Source of the DNA: Clavelina lepadiformis | Taxonomy: Eukaryota; Chordata; Ascidiacea; Aplousobranchia; Clavelinidae | Reading direction: 5' to 3' | NCBI RefSeq assembly: GCF_947623445.1 | Contig: NC_135242.1 | Coordinates: forward strand, 17,174,001-17,238,000 | Length of the DNA stretch: 64,000 nucleotides | Shown: in pieces, positions 1 to 64,000 of the stretch | Layout of the letters: the number at the start of each line of letters is the position of its first letter | How positions within the stretch are numbered: position 1 is the first letter of the stretch | Made by a program: the position numbers and the translations under genes | Notes under the pieces: model-generated | Seen by the model: only the letters and a program-made list of their open reading frames with translations | Database searches by the model: none | Told to the model about the DNA's origin: nothing

Positions 1-1084
1 CAATATGACTGATAAAAAGTCGATTTGTGCAATACCGATCAGAAGATAAATCCAATTAAGACTGCTATTCTACTGCACATCAAATGAGAAATGGATTTTA
101 CGGCTTCAAGATCAAAGAGACACAACTCAGTTTTCACAGACAAATTAAACAAGGTCTTCGACAGAGTATAGGATGACTTATGCCAAGTAAATGATTCCTT
201 CCATGATAATCAATTTCATTCGCGTTTCTTGTCAGCAAATGTAACCAATACTTTAATGAGGTTGATTTATTTGGATCGGAGTAGATAACAAAAGCAATTA
301 GGTACTGGATACGGTCATGCGTAATTAACTGTGTGCCTCGTGTCAACTGTAGCTAACATTTAACTTGGCCGAGATACAATGGCGATACTCCTAACTTATC
401 ACCGTAAGTAATTTCAAGCTTGCAGCAAACAAATCACCCGTTCGAAAACTATACTAAGAACTTTTCATAAAAGTGATGATATATAAAACGGCATACAAAT
501 GAACTCGCTGCTGTAACCTACTAATGTTTGTTTAAAAATTCTTTCCACATTGGCAGTAGACGTTGATTTTGATAAAGTTCTTGGCCATTTCATGTCCTTA
601 TCGATCACGTGTCTTACATTTAACATTGACAAAAAATGTCGAATTTTTATCTCTTCAAAATTTTCTAAGAAGCATGTTTTTCGACCTCTGTTTGAAGTAT
701 AAACCGCTGTATGTTTTTGTATTTAACAGTGTAAAAATCAAAAAAGCGCTCCAATTGTTGAGCGTAGGCTATACGGTACAAAAATTCCCGATATATGTGT
801 TAGATCCCGAGGTGCGTGTTAACATGCTATACAAATGTTGTGAACTAGTGAAAGGTGATTAAAAAAATAGCAAATGTAAGAATTTCCTGCACATAATATT
901 CCAATTAATTTCAAGTACCTAACAACTCTTTTCCCACTACAAAAATTGCTAATCATGCAAAATTACGCTGATCTAAAAGAAAAGTAAAAAAACCAAAACG
1001 ATTTTTCAGTGATACATGCGGAAGATCATGAGAGTAAATGTTGTTAGTGCAAACCGAAAACCCAAAGGCGTTGCCCATACTTAC

Positions 1085-4000
1085 AACGTGTTGAGATTCC
1101 ACATTCCCTGAAAAGTGGAGGAAGGGATGTTGCGAATCCGATTGAATCTTAAATCCCTGCAAAATCGAGGTTAACTTCTAAGCTTTCAACTTTCAACAGA
1201 TTTCTTTAGGGATTGCTTTCTGTTAACAAGTCGCCTAACCACTGATTTTATCAAAGATACTGTATAATCAGTAGTATCTTGATGTGTTTTTTTTCGCGAC
1301 GCTTAGCAAGCCGTGAAACGACTGAAAGCTCAGTAGCTCACCAAACATAGAAATGTGAAGGGAAAAGTAGCACAAGTTGCTTGTAACCATGTCTGTCATC
1401 AGGCAAGTGATAACAAATTAGGTTACATGAACAATTTCTGTTCAGTAAAATGAATACAAAGAGTTCAGGATTTCTTTATCGTATATGCAATAAAAAGATG
1501 GAACCTGGTAGCCTGCTGTTTACAGTATGAATCTATACCTGTAAAATCTCATTTGTGTTCTCATGTGGCTATGAATGCAACATAATACAAAATGTTTGGT
1601 TTTGTTCAAACCCTCCTTTCGTTTTACGATATCTTCATTTCTGTAATTTTCATAAGTTAACAGAATACCAAACTCGGCGCTCCCTAGCGCAACTTGATAA
1701 ACCAAGAAGCTCTGATGTGAGCGATACGTAACTTCGTAAAAAAACGTTTAATTTAATATACTTATTCACAAACTTACAGAAGACAAAAGAAATTACAGAT
1801 TAATAAGAAAGTGTCAAAGTTTCCTATAACGACATGAAATTTCTGATTTCCATCGTACTATCGGTAACCCGTATCACAGTCCAATACTCGTAAAAACAAG
1901 CAGGAAATTGGGGCGGCAAAACGGTTCAAAAATTTACCTGAAAAAGGAATGCAAAGGCCAGCAGACCTAAAGCAATGCGCTGCCGTTATAATTATCTCGT
2001 ATACCGGAACCCGGCTTTGCTTTCATGATAGCTCAAAGAAAATATTAATTCAAAGCAAGAAAGTTATACTGTACAGTAGTTGGTGATGGTTTTCTGCTGG
2101 TTAGGAGCGGCATCATGTCCCAATTGAGATTTGCGCCTTTATGCTGTATACCGCTCTGCAACGTAACACTGAGCCTTGGTTTGTTTCACACTTTCCCATA
2201 GATAGTGCAAAATGTTTCAAAGGTAAAAGCTTCATTAAATTTTTTGCTCTAGAGTTGCCCAACCATTTGAGGTTTAGAATCGCTGTGTAAAATAACCGCA
2301 ACGACAAGACTTTGTAGTCATACAAAGCCCGGAATCCTGTTTTTCTCGTGTTACTAATATTTTCAGAAAACTGTGTTTTTGTGTGAGCAAACAAGTTGTT
2401 ATATCAAGCAACAAGTCCATTTTTTGAAGATGAAAAATTTCTGTAACACCAGATTATCATTGATGAAAAATTGAAAAAATTTCCATTTCCATTCATTTTT
2501 TTCTTTTAAATAAATAACCATGACAACAAGGTATAACAATCACTTATATGTGCGAATGTTGATGTGTTTCACTTGACCTGTTAATCATTCCTCACTAAGC
2601 TATAGGGAAGGGTTTCATTCAATTGCTAATACGCGTGCAAAGAGACCAGAAGTCTACTTGTACAATTAACATACCGCGCCGCTGACACCTTATCTTCGGT
2701 TTCCTTCACGTTTGTATAGGTGGTGCATTATCTTAATCAAAGTGTATCTTTTCTTTTCACTTTATGGGTCATCATCAAGTATTATATGGATGAATCTTAG
2801 CCAAGGGCATATCTCGGAAAGTGATGGTTACAAATTGCTTATTTAGATAACAAGCCACAGTTAAACAACCTTAAACATATGCGTAAGTCAACCAGGGTTG
2901 ACTGGCGGACAAGTTTCTAAGATGGGTACAAGAGATCACGCTTGACCAAACACAAATAGGTCTTCAGCAGTACAAGTGTAGAAAACATGTGGATAGGCCT
3001 ATTATATGTTTTAGATAAATAATTATTAATTTATGTTTTGCAAAAATTAATTATCTAAACTCTAAACAATGCTGGTTGAAGAAAAAAATAGTGGATTTGA
3101 ATTTTTAAACGACTCGACATTATTTTAATAGCAACAAAGAGCACCATAATCATAAAAGGCGTACACCTAATTTTCGGTGCATACTTAAAGTCTAAAATAA
3201 TAGAAAACCAAGTGAATTGGTTTTCAGTGTTCTAAATATTTGGATCGTTACAACATTTGCAGTTGTTACATCTTCACCAAGCAATTATATAAATAAGTAC
3301 ACTTTATGTTTATGGCAATAGCTCACTGTATATGTGGTTACATCTTACGATAAAAAGTCGGTACATAGATCGGTGCTAACTTCAACCAGATACCAAGATG
3401 CAACAGGGCTAAACGCTGTCAAAAACAAATCGAGAAATTCCTTGTATTACATCGACCGTGTATGCACCAACAAGGAAATGTGCACAAACAGAAGCCTTTT
3501 AATTAAAAGTTATTTCCGTCAAAAACGGTGAATGTAAATAACGTGTTCAGATTGCCCTGTGAGCATAAAAGTGTTATTGCTAAAGGTTTAGCTTAATTGT
3601 ATTTACAAATACGTTTACGTGATACCGTAACAGATTAATGGCCAAAAGTTGCGTAAAGTAAGCGTCCCTATTATCATTCCACATCGTCAGTGTTCTCCCT
3701 TTCAGGGGTTATAAAAATTACAATAACCAAACTGCACCTCTATTACATTTATTTCCGCCTGCAAACTCGGGTCAATTTTCAGCTTCGTAAGTGGCTTATT
3801 TGTTTGCCAGCAATATCTTTGGCGTTAGCAGAACTTGTTTATGTCTATTCGTAAGGAAGCGTTTTAGTGGCTCGTCTTCGTTATTATTTGACACGATAAG
3901 ATAATGAAAGTTACGACTGGTATATTTACTGAACCTACATTTTGACCGTTTTATGGAAAAAATAAATATTTATATGTTGGCATAGACAGGTTTAAACAGT

Positions 4001-4727
4001 TCGTGCCTCTGCAGAACGCCCCCTTTTAAGAGGCATGAATTTCGACGTAGTTTATATCACGTTACCAATCGCAAAAGTGGATTGCGTTAGTCACACACAA
4101 CACAAGTACACATTGTATAAAGCACACCATAAACAGTCGATTACAAAAACGTAAAGTGAATAGACCTAGTATAATTCATACTTAGCTACAGCAGATGTGA
4201 AAGATAACAGTACTGTAGTTGTGTTGAAATTAAAAGGAGATGAAAGTGGCAGACGTGAGCTACTACAGCAAGAAACAAGGACCAACGAAGCGTGAAAGAT
4301 ATTGACTTAGCTAGGGTTGATTTTAATCCACTTAGGTGTAGAACGCTTGAGTCCTGCGTTGGGCAATTGCAGTGTGGCTTTGGAATCAGAACGGGAAATG
4401 GAACATTTCTAACGAGATGACAATTTGTGCCAATGGCCTAAGTTAATACCATTAAAATAACAGTAGTCAAAAACACAAAAAACACGTTACTTACAATATC
4501 CTTGTTTCAGGTGGAACCCGAGGAATATGATCCAGTCCAAGATGCATACATCGTACAGTTGTAATGAAGCATAAACATCCACTTGGACACATCCGCGAAC
4601 CGATTCGTCTTTGAGCAACCGCCTTTCTTTCGGAGAGACTTGTCAACAAAATCCAAGTTGTTACCACAAGCATTACGGTTAGATAATGACTTCTTCCCAT
4701 GCTGGTTCCGCTTTTTGAAATTTGCAA
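1085..4727 (-). CDS. Peroxidasin-like, exons 1-2 only (copy 1, continues left of window)
   Basis: Exon 1 is 4727..4495 and exon 2 is 1156..1085 (72 bp); both end in GTAAGT donors, phase 2. Exon 1 starts with a 10-residue polar stretch, a hydrophobic signal segment (about residues 17-30) and a cysteine-rich LRR N-cap with CPSGCLCF. Exon 2 is one leucine-rich repeat, DLRFNRIRNIPSSTF, matching the first LRR of animal peroxidasins. Peroxidasin is a secreted haem peroxidase that forms sulfilimine crosslinks in collagen IV of basement membranes; its LRR part mediates extracellular contacts. The remaining exons would lie left of position 1, so whether this copy is complete cannot be seen. Met10 is an alternative start. 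The N-terminal assignment rests on homology to the better covered copy 2. Confidence 0.85.
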
Positions 4728-5922
4728 GGATTTAAAATGTGAAATGCAAGTGCATTACAACCAGAATTCCAAAAAGAGGAAAAGCTTATAATTTGCTATG
4801 TTGTTTTTGACAAAGTATCGTGCAGCAAAGTAAAAGCCTACTTAATTATCACGGGTAGCGGACCAGCACGCCGCCCTGCGCAAATAACAACGTCGAAATT
4901 ACATCAATTGTTATGTTCCTTTTAAGGCACTTCGAAAAATAACACGCCTCGCTCTGTAACGTCACACCTTAGAAGTAGGTTGCTAACTTCATTGAACTTC
5001 ACAAAACTCTCTCTCCCCGTAACAACAGAAAAAAGAGTAAAACTAAACTGTTTAAGGCCCTCGTGGCTTATTACCTTTAAGTCAATGCTTTTTAGGTTGT
5101 ATCCAAAAGCAAAGAGAGCTGTAAAAGTACCAAAATCCGAGCAATTAAGTTCTTTAACAACCCCTGCACGAACACAGCCTTTTGACTTCATCTGACCGAA
5201 TCCAGGCTATAGTCTAACTATTGTTGATCAATTTTACACTAACTGCGTATCTTAAGTTTTATCGTTGTTCGTGTAAATGAGACTAGACATTACGTCACAC
5301 TCCTCTATTACCTGCCCTGCCAAGAGCGCGAAATCAGACTAGCCGTAACATTTCCTGTCTCCCTGTTTCGCGGCGTCCGAACAAAGAATACTGTACCTTC
5401 GTTAGTGGCTATCAGACAGGTTATACGATTTTTTTGCGCATTTATCAGCACAGCGCGCTTGTCTGCCATGAGCAAGTTGAAGCAATAGCGACCCACAACG
5501 GCACTGTCGTCCAGTAATGGCTATTTATTCCGTAATAATATTTTCGCAAGACGAAAAGCGAAAACGCGTATAGATATACTGTACCCACAATTACATGACC
5601 CAACCACACACGAGGCAGCAGCAAATGTTAAAATGTTTCAATGATTCCAATGTCTAGCATCAGAGTTGTAAACGGGCCTTACACTTTTAACCCGAACGCG
5701 CAAATTTATTTAAAGTCTAAATTAGGCCCGATAGTTAGATTTATTGAATGAATCTAAGTTATTTTTCGAGGTTATTGTTTTCTGTGTAGCGCTTTACTCT
5801 CTGGAGAAGGTTTGTAGCACTTTGCGCTCATGCACTGTAAAGAAAGTAAAACTACGACGTAAATATGGCAGAGTGTGAGTAAGCTTATATATAAATTCAG
5901 TCCTAACTTTTTTAAAACTTAA

Positions 5923-6355
5923 GGAGCCGTCAAAGACTTAAAACTAAGATCTCTATGATTTCGGACGTCCTACGTAGGGCTTTAAAAAAACATGTTTAGA
6001 CCAATCAGAAGGCGGCATGGTTGGTGTTGTTTTCTAGCCTATAGGAATTGCCCCATCAGTTGGCGTGCTTCAATGTCCCAGGTCGCGTGCAGAATTCGGC
6101 TAAAAGTAACATGAAAGTAGCTAAAAAAAATTTTTAGACCAAACATTCTAGTGTTTTTTGGGCCTCTTTTAAAAAAGTTTGAATCATGGTTTTTTCATGG
6201 AATTTTATGGAATGGTAGTTCAAAGCATACTAAATTGACATGCAAAATTTCAGAGAGCCTCAAGGAGGATTTTTGAGTAATCAGTCTTTTAGTAAATTCA
6301 CTGTATAATAAAACAAAGAAAGATTTTAATGCATTTTTTGGTGTTTGACGCCTCC
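5923..6355 (+). mobile_element. TTAA-flanked MITE, family A (copy 1, left)
   Basis: A 433-bp non-coding element with inverted ends GGAGGCGTCAAACACC (left end degenerate: GGAGCCGTCAAAG). The left flank is TTAA and the right is TAGA, a decayed TTAA. The interior is clearly the reverse complement of the element at 11836-12281. TTAA target duplications suggest mobilisation by a piggyBac-type transposase, but the terminal sequence is not one I can assign. Confidence 0.75.
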
Positions 6356-7335
6356 TAGAAAGCCTAAACCCGAACCCGACCAGAAAAGCTCGGCCCGACT
6401 TTCAACTTTCTCTTGCATTTTAGGATATAGTGTTGAGAGCTTGAGTTAATTTTGGTAAAAGTATCCAACAGGCCTATAACAAAAATATACAAATCACCAA
6501 AATTGCGTAGTTACAATTCTTAATCTTTGGCTTGCATTATTCCTGCGTTAGGATAAGCGTCCGGTAAAGCGTTACTTTTTGCCCAAAATAAAATTGTTGA
6601 TGACATTACATGCATTATATTTGGATTGAGAAAGCAAGACAATTAGGTGATGTCCGTCGCGCTGATTTCACAAAGACCGTCAGTAGTAGGCCTAGAATCC
6701 GGTTAATATAATAAACCACACATTATACTGTAGGACCAACCGCGTTTTATGACCATTTCGGTGCGGTCCCGAATGTCGCCATATAAAATTCGTTTTCTAT
6801 TGCCAGTCTTCAGATATTATGACCACATTTGCCATCTCTTTCAAGTTTTTCTCTTGATTTTTCGTGTCAGTTATAAAAAGTAACACTCATAATTGTTCGA
6901 CGTGTATTATCAATTCCACTATTGACATCTACTTTGTTGCTGTTTAATGTTTATGAAGTATATAGTAAATCGATATTTTTGTCATTTCCTTCCCTAATGT
7001 ATCGATTCTGGTGTGGTTATACGATACTAGAGCAGCTTCGATTGTTGTGACAATTGGGATATCATGACCAAAAAGGTCTGATATCCAAGGTGGTCATAAA
7101 AAGTCGAGCGAGCTGGTCTATAACCGCTGTCTGTCCAACATAAAGTATAATAAAATATTCTGTTGTGTTAGCTAATTTTAGTATGTAATAAGCCTTACGA
7201 ACAACGCCCTCCGCACAACAAGATAAGTCAAAATTAATATCACTTAACAACAACTTAGGCAACGACAACACAACTCGGCTGACTGCATAAACTATGAAAC
7301 GTCGCAGACGAAAAACGGTAACTGCGATACTCTGT

Positions 7336-7341
7336 TTTATT
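7336..7341 (-). other. Poly(A) signal AATAAA, carboxypeptidase copy 1
   Basis: AATAAA on the minus strand lies about 40 bp beyond the TAA stop at 7381, a normal spacing for a short 3' UTR. The same hexamer is kept in copy 2. Confidence 0.6.
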
Positions 7342-7380
7342 TCATTACGTATGCGTTAATATTGCCAGCTCTTTGACCAC

Positions 7381-10300
7381 TTATGTGTTGGTTATGGCTT
7401 CTTCAGCCAACATAATCATGGCTTGAAACATTTCTTGGCATGTTCCATCGATCTGTGTTAAGTCAAAATTACCTCTGAAACGTCAATCCGAAAAAAATCG
7501 TTGTATGCACAAACATTACCAAGAAAGCATCTAGGCCACTATAGCTTTAAGAATAAATAAAAAGGCTTCATAATGAATAGGCCTACCTGTGACTCTGGCA
7601 ACAAGAAACCATATTTTCCCGTGTCACGAAGCTCAATGGTGTAGGAAAGTGGAACACCCATTTGATACGCCCAGTCCTTGGAACCGCCGGATACAAGATC
7701 TACAATAAAGCCGCGTAGTAGGCTATGGCTTAGCAATATGTGTTGCAACAATTCTGAAAAACAATATTTTGCCTATAGTTTCACAGACAACGAAAAGGGT
7801 TGTCGTTTGTTAATGTCACCACTAACACATAGATTCGTAGCCCGGTCCAAAAGTATATATTTTGCTTGTGGTTTGTTGAATTGCGCTAGCTGCTCTTGAT
7901 GACACATCATTCTGAAAAACGTTGCATATGATTTCATCTATTTAGTTGTGTGTGAAATGTACATCAAACGTACGCATTTTACAATGCTCCAAACCAAGAA
8001 AATACCAGTTGAGCCGCGTTTTCGGTGTCTTCGTAAGCATAAGAGTAAGGATACACAAAAACCTGACTGTAGCTGTGGAATGCGATGTAGCCCTGAACAA
8101 ATATTGCATAAGAGTTATTGTGATTGTTATAGACATCTGGGAAATGACGCCTAATGCTTAAAATAGTTACAAGTTTTTCTGTTCATTTAATTTTACTTTT
8201 GCAGCTGAGCCCTCCAACAGCATAAAGCAATTATGCGACTATTTTTGTGACTTATTCCGCTATTCGGCAAATATAACAATCGTAGGGGCAGTTGGTAATA
8301 CATTAAATTATTTACGATAGCGAGCAAATAACAAAAATCCCAAAACTTTTTGTTGCCGTCAGAATTAGTTTACCTTTAAATAGGCTTACCATACGTCCCG
8401 TTTTAGCCGGGACAGTCCCGCTTTTAAAGGCTTTGTCCCGGCGTCCCGGTCAGTCAACTAAAAGTCCCGCTTTGGTATTTACTGAGCCAGCATTGCCCTA
8501 CACTACACGGATATTAGCATGATGTGATTGGTCTGTTTAGCCAACTTGCTGAAAAGCAATACTCGATGCGTGTTCTTGTTTCGTTGTGTTAAATGTGAAA
8601 TAGTTGTTACGTCATTGTAGCGGGTAATTGGTCCAGTAGTGAGTTGATTGTTAGCGCATTCGCTTGTTCAGTAATAGTAGGCTAGGAGGAGGAGATGATC
8701 TTTTTGCAGTTAGGTTATTGAAAGAACTTATTTCGTACGATACCGTTACTTGTTTGCATTTTCTTCTGCAAAAACCATTTGAATGTGAAAGCCCTTATCA
8801 CCTGCAAAATTAAAACTGACTTTTCCTGCTGTGATTTTTATGAGAAAATAAAGTCGAATATAGACTTCTGGGAGAAAGTAGGCTACAGAAAAGTCTACAG
8901 AAAAGTATGATTGGACGATTATGTAAATTTACAAATGCTTGAACATTGTTTTGTTTCCTAGTAAAATCCATTATTTTAGTTTTTCTTGGTGTCTTACTAC
9001 TTCAGTTGTCCCTGACGATAGGAATCCAAAATAGTCTCATACTTCTAGTAAAATATGAATTATGAACCACATTTATCTGATAAGGCTCGTTGTTCTGAAG
9101 CGTCCCGCTTTTCAATCACAAAAATATGGTAAGCCTACCTTTAAAGTCGTTCAAATGGCAGTGCAGCCCGGATAAACGCCAGAAAATTAAGTTTGCAATA
9201 AAGTCAATATTTGAATTAAACCAAAATGCAGTAAATTAATTTCAATAAACCAATAAATTTCAAATATCGTATAAAAGGGATAACACCGAATCTTAATATC
9301 ATCCAAATCGGCATAGATTTGAACGTACTCGTATTTCAGCAACACATACTTTGATTCTACTTTGGATACCCTCCGTGTTTGATGTATTTTTTTTCATTGA
9401 TTTTTGGATGAAACACATATGTGTGAAGCATTTATAGTTAACCTCACCTGGATATTTCCCTTGTATTTTCTTATGATGTCAGATAAAGCTTTCACCACTG
9501 GTTCGGACTCGACAGATGGGCCACAATACGTGTTGCTGCAGGGTTCGGTCGAAGCACCCTCGCCGCTCCAGTTAATATCAAAGTTTCGGTTTGCATCAAC
9601 CCCAGTGCAAAATGTATCATACTTTGATCTTGTCTTACGCCACATGCGATCCTAATAAAAGAACGTATGATATTTATTAAATTGATATAGACTTATAGAA
9701 ATAAAGCGTCGCCATTTATGTATTTTTTAAGTTTTATATGCAGGTCTATCTACAGTATAAGTCGATATCGAAGGCAAGTCTTTGTTTCACTAGTGTCGCT
9801 TGCAGCTCATTAACGTAAAATTAAAATGTTAACTAATACGACAAAACGAATATTTAATTACAGTATAAATTTTCCTTGTTTGAGGATCAGGTTAATGGTA
9901 AAAACTCTATAAAATAAAGTTAATTTTGTGGTATGTTTACGTAAAATTGTTCTAGATATGCATATTGCATATATGTTAATGTAAAAGTAAAATTTTTTCA
10001 TGCACTTACATTTGCCCAAGTGTATTCGTAGCCGTCTACGTTAAGGAGAGGTATAATCATCCACGTCATTTCGTCCATCATGCGGGTTACTTGTGGGTCG
10101 ACGCCATATTGCGATAACATCTTCAAAAGTTTTTAATTTTGCAAAAATGCACAATACATCATGCAATAGCCTAAAGGCTAAATAAAGAATTGCAATTTCA
10201 GGGGAGAAACTGTTAAGTCATACAAAACTCCAAGAAAGCGAATCAATGGAACCTAACCCGATTGATGAAGCACTGGCAAAATGCAGGTGAAATCCATTCT

Positions 10301-11376
10301 CTTGCGTGAACACCACAGTCAATGAGAAATATCGGCTTATCTGTTGATTTTCCGATGGTAAGCATATCAACATTTCGTCTTTCTGTTGATGTGGCAAAAA
10401 AACTTTTTCGAGCCAAATTTGGGTACTGATTCGCTGTATCCGCTATCCATTGTTGTATCTTTCAAAACACAAAAGCAGATATTAGAATAGCTAGCCTACC
10501 TATACACAGCAAAAGCGAAAAAGGTAACATTCCTACACTACCTCATCATAAGTGTGATAAACATTATAATCATAACTTCCATTCTTTGACCCCCTCGTTT
10601 GCTTTAGGTCGAGTTGCTCATCAATCAATTGTTGAAGATTGGCGATTTTCACCTGTAAATATATGTAAAAAACTGATAGCAAACGGATGAGAGTTGATTC
10701 TCTTGTACAGATATCAAAGAAATATTTTGCTGCATTTGCTTGATGTTAAAATACCTCATAGTCCATTTTCTGTTCTTGCAACTTCATTTTGATGTTTCCC
10801 AATACAGCGCTTTAATTCAAAAGTTAAGAAGATTAATGGTGACCCGCGATATCAATCACCTGTTTGATAGATCTTATTTAGAAGTTCGTTGTTACCTGGA
10901 GAACCTTACGTCAACTTTCTCGTTAATTCTCACGCTCGTTGCGTCATCGGGACTCCAAAAGTCGACCTATGAAATAAAATTGCATTGTTTCTGAATCTCG
11001 GGGTATTTTTTTAAAGTAAATAAAAGTTAATAAATTAAAGAATTAAAGCTTTAATTGTTCATTATTAAAAAAGATTATTGCCTTCATCTTACTATATTGT
11101 TATCATTTTCCAGGTCTTGAATAAAACTTAGGTGTTCTGGTGTCGTGGGATAAAGAGTAAGCACCTGATGCCTGTGTTTGCAAATTACAAAAAGCATTTG
11201 AAGAAATTGAGACTGCAAAGACAAAAATCTTTTCTATAGTTGATTTTTAACCTAACGCTAATTATTATTAATGTAAACCAAATAACACTCGTAGATAAAA
11301 ATAAAATTCCTTACTTGTCGAATCTCTTATTGGCCACTACTCCCGCTATGAGAACTATTAATGCAAAGAACTTCAT
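7381..11376 (-). CDS. Zinc metallocarboxypeptidase A/B family proenzyme (M14A), copy 1
   Basis: Twelve exons: 11376..11315, 11171..11093, 10966..10896, 10809..10755, 10652..10542, 10458..10258, 10120..10010, 9651..9448, 8092..8006, 7911..7827, 7699..7587, 7452..7381. Together they give 416 codons plus stop, the usual length of pancreatic-type procarboxypeptidases. Residues 1-16 are a signal peptide, followed by an activation domain of about 100 residues. Zinc ligands are His177 and Glu180 (HAREW) and His304 (FHSYSQ). Arg235, Asn251-Arg252 (DANRNFD), Tyr356 and Glu378 (ELRDTG) complete the active site. The position equivalent to residue 255 of bovine carboxypeptidase A is Lys363 (SGGSKDW), where A-type enzymes have Ile and B-type Asp; this predicts cleavage of C-terminal Glu/Asp, as in carboxypeptidase O, which has Arg there. 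A 757-bp hAT-like element sits in intron 8. Secreted, activated by prodomain removal. Confidence 0.95.
8381..9137 (+). mobile_element. hAT-like element, present only in copy 1
   Basis: A 757-bp insertion with inverted ends TAGGCTTACCATA and TATGGTAAGCCTA and a perfect 8-bp target duplication CCTTTAAA (8373-8380 and 9138-9145). Copy 2 has the empty site with a single CCTTTAAA. The left part is rich in GTCCCG/CGGGAC motifs. The 8-bp duplication and short inverted ends are typical of the hAT superfamily. No transposase frame is visible, so it is non-autonomous. It lies in intron 8 of the carboxypeptidase gene. Confidence 0.9.
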
Positions 11377-11437
11377 TGTATTAATCCTGAAAGTCTTACA
11401 ACCCAAGTAAAACTGATTTCTGGTAGAAACCTACATG

Positions 11438-11447
11438 TATATAAATA
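11438..11447 (-). promoter_or_regulatory. Possible TATA box, carboxypeptidase copy 1
   Basis: A TATTTATATA stretch lies 62-71 bp upstream of the start codon at 11376 and is conserved in copy 2 at about 28277-28286. The spacing would put transcription start about 30 bp before the ATG. AT-rich hexamers are common here, so this is only a candidate. Confidence 0.35.
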
Positions 11448-11597
11448 GGAGAATGCTATCTGGATGGACGCAGTCATGAGAATTAACAGATGCAGGAACG
11501 TGCAAAAATAGATCTGATGTTTGTCAATTGGGTGATCTGTGGGCTTCATTGTTGTTTCAGCGTCTCGTTCTGTCAAGGGAAACCTTTCACTTGTAAT

Positions 11598-11768
11598 CAA
11601 TGTTCCCTCTAATTTTTCACGAGTCTGAGCCTCCTATTCCTATCCTGAGTTCCTCTTATTTTCAATTCAGGTTGGATTTTTTTCTTGTGCGCAGCACAGA
11701 TTTTCTGTGCGCGGAGACCGTGTCAGCAGTGCGCATTTGCGCACGCGCGCAGCTTAGAGGGAACATTG
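11598..11768 (+). mobile_element. Short hAT-like MITE, present only in copy 1
   Basis: A 171-bp element with inverted ends CAATGTTCCCTCTAA and TTAGAGGGAACATTG and the 8-bp target duplication CTTGTAAT (11590-11597 and 11769-11776). The interior is GC-rich with alternating GCGC/GTGCGCA motifs near the right end. The site at about 28432 in copy 2 lacks it. It lies about 220 bp upstream of the carboxypeptidase start codon. Confidence 0.9.
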
Positions 11769-11835
11769 CTTGTAATAAAATGCCCGATTTGAAGTTGAAG
11801 CGATCTCTGGCTGTGAAATTACGTGTCTGCGTTAA

Positions 11836-12281
11836 GGAGGCGCCAAACACCAAAAAATGCATTAAAATCTTTGTTTGTTTTATTATACAATGAATTTACT
11901 AAAAGACTGATTACTCGAAAAATCCTTCAAGGGGCTCTCTGGAATTTTGCATGTCAATTTATTATGCTTTGAACTACCATTCCATAAAATTCCGTGAAAA
12001 AACCATGATTCAAACTTTTTTTACAGAGGCCTAAAATAAACACTAAAATTTTTGGTCCAAAAAACCAATTTTAGCTACTTTCATGCTAATTTTTAGCAAA
12101 ATTCTGCACGCGATCTGGGACATTGAAGCACGCCAACTGCTAGGGTAAGTCCCAGGCTAGAAAACAACACCAACCGTGCTGTCTTCTGATTGGTCTAAAC
12201 TCTAAATAAGTTTTTTTAAAGCCCTACGTAGGACGTCCCACAAATTCATAAAGATCTTAGTTTTAGGTGTTTGACGCCTCC
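11836..12281 (-). mobile_element. TTAA-flanked MITE, family A (copy 1, right)
   Basis: A 446-bp element flanked on both sides by intact TTAA (11832-11835 and 12282-12285), with ends GGAGGCGCCAAACACC and GGTGTTTGACGCCTCC. It is in inverted orientation to the one at 5923-6355, so the two bracket the carboxypeptidase gene. It has no coding capacity. Confidence 0.8.
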
Positions 12282-12649
12282 TTAACAAACTCCGCTTGAC
12301 CTGACTTCCATGAAGGCTACGTGTCCTTCTCTGCCACGAATAATTGCAGACAAACAGTATGATAAAAACTTAAACATTTATTCCAACTAGTGAAACATAA
12401 GACATCCTGTGACATTCTGTCAGCACAAGCATTTATATAGCAGGCCCAATGATAATTACATATGAGGAATGCGCCGAGAAATCCGAAAATTAAAACGGAT
12501 TATGCCATGTGAGGCTAAAGGACACGAAGTAAAATTGCAATTAACATGGTAAGTTCTAACGTCGTAAACATTAAATTTAAAACATGTTATATCTTCCTGC
12601 ATTAAATTAACGTCCAGCCTAATTTTTAGATTTCGTCAGCTGTGGACTT
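12282..12649. other. Spacer right of MITE, with candidate poly(A) site
   Basis: No gene is seen. A minus-strand AATAAA at 12377-12382 could end a read-through transcript of the truncated peroxidasin gene, whose stop would be at 12650. The same sequence exists at the right edge of copy 2. Confidence 0.4.
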
Positions 12650-15600
12650 TCAATAGCCCAGAATATTCTTATTCCTTACACTTTGTTTTGCATGATAATT
12701 GTTTGGGTCATGGGCCACGTGGCGGCCAGGCAAGTGATCTTCTGGGTTGGTTGCGATGTAGGGTGTACCTATTTTAAACCACATATGTTGCATAAAAATT
12801 AGCCTAACTGCAGGCGTTGTCATGTAGATCTTTTGCTCACCGACAACTACTCCTCCAACACAGGTCAGTTCACTGGTCGAAACGCTTGCAAGAGAACGCC
12901 CAGACAAAGACTTTGGATTATAGCAGGTGGCTGCTGCCTGGATGCGGCCATTCAGTGTTTTGAGCAACTTAGACAACCAGATAAGGTGACAGTCACATTG
13001 AAGTTTATTGCTGTCCAAACGTCTGTAAGATAATAATAGATCTCTAAAAGAATAGTGCACATAACTTCCGTGTAAAATTTATTATTATTCCAATATTATT
13101 AAACTTTTTCCAAATCGGTTCGGTTGTTTTTTGTTTGGATAGCATTTACCATGCAGAGACAAAAATTTCAAAAGATTTGCTGGTTTAATTTAGCATGACA
13201 CGTCTAAGTTAGGATACGTGACAACAGATAACAATTACTTACAGACGCTTCAGGGAGGTTAATGTTGAAAATAGACCATTCGGAAGAGTTGCTAGCATAT
13301 TATTGTGAAGGAATCTGAGAAAATATCAAATACTGTTGAAAATTTAACAATACAATAGAAAAGAAAACGAATTCCTGCAGCTAATTTTACATTGCTTTTG
13401 AAAACAATAAAGCCTTCTTTTACGTTGTGTCAAGTTAAACAATCAATCATCATGAAATTACCAGGACATGAGCGGGCATATAAAATAACAGAAACAATTT
13501 TATTCCGGGCAACGCCCACTTAAAAAGCTACATATACCATCGTAAAAAGGGTATAGGCTAAACAAGTATGCTTGTACAACATTGCTTAAACAATACATAA
13601 TATTAATAAATACGCACACATTTATATACATACACTGTTATACAGTATACATAACATTAATTGATATGACAAGGTAAACGTAATCTATTGCACCACTTTA
13701 CTTTCCAAATTAGTCGCTAACATGAATCTTTAGGTTAACTATTTAACCTCACAAATACCCTTTAGATGGGTAAATGGGTTCAATTGTCTTTTAAGCGTTA
13801 AAGCAGTAATTCAAGACGATAGTTGTTAAGTCTATAAAGCAACTAATTGCATAAGTTTGTTGTATAATTTTATTTATGACAGCAGCAATATTACTCGTCA
13901 TAAATACCTGTGCTTCTAAACATGTTGTGACTATAAACATGTATCGCGGGCCTTTAAGCATTAGTGTCATGTGAATCGATGCACCTTTTCCTCGAAAACC
14001 ATTTCACAAAAACAGTTGTTATTGCCAAGTTACAATAATTCAATAAAAAAACGTTTGCTTACCAATTGATTGACATAATTAGCACTTGACATAGATACAG
14101 GCGATACATAAATCGGTAAAGATCAAAGCGCTTACAATCACAGACCTAAACAACCATGCGCATCTCACACACAATCCTTGAGGACAAATCGCATTATAGG
14201 CTAGATGTTCAGATTTTTACATGTACGATTCTGGTAATATTTGAATCAAACTTTAGTAAGTTGTAAAACGGTTAAGTTGTCAAATGTGTTCCTAACACTA
14301 CATCCGCTATACGCAATGTTTCAAGTTTCCTTATAATAACTAATATTTTGATGTAAACTGTTGCTAGTGCGTGGACTGGCATCTTACGTTCGGAAAAACA
14401 GAAAACACTTCGCAACATTTTCACACAACTATTTCCTAATTGTTGATAAATAACAAAAATGGTGCTTCTGAATGTCTTAAAAGTTCACTTACAATCGTTC
14501 AAGTTTCGGCAGATTCGTAAACGTATTGGCTGAAAGCGTCCGTATCTCGTTATCGTGAAGATATCTGAAAAACAAATCATAATCAAGATAATTGTAAAAC
14601 ATTGGTGACAATGATATGGAGTAACTAGTAGTACTGTGGCCAATATGCACTATACTGTACTGTACATTACGTGATAAGACCTTTGAGTATAAACGTAACG
14701 ACAGATGTTGGTGACAACCAAAAGACAACATGAAAACTTTTAACCTACAGCTGCTCGAGTGAGATGAGTCCATTAAATGCTCTCTTGTGAATGGTCTGTA
14801 TTTTATTTTTGTACAAATATCTAAAACAAAAAACATCAGATAAGCGAGGTATGATGTAAGAAGTAAATAAAAAACTGTTTGTTTTGGAGGCAACCAAAAA
14901 AAAACAGCGAGGTATAAAGCACACTCAATTATAAAAGGGCATGTGAGTACTTTGTGCTACCATTTGTAAGTGCTTTCGCTCCGTAAAGCTAAGCAAAACA
15001 AAGCTATTGTATCAGCCTTTCCATTTATGCCATCTATTTTTCAAGACACTCCGCGAATTGTATTAAAGTGTTTGTAGCGATTCCCTTTTGCTGTGACATC
15101 GTTAGATCAATAGAAATCGAACTCAGGTGACACGGGGAAAATTTTATCTAAGTTGTTTCTTTCGAGTTGATTAATTGTGCGATGATTTCTCCAATCGTAA
15201 TGATGACAAACAGGTACATCACCGCTCGTTTTCAAGTTTATAGGAGCGCAAGTTAAATATTGTAATGCTTCGGACCGCATCTTCTGATTCAGGGAGTATT
15301 ACGTAAGAATACTGCTTCACATTCACGTTGGGAATTAATCACTTTTGTTTGGTGAAAAATAGCAAGATAAATACCAAAAAATACAGTAAGCGGATTACTC
15401 CATAACAAACATGTTTTGACATCGGGTCAACAGTGGAATTTTACTATTTAACCTGTGTTTTTCAACACGGCCTTTCGTGACGCCTTACTTCACAAACAAA
15501 CCGCTCATTGGAGCACGGAAAAAGATTTTTGAAACTTTCCGTCAGCAATTTTGGCAAAACGAGCTCGTAAAATACTTAGGATGCAGATGTTAAGTTTTGG

Positions 15601-18600
15601 CATTCATGACAAATACAAATACAGCAATTATCAAACACGGACCACTTTCTGCTGATACAGCGGTCGTCATACAATTGTTAGAAAATGGGCGTGTTAGAAA
15701 ATAAATATAAACACTATACTGTATACAATACAAGCATTAATGAAACATAATGACCACTGTGCTGTAGCCACTACTTATCTGCCAAGCGAAACATCATACA
15801 ATTTTGATTAACTTTCAGTTAAAACTTTAAAGATGAGAAAAAACATGCTTTTTTGTAAAAGCAACATGAAGGCTAAAAATATAACGCTCAAAAACCCCAA
15901 ATTTCATATTTACGTCTGACGTTTGGAAAAAAGACTGATGTATAAGTGTAGGCTATCTGCATTAATACCTACTAAAGGTGACAACCTCGCTTTTATTAAT
16001 TTCATGCTGCTTGGTTTTGATCAAGTTTCAATATCAGATTCGATTAAAAAGTGTTTTTGGTAGTACTTTTGTAGCAGCCCAACTCAGAAAAATTTTCCTC
16101 GCCTCAAAATTCCTAATGAAAACATATCAATCAATTATCTTGCTTTAGTAGAAAGAAATACTTACAGATATTTCAGTGAAGTTAAACCATGGAAAGCGTC
16201 TTCGGAAATCGCTCTGATGTGGTTATTGTTTAACAATCTGCAATCGCAAAAATAAAAACGTTTGTTAATCATTTATTCTGTAACAACAAACACACGTTTT
16301 CAGCAGCCTCTGACTCTTGCATTATTCTTTCGGTAAAGCGCTATAAAATACTCGTAAAACATTTATATGTATTTTGTGGTCAAATTAATATCTGTCAGTT
16401 ATTTATATCGCCATGCTATATCACGTTAAGAGCATTGTCCCAGTAACAGCTTATCCTTATGTCTTAAAGCACGAATTCCTCGGTGTAGAGTTTTGTGAAA
16501 AATATGTTTAATTTTCATACTCTTTGACAAAGCAAACAAATCGGCAGTTTGTGACGTCAGCCGTAAAAACGTTTTTGAGTGCAGACATGTTAAAAGAGAC
16601 ACTGCGGTGTTAGTGGTTACAAATAATCTTTTCACACGAAATGTGGAAGCCTATACTCGTTAGCAATAGGAAAATCGCTTGCAGTGTGAATTACAGGATT
16701 AGTGCACTTGTGGGGATACTATCAAGTTGCCGATTTAAAGATACATGCAAACAGCCTTACATATTCCCAGCAAAACCTGATGACAGTCGAGTATGTTGTC
16801 AGCAGACACCTTTACACAATCGGGTAAATCAAGTTCAAAGTGCAATGACTGAAACATCAAATGCAACCTGCCTCTGAACAAGATCATTTTAGCACTACAT
16901 GTCAAATGTCAGTCATGCAGCTCAAAGATTCGATGAACACCAATCAGCGCAAAGCTTTATGTGGCACCAGCTTGGTAATAAAATGTAAAGTTAACCTATG
17001 ATAGCGTCTGGAACGTTGATTTGAAGATAGCAAATCAATGCATGCGAAAGCTTTATCTCTATTGATTATAGCAAAATTTCTTAATTTCCTGTATATATCA
17101 TGGAGATTTGATAGACAGACATTTCTATGGGGGCGTTTGATTCCATAAAATTTCCAGGTTTTTTATTTTAAGCGCAATATGACTGATAAAAAGTCGGTTT
17201 GTGCAATACCGATCAGAAGATAAATCCAATTAAGACTGCTATTCTACTGCACATCAAATGAGAAATGGATTTTACGGCTTCAAGATCAAAGAGACACAAC
17301 TCAGTTTTCACAGACAAATTAAACAAGGTCTTCGACAGAGTATAGGATGACTTATGCCAAGTAAATGATTCCTTCCATGATAATCAATTTCATTCGCGTT
17401 TCTTGTCAGCAAATGTAACCAATACTTTAATGAGGTTGATTTATTTGGATCGGAGTAGATAACAAAAGCAATTAGGTACTGGATACGGTCATGCGTAATT
17501 AACTGTGTGCCTCGTGTCAACTGTAGCTAACATTTAACTTGGCCGAGATACAATGGCGATACTCCTAACTTATCACCGTAAGTAATTTCAAGCTTGCAGC
17601 AAACAAATCACCCGTTCGAAAACTATACTAAGAACTTTTCATAAAAGTGATGATATATAAAACGGCATACAAATGAACTCGCTGCTGTAACCTACTAATG
17701 TTTGTTTAAAAATTCTTTCCACATTGGCAGTAGACGTTGATTTTGATAAAGTTCTTGGCCATTTCATGTCCTTATCGATCACGTGTCTTACATTTAACAT
17801 TGACAAAAAATGTCGAATTTTTATCTCTTCAAAATTTTCTAAGAAGCATGTTTTTCGACCTCTGTTTGAAGTATAAACCGCTGTATGTTTTTGTATTTAA
17901 CAGTGTAAAAATCAAAAAAGCGCTCCAATTGTTGAGCGTAGGCTATACGGTACAAAAATTCCCGATATATGTGTTAGATCCCGAGGTGCGTGTTAACATG
18001 CTATACAAATGTTGTGAACTAGTGAAAGGTGATTAAAAAAATAGCAAATGTAAGAATTTCCTGCACATAATATTCCAATTAATTTCAAGTACCTAACAAC
18101 TCTTTTCCCACTACAAAAATTGCTAATCATGCAAAATTACGCTGATCTAAAAGAAAAGTAAAAAAACCAAAACGATTTTTCAGTGATACATGCGGAAGAT
18201 CATGAGAGTAAATGTTGTTAGTGCAAACCGAAAACCCAAAGGCGTTGCCCATACTTACAACGTGTTGAGATTCCACATTCCCTGAAAAGTGGAGGAAGGG
18301 ATGTTGCGAATCCGATTGAATCTTAAATCCCTGCAAAATCGAGGTTAACTTCTAAGCTTTCAACTTTCAACAGATTTCTTTAGGGATTGCTTTCTGTTAA
18401 CAAGTCGCCTAACCACTGATTTTATCAAAGATACTGTATAATCAGTAGTATCTTGATGTGTTTTTTTTCGCGACGCTTAGCAAGCCGTGAAACGACTGAA
18501 AGCTCAGTAGCTCACCAAACATAGAAATGTGAAGGGAAAAGTAGCACAAGTTGCTTGTAACCATGTCTGTCATCAGGCAAGTGATAACAAATTAGGTTAC

Positions 18601-21600
18601 ATGAACAATTTCTGTTCAGTAAAATGAATACAAAGAGTTCAGGATTTCTTTATCGTATATGCAATAAAAAGATGGAACCTGGTAGCCTGCTGTTTACAGT
18701 ATGAATCTATACCTGTAAAATCTCATTTGTGTTCTCATGTGGCTATGAATGCAACATAATACAAAATGTTTGGTTTTGTTCAAACCCTCCTTTCGTTTTA
18801 CGATATCTTCATTTCTGTAATTTTCATAAGTTAACAGAATACCAAACTCGGCGCTCCCTAGCGCAACTTGATAAACCAAGAAGCTCTGATGTGAGCGATA
18901 CATAACCTCGTAAAAAAACGTTTAATTTAATATACTTATTCACAAACTTACAGAAGACAAAAGAAATTACAGATTAATAAGAAAGTGTCAAAGTTTCCTA
19001 TAACGACATGAAATTTCTGATTTCCATCGTACTATCGGTAACCCGTATCACAGTCCAATACTCGTAAAAACAAGCAGGAAATTGGGGCGGCAAAACGGTT
19101 CAAAAATTTACCTGAAAAAGGAATGCAAAGGCCAGCAGACCTAAAGCAATGCGCTGCCGTTATAATTATCTCGTATACCGGAACCCGGCTTTGCTTTCAT
19201 GATAGCTCAAAGAAAATATTAATTCAAAGCAAGAAAGTTATACTGTACAGTAGTTGGTGATGGTTTTCTGCTGGTTAGGAGCGGCATCATGTCCCAATTG
19301 AGATTTGCGCCTTTATGCTGTATACCGCTCTGCAACGTAACACTGAGCCTTGGTTTGTTTCACACTTTCCCATAGATAGTGCAAAATGTTTCAAAGGTAA
19401 AAGCTTCATTAAATTTTTTGCTCTAGAGTTGCCCAACCATTTGAGGTTTAGAATCGCTGTGTAAAATAACCGCAACGACAAGACTTTGTAGTCATACAAA
19501 GCCCGGAATCCTGTTTTTCTCGTGTTACTAATATTTTCAGAAAACTGTGTTTTTGTGTGAGCAAACAAGTTGTTATATCAAGCAACAAGTCCATTTTTTG
19601 AAGATGAAAAATTTCTGTAACACCAGATTATCATTGATGAAAAATTGAAAAAATTTCCATTTCCATTCATTTTTTTCTTTTAAATAAATAACCATGACAA
19701 CAAGGTATAACAATCACTTATATGTGCGAATGTTGATGTGTTTCACTTGACCTGTTAATCATTCCTCACTAAGCTATAGGGAAGGGTTTCATTCAATTGC
19801 TAATACGCGTGCAAAGAGACCAGAAGTCTACTTGTACAATTAACATACCGCGCCGCTGACACCTTATCTTCGGTTTCCTTCACGTTTGTATAGGTGGTGC
19901 ATTATCTTAATCAAAGTGTATCTTTTCTTTTCACTTTATGGGTCATCATCAAGTATTATATGGATGAATCTTAGCCAAGGGCATATCTCGGAAAGTGATG
20001 GTTACAAATTGTTTATTTAGATAACAAGCCACAGTTAAACAACCTTAAACATATGCGTAAGTCAACCAGGGTTGACTGGCGGACAAGTTTCTAAGATGGG
20101 TACAAGAGATCACGCTTGACCAAACACAAATAGGTCTTCAGCAGTACAAGTGTAGAAAACATGTGAATAGGCCTATTATATGTTTTAGATAAATAATTAT
20201 TAATTTATGTTTTGCAAAAATTAATTATCTAAACTGTAAACAATGCTGGTTGAAGAAAAAAATAGTGGATTTGAATTTTTAAACGACTCGACATTATTTT
20301 AATAGCAACAAAGAGCACCATAATCATAAAAGGCGTACACCTAATTTTCGGTGCATACTTAAAGTCTAAAATAATAGAAAACCAAGTGAATTGGTTTTCA
20401 GTGTTCTAAATATTTGGATCGTTACAACATTTGCAGTTGTTACATCTTCACCAAGCAATTATATAAATAAGTACACTTTATGTTTATGGCAATAGCTCAC
20501 TGTATATGTGGTTACATCTTACGATAAAAAGTCGGTACATAGATCGGTGCTAACTTCAACCAGATACCAAGATGCAACAGGGCTAAACGCTGTCAAAAAC
20601 AAATCGAGAAATTCCTTGTATTACATCGACCGTGTATGCACCAACAAGGAAATGTGCACAAACAGAAGCCTTTTAATTAAAAATTATTTCCGTCAAAAAC
20701 GGTGAATGTAAATAACGTGTTCAGATTGCCCTGTGAGCATAAAAGTGTTATTGCTAAAGGTTTAGCTTAATTGTATTTACAAATACGTTTACGTGATACC
20801 GTAACAGATTAATGGCCAAAAGTTGCGTAAAGTAAGCGTCCCTATTATCATTCCACATCGTCAGTGTTCTCCCTTTCAGGGGTTATAAAAATTACAATAA
20901 CCAAACTGCACCTCTATTACATTTATTTCCGCCTGCAAACTCGGGTCAATTTTCAGCTTCGTAAGTGGCTTATTTGTTTGCCAGCAATATCTTTGGCGTT
21001 AGCAGAACTTGTTTGTGTCTATTCGTATTCTGGTAAGGAAGCGTTTTAGTGGCTCGTCTTCGTTATTATTTGACACGATAAGATAATGAAAGTTACGACT
21101 GGTATATTTACTGAACCTACATTTTGACCGTTTTATGGAAAAAATAAATATTTATATGTTGGCATAGACAGGTTTAAACAGTTCGTGCCTCTGCAGAACG
21201 CCCCCTTTTAAGAGGCATGAATTTCGACGTAGTTTATATCACGTTACCAATCGCAAAAGTGGATTGCGTTAGTCACACACAACACAAGTACACATTGTAT
21301 AAAGCACACCATAAACAGTCGATTACAAAAACGTAAAGTGAATAGACCTAGTATAATTCATACTTAGCTACAGCAGATGTGAAAGATAACAGTACTGTAG
21401 TTGTGTTGAAATTAAAAGGAGATGAAAGTGGCAGACGTGAGCTACTACAGCAAGAAACAAGGACCAACGAAGCGTGAAAGATATTGACTTAGCTAGGGTT
21501 GATTTTAATCCACTTAGGTGTAGAACGCTTGAGTCCTGCGTTGGGCAATTGCAGTGTGGCTTTGGAATCAGAACGGGAAATGGAACATTTCTAACGAGAT

Positions 21601-21909
21601 GACAATTTGTGCCAATGGCCTAAGTTAATACCATTAAAATAACAGTAGTCAAAAACACAAAAAACACGTTACTTACAATATCCTTGTTTCAGGTGGAACC
21701 CGAGGAATATGATCCAGTCCAAGATGCATACATCGTACAGTTGTAATGAAGCATAAACATCCACTTGGACACATCCGCGAACCGATTCGTCTTTGAGCAA
21801 CCGCCTTTCTTTCGGAGAGACTTGTCAACAAAATCCAAGTTGTTACCACAAGCATTACGGTTAGATAATGACTTCTTCCCATGCTGGTTCCGCTTTTTGA
21901 AATTTGCAA
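12650..21909 (-). CDS. Peroxidasin-like, LRR half only, 3'-truncated (copy 2)
   Basis: Seven exons: 21909..21677 (signal peptide, LRR N-cap), then five 72-bp LRR exons at 18330..18259, 16237..16166, 14820..14749, 14564..14493 and 13314..13243, then the LRR C-cap exon from 13022. The LRRs carry peroxidasin hallmarks: LLNNNHI, YLYKNKIQTI, YLHDNEIRTL, FLHNNMLATL, and the cap begins RLDSNKLQCDCHLIWLSKLL. All LRR exons share phase 2. A GTGAGC donor after 12841 should lead to Ig and peroxidase exons, but none exists before the duplication junction at 12746. If the donor is not used, the frame stays open across the junction to a stop at 12650, giving 321 codons with about 63 non-homologous C-terminal residues. 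So this copy encodes at most a secreted LRR protein without peroxidase. Exon calls are strong; expression of the read-through form is a guess. Confidence 0.88.
12740..12753. other. Junction between the two duplicated units
   Basis: Position 12746 is the last base that pairs with copy 2 (29405), and 12747 starts sequence found once in the window. The junction lies about 95 bp downstream, in gene sense, of the splice donor ending the peroxidasin LRR C-cap exon, that is inside the intron that should lead to the Ig-domain exons. It can be the breakpoint of a tandem duplication or a mis-join of two haplotype contigs; the sequence alone does not decide. Confidence 0.85.
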
Positions 21910-23104
21910 GGATTTAAAATGTGAAATGCAAGTGCATTACAACCAGAATTCCAAAAAGAGGAAAAGCTTATAATTTGCTATGTTGTTTTTGACAAAGTAT
22001 CGTGCAGCAAAGTAAAAGCCTACTTAATTATCACGGGTAGCGGACCAGCACGCCGCCCTGCGCAAATAACAACGTCGAAATTACATCAATTGTTATGTTC
22101 CTTTTAAGGCACTTCGAAAAATAACACGCCTCGCTCTGTAACGTCACACCTTAGAAGTAGGTTGCTAACTGCATTGAACTTCACAAAACTCTCTCTCCCC
22201 GTAACAACAGAAAAAAGAGTAAAACTAAACTGTTTAAGGCCCTCGTGGCTTATTACCTTTAAGTCAATGCTTTTTAGGTTTTATCCAAAAGCAAAGAGAG
22301 CTGTAAAAGTACCAAAATCCGAGCAATTAAGTTCTTTAACAACCCCTGCACGAACACAGCCTTTTGACTTCATCTGACCGAATCCAGGCTATAGTCTAAC
22401 TATTGTTGATCAATTTTACACTAACTGCGTATCTTAAGTTTTATCGTTGTTCGTGTAAATGAGACTAGACATTACGTCACACTCCTCTATTACCTGCCCT
22501 GCCAAGAGCGCGAAATCAGACTAGCCGTAACATTTCCTGTCTCCCTGTTTCGCGGCGTCCGAACAAAGAATACTGTACCTTCGTTAGTGGCTAACAGACA
22601 GGTTATACGATTTTTTTGCGCATTTATCAGCACAGCGCGCTTGTCTGCCATGAGCAAGTTGAAGCAATAGCGACCCACAACGGCACTGTCGTCCAGTAAT
22701 GGCTATTTATTCCGTAATAATATTTTCGCAAGACGAAAAGCGAAAACGCGTATAGATATACTGTACCCACAATTACATGACCCAACCACACACGAGGCAG
22801 CAGCAAATGTTAAAATGTTTCAATGATTCCAATGTCTTGCATCAGAGTTGTAAACGGGCCTTACACTTTTAACCCGAACGCGCAAATTTATTTAAAGTCT
22901 AAATTAGGCCCGATAGTTAGATTTATTGAATGAATCTAAGTTATTTTTCGAGGTTATTGTTTTCTGTGTAGCGCTTTACTCTCTGGAGAAGGTTTGTAGC
23001 ACTTTGCGCTCATGCACTGTAAAGAAAGTAAAACTACGACGTAAATATGGCAGAGTGTGAGTAAGCTTATATATAAATTCAGTCCTAACTTTTTTAAAAC
23101 TTAA

Positions 23105-23537
23105 GGAGCCGTCAAAGACTTAAAACTAAGATCTCTATGATTTCGGACGTCCTACGTAGGGCTTTAAAAAAACATGTTTAGACCAATCAGAAGGCGGCAT
23201 GGTTGGTGTTGTTTTCTAGCCTATAGGAATTGCCCCATCAGTTGGCGTGCTTCAATGTCCCAGGTCGCGTGCAGAATTCGGCTAAAAGTAACATGAAAGT
23301 AGCTAAAAAAAATTTTTAGACCAAACATTCTAGTGTTTTTTGGGCCTCTTTTAAAAAAGTTTGAATCATGGTTTTTTCATGGAATTTTATGGAATGGTAG
23401 TTCAAAGCATACTAAATTGACATGCAAAATTTCAGAGAGCCTCAAGGAGGATTTTTGAGTAATCAGTCTTTTAGTAAATTCACTGTATAATAAAACAAAG
23501 AAAGATTTTAATGCATTTTTTGGTGTTTGACGCCTCC
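23105..23537 (+). mobile_element. TTAA-flanked MITE, family A (copy 2, left)
   Basis: The duplicate of 5923-6355 with the same degenerate left end and the same right flank. It arose by the segmental duplication, not by a new insertion. Confidence 0.75.
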
Positions 23538-24514
23538 TAGAAAGCCTAAACCCGAACCCGACCAGAAAAGCCCGGCCCGACTTTCAACTTTCTCTTGCAT
23601 TTTAGGATATAGTGTTGAGAGCTTGAGTTAATTTTGGTAAAAGTATCCAACAGGCCTATAACAAAAATATACAAATCACCAAAATTGCGTAGTTACAATT
23701 CTTAATCTTTGGCTTGCATTATTCCTGCGTTAGGATAAGCGTCCGGTAAAGCGTTACTTTTTGCCCAAAATAAAATTGTTGATGACATTACATGCATTAT
23801 ATTTGGATTGAGAAAGCAAGACAATTAGGTGATGTCCGTCGCGCTGATTTCACAAAGACCGTCAGTAGCAGGCCTAGAATCCGGTTAATATAATAAACCA
23901 CACATTATACTGTAGGACCAACCGCGTTTTATGACCATTTCGGTGCGGTCCCGAATGTCGCCATATAAAATTCGTTTTCTATTGCCAGTCTTCAGATATT
24001 ATGACCACATTTGCCATCTCTTTCAAGTTTTTCTCTTGATTTTTCGTGTCAGTTATAAAAAGTAACACTCATAATTGTTCGACGTGTATTATCAATTCCA
24101 CTATTGACATCTACTTTGTTGCTGTTTAATGTTTATGAAGTATATAGTAAATCGATATTTTTGTCATTTCCTTCCCTAATGTATCGATTCTGGTGTGGTT
24201 ATACGATACTAGAGCAGCTTCGATTGTTGTGACAATTGGGATATCATGACCAAAAAGGTCTGATATCCAAGGTGGTCATAAAAAGCCGAGCGAGGTCTAT
24301 AACCGCTGTCTGTCCAACATAAAGTATAATAAAATATTCTGTTGTGTTAGCTAATTTTAGTATGTAATAAGCCTTACGAACAACGCCCTCCGCACAACAA
24401 GATAAGTCAAAATTAATATCACTTAACAACAACTTAGGCAACGACAACACAACTCGGCTGACTGCATAAACTGTGAAACGTCGCAGACGAAAAACGGTAA
24501 CTGCGATACTCTGT

Positions 24515-24520
24515 TTTATT
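24515..24520 (-). other. Poly(A) signal AATAAA, carboxypeptidase copy 2
   Basis: The hexamer lies about 40 bp beyond the stop at 24560 and corresponds to 7336-7341 in copy 1. Confidence 0.6.
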
Positions 24521-24559
24521 TCATTACGTATGCGTTAATATTGCCAGCTCTTTGACCAC

Positions 24560-27500
24560 TTATGTGTTGGTTATGGCTTCTTCAGCCAACACAATCATGG
24601 CTTGAAACATTTCTTGGCATGTTCCATCGATCTGTGTTAAGTCAAAATTACCTCTGAAACGTCAATCCGAAAAAAATCGTTGTATGCACAAACATTACCA
24701 AGAAAGCATCTAGGCCACTATAGCTTTAAGAATAAATAAAAAGGCTTCATAATGAATAGGCCTACCTGTGACTCTGGCAACAAGAAACCATATTTTCCCG
24801 TGTCACGAAGCTCAATGGTGTAGGAAAGTGGAACACCCATTTGATACGCCCAGTCCTTGGAACCGCCGGATACAAGATCTACAATAAAGCCGCGTAGTAG
24901 GCTATGGCTTAACAATATGTGTTGCAACAATTCTGAAAAACAATATTTTGCCTATAGTTTCACAGACAACGAAAAGGGTTGTCGTTTGTTAATGTCACCA
25001 CTAACACATAGATTCGTAGCCCGGTCCAAAAGTATATATTTTGCTTGTGGTTTGTTGAATTGCGTTAGCTGCTCTTGATGACACATCATTCTGAAAAACG
25101 TTGCATATGATTTCATCTATTTAGTTGTGTGTGAAATGTACATCAAACGTACGCATTTTACAATGCTCCAAACCAAGAAAATACCAGTTGAGCCGCGTTT
25201 TCGGTGTCTTCGTAAGCATAAGAGTAAGGATACACAAAAACCTGACTGTAGCTGTGGAATGCGATGTAGCCCTGAACAAATATTGCATAAGAGTTATTGT
25301 GATTGTTATAGACATCTGGGAAATGACGCCTAATGCTTAAAATAGTTACAAGTTTTTCTGTTCATTTAATTTTACTTTTGCAGCTGAGCCCTCCAACAGC
25401 ATAAAGCAATTATGCGACTATTTTTGTGACTTATTCCGCTATTCGGCAAATATAACAATCGTAGGGGCAGTTGGTAATACATTAAATTATTTACGATAGC
25501 GAGCAAATAACAAAAAACCCAAAACTTTTTGTTGCCGTCAGAATTAGTTTACCTTTAAAGTCGTTCAAATGGCAGTGCAGCCCGGATAAACGCCAGAAAA
25601 TTAAGTTTGCAATAAAGTCAATATTTGAATTAAACCAAAATGCAGTAAATTAATTTCAATAAACCAATAAATTTCAAATATCGTATAAAAGGGATAACAC
25701 CGAATCTTAATATCATCCAAATCGGCATAGATTTGAACGTACTCGTATTTCAGCAACACATACTTTGATTCTACTTTGGATACCCTCCGTGTTTGATGTA
25801 TTTTTTTCATCGATTTTTGGATGAAACACATATGTGTGAAGCATTTATAGTTAACCTCACCTGGATATTTCCCTTGTATTTTCTTATGATGTCAGATAAA
25901 GCTTTCACCACTGGTTCGGACTCGACAGATGGGCCACAATACGTGTTGCTGCAGGGTTCGGTCGAAGCACCCTCGCCGCTCCAGTTAATATCAAAGTTTC
26001 GGTTTGCATCAACCCCAGTGCAAAATGTATCATACTTTGATCTTGTCTTACGCCACATGCGATCCTAATAAAAGAACGTATGATATTTATTAAATTGATA
26101 TAGACTTATAGAAATAAAGCGTCGCCATTTATGTATTTTTTAAGTTTTATATGCAGGCCTATCTACAGTATAAGTCGATATCGAAGGCAAGTCTTTGTTT
26201 CACTAGTGTCGCTTGCAGCTCATTAACGTAAAATTAAAATGCTAACTAATACGACAAAACGAATATTTAATTACAGTATAAGTTTTCCTTGTTTGAGGAT
26301 CAGGTTAATGGTAAAAACTCTATAAAATAAAGTTAAGTTTGTGGTATGTTTACGTAAAATTGTTCTAGATATGCATATTGCATATATGTTAATGTAAAAG
26401 TAAAATTTTTTCATGCACTTACATTTGCCCAAGTGTATTCGTAGCCGTCTACGTTAAGGAGAGGTATAATCATCCACGTCATTTCGTCCATCATGCGGGT
26501 TACTTGTGGGTCGACGCCATATTGCGATAACATCTTCAAAAGTTTTTAATTTTGCAAAAATGCACAATACATCATGCAATAGCCCAGACGTGGGCAAACT
26601 GCGGCTCGCGAGCCACATGCGGCTCTCCGGCAAGTTTTTTGTGGCTCTTCTAGTCGAATCGTAAAATTCCAAAAAATGTAAAGGCTACCAAGAGTACCGT
26701 TTATGAAAGTTTCTGTGTAGTTTTTCTTTATTTAGGCCAGGATTTCGTTTATGACGTAACACTAGACATCGATTCCGACATTATTTTCAGGTATAGAGTC
26801 TATACTCTATGGCAAAGGTTGTCAAAATGCACCTCACCAACATGTTTTTATGGGTCTTTTAGTTAAAAAGTAATATCCCAAAATGACTACTAATAGTATA
26901 ATGACCAAATTGACAATCATTACTGATTTTGCGGCTCGCTGGTGTTTATATTTTTCCGCAAGTGACTCTTTCATTGAACAAATTTGCCCACCCCTGCAAT
27001 AGCCTAAAGGCTAAATAAAGAATTGCAATTTCGCGGGAGAAACTGTTAAGTCATACAAAACTCCAAGAAAGCGAATCAACGGAACCTAACCCGATTGATG
27101 AAGCACTGGCAAAATGCAGGTGAAATCCATTCTCTTGCGTGAACACCACAGTCAATGAGAAAAATCGGCTTATCTGTTGATTTTCCGATGGTAAGCATAT
27201 CAACATTTCGTCCTTCTGTTGATGTGGCAAAAAAACTTTTTCGAGCCAAATTTGGGTACTGATTTGCCGTATCCGCTATCCATTGTTGTATCTTTCAAAA
27301 CACAAAAGCAGAAATTAAAATAGTTCAACCTGCCTATACACAGCAAAAGCGGAAAAGGTAACATTCCTACGCTACCTCATCATAAGTGTGATAAACATTA
27401 TAATCATAACTTCCATTCTTTGACGCCCTCATTTGTTTTAGGTCGAGTTGCTCATCAATCAATTGTTGAAGATTGGCGATTTTCACCTGTAAATAGGCTA

Positions 27501-28215
27501 TATGTAAAAAACTGATAGCAAACGGATGAGAGTTGATTCTCTTGTACAGATATCAAAGAAATATTTTGCTGCATTTGCTTGATGTTAAAATACCTCATAG
27601 TCCATTTTCTGTTCTTGCAACTTCATTTTGATGTTTCCCAATACAGCGCTATAATTCAAAATTTAAGAAGATTAATGGTGGCCCGCGATATCAATCACCT
27701 GTTTGATAGGTCTTATTTAGAAGTTCGTTGTTACCTGGAGAACCTTACGTCAACTTTCTCGTTAATTTTCACACTCGTTGCGTCATCGGGACTCCAAAAG
27801 TCGACCTATGAAATAAAATTACATTGTTTCTGAATCTCGGAGTATTTTTTTAAAGTAAATAAAAGTTAATAAATTAAAAAATTAAAGCTTTAATTGTTCA
27901 TAATTAAAAAAGATTATTGCCTTCATCTTACTATATTGTTATCATTTTCCAGGTCTTGAATAAAACTTAGGTGTTCTGGTGTCGTGGGATAAAGAGTAAG
28001 CACCTGATGCCTGTGTTTGCAAATTACAAAAAGCATTTGAAGAAATTGAGACTGGAAAGACAAAAATCTTTTCTATAGTTGATTTTTAACCTAACGCTAA
28101 TAATTATTAATGTAAACCAAATAACACTCGTAGATAAAAATAAAATTCCTTACTTGTCGAATCTCTTGTTGGCCACTACTCCCGCTATGAGAACTATTAA
28201 TGCAAAGAACTTCAT
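24560..28215 (-). CDS. Zinc metallocarboxypeptidase A/B family proenzyme (M14A), copy 2
   Basis: The same 12-exon structure as the copy at 7381-11376: 28215..28154, 28010..27932, 27805..27735, 27648..27594, 27486..27376, 27291..27091, 26533..26423, 26064..25861, 25271..25185, 25090..25006, 24878..24766, 24631..24560. All splice sites are kept and the reading frame is intact, 416 codons. The catalytic set and Lys363 are unchanged. Amino-acid changes that I can read against copy 1 are few and lie outside the active site: Arg to Lys in the propeptide (exon 3), Thr to Met and Gly to Ala in exon 5, Arg to Gly in exon 6, Ser to Asn in exon 10. A private 412-bp hAT-like insertion (26585-26996) interrupts intron 6 without touching exons. 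Both copies look functional; if the duplication is real this is a recent gene pair. Confidence 0.95.
26585..26996 (+). mobile_element. hAT-like MITE, present only in copy 2
   Basis: A 412-bp insertion with ends CAGACGTGGGCAAA and TTTGCCCACCCCTG and a perfect 8-bp target duplication CAATAGCC (26577-26584 and 26997-27004). Copy 1 has the empty site near 10166. CAGGGGTGGGCAAA-type ends followed by GCGGCTCGCGAGCC are characteristic of animal hAT elements. It has no coding capacity and lies in intron 6 of the second carboxypeptidase gene. Confidence 0.92.
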
Positions 28216-28494
28216 TGTATTAATCCTGAAAGTCTTACAACCCAAGTAAAACTGATTTCTGGTAGAAACCTACATGTATATAAATAGGAAAATGCTATCT
28301 GGATGGACGCAGTCATGAGAATTGACAGATGCAGGAACGTGCAAAAATAGATCTGATGTTTGTCAATTGGGTGATCTGTGGGCTTCATTGTTGATTCAGC
28401 GTCTCGTTCTGTCAAGGGAAACCTTTCACTTTTATAAAATGCCCGATTTGAAGTTGAAGCGATCTCTGGCTGTGAAATTACGTGTCTGCGTTAA

Positions 28495-28940
28495 GGAGGC
28501 GCCAAACACCAAAAAATGCATTAAAATCTTTGTTTGTTTTATTATACAATGAATTTACTAAAAGACTGATTACTCGAAAAATCCTTCATGGGGCTCTCTG
28601 GAATTTTGCATGTCAATTTATTATGCTTTGAACTACCATTCCATAAAATTCCGTGAAAAAACCATGATTCAAACTTTTTTTACAGAGGCCTAAAAGAAAC
28701 ACTAGAATTTTTGGTCCAAAAAAACAATTTTAGCTACTTTCATGCTAATTTTTAGCAAAATTCTGCACGCGACCTGGGACATTGAAGCACGCCAACTGCT
28801 AGGGTAAGTCCCAGGCTAGAAAACAACACCAACCGTGCTGTCTTCTGATTGGTCTAAACTCTAAATAGGTTTTTTTAAAGCCCTACGTAGGACGTCCAAC
28901 AAATTCATAAAGATCTTAGTTTTAGGTGTTTGACGCCTCC
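28495..28940 (-). mobile_element. TTAA-flanked MITE, family A (copy 2, right)
   Basis: The duplicate of 11836-12281. The left flank TTAA is intact and the right has become TCAA. Confidence 0.78.
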
Positions 28941-29405
28941 TCAACAAACTCCGCTTGACCTGACTTCCATGAAGGCTACGTGTCCTTCTCTGCCACGAAT
29001 AATTGCAGACAAACAGTATGATAAAAACTTAAACATTTATTCCAACTAGTGAAACATAAGACATCCTGTGACATTCTGTCAGCACAAGCATTTATATAGC
29101 AGGCCCAATGATAATTACATATGAGGAATGCGCCGAGAAATCCGAAAATTAAAACGGATTATGCCATGTGAGGCTAAAGGACACGAAGTAAAATTGCAAT
29201 TAATATGGTAAGTTCTAACGTCGTAAATATTAAATTTAAAACATGTTATATCTTCTTGTATTAAATTAACGTCCAGCCTAATTTTTAGATTTCGTCAGCT
29301 GTGGACTTTCAATAGCCCAGAATATTTTTATTCGTTACACTTTGTTTTGCATGATAATTGTTTGGGTCATGGGCCACGTGGCGGCCAGGCAAGTGATGTT
29401 CTGGG

Positions 29406-30703
29406 CATAGCATCGTAAAAGGTCATTACGGCTGGCGGTTTTCCATAGTCGCGTTATGCCCTTCTGCTTTGCATGTAACATTCAAACGGATCGCCAATTA
29501 ACAGCTATCTTTGGTTGTATTTGCGTATGCATGGCTTCTAAAAATATACTTGTTCAAGTACTTAGAAATCCACCTAAAGTAACAGATAATCACACAAAGA
29601 GCCATTGGCAACAATAAATATTGAACAAATAGAAATACATCATTTTGCTTGCTCAGCAAAATTACATTACCAAACACTTAAAATAGCACTTAAAGTTTGC
29701 CCTTGCCATCTGTCAAAATTGCTGTACCTGAACAAAGTTAAACGTCAACTGTTCACATAAGCCATAAAAACAAGTCCATTATAAGGAACGTAGCAAATAT
29801 TAGCTTAAGGCTTTCTTCGGGCATACTATCAAAACAATTCTTGAAGGAATGAAAGAGTTGTACTTTTGTAAGGTCTTTTGAAAATAAAACCATATCCCGA
29901 AAACACATTCCCTCAAACATTCTGAAGCAATTTTGAAAAGGATTGTCAAAAACAGCAATCCTATTATACAAGAATGAGATAAGAAAGCTAAACAATAAGA
30001 AATTAAAAGTGAAAGATAAAACACTCAGTTATTTTTGAACTAACTAACACCGAACAATGAAAGTCGTGTATGTATTCGGATGTTTTTTTTTATAGCTTGA
30101 GATTGTTCCAGATCATATGTTGATTTTAACTGATTCTTAAAGATCAGGTTGTTACAAAGGTAAGCTACAAGAAAAATAAACAACATACTGAAAATGTCAG
30201 TAACTCAGGTTTCAGCATTCTCGTAAATTTTTGCTTCAGATGAACTGCACAGTATACGTTAACACAAAAACGGTGCGAATATGAACATAGTACAAGTTTA
30301 GAAACATCTGTTACATAAATAATAAAGTTGCATACATTGTCTAATGCACAATTGAAATAGTAAATTATTCACTTAGGCAAATCATAGCAATTTCAGTAAA
30401 TTTAAATTTGCAAGATACCACCATATGGTAGTAACATTTTTCAAGAACAGATCCTTTCCCAGAATTTATGATTTAATAATGTGTTTATTTTCCTGAGGCA
30501 ATATATAAATTATGCGATGATTAACAAAAATTACCTTTATACATAAGGCCTAGCAGCAACTTTTGCAACACACTAACTAAAATACAAAAAAGACATTTCA
30601 CTCACTGCTTTACAAATGTATAAAAATTACCCATTTCATTGGGTCTTGTAATATATACCCATAATATGAAAGTGTAAGGTGCTTCATCAAAAAGATACAG
30701 TAG
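29406..30703. other. Spacer between duplicated block and WD40 gene
   Basis: Sequence right of the duplication border shows no recognised exon. The part near 30703 is probably the 3' UTR of the minus-strand WD40 gene; a minus-strand AATAAA lies at 30484-30489, about 215 bp past its stop. Two overlapping hydrophobic open frames at 29753-30024 lack homology and are not called. Confidence 0.5.
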
Positions 30704-31783
30704 CTATGCAAAAGATGCCACTTGAAGATTTCCTCCACTGCCAGCTACTGCAAGATGTTTCCCAGCTTGGCAGGTATCAACAGCCAGCACTGGCTTTGCA
30801 CTAGAAATGACACCCAAAACGTTGTCTGCATTGAGGGATATGGCACATGCATTGTTGGTACCACTGCCTCCAGCAACTACAACATCTGATGTGACATATT
30901 TAGCACAGTACAAAAACTCTCCCTCTGCTTTGATATCATGAGGGTAAGAGATATTTCTCTCCAAAGTGCCAGCACGTAAATCCCACAGCTGAAGAGAACG
31001 TTTTGCTGACCATGAGCCAGTCAAAACTGTGTTCCCACGAACATCAAGTCCAGCTCCACACACATGGGGACCAGCAATTGACTTTTTTGCATTTCTAGCC
31101 ATCCTTTTGTCCCACAGTTTCACACAGTCATCCCAACCAGCTGTAAGAAAGAGATGGTTTTCTTCTGGGTGAAATTTTAAAGCAAAAACACGCTTTGTGT
31201 GACCTGTATAAACGCTAATTTCATCCATGGTAAGATAGTCAGGTGCTTCGATGGTCTGAAATGGTTTCATGGTTGTGGCATCATAAAGGCGAATATGTCG
31301 ATCTTTGCCTGCCGTGGCAAAGAAGGTGCAATCACAGGACAAATCCAATGCATTAATTTCATTTCCTTCTTCTTCTAAAGTAAACAAAGGTTCAATTTTT
31401 GCATCTGTATTTAAGTCCCACACATTCACAGCTCCAGCAGCACCAGCAGAAAGTAAAAATAGACCATTTTCATCCCTGAGATACTTTAATGACATAACAG
31501 CAAGGCCTTTTCGATGTCCATGTGTAAGTTCACTAACTTTAAAATTGTCACCATTTTGTTTAACAATATAAATTCCACCGTTGCCAAACCCCACTGCAAG
31601 ATTTTCTCCATTTGGACAGTACTGCAAGCTGTATATTCCCCAACGATCGAGGGGTAAAGTTAGTTTGCTTGCAGAAGCCAGCCTGCTTTGAATGTCATAG
31701 TCAGAATCATCTGCAATATAATCACCTAAACCCATGGTATAGCCAGCCAAAATTGCTTCTTCAAGACGTCGCCGAGTCATCAC
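30704..31783 (-). CDS. WD40-repeat protein, intronless, 359 residues
   Basis: A single uninterrupted frame encodes a seven-bladed WD40 beta-propeller. Blades are visible at about residues 48-75, 88-124 (ending NVWDL), 139-169 (IRLYDA), 192-226 (GHTKRVFALKF ... VKLWDK), 238-270 (SLQLWDLR), 283-318 and 329-357. GH and WD dipeptides are clearest in blades 2, 4 and 5. The 45-residue N-terminus (MMTRRRLEEAILAGYTMGLG) is not part of the propeller and is acidic around residues 21-30. WD40 propellers act as protein-binding platforms; no partner or pathway can be read from the sequence. Met1 and Met2 are adjacent and either could start. I do not recognise the orthologue. Being intronless among multi-exon neighbours, it could be an old retrocopy that kept function. 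Confidence 0.9.
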   Translation of the reverse strand: MMTRRRLEEAILAGYTMGLGDYIADDSDYDIQSRLASASKLTLPLDRWGIYSLQYCPNGENLAVGFGNGGIYIVKQNGDNFKVSELTHGHRKGLAVMSLKYLRDENGLFLLSAGAAGAVNVWDLNTDAKIEPLFTLEEEGNEINALDLSCDCTFFATAGKDRHIRLYDATTMKPFQTIEAPDYLTMDEISVYTGHTKRVFALKFHPEENHLFLTAGWDDCVKLWDKRMARNAKKSIAGPHVCGAGLDVRGNTVLTGSWSAKRSLQLWDLRAGTLERNISYPHDIKAEGEFLYCAKYVTSDVVVAGGSGTNNACAISLNADNVLGVISSAKPVLAVDTCQAGKHLAVAGSGGNLQVASFA

Positions 31784-33939
31784 GAGTAAGAAATGTATCG
31801 TATGTTTTATGTTATACTAAATTATGGCTCAGTACAAAAAAATCAACCGCTTTTTTACAATTATTATGTCATAATGACAATTAAAATGCTAATTCCAAAA
31901 TCATATGTGAATGCAAAATGTATGAATATAAAAACAAACCATTGCAATATCATTGCGGATTTTACCAACATTTTATTTAAAAACAAGTTATCTGCATATA
32001 TAGTATTTTTTAGATAAATATAACCTACTACCTAAATGAACTGAATTTTAAAACTGCCTTTCCCATAAATCAGGTAAGTCCAAACTTTTGTGATGTGATG
32101 CAAAAAACTTGAATGCACGTAAATGCTTGTCAGTCATTCATCATGGTTCTCAGTATATTATGATTAATACTTGTATAACAATGAAGATTTTTGCTTTGTG
32201 TATGTACGCATTCGAAAAGTTCCTTTGGCTTTGCCATATTTTATGCAACATATAATAGTGCAGTTAACGGTAGTGTACAAAGTTTCGTGACAGGAAGTAT
32301 AGTTCTTGTTATGCATAATTGTTAAATTTCTATGCAATATCTGCTCAATAATAATGTACCGTAACTTAGGTTATCTTACGATTAACGAATGCAAGTTAAT
32401 AATTACCACTAAATACTTGGAAGAATAATCTGCACCTGAATAAGTTTTATGTAAGTCATATTGAAATTAAAGTTTGTTAACCAATACTTTTAAACTTCCA
32501 ACGTTTGTTTCGTATTTCTTCATGTTTGTTACTAAGTTACTTGGCCATTAAAACATATATAAAAATATATATATTAAAATATCAAAAACAGGCGCCAAGC
32601 TGTAGTTTGGACACCCCCACCATAAATTATAGAAAACGGGGACCATAGCTAAATACCAGATTAGAAAATTTATCGATTTTGAGGCAGGCGACTAAATTTA
32701 AAGTCATATAACAAAGTAGTGCCACGAATTTAAAACCATACAGTTTGAAATATACTTTCAAATATGGTAGTATGGGCTGGATAGACTAGCTGATGGAAGT
32801 ATACACACAGCAGCCTTGAAAAAACTTTACAAATTTAGCAATGTAAGTGGCAGATAAAAAACATTGTTATATGCAATGTATATAGCTATGTTGTTTAACA
32901 TTAAATATATAGCTTAATAACATAACAAAATTGGAGCTTTGTTTGAAAGTTTGAATAGTCCTAAATATCAATTAAGTTTCACCAGGTTGATTATGTTGTA
33001 AATACTCTTAGTTAACACTGTCGTAGTGTCATTTATCTCAGCTTTTTATTGAGACCCCTTGGGCTCTCTCTCTGAGCATCCACCAGCCTGCCAGTCTTTC
33101 CAAGTTACTAATTCCACTACGTATACCATACATACCTGCACTAAACGCCAGCAGGCGACGATCTTTTTTTGCTATGTAGAAAAAATAACTTTCTCACATT
33201 TTTCTTTGTGCATGGTTGCCGCCAAAAAACGGATGCAACCGATTTTCGTAAATTAAAAACATGCTATTTGCTAACAAGATCTTGCTATTTATGCCAAAAT
33301 GCGCGCACGACAAATAAGCTACTCGTGAGATTATAAAACAATTGACAGTGTACGGGTGCAGTAGGGCAGGGCGTTATATAGGCTACCAGTAGACTTCTAC
33401 TTTTCTTCTGTTTTTCATACGTCACAAAGGAAATTGTCAATATCACATATGAAATTAATTTTTTTTACAAAATATTTATGTTAATAAAAAAGAGAAAACC
33501 GAAATTTCTTCACAAAAAACAAACCCCAATATTCCCTTCTGATGATTGACAAGTTTGAGCCTTATCATTTGTTGGTAACCAAGAAAAACAAGCACTGGGC
33601 GACAAATGTATTGCGCCCCTTATCGACAGTAACGTATGTTATAGACATCTAAACACCATCATAGTTCATGCACAAGTATAGAAAAATTATGCTAATATCT
33701 AACAATTATGGTTAAATTATTGTATTGTAAAGAAATAATGTCAACAAATTGTACAATTTTAAAAAAAAAAATTGCATAAATGTGTAAAAATAAAGCGTCT
33801 AAAATGCTACATTTTTATTTTGTTATATGTGTTAAATCAATAGTGTTTCTCTTTTGTAAGATTTTTATGACTTCTCTGATGAACGGTTTTGGGAAATTTG
33901 TGTTTTGATGATTCTAATTTCTGGTCAAGTACAGGAGTG
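31784..33939. other. Gene-free spacer upstream of WD40 gene
   Basis: The region is very AT-rich with no supported exon. The WD40 promoter should lie next to 31784. Open frames at 31793-32017 and 33059-33256 are short, AT-driven and without recognisable similarity. Confidence 0.5.
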
Positions 33940-34760
33940 CAGAGTTGCCAACTGGTATATTTATATACCAAATTCAAGACATCTGGTATATTTCAAACCT
34001 GTTTGGTATGCGATTTTTTCGTTTGGTATATTTTGGAAAACTGGTATATCCTTGGTATATTTTTGAAATTAAAAAAACTGTTTCTAAATTTCTACCACAG
34101 ATTTACTTTACAATCTGGCAACCCTGCAGTAACAGACTAACAGTAGAGTATAGGACTGAATTTACTGAAACTGAACTGCTGAGTGCTGACTGTCACTCAC
34201 TGTTCTCAGCCGTCTTGAGAAAACGGTAGCTGGGCGCTAAATTTAGTTGGTTTATAAGGCGTTATACGATAAATTCAAAATTGAATAATAATGGCATCAA
34301 GGAAATGGAAACCACGTTATGATGGTCAACGAAAATTTCGTTCAGAATGGTCTCATGAATTTCCTTGGATCTCTAAATCTAGTGATGGAGGAGATGCACC
34401 TTATTGCAAACTTTGCACACTTTGCAGATGATGAAACTAATGCTAATCCAGAACCAATTTATGTGGGCTAAAACTGATCTGCAGTGTTTTGCGTTGACAA
34501 TAGTCACTAATCAATAAAACTAGTCATATTATGAATTAAACAGTCAAAGTAACGTTTTTCTGTAAGTTAGATAGCTTTCAAAATTTACTCCTAAAGTTGG
34601 TGTGTGTGTAAAAAGTGTTTTTACATTAACGTTTCATTTGCTTTTTCAGATCTGTTTGGTATAAATTCGGTATATATTTTTGCAGTTTGGTTTGGTATAC
34701 ATTTGGTATATAATTTTTTGATATTTGGTATATATTGCTCTGCAAAATCTGGCAACCCTG
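33940..34760 (+). mobile_element. hAT-like element with relic transposase start
   Basis: An 821-bp element with ends CAGAGTTGCCA and TGGCAACCCTG and a perfect 8-bp target duplication CAGGAGTG (33932-33939 and 34761-34768). Both subterminal regions carry many copies of the motif TTTGGTATA or CTGGTATA in the same strand sense, like transposase-binding subterminal repeats of hAT elements. The middle keeps a short coding relic at 34291-34431. It is an internally deleted, non-autonomous copy. Confidence 0.9.
34291..34431 (+). pseudogene. Relic N-terminus of a transposase
   Basis: 46 codons from an ATG to tandem stops inside the hAT-like element. The peptide is basic and then contains EWSHEFPWISKS, acidic residues and a CKLC motif. 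This layout (basic start, aromatic EFPW stretch, zinc-binding cysteine pair) resembles the N-terminal zinc-finger region of hAT-related transposases and domesticated relatives. The rest of the protein is deleted. Confidence 0.6.
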
Positions 34761-34937
34761 CAGGAGTGCACAACCGCACAACCATATCCTAATAATGCTC
34801 ATTGCTCTCTTTCACTGTAATTTTACAGTGCACTTGGACATGTAAGGTGCGGATTACAGAGTTCTAAAGAAGTCAAGCTTACTTGTTTGTTGTAAAAAGG
34901 AACTTCTTCAGTTTTGGTAAAGAATCTAAAGAAAATT

Positions 34938-35296
34938 GGGGTCTAGTAGGTCAAAACAAGTGCCAGACTGCAGAGTATGGCAAGAGCAAAACCGAGAATT
35001 TTTTCAAAAACAGCATTGCACACCAGGGCAAACCGGAGTCTCCAAAACAAAATGGGAAAAACTGATTTTCCCCGATTTATATCTGTTGGGCCGCGACTTA
35101 CCTGCACAAACGCAAGGCAGCCTTGGGTCATGAATCGCAGTTCAAACAGGAATTTTGCTTTTGCACACCCGAGTTCTCGGCGAAAACTGCCATACTCTGC
35201 AGTCCTGTACAAGTGCATGTCTTTGTATACTAGACCCCAGCTACTCAAAATGTGACAAGAGCTAGGCTATAGTGGTGCACTTGTTTCGTAGACCCC
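34938..35296. mobile_element. GGGGTCTA-ended element, family B
   Basis: The ends are GGGGTCTAGTAGG with AAACAAGTGC close by, and the inverse GCACTTGTTTCGTAGACCCC. Inside is a second inverted pair, GACTGCAGAGTATGGCA (about 34966) and TGCCATACTCTGCAGTC (about 35203). Related ends recur at 53455-53991 and 55219-55305, and the inner pair recurs near 54011-54268 and 54730. No clear target duplication was found. The small open frames that cover it are by-products. Confidence 0.6.
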
Positions 35297-36404
35297 TGAA
35301 TTATGAACTGACGAAAATGTTGCAGAGTTTTTACCAAGGACTAAAGATGATTATATTAACAATAATATTACAAACCTACAAGCAATATATACATATTATA
35401 AAAAAATCCATCAACTTTTTTTGCAAACTTTTCAATCGGGTACAAGTGTAACGGTATAGGCCAGGTGCACCAGATTGGAATTTTGTACTAAATGCACAGG
35501 CCAGATTGCCGGGTATTACGGCAGACTGTGAGTTTTTTGGCCCAAACGGTATTGCACACCGGGAAAAAAGGTATCTCTCTAAAATTAAGATGCACTACTT
35601 TTCTTCTCCATTTTCTTGTATATAAAAAGCCGCTCCTTACCTCATACAAACGCCGGATGTGCTAGGGCCACAACTTGGAATGCACACCGATGCTTCCTTG
35701 CATACCAGAATTTTGCTTCTGTACCCCCGAAATATGGCACTTTGATATATAGACTTTTTAAAGTGCAAGCGTTTTGTGCATCAAATTGTAAAGATTTTAC
35801 TCAGGTGAGTGGCATATGAATTTTTTCATGTAATAGAGAAAAATATTGATAAAATTACTAAACAGCTGTAAATTGTGGAAAACTGCTTATTACAAACTGA
35901 GCACATACTGGAAATGCACCATAACTGTATGAGGTTTTCTGCACACACGATTCTTAAACATGCAACTACGCAGAGCTAAGTTTTGTAGAGTTGCTGTGTC
36001 ATATGGTGATGCTGCTGGCATGTGTTTTTTGTTTACCAAATATGTACTATTTTTCCCTTTTATAATCAGATACAAATTGCAAACAACACTCAATTTAAGT
36101 TAACTCATGTAAAGCAATGTTTAATAATATTTAAGTTAATGCAGTACAGGTATTGCAAATAAAAAATCCATATCTATGTCTATACAATCATGTTAATTAA
36201 TTATATAGCTTGTTAGGCTTACATTATCACATTTTTTATATAAGCATATAATAATAGTTAGAGCACGTATACAGGTGTACATTACATATATAATATACAT
36301 GTAACATTGGTCAGATAATACAATAGATTTGTATCATGCAGCAGAATTTAATAAGTTAATGAAAGAAGTAATATTAAATAACTGTAAGTTGTAATTGTGG
36401 TAGG
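35297..36404. other. AT-rich spacer with decayed family B sequence
   Basis: Positions of about 35515-35770 resemble the interior of the 34938-35296 element (GCAGACTG, AATGCACACC and TGCTTCTGTACCCCCGA stretches). The remainder shows nothing I can support. Confidence 0.4.
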
Positions 36405-36412
36405 CCTATATG

Positions 36413-36698
36413 CAGGGTTGCCATACCATCCTTTTTTCTAAGAAATGTCCTTATTTTCACTTGCGTCCTTACTTTCGTCTTATTTTTAGGGCAGAGGTTC
36501 CTATTTTGGGCATTTTGACACCTTTAGTATATCATTTTGTGCCAAAGAGATACAAAAATTGAGAACATGCAAATAGTATCTCGTTTTTTCATTTTTGGGA
36601 CATTGATTGCCTTCTCCTGTTGTGCACCGTTTAAGGTAGTATTCTTCTTTTGTTTCCTGTTCGTCCTGATTTTTGAGTCCAGACCGATGGCAACCCTG
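36413..36698. mobile_element. hAT-like MITE, 286 bp
   Basis: The ends are CAGGGTTGCCATACC and CGATGGCAACCCTG with a perfect 8-bp target duplication CCTATATG (36405-36412 and 36699-36706). The termini are related to those of the element at 33940. It lies about 215 bp past the stop codon of the minus-strand transporter gene, close to or inside its 3' UTR. Confidence 0.92.
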
Positions 36699-36912
36699 CC
36701 TATATGGTATTTTGTGGTAGTTTTATTTATGCAAGGCATAAAAATTTGTTTTTTGTTCTTTACATAAACCAAAGTGCATTTTAATATATATAAACCATTG
36801 TTATGCTTAAAAGTATGAATTCACACAATTACACCACAGGATTGTCAGTTACTTAACATACTACTAGTACTAAGGCAAGTAATAGTGCTTACTACAAAAA
36901 CAAACGATTTTA

Positions 36913-39900
36913 CTATTCGGTATATTTAACATCAGTCTGGTAAGTGTTTTGAAGCTTATAAAACTTCCAAATCAGAATCTGAAGTAATGACAACATAGTT
37001 GGCAAAAGGCATAATAGTTTAAACATTGCGTTGCCAAGTTTAGCCTGTTCAAATGGTTCAGTCTTTTCCTGCCAATTTGTTCCAAGTTGCCTTATATGTT
37101 CATATCCATATCTGGAAATAAATCACAGTCATATTTGCCCGCCACGCAAACAACAAATCATTTCATTTAGGATCCTGGATATACGGGTTTATGAAAACCT
37201 ATTTTGCTGTCAAATGACTTCTCGTTCATCAGATAAGTCATTTGACAGCAAAAGACTGAAAATGAGACTGCGGGACAATATGGCTATGATTGTTTGATAA
37301 AACTGATCATGGTTTACCTGTCAAGTGCAGCTACAACCAACATGGGAGCCAGAGAATTTGCTGGCTTGGTGATAAGAGCATTTGTTCCAAATGCCATAGC
37401 TGACTGTGGATATCTGTTAAAATATAGATTTGAGTCTTGACATGATTAAGCATTAGAATCTTCAGTCTTAGGACTGAAGGAAGTTTGTACATAGCATAAT
37501 TTCACAATATTGATTTAAGATTCTAACAGCAGTGATAATGGCATTCGACTGGCAATCAGTTGTTACAATTGTAAATGCTTTGTGAAACGTTCCCTAGACT
37601 AACCGAAAATAGTTTCATGCTGTTAGCTTAAGTTGTTTCCACAAAGCAGCTGTTGAGACATTTTTACAGACATCATTAATTTGAAAGAACAGTTTATTCC
37701 GCTAAAAACTGCTCATCCTCATATTGGGCTCGCAACATGTTTGTTTTTTTGTGGTTTGGTGACAGCAACATCTCTTTCGTGATGTTTCATAGATGATTGC
37801 AAGTTGAGGGTTTCGGTCTTAACCCCCTTATGTCGGCACTTATCATTTCAATGTATGACATGGCCTCGCAAACTCCTCTTCCTCTTTACAGTTTTATTGG
37901 TTTACCAATACTTGGGTATATAAGACTGGGAGGGAGGAACCATGTATGTCAAGATTGGTTATGTTATCATGATTAAAAATCATTGCCCTGAATTTACTGG
38001 TAATCACTGACACAAAAGCAGTAACAAGTTTAGTTTGGCAGCACCACGAGACAAGGGTTTTACTCGCAACCATGTTAGGTTATTGACTGACAGCTTCATT
38101 TGTAGATAATATATATACTCCTCCCACCTGTCTTTTGGGTCTTCCTCTCACACTTAAACAATTTTGCTGCAAGATTGTGATAATGGTTTTGGTGTGAATG
38201 AATTGAATGGTATGGCATGGTGAATGAATTTGTATGGTATGGTTTTGCATTTATGAAATTGCACTTTATGGCACAATAAGTTGCTGCTGCACAGTGGGTG
38301 AAAATTTTTGTTGTATGTTTCTTTTTTTTCGGTTACCTATTCACTGAGGATTTTGTCTACCTGCTGCTCAATTATTGTTTTTCACCTAGTTGTAATTGAA
38401 GTTGTTCACAAATAATGAATAATTAATTAGAGAACCGGTAACCAAATTCATGACAGTTTATACAACCAGTTATTGGGAATTTGGGATGCCATCACTGCAG
38501 GGGCAGATCCAGAAAATTTTTAAGAGGGCTGTTCCATTCGTTTTAAGTTTTAAAAATGAGAATAGAAACGGGAAATTTGCCAGGTTTATTTTTCCAATGG
38601 TTTACTTGCTTTGGTATCAGTTAGTGAGCTAAAAATATTTGCGTTTTTTTTTTGAAATACTAAGTTGTTCTGAGCCTAGCTCACTTCACTGCTTGCTTTC
38701 TCTGTTAAGTTACTCCAGGTATAAGACTACATGCAAATCTGGAAGGGTTGTTAGTTACCGGAGGAAATACGTTTTGTTGAGTACGATGTTCATTAGCCGT
38801 TAATACATCTGCAAAAAATGAAATGCGTTCGTCAATGTTGCCTGGAGATGTTATCCGAAAAGCGATTGTTACATCACAACTCACACACAGCTTTAGTGCA
38901 CACAGACGCATTTAAGTGTAAGACTATGTATACCTGTATTGCGCCATAGCTTTTGATACAAGGTGTTAAAGAAATTTAGGTGATGTCAAAGAACTTAAGT
39001 AAAAAAACTTATTTGCAGAAAATAAAACGCAAGGAATAGAGAAGTCTACATATATTTTTGTATGTAATATTGAGATTTACCGGTAAGCAGTTTTTCTCTA
39101 TTTGTGTTGGTCATTTTTTAGGTTAGTCGTGATAACATGAGTAACAATGACGCAAACAATGTAGATTGCCGCTCCCATTTATTACTGCAACTAAAACACT
39201 TCTTGTTATAGTAAAAAGATTAGACAGGCTCTAGACATGTCTGATCTTTTTTTTGCTAATGGTTAATGAAAACAAAAAGATGACCGCTTTTAGTACCATC
39301 GAGCGAAGTTTTCATTAGACAAAAACAAATGAAACTTTTGTCGAAGTATCCCCCACCTGTCAATCAATCATGGACAGCAGACCAGAAATTCAGAATTAAA
39401 TTACCCAATCATGCGTAATATCGTAATTAAGATGACAATACCAAAATGATGTAATTGTAATCAGTATATACAACGAGTGCAGCAAAAGTTATTTAATTAA
39501 TGAGAGTGTAATGAGATAATCACGAATCCATGATGATCGTATGGCAAGTCATGACCTATCGAGTAGCGTGTCCGGTTATATTTCTTTTGTTTTACTTCGC
39601 TTTTAGTGACGCCATAATTTAGCACAGTTGCAAACCTTCATGCAGCACAGTGTTGTTGCTCAAGTCTGATGCCCAACATGTCCATGTCCCAAAGGTGTAG
39701 AGCCTTCCAGTATCGCTATGCACTGAAGTGTGTTCATTGCATTGCATTATGTTTATCGATTTTCCTGAAAAGTATTTCCTAAAGCAAAATGACAAAGCAA
39801 CGCCTAGAAGTCAACACGAGACACCTGACACGTTTTTTTGCGGTAAAGTTTTCACTGCATTCCCGCCAAAGCATTTTTGATAGTACCAACGCGGTTTCAG

Positions 39901-42900
39901 TTCCTGCTGGACTGTGCTCAAACCAGATGCAAGTATTTCAAAGAGAGCAGGTGAAAAAAACTGGGCAATGGGCAGAGAGAAAGGTGAGAAACGGGATAGA
40001 GGATTGCCCTAAGTAATAGGTAGAATTGCTTGCCTCTTGTTATCAAAGCGTTTTAGAAACTTTGTTGTGGTGCATGTTAGCGTTGACATGAAGTAATGGT
40101 TGTTTTTAACGAGCAAAATGAACTTTAAGCAGTACGCGCAAAAGTTGTTTTAACTGCCAAGGCCCAAGGGTGATGTTGCAACATCTCAACACCTCTACTG
40201 TATCCGCGCCTACCTCACTTCCTAACAACTGTTGTGCCAAATGCACAATAGCCCTAGCTATCAGGGAAACAACTTAATTATGATGACAGACAACCCAACT
40301 CTATTTACTTTCTCTTGTTGATCTTCATGTCTTCATCAATAATGTCTGATTGAAAAATGCCGAATATACTGAACATTGCAGCTGGTAGGCACCTAAACAG
40401 ACAAATCACATCAGCTTGGCGAAAATGCTCTATTTTTGTTTTAAAAATCATCAGTAGCAATTTGTATTATCTTTAGGAACAACCAAGGCATTAATTTTCG
40501 TGTTTGAGATATATATATATATATACGTTTATTTGTTTGAATCTTTGCTGGATATCAATCCTTTTTGTTGAAATTGGCCGACCATCTTTTTCTAATAGTT
40601 CTAGCTTTATATTACTTTAAAGATTTACAATAAAAGCACCGATTGTAGTTATGTACGTGTCAGTTGGCACATGAAAATTGATATTTTAGGTACAGTTACA
40701 GATACAGTCTACAAAATTAATGCTTACTATGTGTATAGTCACTACAATGTGAGTAAATAGAACAACTTAACAATTTGGTTTGTCTGAGGGTAATTGAGTT
40801 TTATTCCAATATTAAACTAATTATAAATATATACTCCAGCTTTGCTGCTAAACTTTGACCTGATTTACTGACCAGCATTTCAAGATACCTGATTTTATTT
40901 GAGACTAGTACGTGTTTGCAAGCAATGTAGTTAAAAGAAAGATCGGCAGGAACAAATAAACTACTTTTATACAATGAAATTATTTTATCAGTGAAAGAAA
41001 AGATGTGGTTAGAGTCATTGATCAATCTATGGCTAGGACACAGCCTGTAATGGTTGTGAACACTATCACATGTTTTACCGTGTACTTGCACTGAACAATA
41101 GATAAGTTTGTTCGGAGACATATTTGCAAGTCAATCATCGGATCCTACATCTGATTGGGAAAACACCAAATTAAAATAGTGGAAAAATACAGCCATAGGA
41201 AGACACCTCATCAAAATTGACGAATATCCGTAAAATTGCGTAAAACATGTGCGAGCTTAAATTGCTGTCAACGAACAGTGTATTCGTTTAACACCTGCCA
41301 GACCACAGAACATGTGGTAAGTGTGCCATAAAACTTTGTCTGTAATGCATTGATTGAATGTAAACTACAAACTACTAATTTTCATGAGCTGTTGCAGTTA
41401 TTATTTTGCAAATAACAGTGTGTATTTTCACCATTAAACGTTACTCATTTTGATTTATGCCTGATATATTGCATTTTTAATTGTTTACCCTCTTTTTAAA
41501 TGAAATATCAAATGGTTGGTGTTCAGTAATTACTAATTTTACTTTGGAAGTAGCATGCATCAAATGACAGTAAAAACCATTTAAAGGAATAATTTTTCTG
41601 GCCACAAAAAAACAAATTCCAGACTGTGTTATGCATCAATTGCTACACTTGGTCATTTTGGGCACTACTTAGAAATTGTGGTTGTTCTAATATCAAATTT
41701 TCTTACTTGTCCAAAACAAAGAACAAAATAATACTCCAGTAAACAGTAGGACCAATGATAAAGACGAGGACACCAGCAATGAATTGTATCATAAATGTGC
41801 ATAACAAAATTCTGTATGCACCAACTTTTCCAATCACACTTCCTCCAAAAATAAGGCATAGCTGTTAAAAAATGTATCTCTGGCCTTTGCGTTGATTTTG
41901 AAAAAAGATTTAATGCTAGTTTAAGATCAAGCAACTTTTGCAGGTAGGACAAAAAATATATGTTAACATTTTCACTCTATTTTGGGTTGGTGATAATGTT
42001 GATAACAATGACCTGAGGTAACATGTAGCAAGAACCAAAGACCAAGCTTCTTGCAGTAGGAGGCAGTGCATTTTCTGGTATCAAATGACCAGCAAAAATT
42101 AGTAGGAAGTTTGAGGAAAAAGTGATATGGAAGATCTAGTAAAAGTGATAGTGGGTATTACTAAATGGTACATAATTTTCCTGTTTTAAGAAGTTTACCT
42201 GTAAATATGGACTCAAACTATTTGATTACCTGGAGGAAGTTCATGCATACAAAAACTAAAAAATTTTGATTGGTCAGTATTTGCTTTGTGATCAAGATTG
42301 CCCCTTTAACACTCATTCCCACATCACTTGTAGGCAGCAGTTTTCGACCGGATGATACATCCTTATTTTCATACATTGTATGAACTTTGGCACCTGAGTA
42401 TCTGTGTAAAAGCATAACATAATATTTAAAAAATACACAAAATGTGCAAAGGCCTAGTTACTTATTCAACAATAGTTGTAACATAGACCGTCACCGTTTA
42501 CCTTAAGCAAATACAAGATATTATTGCTATTGCTACGCAATATAATTGTAGGTTGAAGAAATTCTCCATGTTATTAGATACCAAGCTTGAAAACAAAACA
42601 CTGCTTGTACCAATCAGCGATGCAACCTGTTATAAAAGTAAAGTTAAATGTTACTTTAAATTGCTATTGAATACGAGGCATGGTTTGAGATATTTTGAGG
42701 AAAATATCATCACTCGGAGCAGAGTTTGATAAGTTGAGTTTAGATATTTGTTAAATACATGAAATTCCAGTAATCGCCACCATCAAAATTTTAAAAACTG
42801 TTTAAACTTCGAAACCTTTCAATATATACCCTTGCGTACCTGCTGGTATTTGATAAGTTGCAGCTTATCCTTAAGCTTGGTGGATATTTCTACGAATAAG

Positions 42901-43464
42901 GAACAATTAGCAAGGCAAACATAGGTATACAAAGAATCATAGGCACACAATGACACTGTGAGATGTGCTCCGATAATCCAGTTGTTTTCTACTTTTGTAT
43001 AGTCAGCCCATGGAAAAAAAGGCAACAAGAAAGTGACAACCCAAACAGGGGCACCGTAATAGATAGCTTTTTTACGACTTCTGAATAAAGACCAGTTTGA
43101 GTTGTCTTGTAAATACCCGAAGAGAGGATCATTTATGGAATTCCATATCATGTAGACAACCTATGCATATATATAAATGTATTTCATACTGTAAGTACCA
43201 AGGAATAACGTAGCCGGTGTTATAACAAGATAATAGGCACTATGTGAATAAAACGCATTTGTAAATAAACAAAATAAAATTGTTAATTTGTACAATGGTA
43301 AAATCAAATGCAATCATGCTTACTTGGGAAAAATTAAACCAAGCTGGATCCAGACCATATTTTTCCAAAAAAAGCTTTACATAGTAAAAAATGAAAACAG
43401 AGTTCATTGCAGTGGCAGCTAATGTTGTTGCTGCATACGCAATAGCATTCTGATTTAAAGGCAT
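36913..43464 (-). CDS. MFSD13A/TMEM180-like major facilitator, paralogue 1
   Basis: Nine coding exons: 43464..43324, 43160..42840, 42626..42502, 42401..42230, 42135..42013, 41861..41707, 40392..40309, 37413..37318, 37111..36913. They give 471 codons plus stop with every junction in phase. The protein is polytopic (about 12 hydrophobic helices) and matches the TMEM180/MFSD13A family of the glycoside-pentoside-hexuronide-type major facilitators: FYYVKLFLEKYG in helix 1, then WNSINDPLFGYLQDNSNW and FRSRKKAIYYGAP in exon 2. Later segments include HLIPENALPPTARS, SDIIDEDMKINKRK and FGTNALITKPANSLAPMLV. NDPLFGYLQD occupies the place of the family's conserved Asp-Gly-Asp loop. Substrate is unknown for this family; location is expected in the plasma membrane. 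The start Met aligns with that of the divergent paralogue at 45346. The longest introns (2.9 and 1.3 kb) lie near the 3' end. Confidence 0.93.
40509..40527. repeat. (AT)n microsatellite
   Basis: A run of alternating AT in the intron between exons 6 and 7 of transporter paralogue 1, ending TATACG. Confidence 0.8.
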
Positions 43465-45291
43465 TATTCAAGAAATTTAACTGTTACTAACTCTTTCTAA
43501 ACAAAAAGTCATATAGTATTTATGCAAACTAATCTACACCTATAAATTAAAAACTCTGCCAGATTATCAATTCTTAAAGTCAGAACATTTGCAAATATGA
43601 CAGAAAGCCCCTTTAAATACCGCATTCAGTCACACATTATTAATTAACAGGAATGTTAATAAAATGCTACAGGAAGTATGATCTACAAAGCTGATGGTGG
43701 AAGTATGAGGTTACATTCTATACATTTCTTTATAGTGCTGATAAATTTGTTAAGTATATTAAGGAATGGCTCTTGTTATAAATTGACAAACTCACATAGG
43801 AGGTCGGAATGTTTGCAATTTAAATCTGTTCTCTGTATTTGACACACACGTGATCAAAAATAAGGTTGAGCTGCATCAAATACTGCAAATGTCCAAATTA
43901 TAAAATTAAAAAATGTAATAAAGTAAAATGAATATTCCCAACTAAGTAATGAAAATTATGCTGAGATGATTGAAATGCTAAAACAATTTATTTTTTTTGT
44001 ATTAAATAGTATTTATGTATTAAATCTACTGTTCAAATCTTCTCTCAATGAATGCGCATATATGATTTTCATTTTAATAACATCTGTTCAATGAGTTAAT
44101 TTTGTTTCGTAAAGCCTCGACCTGTTGGGTGCGTTGTCATTGAAATCACTGATATTTGTAGATAAATTTTAAATTTAAAAAAATTGTTCAAACACTCACT
44201 AATATACAATTACAGTGTTTTTATAACAATTACATCACCATGATGCATAATCAATAAAGTTATTTAGAATTGTACTTCTTTTCTTCAGCTCTGTACTTTG
44301 TTCATTGGATAAAGTGGTTGCAAATTAACTGCACATTGAAACATTTACACTGTTGAAATAAAATAGTTTAAACAATGAAATTTGAAAACTTTCGGGCTCA
44401 CCATGTTTTCCTTTTTGACTGGTCTACACTTCGTATCATACCTGTTTTTAATCATTTGTTCACATGCAAATAGATGCAAAACTCAGAAACAGTTAAGAAA
44501 TTGTTATGCTGGCCTAACTGCAGTACCCAATTAAAAATTGTTGCTTAAATACTGGTAGTTTGGAATTTATATATCTACTGCAATTCACTATCTTATCTTA
44601 CTAGCTATTCTGATTATTTGGTTGCAATTTACATTTTATGAAACAGAAGTCATTTCTATACTCAGATACTTGGGCCCAAGAAAATTTACTTGCAACTTGT
44701 ACAGCTAAAATAGTCATTTATAGTAGTGCTGCCAAACTTCCTGTTTGGATAGTGATGTTTCCTTTATTCGTGTTCTAAAAGCTGCAAGTTTTATCATGAT
44801 TTTACATCTATTTAACATGTTTGTTATCAGTAACAAGGGATCTTTCACTATCCAACTTTTATTCAAAGAGTTGTTTATGTTAAATAAAGTTAATTAAAAA
44901 GGTCATACAACAGAAGAGCATTGTTATAACTAATATGCTATTCTTAGTTTTAAACAAAGTGTTTTCAATGTGGTTTGGTTTTTTCAATCTATGAAGGCAA
45001 CCACCTTAGTGTAATTTTACCAAATTAGGTATTTTACATATACAGGTATAACTATTAAAGTTAGGGTTTGCTTTGCGGTTGATTTGAAAAAAATGCAATA
45101 GTGGATTTTGCTATCAATTTATGTGTATTCTAAATTTGTAATTGATATAAACTTGTAGGTCACAGGTAATAAAACTAAAAGCAAGTTGAATCTTATCCCT
45201 ACTGACTCTACCTGTACAATGTACACTTATATACATAAAATACTGACATTTTAGTTTATTGCCATTTTTTCATGTTAGTCTTTGTTTACAG
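43465..45291. other. Shared upstream region of two divergent transporter genes
   Basis: About 1.8 kb between the two head-to-head starts, AT-rich, with no exon or transposon that I can identify. It must hold both promoters, or one bidirectional promoter. Only small similarities between the two halves were noticed. Confidence 0.55.
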
Positions 45292-45309
45292 ATGGTGTTG
45301 ATTTTCTGA
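45292..45309 (+). promoter_or_regulatory. Short upstream frame and splice acceptor before paralogue 2
   Basis: A polypyrimidine TTTGTTTACAG ends at 45291 and is followed directly by ATG and a six-codon frame ending in TGA at 45309, 36 bp before the main start. If the acceptor is used, the mRNA would begin with or shortly before this mini-frame, which could lower initiation at the main start. This is inferred from sequence only. Confidence 0.35.
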
Positions 45310-45345
45310 AATTTGCCTTAGATGTTTTAGTTGTTTTAAATAATG

Positions 45346-47830
45346 ATGTCTTTAAATCGAAATGCTGTGGCGTATGCTGCTACAACTTTGGCTGCAAGTT
45401 CGATGAATTCTGTATTTTTCTTTTATTATGTGAAATTGTTTTTAGAAAAGTATGGACTGAGTCCAGCTTGGTTTCAATGGTCGCAGGTAAGCACAACTAC
45501 ACTCCTTTTCTCCAAAGAAATTTTGTATTGTATGCTTATTTTTTTGGCATGCATTTAAAGTGATACAAATAAATGATCTGCTTTAGATAATAACCTTGTA
45601 TCTTTAGGTTGTCTACATGATATGGAATGCCATAAATGATCCTCTATTCGGTTATTTACAAGACAACTCAAACTGGTCTTTATTCAGAAGTCGTAAAAAA
45701 GCGATTTACTATGGTGCACCCATTTGGGCACTCACATTTTTACTGCCTTGGTTTCAATGGGCAGACTACACCAAACCGACAAATAATTGGATAATTGGAT
45801 TACATCTTATGTTTACCCTGTGTGCATACGACTCCTTACTTACCTTTGTTCTGTTAGCTCAATGTGCTTTATCCGCAGAAATATCTACTAAACATGAGGA
45901 TAGACTTCAACTTGTCAAGTATCAGCAGGTAAATATCTGCTGTGAGCCCGGGCTCCACTGCTGATTCGACATAAAAGTAATGTCTATTATATTATTCTCC
46001 TGTTGCAATGTATGTATAGGTTGCATCTTTACTTGGAACTAGCAGTGTGTTGTTTTCAAATCTTATTTCAAACAACATGGAGGATTTTTTCAGTCTTCAG
46101 TTGTATTGTGTAGCAATTGCTATTGCAGCTTGTATCTTTCTGAGGTAAGTGTATAGTTTAAGTAATGTTGTTATAATAATTGCTATGTACATAATATTTT
46201 AATTTTTTTTATTATAAATTACAAATTGCTCACTTTTGTTTTTATTCAGATTTTCAGGTGCTAATGTCCATACAAAATATGAAGCAGGTGATGTGTCTTC
46301 CACTGAAACCTTGTTATCACCAAATGATGGTAGAATCAGTGCTAGTGGGGCAATCTTAATCACAAAGCAAATATTACAAAATCGAAATTTTTTAGCTTTC
46401 GTGTTCATGAATTTTTTTCAGGTTAAAAAGTTCATATTTCAGACATGGGAAAACATTGATCTTTATTCAAAAGTTTAAATAACGTTTGTTTTTCCAGGTT
46501 TTCCATACCACATTTTGTTCCAACTTTTTGTTGATTTTTGGCAGCCATTTAATACCAAAAAATGCGTTGCCCTCCATAGCAAGAAGCATTGTATTTGGCT
46601 CTTCCTACATGTTGCCTCAGGTGGTGTTTTATGATATAATTATTTAAGCTCCAATGCAGTTTTATATTTGTTGATCTGACTGTGAGCTATTTTACATGCA
46701 GTTACTCACACTGCAAACTGGTTTATAAAAGACAGTATACTGATACAATTTACTTTGTTTCAATTTCAGTTGTTCGTTTTACTTGGGGGTCAAGTTATCC
46801 GTAAGCTTGGTGCCTACAGGGTTGTAATGTGTTCGTTTATCATACAAATCCTTGCTGCTTCTACTGTGTACATGATTGGTCCAACAATTACCTGGAGTAT
46901 TGCATGCTTTTTTGTTTTAGATATGTAAGAATATTTTGTTTTCTTTCTATTGCAATCAACAAACCTCTTAAACTCTCAACACTCAGTTTTAGTTCATAAG
47001 CATCTTTATCGCACAACTCAATTTACTTACGCAAATTTTGTGATTTGTGGAGATAATATGAATGGATATTTCTGAGAGCACATAAACCATTGTCTGAGAT
47101 CGTTTCAGAGCATTGTTGACGCAAGTTTTTTCAGGTGCATTCCATCAGCGATGTTTAGTTTGTTCAACATTCTTCTATCAGACATTATTGATGAAGACAT
47201 TAAGATTAATAACAGGAAGTAAGTAATATATGCAGTATAGGAAAACTTACCTTACACTTAAAGTAGTATTAAATAAACAAATCACATAAAAGTTTTCTTT
47301 CTCTAATCTGATAAAAACATTTTTATTTGTCGATTAATTTATTTGTTTAAACATTTCCTCGTGTGAAAATTTACACAACAGATTTCCACAGTCATCTATG
47401 GTGTTTGGCACAAACGCACTCATCACAAAACCAGCTAATTCTCTTGCCCCCATGTTGGTAGTAGCAGTACTTAACAGGTGCTTGGTTACTTATGTTTTAC
47501 ACCAGATCTGGTTCAATACGACTTTTCTGTTGGTTGAGGTTAATATATCAACTTATAAAACGGTTTCTTTCCATATAACTTCAAAAAAGTACTTTAACAC
47601 ATTTTGGTATATTTAATAGCTATGGTTATGACCACCTTAAACAGTATGGATCAAATTGGACCGAAGATGAACCAAACCCGGATCCATTTGAACTTGCTAA
47701 GCTTCATGATGTAATGTTTAAACTGTTATGTCTTTTACCTATTGTGTTGTCAGTTCTTCAAATAGTAGTTTGGAGGTTTTATAATTTACGAAACACCCAC
47801 AAAACTGAAGCTAAATACACAGAGGCCTGA
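45346..47830 (+). CDS. MFSD13A/TMEM180-like major facilitator, paralogue 2
   Basis: Nine coding exons: 45346..45486, 45608..45928, 46020..46144, 46250..46421, 46498..46620, 46770..46924, 47135..47218, 47382..47477, 47620..47830. They give 475 codons plus stop. Exons 1-8 have exactly the same lengths as in the minus-strand paralogue (141, 321, 125, 172, 123, 155, 84, 96), and the last is 12 bp longer. Motifs match the paralogue: WNAINDPLFGYLQDNSNW, SDIIDEDIKINNRK, FGTNALITKPANSLAPMLV. An ATG at 45343 precedes the chosen one; 45346 is preferred because it gives the same exon length and alignment as the paralogue. A TTTACAG acceptor ends at 45291, so the 5' UTR is probably spliced (cis or spliced leader). 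Introns are all short. The C-terminus ends in a polar tail after the final helix. Confidence 0.94.
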
Positions 47831-48802
47831 TGTCTAATTTAGATCTACTCCGAATATTAGTGCTTTGCATGTTAGGTGATATTATTCCATGTCTAATCCA
47901 GAACATACAGTTCATATAAAATGTACATCGCTTCCTACAGTGACTAGTTCAGTAATTGCCCGTTTAAGTCAAAGTGCATGGACCATAGTTATGCAGAAAT
48001 GGTTTTAACATAACGGAATGGCACATGAAATATTTTGGTCAAAAGGATTCACCTATATCCAGATCGAGTATTGAGGAATCATAAGGTCCAACCATTTCAG
48101 GCGATTACGTGAGAGTACAGTTGTTTGCTTAATCTTGAATTTTTTTCTGTTTATTCTATTACCATGTTAATTCATATTGTTGTCGAGAAGTTTATCGTAA
48201 TTTTGGAGAAGAACTACTTATCGTATGTTTATTAAAAAAGTTCCTTGTTTCATAATTCAGTGGCATACATACGTATGACAATATGTGATTGTTAAATTGT
48301 ACATGTATCATAAAGAGAATAATTGATTTTTACCTGATTCAACATTTGCACAGTGTAATCTTACATTGTACTATTCGTGTTACGCCCCAGATTTCTACAA
48401 TTTAAGTAGTACAACAACATGAATTTTCCAAATAAATAATTGAATTGCTGAATACGTTTGCGAATTAATTAATACCCATTTACTGGGTATCCATACAATC
48501 TATGCATTTCCAATGAGAAAATTTAATACGTTATGCAGTACACTGTTTACGACTGTAAAGGCATTGACAAAGTAGCAAGCAACTGTATATTTATGATGTC
48601 GCTATGGGAATTTACTTCTTGTTTACGATCCCAATTTTCGATGCCCTAACAAGGCTTAGTGTGCCGCATACTGTTGACGAAAATCTACTAAATCTGGTGT
48701 TGTTCTTGCTTACCCCCAAGTATCTAAGTAAGATTGAATATATTATGCTTACCGTATCTCTTCGAATGTAAGTTCCTGCTTTTGTTTTTAACCTGTAATA
48801 AA
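47831..48802. other. Gene-free spacer after transporter paralogue 2
   Basis: The first 600 bp are probably 3' UTR of the gene ending at 47830. Nothing else is supported. Confidence 0.45.
48431..48436 (+). other. Candidate poly(A) signal AATAAA, transporter paralogue 2
   Basis: The first canonical plus-strand AATAAA that I see after the stop at 47830, about 600 bp downstream. Variant hexamers occur earlier, so the true end may be nearer. Confidence 0.35.
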
Positions 48803-49186
48803 CAAGGTGGGCAATCGGTACTTTGAAATCACCGTCGGAAACGGTACCGTTGCTTGGCTAAAAATGTACCGACAATCCGAAACCGGTACTTTTTGTACAA
48901 CGGATCCTGTTGCAAGAGCAAGTTTTGCCGATATCATGACCCCGCTAAAGGTTATTTCAGATCAAATGAAATGTGAACTCACTCTTTGCGATTTTTAGAA
49001 TAAATAAGAACGAAAAACGTTAAAATTGGCACTAGATTTTAACTAAAATAAAGTTTAAAAAAAAAAAACTTCTCAGAACCTTGAAGTAATTATTTTATTA
49101 GTACCGGCACTGACTTATATTTGTTGGAAAGCAATTCCGTACTGAAAATATACCACGGTGCAGCAATTCGGTACTACCCACATCTG
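48803..49186 (+). mobile_element. GTACC-rich hAT-like element, family C
   Basis: The ends are CAAGGTGGGCAATCGGTAC and GGTACTACCCACATCTG. The flanks GTAATAAA (48795-48802) and GCAATTAA (49187-49194) look like a decayed 8-bp target duplication, six of eight bases matching. The interior matches the outer arms of the cluster at 50463-51977, including a GATATCATGACCCCGCTAAAG-like segment. No transposase remains. Confidence 0.65.
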
Positions 49187-50462
49187 GCAATTAAGTCCCA
49201 AACCAAATATTCGTAAATATATCTGCAAAGGTTCGTTTTGTTCTTTATTCACACGTAATAGGTTATACCAATTTTCCTGCGCACTTTTGCCAGTACATGG
49301 CATAATTGCGGAGAATTGCATGTTTGGTCACTGGTTTTTGATAATTAATTTTTTCGACATTTGTAGGCCTATGTAAATTATCGTCCAACAAATACGGAAG
49401 AATATGTAAATCTATAAGCAAAACGAAATATGGACGGTTTGAGTTTGTGCTGCGTAAAATGATAAAAGAATTTGTCGAATACATTACATTTTTTTCATCA
49501 ACAAAGAAAAGTAATTCCTTGTTTACAAAGAAAATTAGGAATGCAAATTAGATCTGAGTGAAGCCGGGAAAGAACCAAAATGTGTGGTAGCGAGGGCGAT
49601 CTTCAGATTTTTCATAAATTCGAAGTAATGAAGGTGAAACGAGTAGGGTTGAACTATCTGGATGTCGGTTAACCGAGGCGATTTTAGGTATCTGATATCC
49701 AGATAAAATTTGGTCGGTTTATCGGATAACAAATGCTTAACGTTGACAGTGCGTTTTTATGCCTTTTTAACAAATTTTGAACTCTTCTGTTTTCAGAAAC
49801 GGGCAGTCTAGCAGAACAGAATTGGTGTTTGGCTCCAAGCTGAACTTAATTTAAAACCTAGTTCGCAGCTCTTTGTTCTCTATTTTCTACAAAACGTTAG
49901 ATGTTGAAAGAATTTGTTGTATTATGTCACAAACAATACACAAATCCATCAAAATGGGCAAGTAGAATTACATAAGTTATCCTCAAGGCATTAACACTTT
50001 GATGCATTGCAAGGTGAGGACTGGGCGGTTTTCCAAAGAAAGTTGTTTGAGATCGATTGCACGCTTCTGAATTCCCTAAGTTTAAAAATAAATAATAATA
50101 AAACAAAAATGCTAAATAATTAATCATTAAGAATTTGTGAAAATTTGGACATATATTTGTTTATTCATGAAAAACTGCGTCACACTTAAACGATTTTACA
50201 ATCCACACATTATGTTTTACTAGAAATTAGGATAAAAAGGTTGCTTTGTGCTTAGCGTTTATTAACCGGTTAGCTAAAACAGAAATATGCGTTATCCGGA
50301 TAGTAAATATTATTGATATTCGAACTAATCCAAGAAAGCAGCAAATAATTTTGTTTTTTTTACGTAGTGAAGTTAGTCTAAAACTCAAGCTTTGAGCTTT
50401 CTGCAATTTGGCACGTAGCTTAAGTATTCTTGGGGCTACCTCATACTGGAGTGTGATCACAA
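49187..50462. other. Transposon-rich spacer without gene
   Basis: There are no supported exons. Around 49650-49740 and 50260-50300 are short GGTTAACCG/TTATCCGGATA-type stretches that look like remnants of another inverted-repeat element. Its borders cannot be fixed. Confidence 0.35.
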
Positions 50463-51977
50463 CAGAGGTGGGCAGTCTGTATTTTGAAAGTACCGTTGGT
50501 AACGGTACCGGTACTTTGCAAAAAATGTACCGACGGTTCTGGTATTCGGTACTATTTTACAAAAGTAGTTCGGTACTTTGTCGGTACTCGTTACCGTTAC
50601 TTTTTGTGTAAAAGATGCTGCTGCAAATGCAATGTTTGCCGCTATCATAGGTGGGCAGTCCCGCGGTACTATAGTACCGAATTATCGGTACTTTTTCAGT
50701 ACCGATACCGATACAGTCGGTACTTAAAAAAAAGTACCGAATCTCTGTACCGAATTACTTTTTTTAAGGAATTTTAGTCGATCCCGGTACTCGGTACTTT
50801 TCAAGTGATTATTTCAAAATTTTAACAGGTATGTTTTCAAAAATGCATGTTAATTAGTCTTTAATACTAATTTTAGTATCTGTTGTTTTTTTAATCTAGA
50901 AATGTCAAGTAAAATGTTCAAACCATGTCCAAAACCAAAATTATATGAATATTTTTTAACTTGACTGCATAGGTGGGCAGTAGGCCTACCTTGGTCCTAT
51001 AGTAGCGAATTACTCTTTGCTAACTAGGCGTATTGTCGGGTTTGTGTAGCCTACTGTTGTTAATTATTGCTAGATCGATTGGTCGCAAATCTAACTCCAT
51101 TGATAGCGCATTCATTAACCCCTGATAGTCAGTTAAGCATCACAGTACCATAACCAAACTGTTAATGTCTTGAATAATTATTTATTATTGGTTCTCAACG
51201 AAACGGTTACTGTTTGCAGAGCACAGAATAAAGTTCCATTCGGTAGACTGCAAACTACAGACTCCTATTACTATATTATAATGTGATTAGTGTCCTATTT
51301 CGTGTGTTTAACAACAAGCGCTGTACTATATTTTGGCCGTGTTTAGTATACACGACCCAGTTTTGATTACTTCCGAATTACGTCATTTGTACTACAGCGT
51401 TTATTGTTAAACACACGAAATAGAACACTAAATAACATTATACTATCATCAGATCTGCAAGAGAATGCCGTAGGATTAAGGGCTAATTATGACAATTAGC
51501 ACAACTGGACCGCGGTACTTTTTCAGTACAGATACCGGTACCGTCGGTACATTTCAAAAAAAGTGCCGAATTACCTTTTTCAAGAAATTCCAGTTGGTCC
51601 CTGTACTTTTCACGTAATTGTTTCAAAGTTTTAACAAGTAGGCCTATGTTTTCAAAAATGCATGTTAATTAATCTTTAATATCAATTTTAGCATCTGTTG
51701 ATCTTGTTTAATCTAGATATGTTAAGTAAAATTGCAAGCGATTAACGTCACATATGTTTTTGATCTGGAGTAACTTTATCGGGGGCATAATAGCGGCAAA
51801 CATTGCATTTGCAGCAGCATCTTTTACACTAAAAGTACCGGTATCAAGTAGCCTACCGACAAAGTACCGAACTACTTTTATAAAATAGTACCGAATACCG
51901 AAACCGTCGGTAAAGTTTTTGCCAAGTAACGGTACCGTTTCCGACGGTACTTTCAAAATACCGACTGCCCACCTCTG
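50463..51977. mobile_element. GTACC-rich inverted element cluster, family C
   Basis: The left border CAGAGGTGGGCAGTC and right border GACTGCCCACCTCTG are perfect inverse sequences. Inversion extends inward for about 190 bp on each side (50463-50650 against 51977-51787), including matching TACCG-rich tracts and the GATGCTGCTGCAAATGCAAT segment. Inside are further starts of the same type at about 50650 and 50970 (ATAGGTGGGCAGT). The flanks are not direct repeats, so this is either a long-inverted-repeat element or several nested insertions. No coding region was found. Confidence 0.7.
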
Positions 51978-52208
51978 CTTAAAAGCTATGAATCTGTTTA
52001 AAATGCTACACTTGACATTACGTTAATATAGATAATACAGTACATATAGGCTACGTATATGTATTTTCTATGGTGTTAATATGGTCCTAATTAAGTTGGT
52101 CTCTGCAAGGCCCTTCCATTTTTTTTGCTACAGTATTTCCGACATTTCTACCAGCTAGAAATTTTCAAGTTTCGCCATGAGGATCCGATGGTATGCATCA
52201 CTGGATAC

Positions 52209-52629
52209 TAGGGATGTGCCGCGAGGAAGATTATTCGGGTTCGTGCGAACCCGAATATCATGAAGGTCGACACGAACGAATCCAGAATCTATTCGTATTA
52301 GAACCAAACAATAAAATTTCCTCTAAAAGTTGTCAAGTCTTGCTTCTAAAATGACGTAATCGATAAACAAATAGCTTTCTTACGAAAAATAGTGTTTAAA
52401 AAACGATCGAAAAAGCAAAGTCGTTAGGAAAACGACCTACATTGTAAGTACTGCTGACTGTAGTTTAGCATTGTCGGGAAACTAGATCATCATTTTTTAC
52501 GAAAGTCAGTAAATTTATAAGTAATATTGTATTCGAGTTCGCCATTGTTGGTATTCGTGTTCGCCCGATTCTTCCATAAAGGCGATATTCGGCGAATCTA
52601 TTTGGGTTTGGGTTCGTATCGGCCCATCC
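52209..52629. mobile_element. TAGGGATG-ended hAT-like MITE, family D, copy 1
   Basis: A 421-bp element beginning TAGGGATGTGCCGCGAGG and ending in CGTATCGGCCCATCC. An 8-bp direct repeat CTGGATAC flanks it (52201-52208 and 52630-52637), so its last bases have eroded. It contains the palindrome GGGTTCGTGCGAACCC near the left end. It is nearly identical over its length to 53507-53930. Confidence 0.85.
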
Positions 52630-53454
52630 CTGGATACGGTGTTAGGCTAATTATGAAGGACTAGCGAGTCTTCTGATCTTGTATAGGCTATAGGCTATAT
52701 TGCGTGTGCCTGTACCCTGCTAAAATGCTTCTAATGCACACGTAGGCATGTAGACTAGCTTGCTACTCAAAGAACAAGATTGTAGTATCTGAGGCGATGA
52801 GCGACGGTTTTGCTGCATTGGCTCAAAAAGACATAAAGCCAACTTATTCTTTACTCAGAGATTTCAACTGTTGTTGAAGATTTCTATGATTTACTGAACA
52901 CTGCTGACAAAAAGATTATTTATGGCCGAGTGGCTAATCGGGAGAAGTGTTAAGAGCACTGCACGTTTGGCAGTTTGGTTTGGTTGCAACTCAAATAGTC
53001 TCGGTCTTTAAGGCTGTAATCCTATTCAGGCAGTATAAGACCATGTTTACGTGGGCGATGTAGAAGTAGAACGCTATATGAAGAGGAGTCGGAGGGTATA
53101 GAAATCTTGTGAAAGCACAAAAGCATTTTTTTAAATAGGCTAATAAGTAGCCTACCTGTAAACTAGGCTGCGGTAGCTGGGTCTCTTGTGCTTTTGCACT
53201 TTGACTTGAAGGCATGACTGGCTGAATGGGAAAGAATTATAAAGTCATAGAAAAGAAATATGAAGCAATTTTGTACTTGAGATCTTCACTGTCACTGTAG
53301 GCTAGTCAAACCATATTTGTTCGTATATTTATTTCGGCTGTTAATATCCTTGTTTTTAATGTTAAGGAACATGTCCTCTACATCTTCCAATATTGTAGTT
53401 GTTTCGTTTTTCTGATATTATGGTTTTAAATTTGTTAAACTTAGGAACTATTTT

Positions 53455-53991
53455 GGGTCTAGTATACAAGTGCACAACCACAGGATGCCTTTGTATATAC
53501 TAGAACTAGGGATGTGCCGCGAGGAAGATTATTTGGGTTCGTGCGAACCCGAATATCATGAAGGTCGACACGAACGAATCCCGAATCTATTCGTATTAGA
53601 ACCAAACAATAAAATTTTATCCAAAATTTGTCAAGTCTTGCTTGTAACATGATGTAATCGATAAACAAATCCCTTTCTTTCGAAAAATAGTGTTTGAAAA
53701 ACGATAGAAAAAGCAAAATCGTTTGGCAAACGACCTTCATTATAAGTACTGCTGACTCTAGTTTAGCTTGATCAGGAAACTAGATCATCATTTTTAACAA
53801 AAGTCAGTAAATTTATAAGTAATATTGTATTCGGGTTCGCCATTGTTGGTATTCGTGTTCGCCCGATTCTTCCATAAAGGCGATATTCGGCGAATCTATT
53901 CGGGTTTGGGTTCGTATCGGCCCATCCCTAACTAGAACCCAGCTACTCAAATTGTGACGTCATCTGGTTGTGCACTTGTATACTAGACCCC
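53455..53991. mobile_element. Fold-back element, family B, interrupted
   Basis: The left arm GGGTCTAGTATACAAGTGCA and its inverse at the right end (TGCACTTGTATACTAGACCC) form long inverted arms. Without the nested family D copy the element is only about 105 bp. The right arm contains TGACGTCA (53955-53962). Related sequences are at 35220-35296 and 55219-55305. Confidence 0.8.
53507..53930. mobile_element. TAGGGATG-ended hAT-like MITE, family D, copy 2
   Basis: A 424-bp element with ends TAGGGATGTGCCG and CGGCCCATCCCTA and a perfect 8-bp target duplication ACTAGAAC (53499-53506 and 53931-53938). The duplicated bases belong to a family B fold-back element, so this copy is nested inside it and is the younger insertion. 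Confidence 0.93.
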
Positions 53992-54010
53992 TATATTTTA
54001 TGGGTTTGGT

Positions 54011-54268
54011 GGCCATCCTGACTGCAGAGAATGGCCGTTTTCAGCAAGATCTTGGGTGCACCAAACAACAATAAATGACAAGTCCGGTGCATAAAAATGC
54101 TCAGACGCAATTGAAGTGCACATTTACACAGTAATGTGCACAGTGCATAAGTTCTGTTGAAGTCATTGACTCATTACATGCGAAATTTAACGCACCTTAA
54201 GTGTGGTACTGAAGCTCATGAAAAGCAGGATTGAGTGCACCTATGCCAAACTTTGCAGTCTGGGCAGC
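54011..54268. mobile_element. Degenerate inverted-repeat element, family B relative
   Basis: The left end GGCCATCCTGACTGCAGAG and the right end CTTTGCAGTCTGGGCAGCCA are imperfect inverses that resemble the inner arms of the 34938-35296 element. The interior has several TGCAC-rich stretches. The borders are approximate; a further partial relative lies at about 54640-54755 (CATACTCTGCAGTCTGG). Confidence 0.5.
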
Positions 54269-55218
54269 CATGCTAACCTACTATCTCATAGCACAATTCT
54301 ATTAATTGATATCTTGCATGTTTTAAGCCCTTGGGCTTTGCCACTTCTCCCTGCTCGTTAATTGTTCATGAGCATGTGTTTTATTGTGCTATAACTACAA
54401 CGGTTGGCATCCTAATTTTCGTTCTGTACAGTTAATGGCGAAAAATAAACAATACAATGTAAGTACCAGTAATAATTCCTCAATACTCGATTCTGATGTA
54501 GGAGCGCAAAAGGAAAAGGGACTTCAATATAGCTTAGTAATTAAGGTAGGCTAATACCGCTAACTGCTATACTTTTAAACAGCTAACACAATCTCTTTAA
54601 AAAAAGTAGACACTACTTTTTCCTTTATTTTCTATTATAAAACGCCACGCCTTACTTACCACAAATGCCACCCAATCACAGCGCTCACCAAAATTTTGAT
54701 TCTGCATCCCTGAGATTTCGACGAAAGCTACCATACTCTGCAGTCTGGTCCCAATGTGTGTGAGTAATGTCTAGATTTTATATATGCAGATATAAGTTAT
54801 GGTTAGTTTCCATATGAAAAACATAATTTTTTGTGAAAATTTGCAATATTCTAGGGGTAGCAGTTTGCTAATATATCACATTTTCATCATAGTTTACTAG
54901 GCAATACCATTGTTAACATGTGGCTGAGATTGGTATTTATTTTAGCTGGTTATTTCAAGCAAATGTACTTGAAAGTACAGATTTGTGTCTTATTTTCGTA
55001 GTCATCCAAGATTATGTGCTCAGATTTATGTTCTGTTTTGTTAACTACCTAAGATTACCAAGCTCGGTTTGTCTTGGCACACGATTACTGTTCTTTTTGT
55101 TACTTGCATCTGAAGCATTCAAAAACATACTCAATGCACAGTTTGGTGGTGCTCCAAATGTCATCATCCCAAGTTGGTTGTTTGGGTACAATGCAGAAAT
55201 GCTCAACCATACGATGTG

Positions 55219-55305
55219 TTTGTATACAAGACCTCTGCTACCCAAATTGTGACGTCATTTGGTTGTGCAATTCAAAATTTGGATAGCAGAGGTCTAGTAT
55301 ACAAA
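55219..55305. mobile_element. Fold-back element, family B, 87 bp
   Basis: The left arm TTTGTATACAAGACCTCTGC and the right arm GCAGAGGTCTAGTATACAAA are inverses apart from one base. Between them are GTGACGTCATTTGGTTGTGCA and a short loop. The CRE-like octamer TGACGTCA is at 55250-55257, as in the copy at 53455. Confidence 0.75.
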
Positions 55306-55450
55306 TGTGTTTTATGATTTACAAATGCATCACCTGATTGTCGACTTCTGCACTAGACTTGTTTTTTTTGTGGGGTTGCAAGATTACAAATCCATTTTAG
55401 TGTTTTTATGAAAAACGAAAATAAGACAAAAGTTTTGTTGTTGTCTCCTT

Positions 55451-55491
55451 TTATATATACATACATATATATATATATATATACATCCAAC
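55451..55491. repeat. (TA/TACA)n microsatellite
   Basis: Alternating TATA and TACATA units in the spacer upstream of furin. Confidence 0.85.
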
Positions 55492-56348
55492 TGTGTTAAA
55501 TCTATACTTGCTCTGCAGGCATACAATCATGTTGTCCGCCTTGAAAGAGCATTGATCAAGCAAGACTCATTTTAAACATATCATGTGCCCAAAAATAAAT
55601 TATCCCAACTGTATGTAAATAAACATTTGATAGAAATTGTATCCATCTGAAAATGCTTGCGAATAATTTTGGTAATCATGGCTGCAGCCTTGTCTTTGCT
55701 TTGTTTAAGTTATGCAAACACCTGGTCTAGCGGAAAAACAAAAATTTCATTATGTATTGTTACATGATATCAGAATGTTTATCTTGCAATGATTCACATT
55801 CGCTAGACTCCGACCACGTGAGATTGTCGTTGAGCTAGTTCTGATAGACACATGTATTTTTATTTGCTCTCTGTTTTATCTATCAAGCTGCCTGATTTTC
55901 GAACTGTTCACCAGATCCTCTGAACAGGAGCAAGTATTGCTTGTGTGTTGCCCTAGAGCAGGCATTGGGAAAGTACAGACTTTTCAAGGGGTCAGTGCAG
56001 CTTTTTAATCATTTGTCTGCTTAAAAAAAAGAACAAAAACAAATCTCTATACTATTTTGTGTAAGCGACTAAAGATACTTTTCAAGTTGCGGTTAACTAA
56101 AATGCAGTCGTCAACCAAGAAACGTTTCTTTACCCTTGCCCTTAAACATTATAACGCATTTTGCAATTACTTGCTGCAACTTTGTCGTGTGGAAAGTGCT
56201 TAATGTATTTAGTTAAAAAATTTGTTTGTTTAAACTAAATATAGATATATCTATATAAAATTGCAGTTGTAGTGTAAGGTTATAAGTTTCTTTCTGGGAC
56301 ACTTGTGGAAGTTCTTTAAAGGAGGTCATCTATCAACCAGTTGTTGAC
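55492..56348. other. Region upstream of furin
   Basis: No exon or element is recognised. The furin promoter and 5' UTR should lie here; an AT-rich stretch ATATAGATATATCTATATAA is at about 56239-56259. Confidence 0.4.
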
Positions 56349-59300
56349 ATGAAAAAGCAGGCAACATGGGCTTGTCTCAGTTACTGCAATCAACTTAAAG
56401 TCACAAAAATCTGGAACTATTATTCATTGAAATTTCTCATCCTAGTTGTTATTGTCATCACAAACACTCCTAGAAGTTTGGCCAACGAAAGGCAAATAAC
56501 TTACACAAATCAATGGGCAGTTGAAATTATAGGTGGTGATGCTGTTGCTAATGAAGTTGCAGAAACACATGGTTTTATTAACCATGGCAAGGTAATCGCT
56601 TTCACCTGGTGAAAATAACATCTGCGTACTGTAATTAGTTCATGATTTTATGATTATAGCCACTGATGGTCTTTGACTCATTATTTTTGTTCTCTTTTTA
56701 AACCGTCATCTATGTTTTCAGATTTTGGAAGGAGAAGACTTTTATTTCTTTTCACATCCAAAATTAAAAAAGAGATCCCTCAGAAGAAGTGATGATCATC
56801 ATGAAAAACTCTCTTCCCATATAAAGGTAAGTGAAGTCAGCCATTACAATGAAATGTCTGCCTGGGCTGCATTATCTCGAGGACAATATCTAATTTAAAT
56901 TTATTTATTATTTCTTTTTTATTCTAAAGTAGTGGACGGTAATATTTTTTTAGAATTAAGAAATATAGTAGGATTATTACATTTCAACTCTTCAGTTACA
57001 ATATGTGACTAAAACTTCTAATATATATATGGGATATGTCTTTTAGATAATTTAGTTGGCTTGTAATAAGTTTTTTCAGTGATATAAATTTTTAACATTT
57101 TATATTGTTAGATCACAAAATACGAATTTCTGCAGAATGACAAAACGTTATGTTAAACAGGCAATATTATGATTAAGCCATGACTTGTATAGCTGTATTT
57201 TATGCCATAGGTTGGATAACAAAACCTACAGATTGAAGCCTTAAAATAGTTAACTCGCTTTATAGAACTATAATGAACTTTGTGTTATGACAGTGAACAC
57301 TTTTGAAACTGAAATCAATCCTGGTTTCAAAACTTACACAAAGACAAAGCTATACAGCTCTGTTCATCTGTGTATAATGTGTCAATGCACATGCAAAACA
57401 CAGAGGGAACACTTAGTTTTTCAAGGGTTGTTGTCAGTATTTTAGTTTAGAGTTAATCATAACAAATCTGCACTAAATAGTGCAGTATCACTATCACTAT
57501 TACTACTTATGTGTTGATGTATGAACTGTATTGTACCTTTGAAAAGTTTTTTGTTGTTGTATGTATGTGTGCTAGTTGTATATTATTAACAAGAGAGTAA
57601 TCATTGTGGTCCATCCCATGTTAGTATAATTAATTGTTAGGTTACTTTTCTGGTATTTGTGTTTCTTTTGTTTTGCCAAGCCGTTTCATCATTTTTAAAG
57701 CTTTGATAAATGAAAATCATTGATTAATTATTTTAAGATTTAGGGTAAATAATTTAACACACTTAACAGTTCATATGAGAGCTTATTTACTATATTATCG
57801 ATAGTTAGTTATGTTAACATGGCTATTTTGAATGTAACTTGCAAGTTGTGAGCCCAGAAACTTTGTGGTGGCTCTGGCCTGTATTGTTACCAGTTATTGC
57901 TTCAGGGAAATGAATGTATATAATTTTTCTGTTTAAAGCAAAAAAATCACTTGAGAATTTGGTGTACTTTACTTCCATTGCCATAAGGTATTTAGGGTAT
58001 GTTAGATTATGATGGTTGCGGCTGAATTATAATGCATTCAGCTTTCTATTACAGTAAATAATTACTTGATGTGCTATTCATGTTTATTGTACAGTTTTAA
58101 TATAAATGTACTTAATATACTGAATAAAATCTAAACTAGTAAAAAATGGATTTTTAATTGACCATATTCATGGTTAACCATTTTACCAATTTATGAACCC
58201 TGTACCTTATTGAACCTTTTTATGAATAACGTATGAATTATTTTCTTTGTTTATTTTTAGGTAGCAAAATTGCGTTGTTTGTTGTCTCATTGAAATCATA
58301 TTTTAGGAAATGGGCATCAGAAAACGAAACACGGACTGTTGTAGGTTTTTGCTTAATTGAAGTGGAAGGCCGTTGAATAACATAGCAGTATATCAATTTT
58401 TACCGATTAAGATTTACTTGTTAATTACATTTTGATATTTTATTCATGTCACAACACAATATATTAAGAACATAAACTGACCTTAAATTAACTTTAGTTC
58501 TATTTAATGAATTAGCAATCATCGCCAAAATGAGGGCATAAAAATACAATTTTGGCACTAATCATGACATAATTGGTGGCAAGTATGACGTCACAATATT
58601 CATGGTGCTGCTGTTTTAATCAATTATGAATTGTTTTGTTGTGAGACTGATAGCACTGATAGGAAAACCGAAACAGGTAATTAATATAATTAATGGTGTA
58701 GGTGCCTCGTACGACATGCCAACTCGTATTTTGTGAAACCTTTTAATACACTATTTACATGTGTCAGTTTCTTTAAAGTTCATGATAATGGTTCAGTGGA
58801 TGAGCGTTCATACAAACTTAGCGTCAATCACAAAGTTCGACGCAGAAGTACTTTCTCCTAAAAGGTTCTGGTCACAAATGCGTCATTTGTTTCCAAGTAC
58901 ATTCCATATGCGAGGCTTGTAACAACTTCTTCGGTTTGAGAGTATTTGGAACGTTGTTTTTAGTATGTGTTTTCCACACATATGTGTTGCTACGAATTGA
59001 AATCCCATCAACTTTACAATCGCAGAGAACCTGTTAACAATCACGTTACAACGATCGGCGGCTAAAATTCCAAACAGGAATTTCAAGGTTTATGTTTGTA
59101 TAACCCTTACAAGACATATTTCTTCACCTATTCTATCCGATACATCGCATATAAACACGATACAGAAGATACGCAATCCATCTTTGAGCAGACCTACAGT
59201 AAAAGACACCAAGAAAGCAATTTTTCTGCAGCAGAAAGCTTATAGGTAACACGTTATTATGACATTTAGCAGGCGAAGCTTTGACTTGGCATATATGTAA

Positions 59301-62300
59301 GGTACACGACCATTTTTACTCCATATGTTTGCATTGAAGGCGTCTTGTTTTCGATAGACGCAATCTACGTTGAATTACCCAAATATTTTCTTACGCACAA
59401 GCTCTTTCATTATGCTTTGTAAGTTGTTTACCTTAAACTTACATAGAAAAATAGGTTATGGTGCTGCGTAACGCATTGAGCGATTTATCACGCTTTAGCT
59501 TTAATAATTAAGCGTAAATCTACTAAATCATGTATGATATTCTACATGTGTTTTCTTAACATTTTTCAAACATTCCTTACGTCATGAATTAGCTCAGAGG
59601 TAAGACAGGCCTAACTTACCTTTTTCCGACAACAGCTTTTGAAATGAAGGGAATGGCATGGTTTTAAATCACTTACCTACACTCCAGCGCTATTCGACAA
59701 TGTCATTGCGAAATACAAAATCACATCATTTTAGAAAATTGGGGTCTGGTATTTTTGTTTAAGTGTAATTCTAATATGCATGGCACTTGGTAGTCGGACC
59801 CAATGTATTTTGTAATTAATCTCGTAGATTTTTGAGGTCTTGCAGGACCATTGCCACACCCACAGATCTATATTGAAGCCGATTGGTGGCCTGTTAGGAA
59901 TGCTTTAATACGATGAATAAACAGATTGATTTCAGAGAAATTGGATTGATTCGGCCACAACCAAAAACAATTTTTTTTTCATCGACAGTCGACACTCATT
60001 AAATTTTATTAGGAAATGTATCTGTAGCAGATAAGCTTGGCCCTGTTTCCAGGATATGTAAGTGAAGCTTAATTATAAGTTCATTAAATGACCTTCTCTG
60101 CTTTACAGGTTTTTTGGGCTGAACAACAACAGGTAAAACGGCGTGTTAAACGAGATTATAGCGATTACAACCCTGAAAACCAGCCAAATGACGGAAAGTG
60201 GGCTGAGATGTGGTATATGGTGAGTAGTGTTACTTGTTAGTACACTCTGACCATGCATGCGTGCACCGCTGTAACTAAATTAAATTGTATAAATATAAGA
60301 GATGTGTTATTTAATGAAACAAAATACTTACAAATACTATTTAACTGCTCTTATGTAGCTACCTAGCACTAGGCCGAGTATGCGTATAGTGGATGCTTGG
60401 AAAGCTGGTTATTCCGGAAAGGACGTTTCTGTTACCATACTAGACGACGGAATAGAACACGACCATCCGGATTTGCATGCAAACTACGTAAGCTATTCAA
60501 ACTTCCGAATTTATTCACATTGCTTATAATTGAGGTGGACAGACAAATAATTTTTTTCTTTAGGATGCGAAGGCATCGACCGACATAAACGATCACGACG
60601 ACGACCCACAACCTCGCCTTAACCCGTCCAATGAAAACCGACACGGTACCAGGTGTGCTGGGGAGGTGGCTGCCATTGCAAACAATGGTATATGCTCCAT
60701 TGGAATTGCATACGACGCTAAAATAGGAGGTTGGTAGACGGTAGTTAACCAGTGTACTGGGCTTAGGTATGCATACGTTGTAGCCATGTCAGTTATAATG
60801 TAATTGCCAGCGTTAGCGTCTGCACCAGACTGGTTAAATCCAATGAAACTTCTTGGATCATTCGATGACAACAGTGTCAGTATAATGTAAAGGCAGCTTA
60901 TAATTAACATCTAGGTTGCCCTGTCTGTCTTGTACCAAATTGTTGCAAGAATGACAAGTGCAGAAACATTCATACTGCATTAAACGCTAACATGTTTCGG
61001 ACCTCACACCGGTCCTTCTTATAAGATAAGAGTAAGAGTACAATGTGCAGTATGATGTATAAACGACTAAGTGTGATTAACTAGAAAACGTGTCATTCAT
61101 GGGCTACAGGGATTATGATAAGCTTGTACCCAAGTTGGCATGACAAAGTAGTAATTTAGGTCCAAGCTGTTACTGTTTTTATGTATCGTATTTTATCTTT
61201 GGTACAATTTTAGCTTATCATTTAGTTTTATCTGATATTGACATTTTGGGCAGGTGTTAGGATGCTTGATGGTCAAGTGACTGATGCAGTAGAAGCGGCC
61301 TCCATAGGTCTTCGTCCAGAGTACATCGATATATACAGTGCTTCCTGGGGACCAGACGATGACGGGAAAACCGTTGACGGTCCGGCGAAGATGGCACGAG
61401 CTGCGTTTGTCAACGGTGTCAAAAAGGTCAGTTGCTTGTTATGTCGAACGTTGATAAGATTAGGTTTTGGGAATTACGACGGACTTTTCCATTCACTTAA
61501 GTAAAGTGTTTCGCTCTTTCAAAATTGTTATTTTAAATATGACTCAAATTTTCATGAAGTTTCTGTATGGGTCGCTGTGCTACCGGCAATCGTTTTGACA
61601 TTGTGAGGATCACTGCTTCATCCCTTTATCTCGGAAACTTAAAAAGAGCTGTAATATACCCTTTTGGAGAAAATGCTTCCGTATAGTTTCTAATTAGTTT
61701 AAACACTCCGTCGCAGTTTGTCAGCCTTATATTTTGAATGAACTACAGCTGCAATCCATTTTTGCTCTCCTAGTGTATGAAGCAATAAGTTTCGATTGCC
61801 TTTACACATCCTGTTGATTTTGTCTCTTTATACCTCCTTTTTTACAAAGAAGTTGCGGTACAATAGGTAGTTTTTTTGACTCAATGCACGGTACCGTTTG
61901 TTATTGTTTTCGTTTTTAAAATGTAGTTATTTTAAAGCATACGAGATACGACGCGTTATCTCTCATTTTCATTTCTCTTCTCTTGGTACAAAAACGTTTG
62001 ATCGAATTTTGAAAGCAATTTTTGCTTTATAGCGCAAACATGTTAAGCATGTTTTGAAGTTGTGGATTACAATTCTCTTAGCGTGTTGCAAATATTGATG
62101 AATTTTGAATTAGTATTAGGATGTTGCGTTTAATTTCCTTTAAACTTCCCTCAATCAGAACTTTTCCTGGGGTTGTCATATAAATTACGTCATGTCACGA
62201 AAACGCTATGTTTGTGACATTTATGGTTGTCGTTAATTATTATTATTCTTTCGTTGAAAATAGATCAGAAAAAAATTGTCTTGGTAATTGAGTTTGCATA

Positions 62301-64000
62301 TAATCCGTGATCGTACATAAATTGTATATTATCGTGTTACATTTTCACCCAAAATGGTCAATTGACTCATTTCTTTGTGGCTTACCTCATACGAATTATG
62401 CAAAATGAAGCACATGATTGATTGATATCCTGGGAATGGAAAATTCCGAATAACCAACGTCAAAAAATCGCTTTACGCCAGATTGCAATAAATAAAACAC
62501 TTCTCATATTTTGCAGGGCCGAGGCGGAAAAGGATCAATCTTTGTCTGGGCTTCAGGGAACGGCGGTCGCAGTCTAGACAACTGTAACTGCGACGGTTAC
62601 ACTGACAGTATTTATACACTTTCGATAAGTAGTGCTACTCAACGTAGCACGAAACCTTGGTATTCCGAATCATGTTCATCGACATTGGCCACTACGTATA
62701 GTAGCGGTAGTAGCGGCGACCGGCAAATAGTAAGTGAAACCTCAGACATCGAATGCCATATTAACATATGATACCACTTAATTTGACTGGACACGGTCCT
62801 GGCGTACAAAGTTAGATACGCTGGGATAAATTATCATGTGGCTTTGTCAGGTAACTACGGATCTTCGTAAAGGCTGTACTTCAACTCATACGGGTACCTC
62901 GGCTTCAGCCCCATTAGCGGCGGCCATCTGTGCTTTGGCACTGGAAGCGAAGTACGTTCGCTTTAATTCGCTTAAATAATTGGAATGGCTTCCCTTACCT
63001 GCATAGTTTTGTGGATTAGATTACAATACACCATTGCGCTCATTGTTTATAAGAAACTGTTGGTTGGAGATTTTGGTTACTATTTCGTTAGTTTCTTAAG
63101 TTTGGTCTCAAGTTTTGCCGGGAAAGTTTTTTTACAGAGATTCTTAATTTCTCACCACATGAATTGTTAATGAATAAGCTATTTTCAATTAAGAAAACAA
63201 CGGAATTGAAATTTACTGCAAGGTTTTGGGTATTTGTTGTACAATTTTACACTTGTATTTAAAACCAGTGCAACAAACAACCTATTATTACGGAAGTAAG
63301 AAAGAAAAAGTGCTTCTTTTCTTTGAGGCCAAATACAAAAATTTCTTGGCTTTTTGGAAGGAGGCCTATACAGTTTTTTGAGGGTTTATGATGAACAATG
63401 AGCGTTGTTTTATAATTATTTAGACAGAATTGTTTTTTTGGAGCTGTCAGTATACAACGTTAGAATACGTGCGCGATTAATCGGTCATCGTTTTTCACAG
63501 CCCAAATTTAACTTGGCGAGATATGCAGCACCTGGTGGTACAGACTGCAAACCCCGATCAATTGATTGCTGATGACTGGGTCGTGAACGGTGTAAACCGG
63601 AAAGGTGACTAATGTTTTCATAAGCGCATATTCGCGCAAGGAAAGTGTTTAAAACGCTGCTGAGTAATACGCCGAGTATAATATGCTGAGTAATATGTTG
63701 GATTGTGCCATATTTCATAAAAGCAATAGCTTTTTCAAAAGTATTGGCGGTGAAGATTTGCAAAATCTTCAACTTTAGTTAACTTGATTTGTTATAAAAA
63801 TTTTTCGATTGTCTTATTAGCTTTTAGTATGTTTAATACGATTGCCCTAACCCCTACTGTTTTTACCACAGTCAGCCACGCTTTCGGGTATGGACTAATG
63901 GACGCTTATGCGATGGTGACTCGCGCCAGAAACTGGACTATGGTACCGCCACAACGCAAGTGCACGGTGAGTGTGATATCAGAGAAACATCCATCCAGAG
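56349..64000 (+). CDS. Furin-type proprotein convertase, exons 1-10 (3' end outside window)
   Basis: Ten exons: 56349..56591, 56722..56826, 60109..60219, 60359..60487, 60564..60729, 61254..61426, 62517..62729, 62851..62951, 63501..63604, 63872..64000+. All phases agree. Residues 1-48 form an extended N-terminus with a hydrophobic segment (about 29-39), followed by the prodomain, which ends at the furin-type site RRVKR (residues 127-131). The kexin-type subtilisin domain has catalytic Asp182 (ILDDGIE), His223 ([10 protein letters not shown]), oxyanion Asn324 (WASGNGG) and Ser397 (HTGTSASAP). The P domain starts after [28 protein letters not shown] and DMQHLVVQT favour furin over PC5/PACE4. Furin cleaves precursors after basic sites in the trans-Golgi network. 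Membrane anchor and cytosolic tail lie beyond 64000. A donor-like GTGAGT follows 63968, but read-through resembles the family, so I keep the frame open to the edge. Confidence 0.95.
56827..60108 (+). other. Furin intron 2 (3.3 kb)
   Basis: The longest intron of the gene, lying inside the prodomain coding region. I found no exon, RNA gene or complete transposon in it; composition is AT-rich throughout. A minus-strand frame at 58883-59086 has no recognisable similarity. Confidence 0.6.

Follow-up and report, generated by a model that had tools for sequence, protein, structure and literature searches.

The 64,000-nucleotide stretch of Clavelina lepadiformis DNA analysed here (the window) contains a head-to-tail tandem duplication with a unit of about 17.2 kb and no spacer between the copies. 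The unit carries a complete carboxypeptidase gene and the 5′ half of a peroxidasin gene, and the divergence between the copies follows a high-low-high profile along it. We would give about an even chance to the explanation that this is a real tandem duplication formed at a microhomology, the outer ends of which were later replaced by crossovers with divergent single-copy chromosomes. All coordinates (Table 1) are window positions, negative numbers lying upstream of the window start (-4439 corresponds to C3:17169561 of the assembly).

Table 1. Coordinates of the duplicated units, their breakpoints, genes, divergence segments and insertions.
Feature	Position	Strand	Details
Copy 1 of unit	-4439..12746 (1..12746 inside window)	+	From alignment; start upstream of window
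Copy 2 of unit	12737..29405	+	Head to tail, directly after copy 1
Duplication junction, ATCTTCTGGG	12737..12746	+	Same as left breakpoint, -4439..-4430; 9/10 vs right breakpoint
Right breakpoint, ATGTTCTGGG	29396-29405		9/10 match to ATCTTCTGGG
Peroxidasin 5′ part, copy 1	1..4700	-	Runs left of window into Ig and An_peroxidase exons
3′-truncated peroxidasin, copy 2	12650..21882	-	LRRNT, LRRs, LRRCT, first Ig1 codons, then sequence of the unit's far end
Procarboxypeptidase gene, copy 1	7381..11376	-	12 coding exons, 416 aa, intact
Procarboxypeptidase gene, copy 2	24560..28215	-	12 coding exons, 416 aa, intact; activation peptide and M14 domain
Left segment	-4432..-230		30/4200 = 0.71%; three-segment fit
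Core segment	-229..9739		21/9200 = 0.23%; three-segment fit; 9.2 kb aligned
Right divergent block of copy 1	9740..12739	+	53/2820 = 1.88% vs copy 2; three-segment fit
757-bp transposon insertion, copy 1 only	8381..9137	+	Ends TAGGCTTACCATA..TATGGTAAGCCTA; 8-bp target duplication CCTTTAAA
412-bp hAT-like insertion, copy 2 only	26585..26996	+	Ends CAGACGTGGGCAAA..TTTGCCCACCCCTG; 8-bp target duplication CAATAGCC
171-bp MITE-like insertion, copy 1 only	11598..11768	+	Ends CAATGTTCCCTCTAA..TTAGAGGGAACATTG; 8-bp target duplication CTTGTAAT

A preliminary description of this DNA had proposed two young direct copies in the same orientation with mosaic divergence, and both the alignment and the divergence profile bear this out. 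The 12-kb block that it described is, however, only part of the unit, as copy 1 starts 4,439 bases upstream of the window; because of this upstream start there is no spacer, and an arrangement of separate blocks 17 kb apart was ruled out by the abutting copies. The breakpoints share TTCTGGG exactly, and nine of the ten bases over ATCTTCTGGG, whereas seven or more exact bases were found at a fraction of only 0.000835 of 200,000 random position pairs. No N was present in 114 kb around the junction, although gap Ns may have been removed, the contigs being a little shorter than the published chromosomes. The left and right flanks of the duplication do not align with each other, and one of the breakpoints falls within an exon, the first Ig exon of peroxidasin. 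As judged from the assembled sequence, the N-free junction and the microhomology favour a real duplication, and reads would be expected to span the junction. When copy-1 positions 1-3000 and 9136-12746 were searched as DNA against the whole assembly, no third copy was revealed. Pfam matched none of the plus-strand frames of 12747-30002, and no tRNA was detected by an ARAGORN run with the bacterial code.

The carboxypeptidase encoded by the unit is an A/B-type M14 procarboxypeptidase, with matches to Propep_M14 (3e-17) and to Peptidase_M14 (8e-98, profile positions 1-285 of 286), a signal peptide judged by eye and collinearity with procarboxypeptidase B 1kwm (E 1e-109); no NCBIfam match was obtained for it. 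At the aligned specificity residue, which we take to be position 255, it has a lysine (GGSKDWAY) where 1kwm has an aspartate (GGSDDWAY), so that it does not qualify as a carboxypeptidase B by specificity. In PMC9925722, CPB enzymes are described as carrying Asp255, whereas a basic residue occupies the specificity position in 52 of 74 CPO genes, and likewise in the gene described here. The same source reports tandem CPO duplications in fish and Xenopus, which are alike in that an M14 gene of A/B type was doubled in tandem; here, in contrast, the activation peptide is kept, the host is a tunicate and a neighbouring gene was cut by the event. The two carboxypeptidase copies differ by 6 amino-acid and 6 silent codons, a non-synonymous fraction (6 of 12) with P = 0.061 against neutrality, and when the peroxidasin codons were added (6 of 14) the value was P = 0.016. 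In this respect the two genes resemble functional alleles or paralogues more than copies in decay.

In copy 1 and the left flank, the genomic exons encode LRRNT, LRRs, LRRCT, I-set Ig and animal haem peroxidase domains in order and on one strand, which is presumably the domain order of peroxidasin; copy 1 retains the remainder of the gene. Among these domains, LRRCT was identified from PDB matches only and LRRNT scored below the Pfam cut-off (19.1 and 21.2 vs 25.8); a C-terminal VWC was not among the domains listed for locus L004. The copy-2 gene is cut in the Ig1 exon at the junction, and its frame ends at a stop codon at 12652-12650. Its predicted product has 288 aa if a 72-base stretch (12840-12769) is spliced out, and 24 more otherwise; it lacks the Ig and peroxidase domains, and Pfam gave LRR families only for the 288-aa form. 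An in-frame fusion in which the LRRCT donor of peroxidasin would be spliced to exon 2 of the carboxypeptidase gene was rejected, since the splice phases differ (748 vs 62 coding bases before the respective sites). Among the literature matches listed, as far as their titles and abstract starts go, none dealt with a partial peroxidasin duplication, which is no proof of absence.

The divergence between the copies was then compared along the unit. In copy-1 positions 31-4000, 7 of 3,970 aligned bases differ (0.18%), in 10171-11000 the count is 24 of 830 (2.9%) and in 11775-12739 it is 15 of 965 (1.55%), in agreement with the values of approximately 0.2%, 3% and 1.5% given in the preliminary description. 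The unevenness that it claimed exceeds chance in the windowed alignment: the index of dispersion of the differences in 500-base windows was 4.49, compared to a mean of 1.01 and a maximum of 2.44 in 2,000 permutations. A fit with three segments separates the core from two divergent ends (Table 1), but two segments with a break at 10189/10190 were slightly preferred by BIC (1224.1 vs. 1228.4), and therefore the left boundary is weak. In Fisher tests with rounder boundaries, picked after the data had been seen (-4432..30, 31/4460; 31..9700, 20/8901; 9701..12739, 53/2859), the left part differed from the middle with P = 7e-5 and the right part with P = 4e-18, the left being statistically the weaker of the two divergent flanks. 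Coding constraint was ruled out as the source of the unevenness: the pattern persisted in non-coding sequence taken by itself (0.73% left, 0.22% middle, 1.98% right).

Three large indels between the copies are transposon insertions, each present in one copy, and they add to the uneven divergence. The 757-bp element lies inside the low-divergence core, and its empty site is present in copy 2. The 412-bp element, with an 8-bp target duplication, terminal inverted repeats and many genomic copies, has its empty site in copy 1 at 10164-10171; its hAT label is our assignment from its ends and target length. The 171-bp MITE-like element has an empty site in copy 2 that shows slight changes.

According to the explanation that we prefer, the duplication of about 17.2 kb would have arisen at the microhomology of 7-10 bp, by template switching or end joining for instance. 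It would have fused the first Ig exon of peroxidasin with DNA that lies upstream of the carboxypeptidase gene next to it, yielding a second intact carboxypeptidase gene and the 3′-truncated peroxidasin. Later, through meiotic crossovers between duplicated and divergent single-copy chromosomes, copy 1 would have exchanged its outer left part, and copy 2 its outer right part, for sequence of the single-copy chromosomes. As only the outer parts would have been replaced, one similar interior core would remain, its differences (0.23%) representing drift since the duplication and those of the ends (0.71% and 1.88%) being at putative allelic levels. In its breakpoints and gene content the locus shows no essential difference from known microhomology-mediated tandem segmental duplications, with which it shares the head-to-tail copies, the 7-10 breakpoint bases and the duplication of one gene whole with another cut, although the mechanism is deduced here from one junction. 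Regarding the allelic levels, searches with two of three pieces of unplaced contigs provided no usable haplotig (the piece from C12 proved to be a dispersed repeat, and that from C45 had no match besides itself), and a literature search found no heterozygosity figure for C. lepadiformis.

Divergence layouts were also obtained from a toy simulation of crossovers with single-copy chromosomes and of conversion with mean tracts of 300, 1,000, 3,000 and 8,000. Layouts near the observed one appeared in 0.0026-0.0061 of the cases with crossovers, in at most 0.0005 with short tracts (300 and 1,000) and in at most 0.0045 with long tracts (3,000 and 8,000). The unreplaced part was always one interval under crossovers, which predict a uniform mean along the unit and thus account for the single core and not for its particular edges.

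The advantage of crossovers over long-tract conversion was negligible in this simulation (0.0061 vs. 0.0045). Under the conversion alternative, the 9-kb core of an older duplication diverged by about 2% would have been homogenised between the copies through ectopic gene conversion or unequal exchange; the 412-bp transposon of copy 2 may have been the barrier that ended conversion on the right, where the two-segment change point adjoins the empty site of this element. The near-identity of the units over many kilobases in another array of the assembly, on C1, also speaks for such homogenisation, but short tracts rarely gave the layout and the 757-bp transposon within the core is present in one copy only, so that it was inserted after any homogenisation there or escaped it; altogether, we regard this alternative as rather unlikely. 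Gene conversion over the left part, as first suggested, is not the explanation that fits best, because the low stretch lies in the interior, as a single interval of about 9-10 kb, and is flanked by more divergent sequence to its left and right.

Somewhat less likely still is a duplication between two homologous chromosomes, the copies of which would have differed from birth, with the unevenness reflecting the usual variation of coalescence time along haplotypes. The mosaic profile and the copy-specific transposons do resemble ordinary allelic differences, but a near-identical haplotype stretch of 9 kb would be required inside the unit by chance. An assembly artefact setting two haplotypes of one locus side by side is improbable: older assemblies are reported to carry 4-16% of falsely duplicated sequence, mainly divergent haplotypes (PMC9516828), and for the matching published C. 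lepadiformis assembly purge_dups was run and 9 haplotypic duplications were removed manually (PMC10884593), the divergence being also within what alleles could show, but the N-free junction, the microhomology, the flanks without mutual alignment and the breakpoint inside an exon argue against it, as does the origin of that assembly from 117-fold HiFi reads with hifiasm, with 0.6% duplicated BUSCOs (PMC10884593). The joining of haplotypes invoked in the preliminary description is thus disfavoured as an assembly error, whereas exchange between polymorphic haplotypes as a biological event is likely. An allele-specific tandem duplication on one contig (PMC9516828) is similar in that the copies abut without N.

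The duplication could be a segregating structural allele that gave rise to a new gene. Driven by the peroxidasin promoter, this gene would encode a secreted peroxidasin ectodomain of LRRs only, 288 aa long and ending in 28 new residues that come from the far end of the unit; the full enzyme and a second carboxypeptidase locus would be kept alongside it, and the outer ends would still be exchanging with single-copy haplotypes. This proposal is rather unlikely; if true, the one interior core could be read both as a clock and as a record of recombination for a young duplicate. The event itself is of an ordinary kind, clearly displayed, in which one gene is duplicated whole and its neighbour trimmed to a plausible secreted fragment. 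Young tandem duplications with sequenced breakpoints and mosaic divergence allow crossover with single-copy chromosomes to be separated from conversion between copies, and the present one is suited to this by its core, its pair of outer blocks and the three transposon insertions that are each found in one copy.

A survey of one block on C1 (200 and then 210 kb) revealed at least one further recent tandem array in the same assembly, which calls for caution in gene counts. This array, at C1:10.08-10.21 Mb, consists of near-identical 60-kb units, and like the present unit it diverges at an outer edge (81 differences fall in the first 2 kb vs. 24 in the remaining 61 kb compared); this edge is in keeping with the preferred crossover explanation but could equally be explained by unequal exchange within the array.

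Self-alignment of the window and the 40 kb upstream of it (negative positions) revealed a single head-to-tail tandem duplication of a unit of approximately 17.2 kb, with copy 1 at -4439..12746 and copy 2 at 12737..29405. The left breakpoint was ATCTTCTGGG, the junction ATCTTCTGGG and the right breakpoint ATGTTCTGGG. As the junction carries the base of the left breakpoint, the switch is placed in the AT preceding that base, or anywhere within TTCTGGG if the junction base changed afterwards; at least 7 exact bases were shared by 0.000835 of 200,000 random position pairs from the same 114 kb. No third copy of the unit was found when the assembly DNA (209,060,895 bases, 95 contigs) was searched with copy-1 queries 1-3000 and 9136-12746 (for the latter, among the best 40 of 1,316 candidates), the 40 further matches of the second query corresponding to a dispersed repeat within the unit.

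According to the available text of PMC10884593, the published Clavelina lepadiformis assembly (210.1 Mb, 102 scaffolds, nine chromosomes) was obtained from 117-fold HiFi reads with hifiasm and purge_dups, an alternate haplotype was deposited and duplicated BUSCOs amount to 0.6%. Its chromosomes, among them chromosome 1 (28.79 Mb) and chromosome 3 (25.74 Mb, GC 35.5%, compared to 35.7% in the window), are slightly longer than the contigs searched here. It is very probable that the duplication is real.

Both copies were compared over 16,220 aligned bases, in which 104 substitutions were detected. The preliminary description had proposed uneven divergence along the block, and this was confirmed by an index of dispersion of 4.49, above the maximum of 2.44 reached in 2,000 permutations (mean 1.01); its local estimates of about 0.2%, 3% and 1.5% also agreed with the computed 0.18%, 2.9% and 1.55%. 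The best two-segment fit placed a break at 10189/10190, with 0.40% divergence followed by 2.07% (BIC 1224.1), and a three-segment fit gave 0.71%, 0.23% and 1.88% (BIC 1228.4), an order also shown by non-coding sequence alone (0.73%, 0.22% and 1.98%, boundaries 30 and 9700).

Given a real duplication, the chances are marginally better than even that this mosaic arose by crossovers between the duplicated chromosome and divergent single-copy chromosomes. By ordinary crossovers of this kind, the outer parts of the unit, on the left in copy 1 and on the right in copy 2, could be lost while the junction is retained, and what remains would be one interior core with foreign ends, matching the observation. 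In simulated crossovers, the mean replaced fraction was uniform along the unit (0.63-0.64), thus the model predicts a single core but not the positions of its edges. Layouts near the observed one appeared in 0.0026-0.0061 of the simulated crossovers, in ≤0.0045 of the simulations of conversion between the copies with tract means of 3,000 and 8,000, and in ≤0.0005 with means of 300 and 1,000; as the acceptance criteria were similar but not identical, these figures disfavour short conversion tracts and nothing more. How crossover and conversion interact in duplications has been modelled in PMC4132178, whose available text does not address this locus.

One other region, C1:10.00-10.21 Mb on another contig, was sampled for tandem duplication. 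An array of 60-kb units, with neighbours 99.8% identical, was found at C1:10081761-10210000, with older related pieces (90-97%) on its left. At its outer left edge, the first near-identical copy was about 4% divergent over 2 kb; the outermost such copy had 81 differences in its first 2 kb vs. 24 in the remaining 61 kb of the comparison. Therefore, the present locus is not the only one that combines recent tandem duplication and a divergent edge, although one region gives no rate, and in an array of at least three units such an edge can be obtained from unequal exchange alone.

Each of the three large length differences between the copies was due to a transposon insertion that has inverted ends and is flanked by an 8-bp target duplication (see table). 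Many more copies of the 757-, 412- and 171-bp elements were detected on C1-C9 (best 40 of 323, 628 and 403 candidates, respectively). The 757-bp insertion looks recent, because its nearest other copy among those best 40 was 100% identical. Five equal-score copies of this family lie within 112 kb at C1:3225109-3336729, suggesting another recent tandem duplication there.

Insertions and specificity-position exon in the duplicated unit
Feature	Location	Counterpart
757-bp insertion	copy 1	empty site in copy 2
412-bp insertion	copy 2	empty site in copy 1
171-bp insertion	copy 1	empty site in copy 2, slightly altered
Procarboxypeptidase exon with specificity-position Lys	window 24766-24878 and 7587-7699	

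All exons found are on the minus strand. Seven exons in the unit belong to a peroxidasin (LRRNT, LRRs and LRRCT, with a signal peptide recognized by eye), and between the copies they showed 2 silent and 0 amino-acid differences. Next, in the flank to the left of copy 1, come the Ig and haem peroxidase domains; a cluster of short repeats (85-91% identity) was also seen in this flank at -9407..-8332, inside the peroxidasin region. The first Ig exon is the site of the duplication junction: copy 1 reads ..TPYIATNPEDLQILQGHSARLVC.. and copy 2 reads ..TPYIATNPEDHLPGRHVAHDPNNYHAKQSVRNKNILGY, followed by a stop at 12652-12650 and an AATAAA at 12382. If the 72 bases that precede Ig1 form an intron, the predicted truncated protein of copy 2 is 288 aa long. 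In a whole-genome protein search with the 249-aa N-terminus (102 matches, best 150 of 266 candidates), matches outside the locus had ≤45% identity, thus no second peroxidasin locus was seen among them. Directly right of the duplication lies a 370-aa open frame (window 30704-31816, plus strand), of WD40 type by eye.

A procarboxypeptidase of 416 aa and 12 exons, with GT..AG ends in 11 of 11 introns, is wholly contained in each copy; 12 codons differ, 6 of them altering the amino acid. An activation peptide and the full M14 domain are present, and the alignment with procarboxypeptidase B (1kwm) extends over the entire length; the specificity position, however, is occupied by Lys and not by Asp, which, following the available text of PMC9925722, predicts from sequence a preference for acidic C-terminal residues. 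M14 exons were also found at other places, of which C3:4.46 Mb on the same contig has the nearest set (45-60% identity per exon).

Other repeats in the window include an inverted pair of a ~450-bp element (5919-6356 and 11835-12285, 88% alike), whose family occupies at least 38 further near-full-length places in the assembly, and a small direct repeat of ~430 bp with 93% identity (52200-52631 and 53499-53929).
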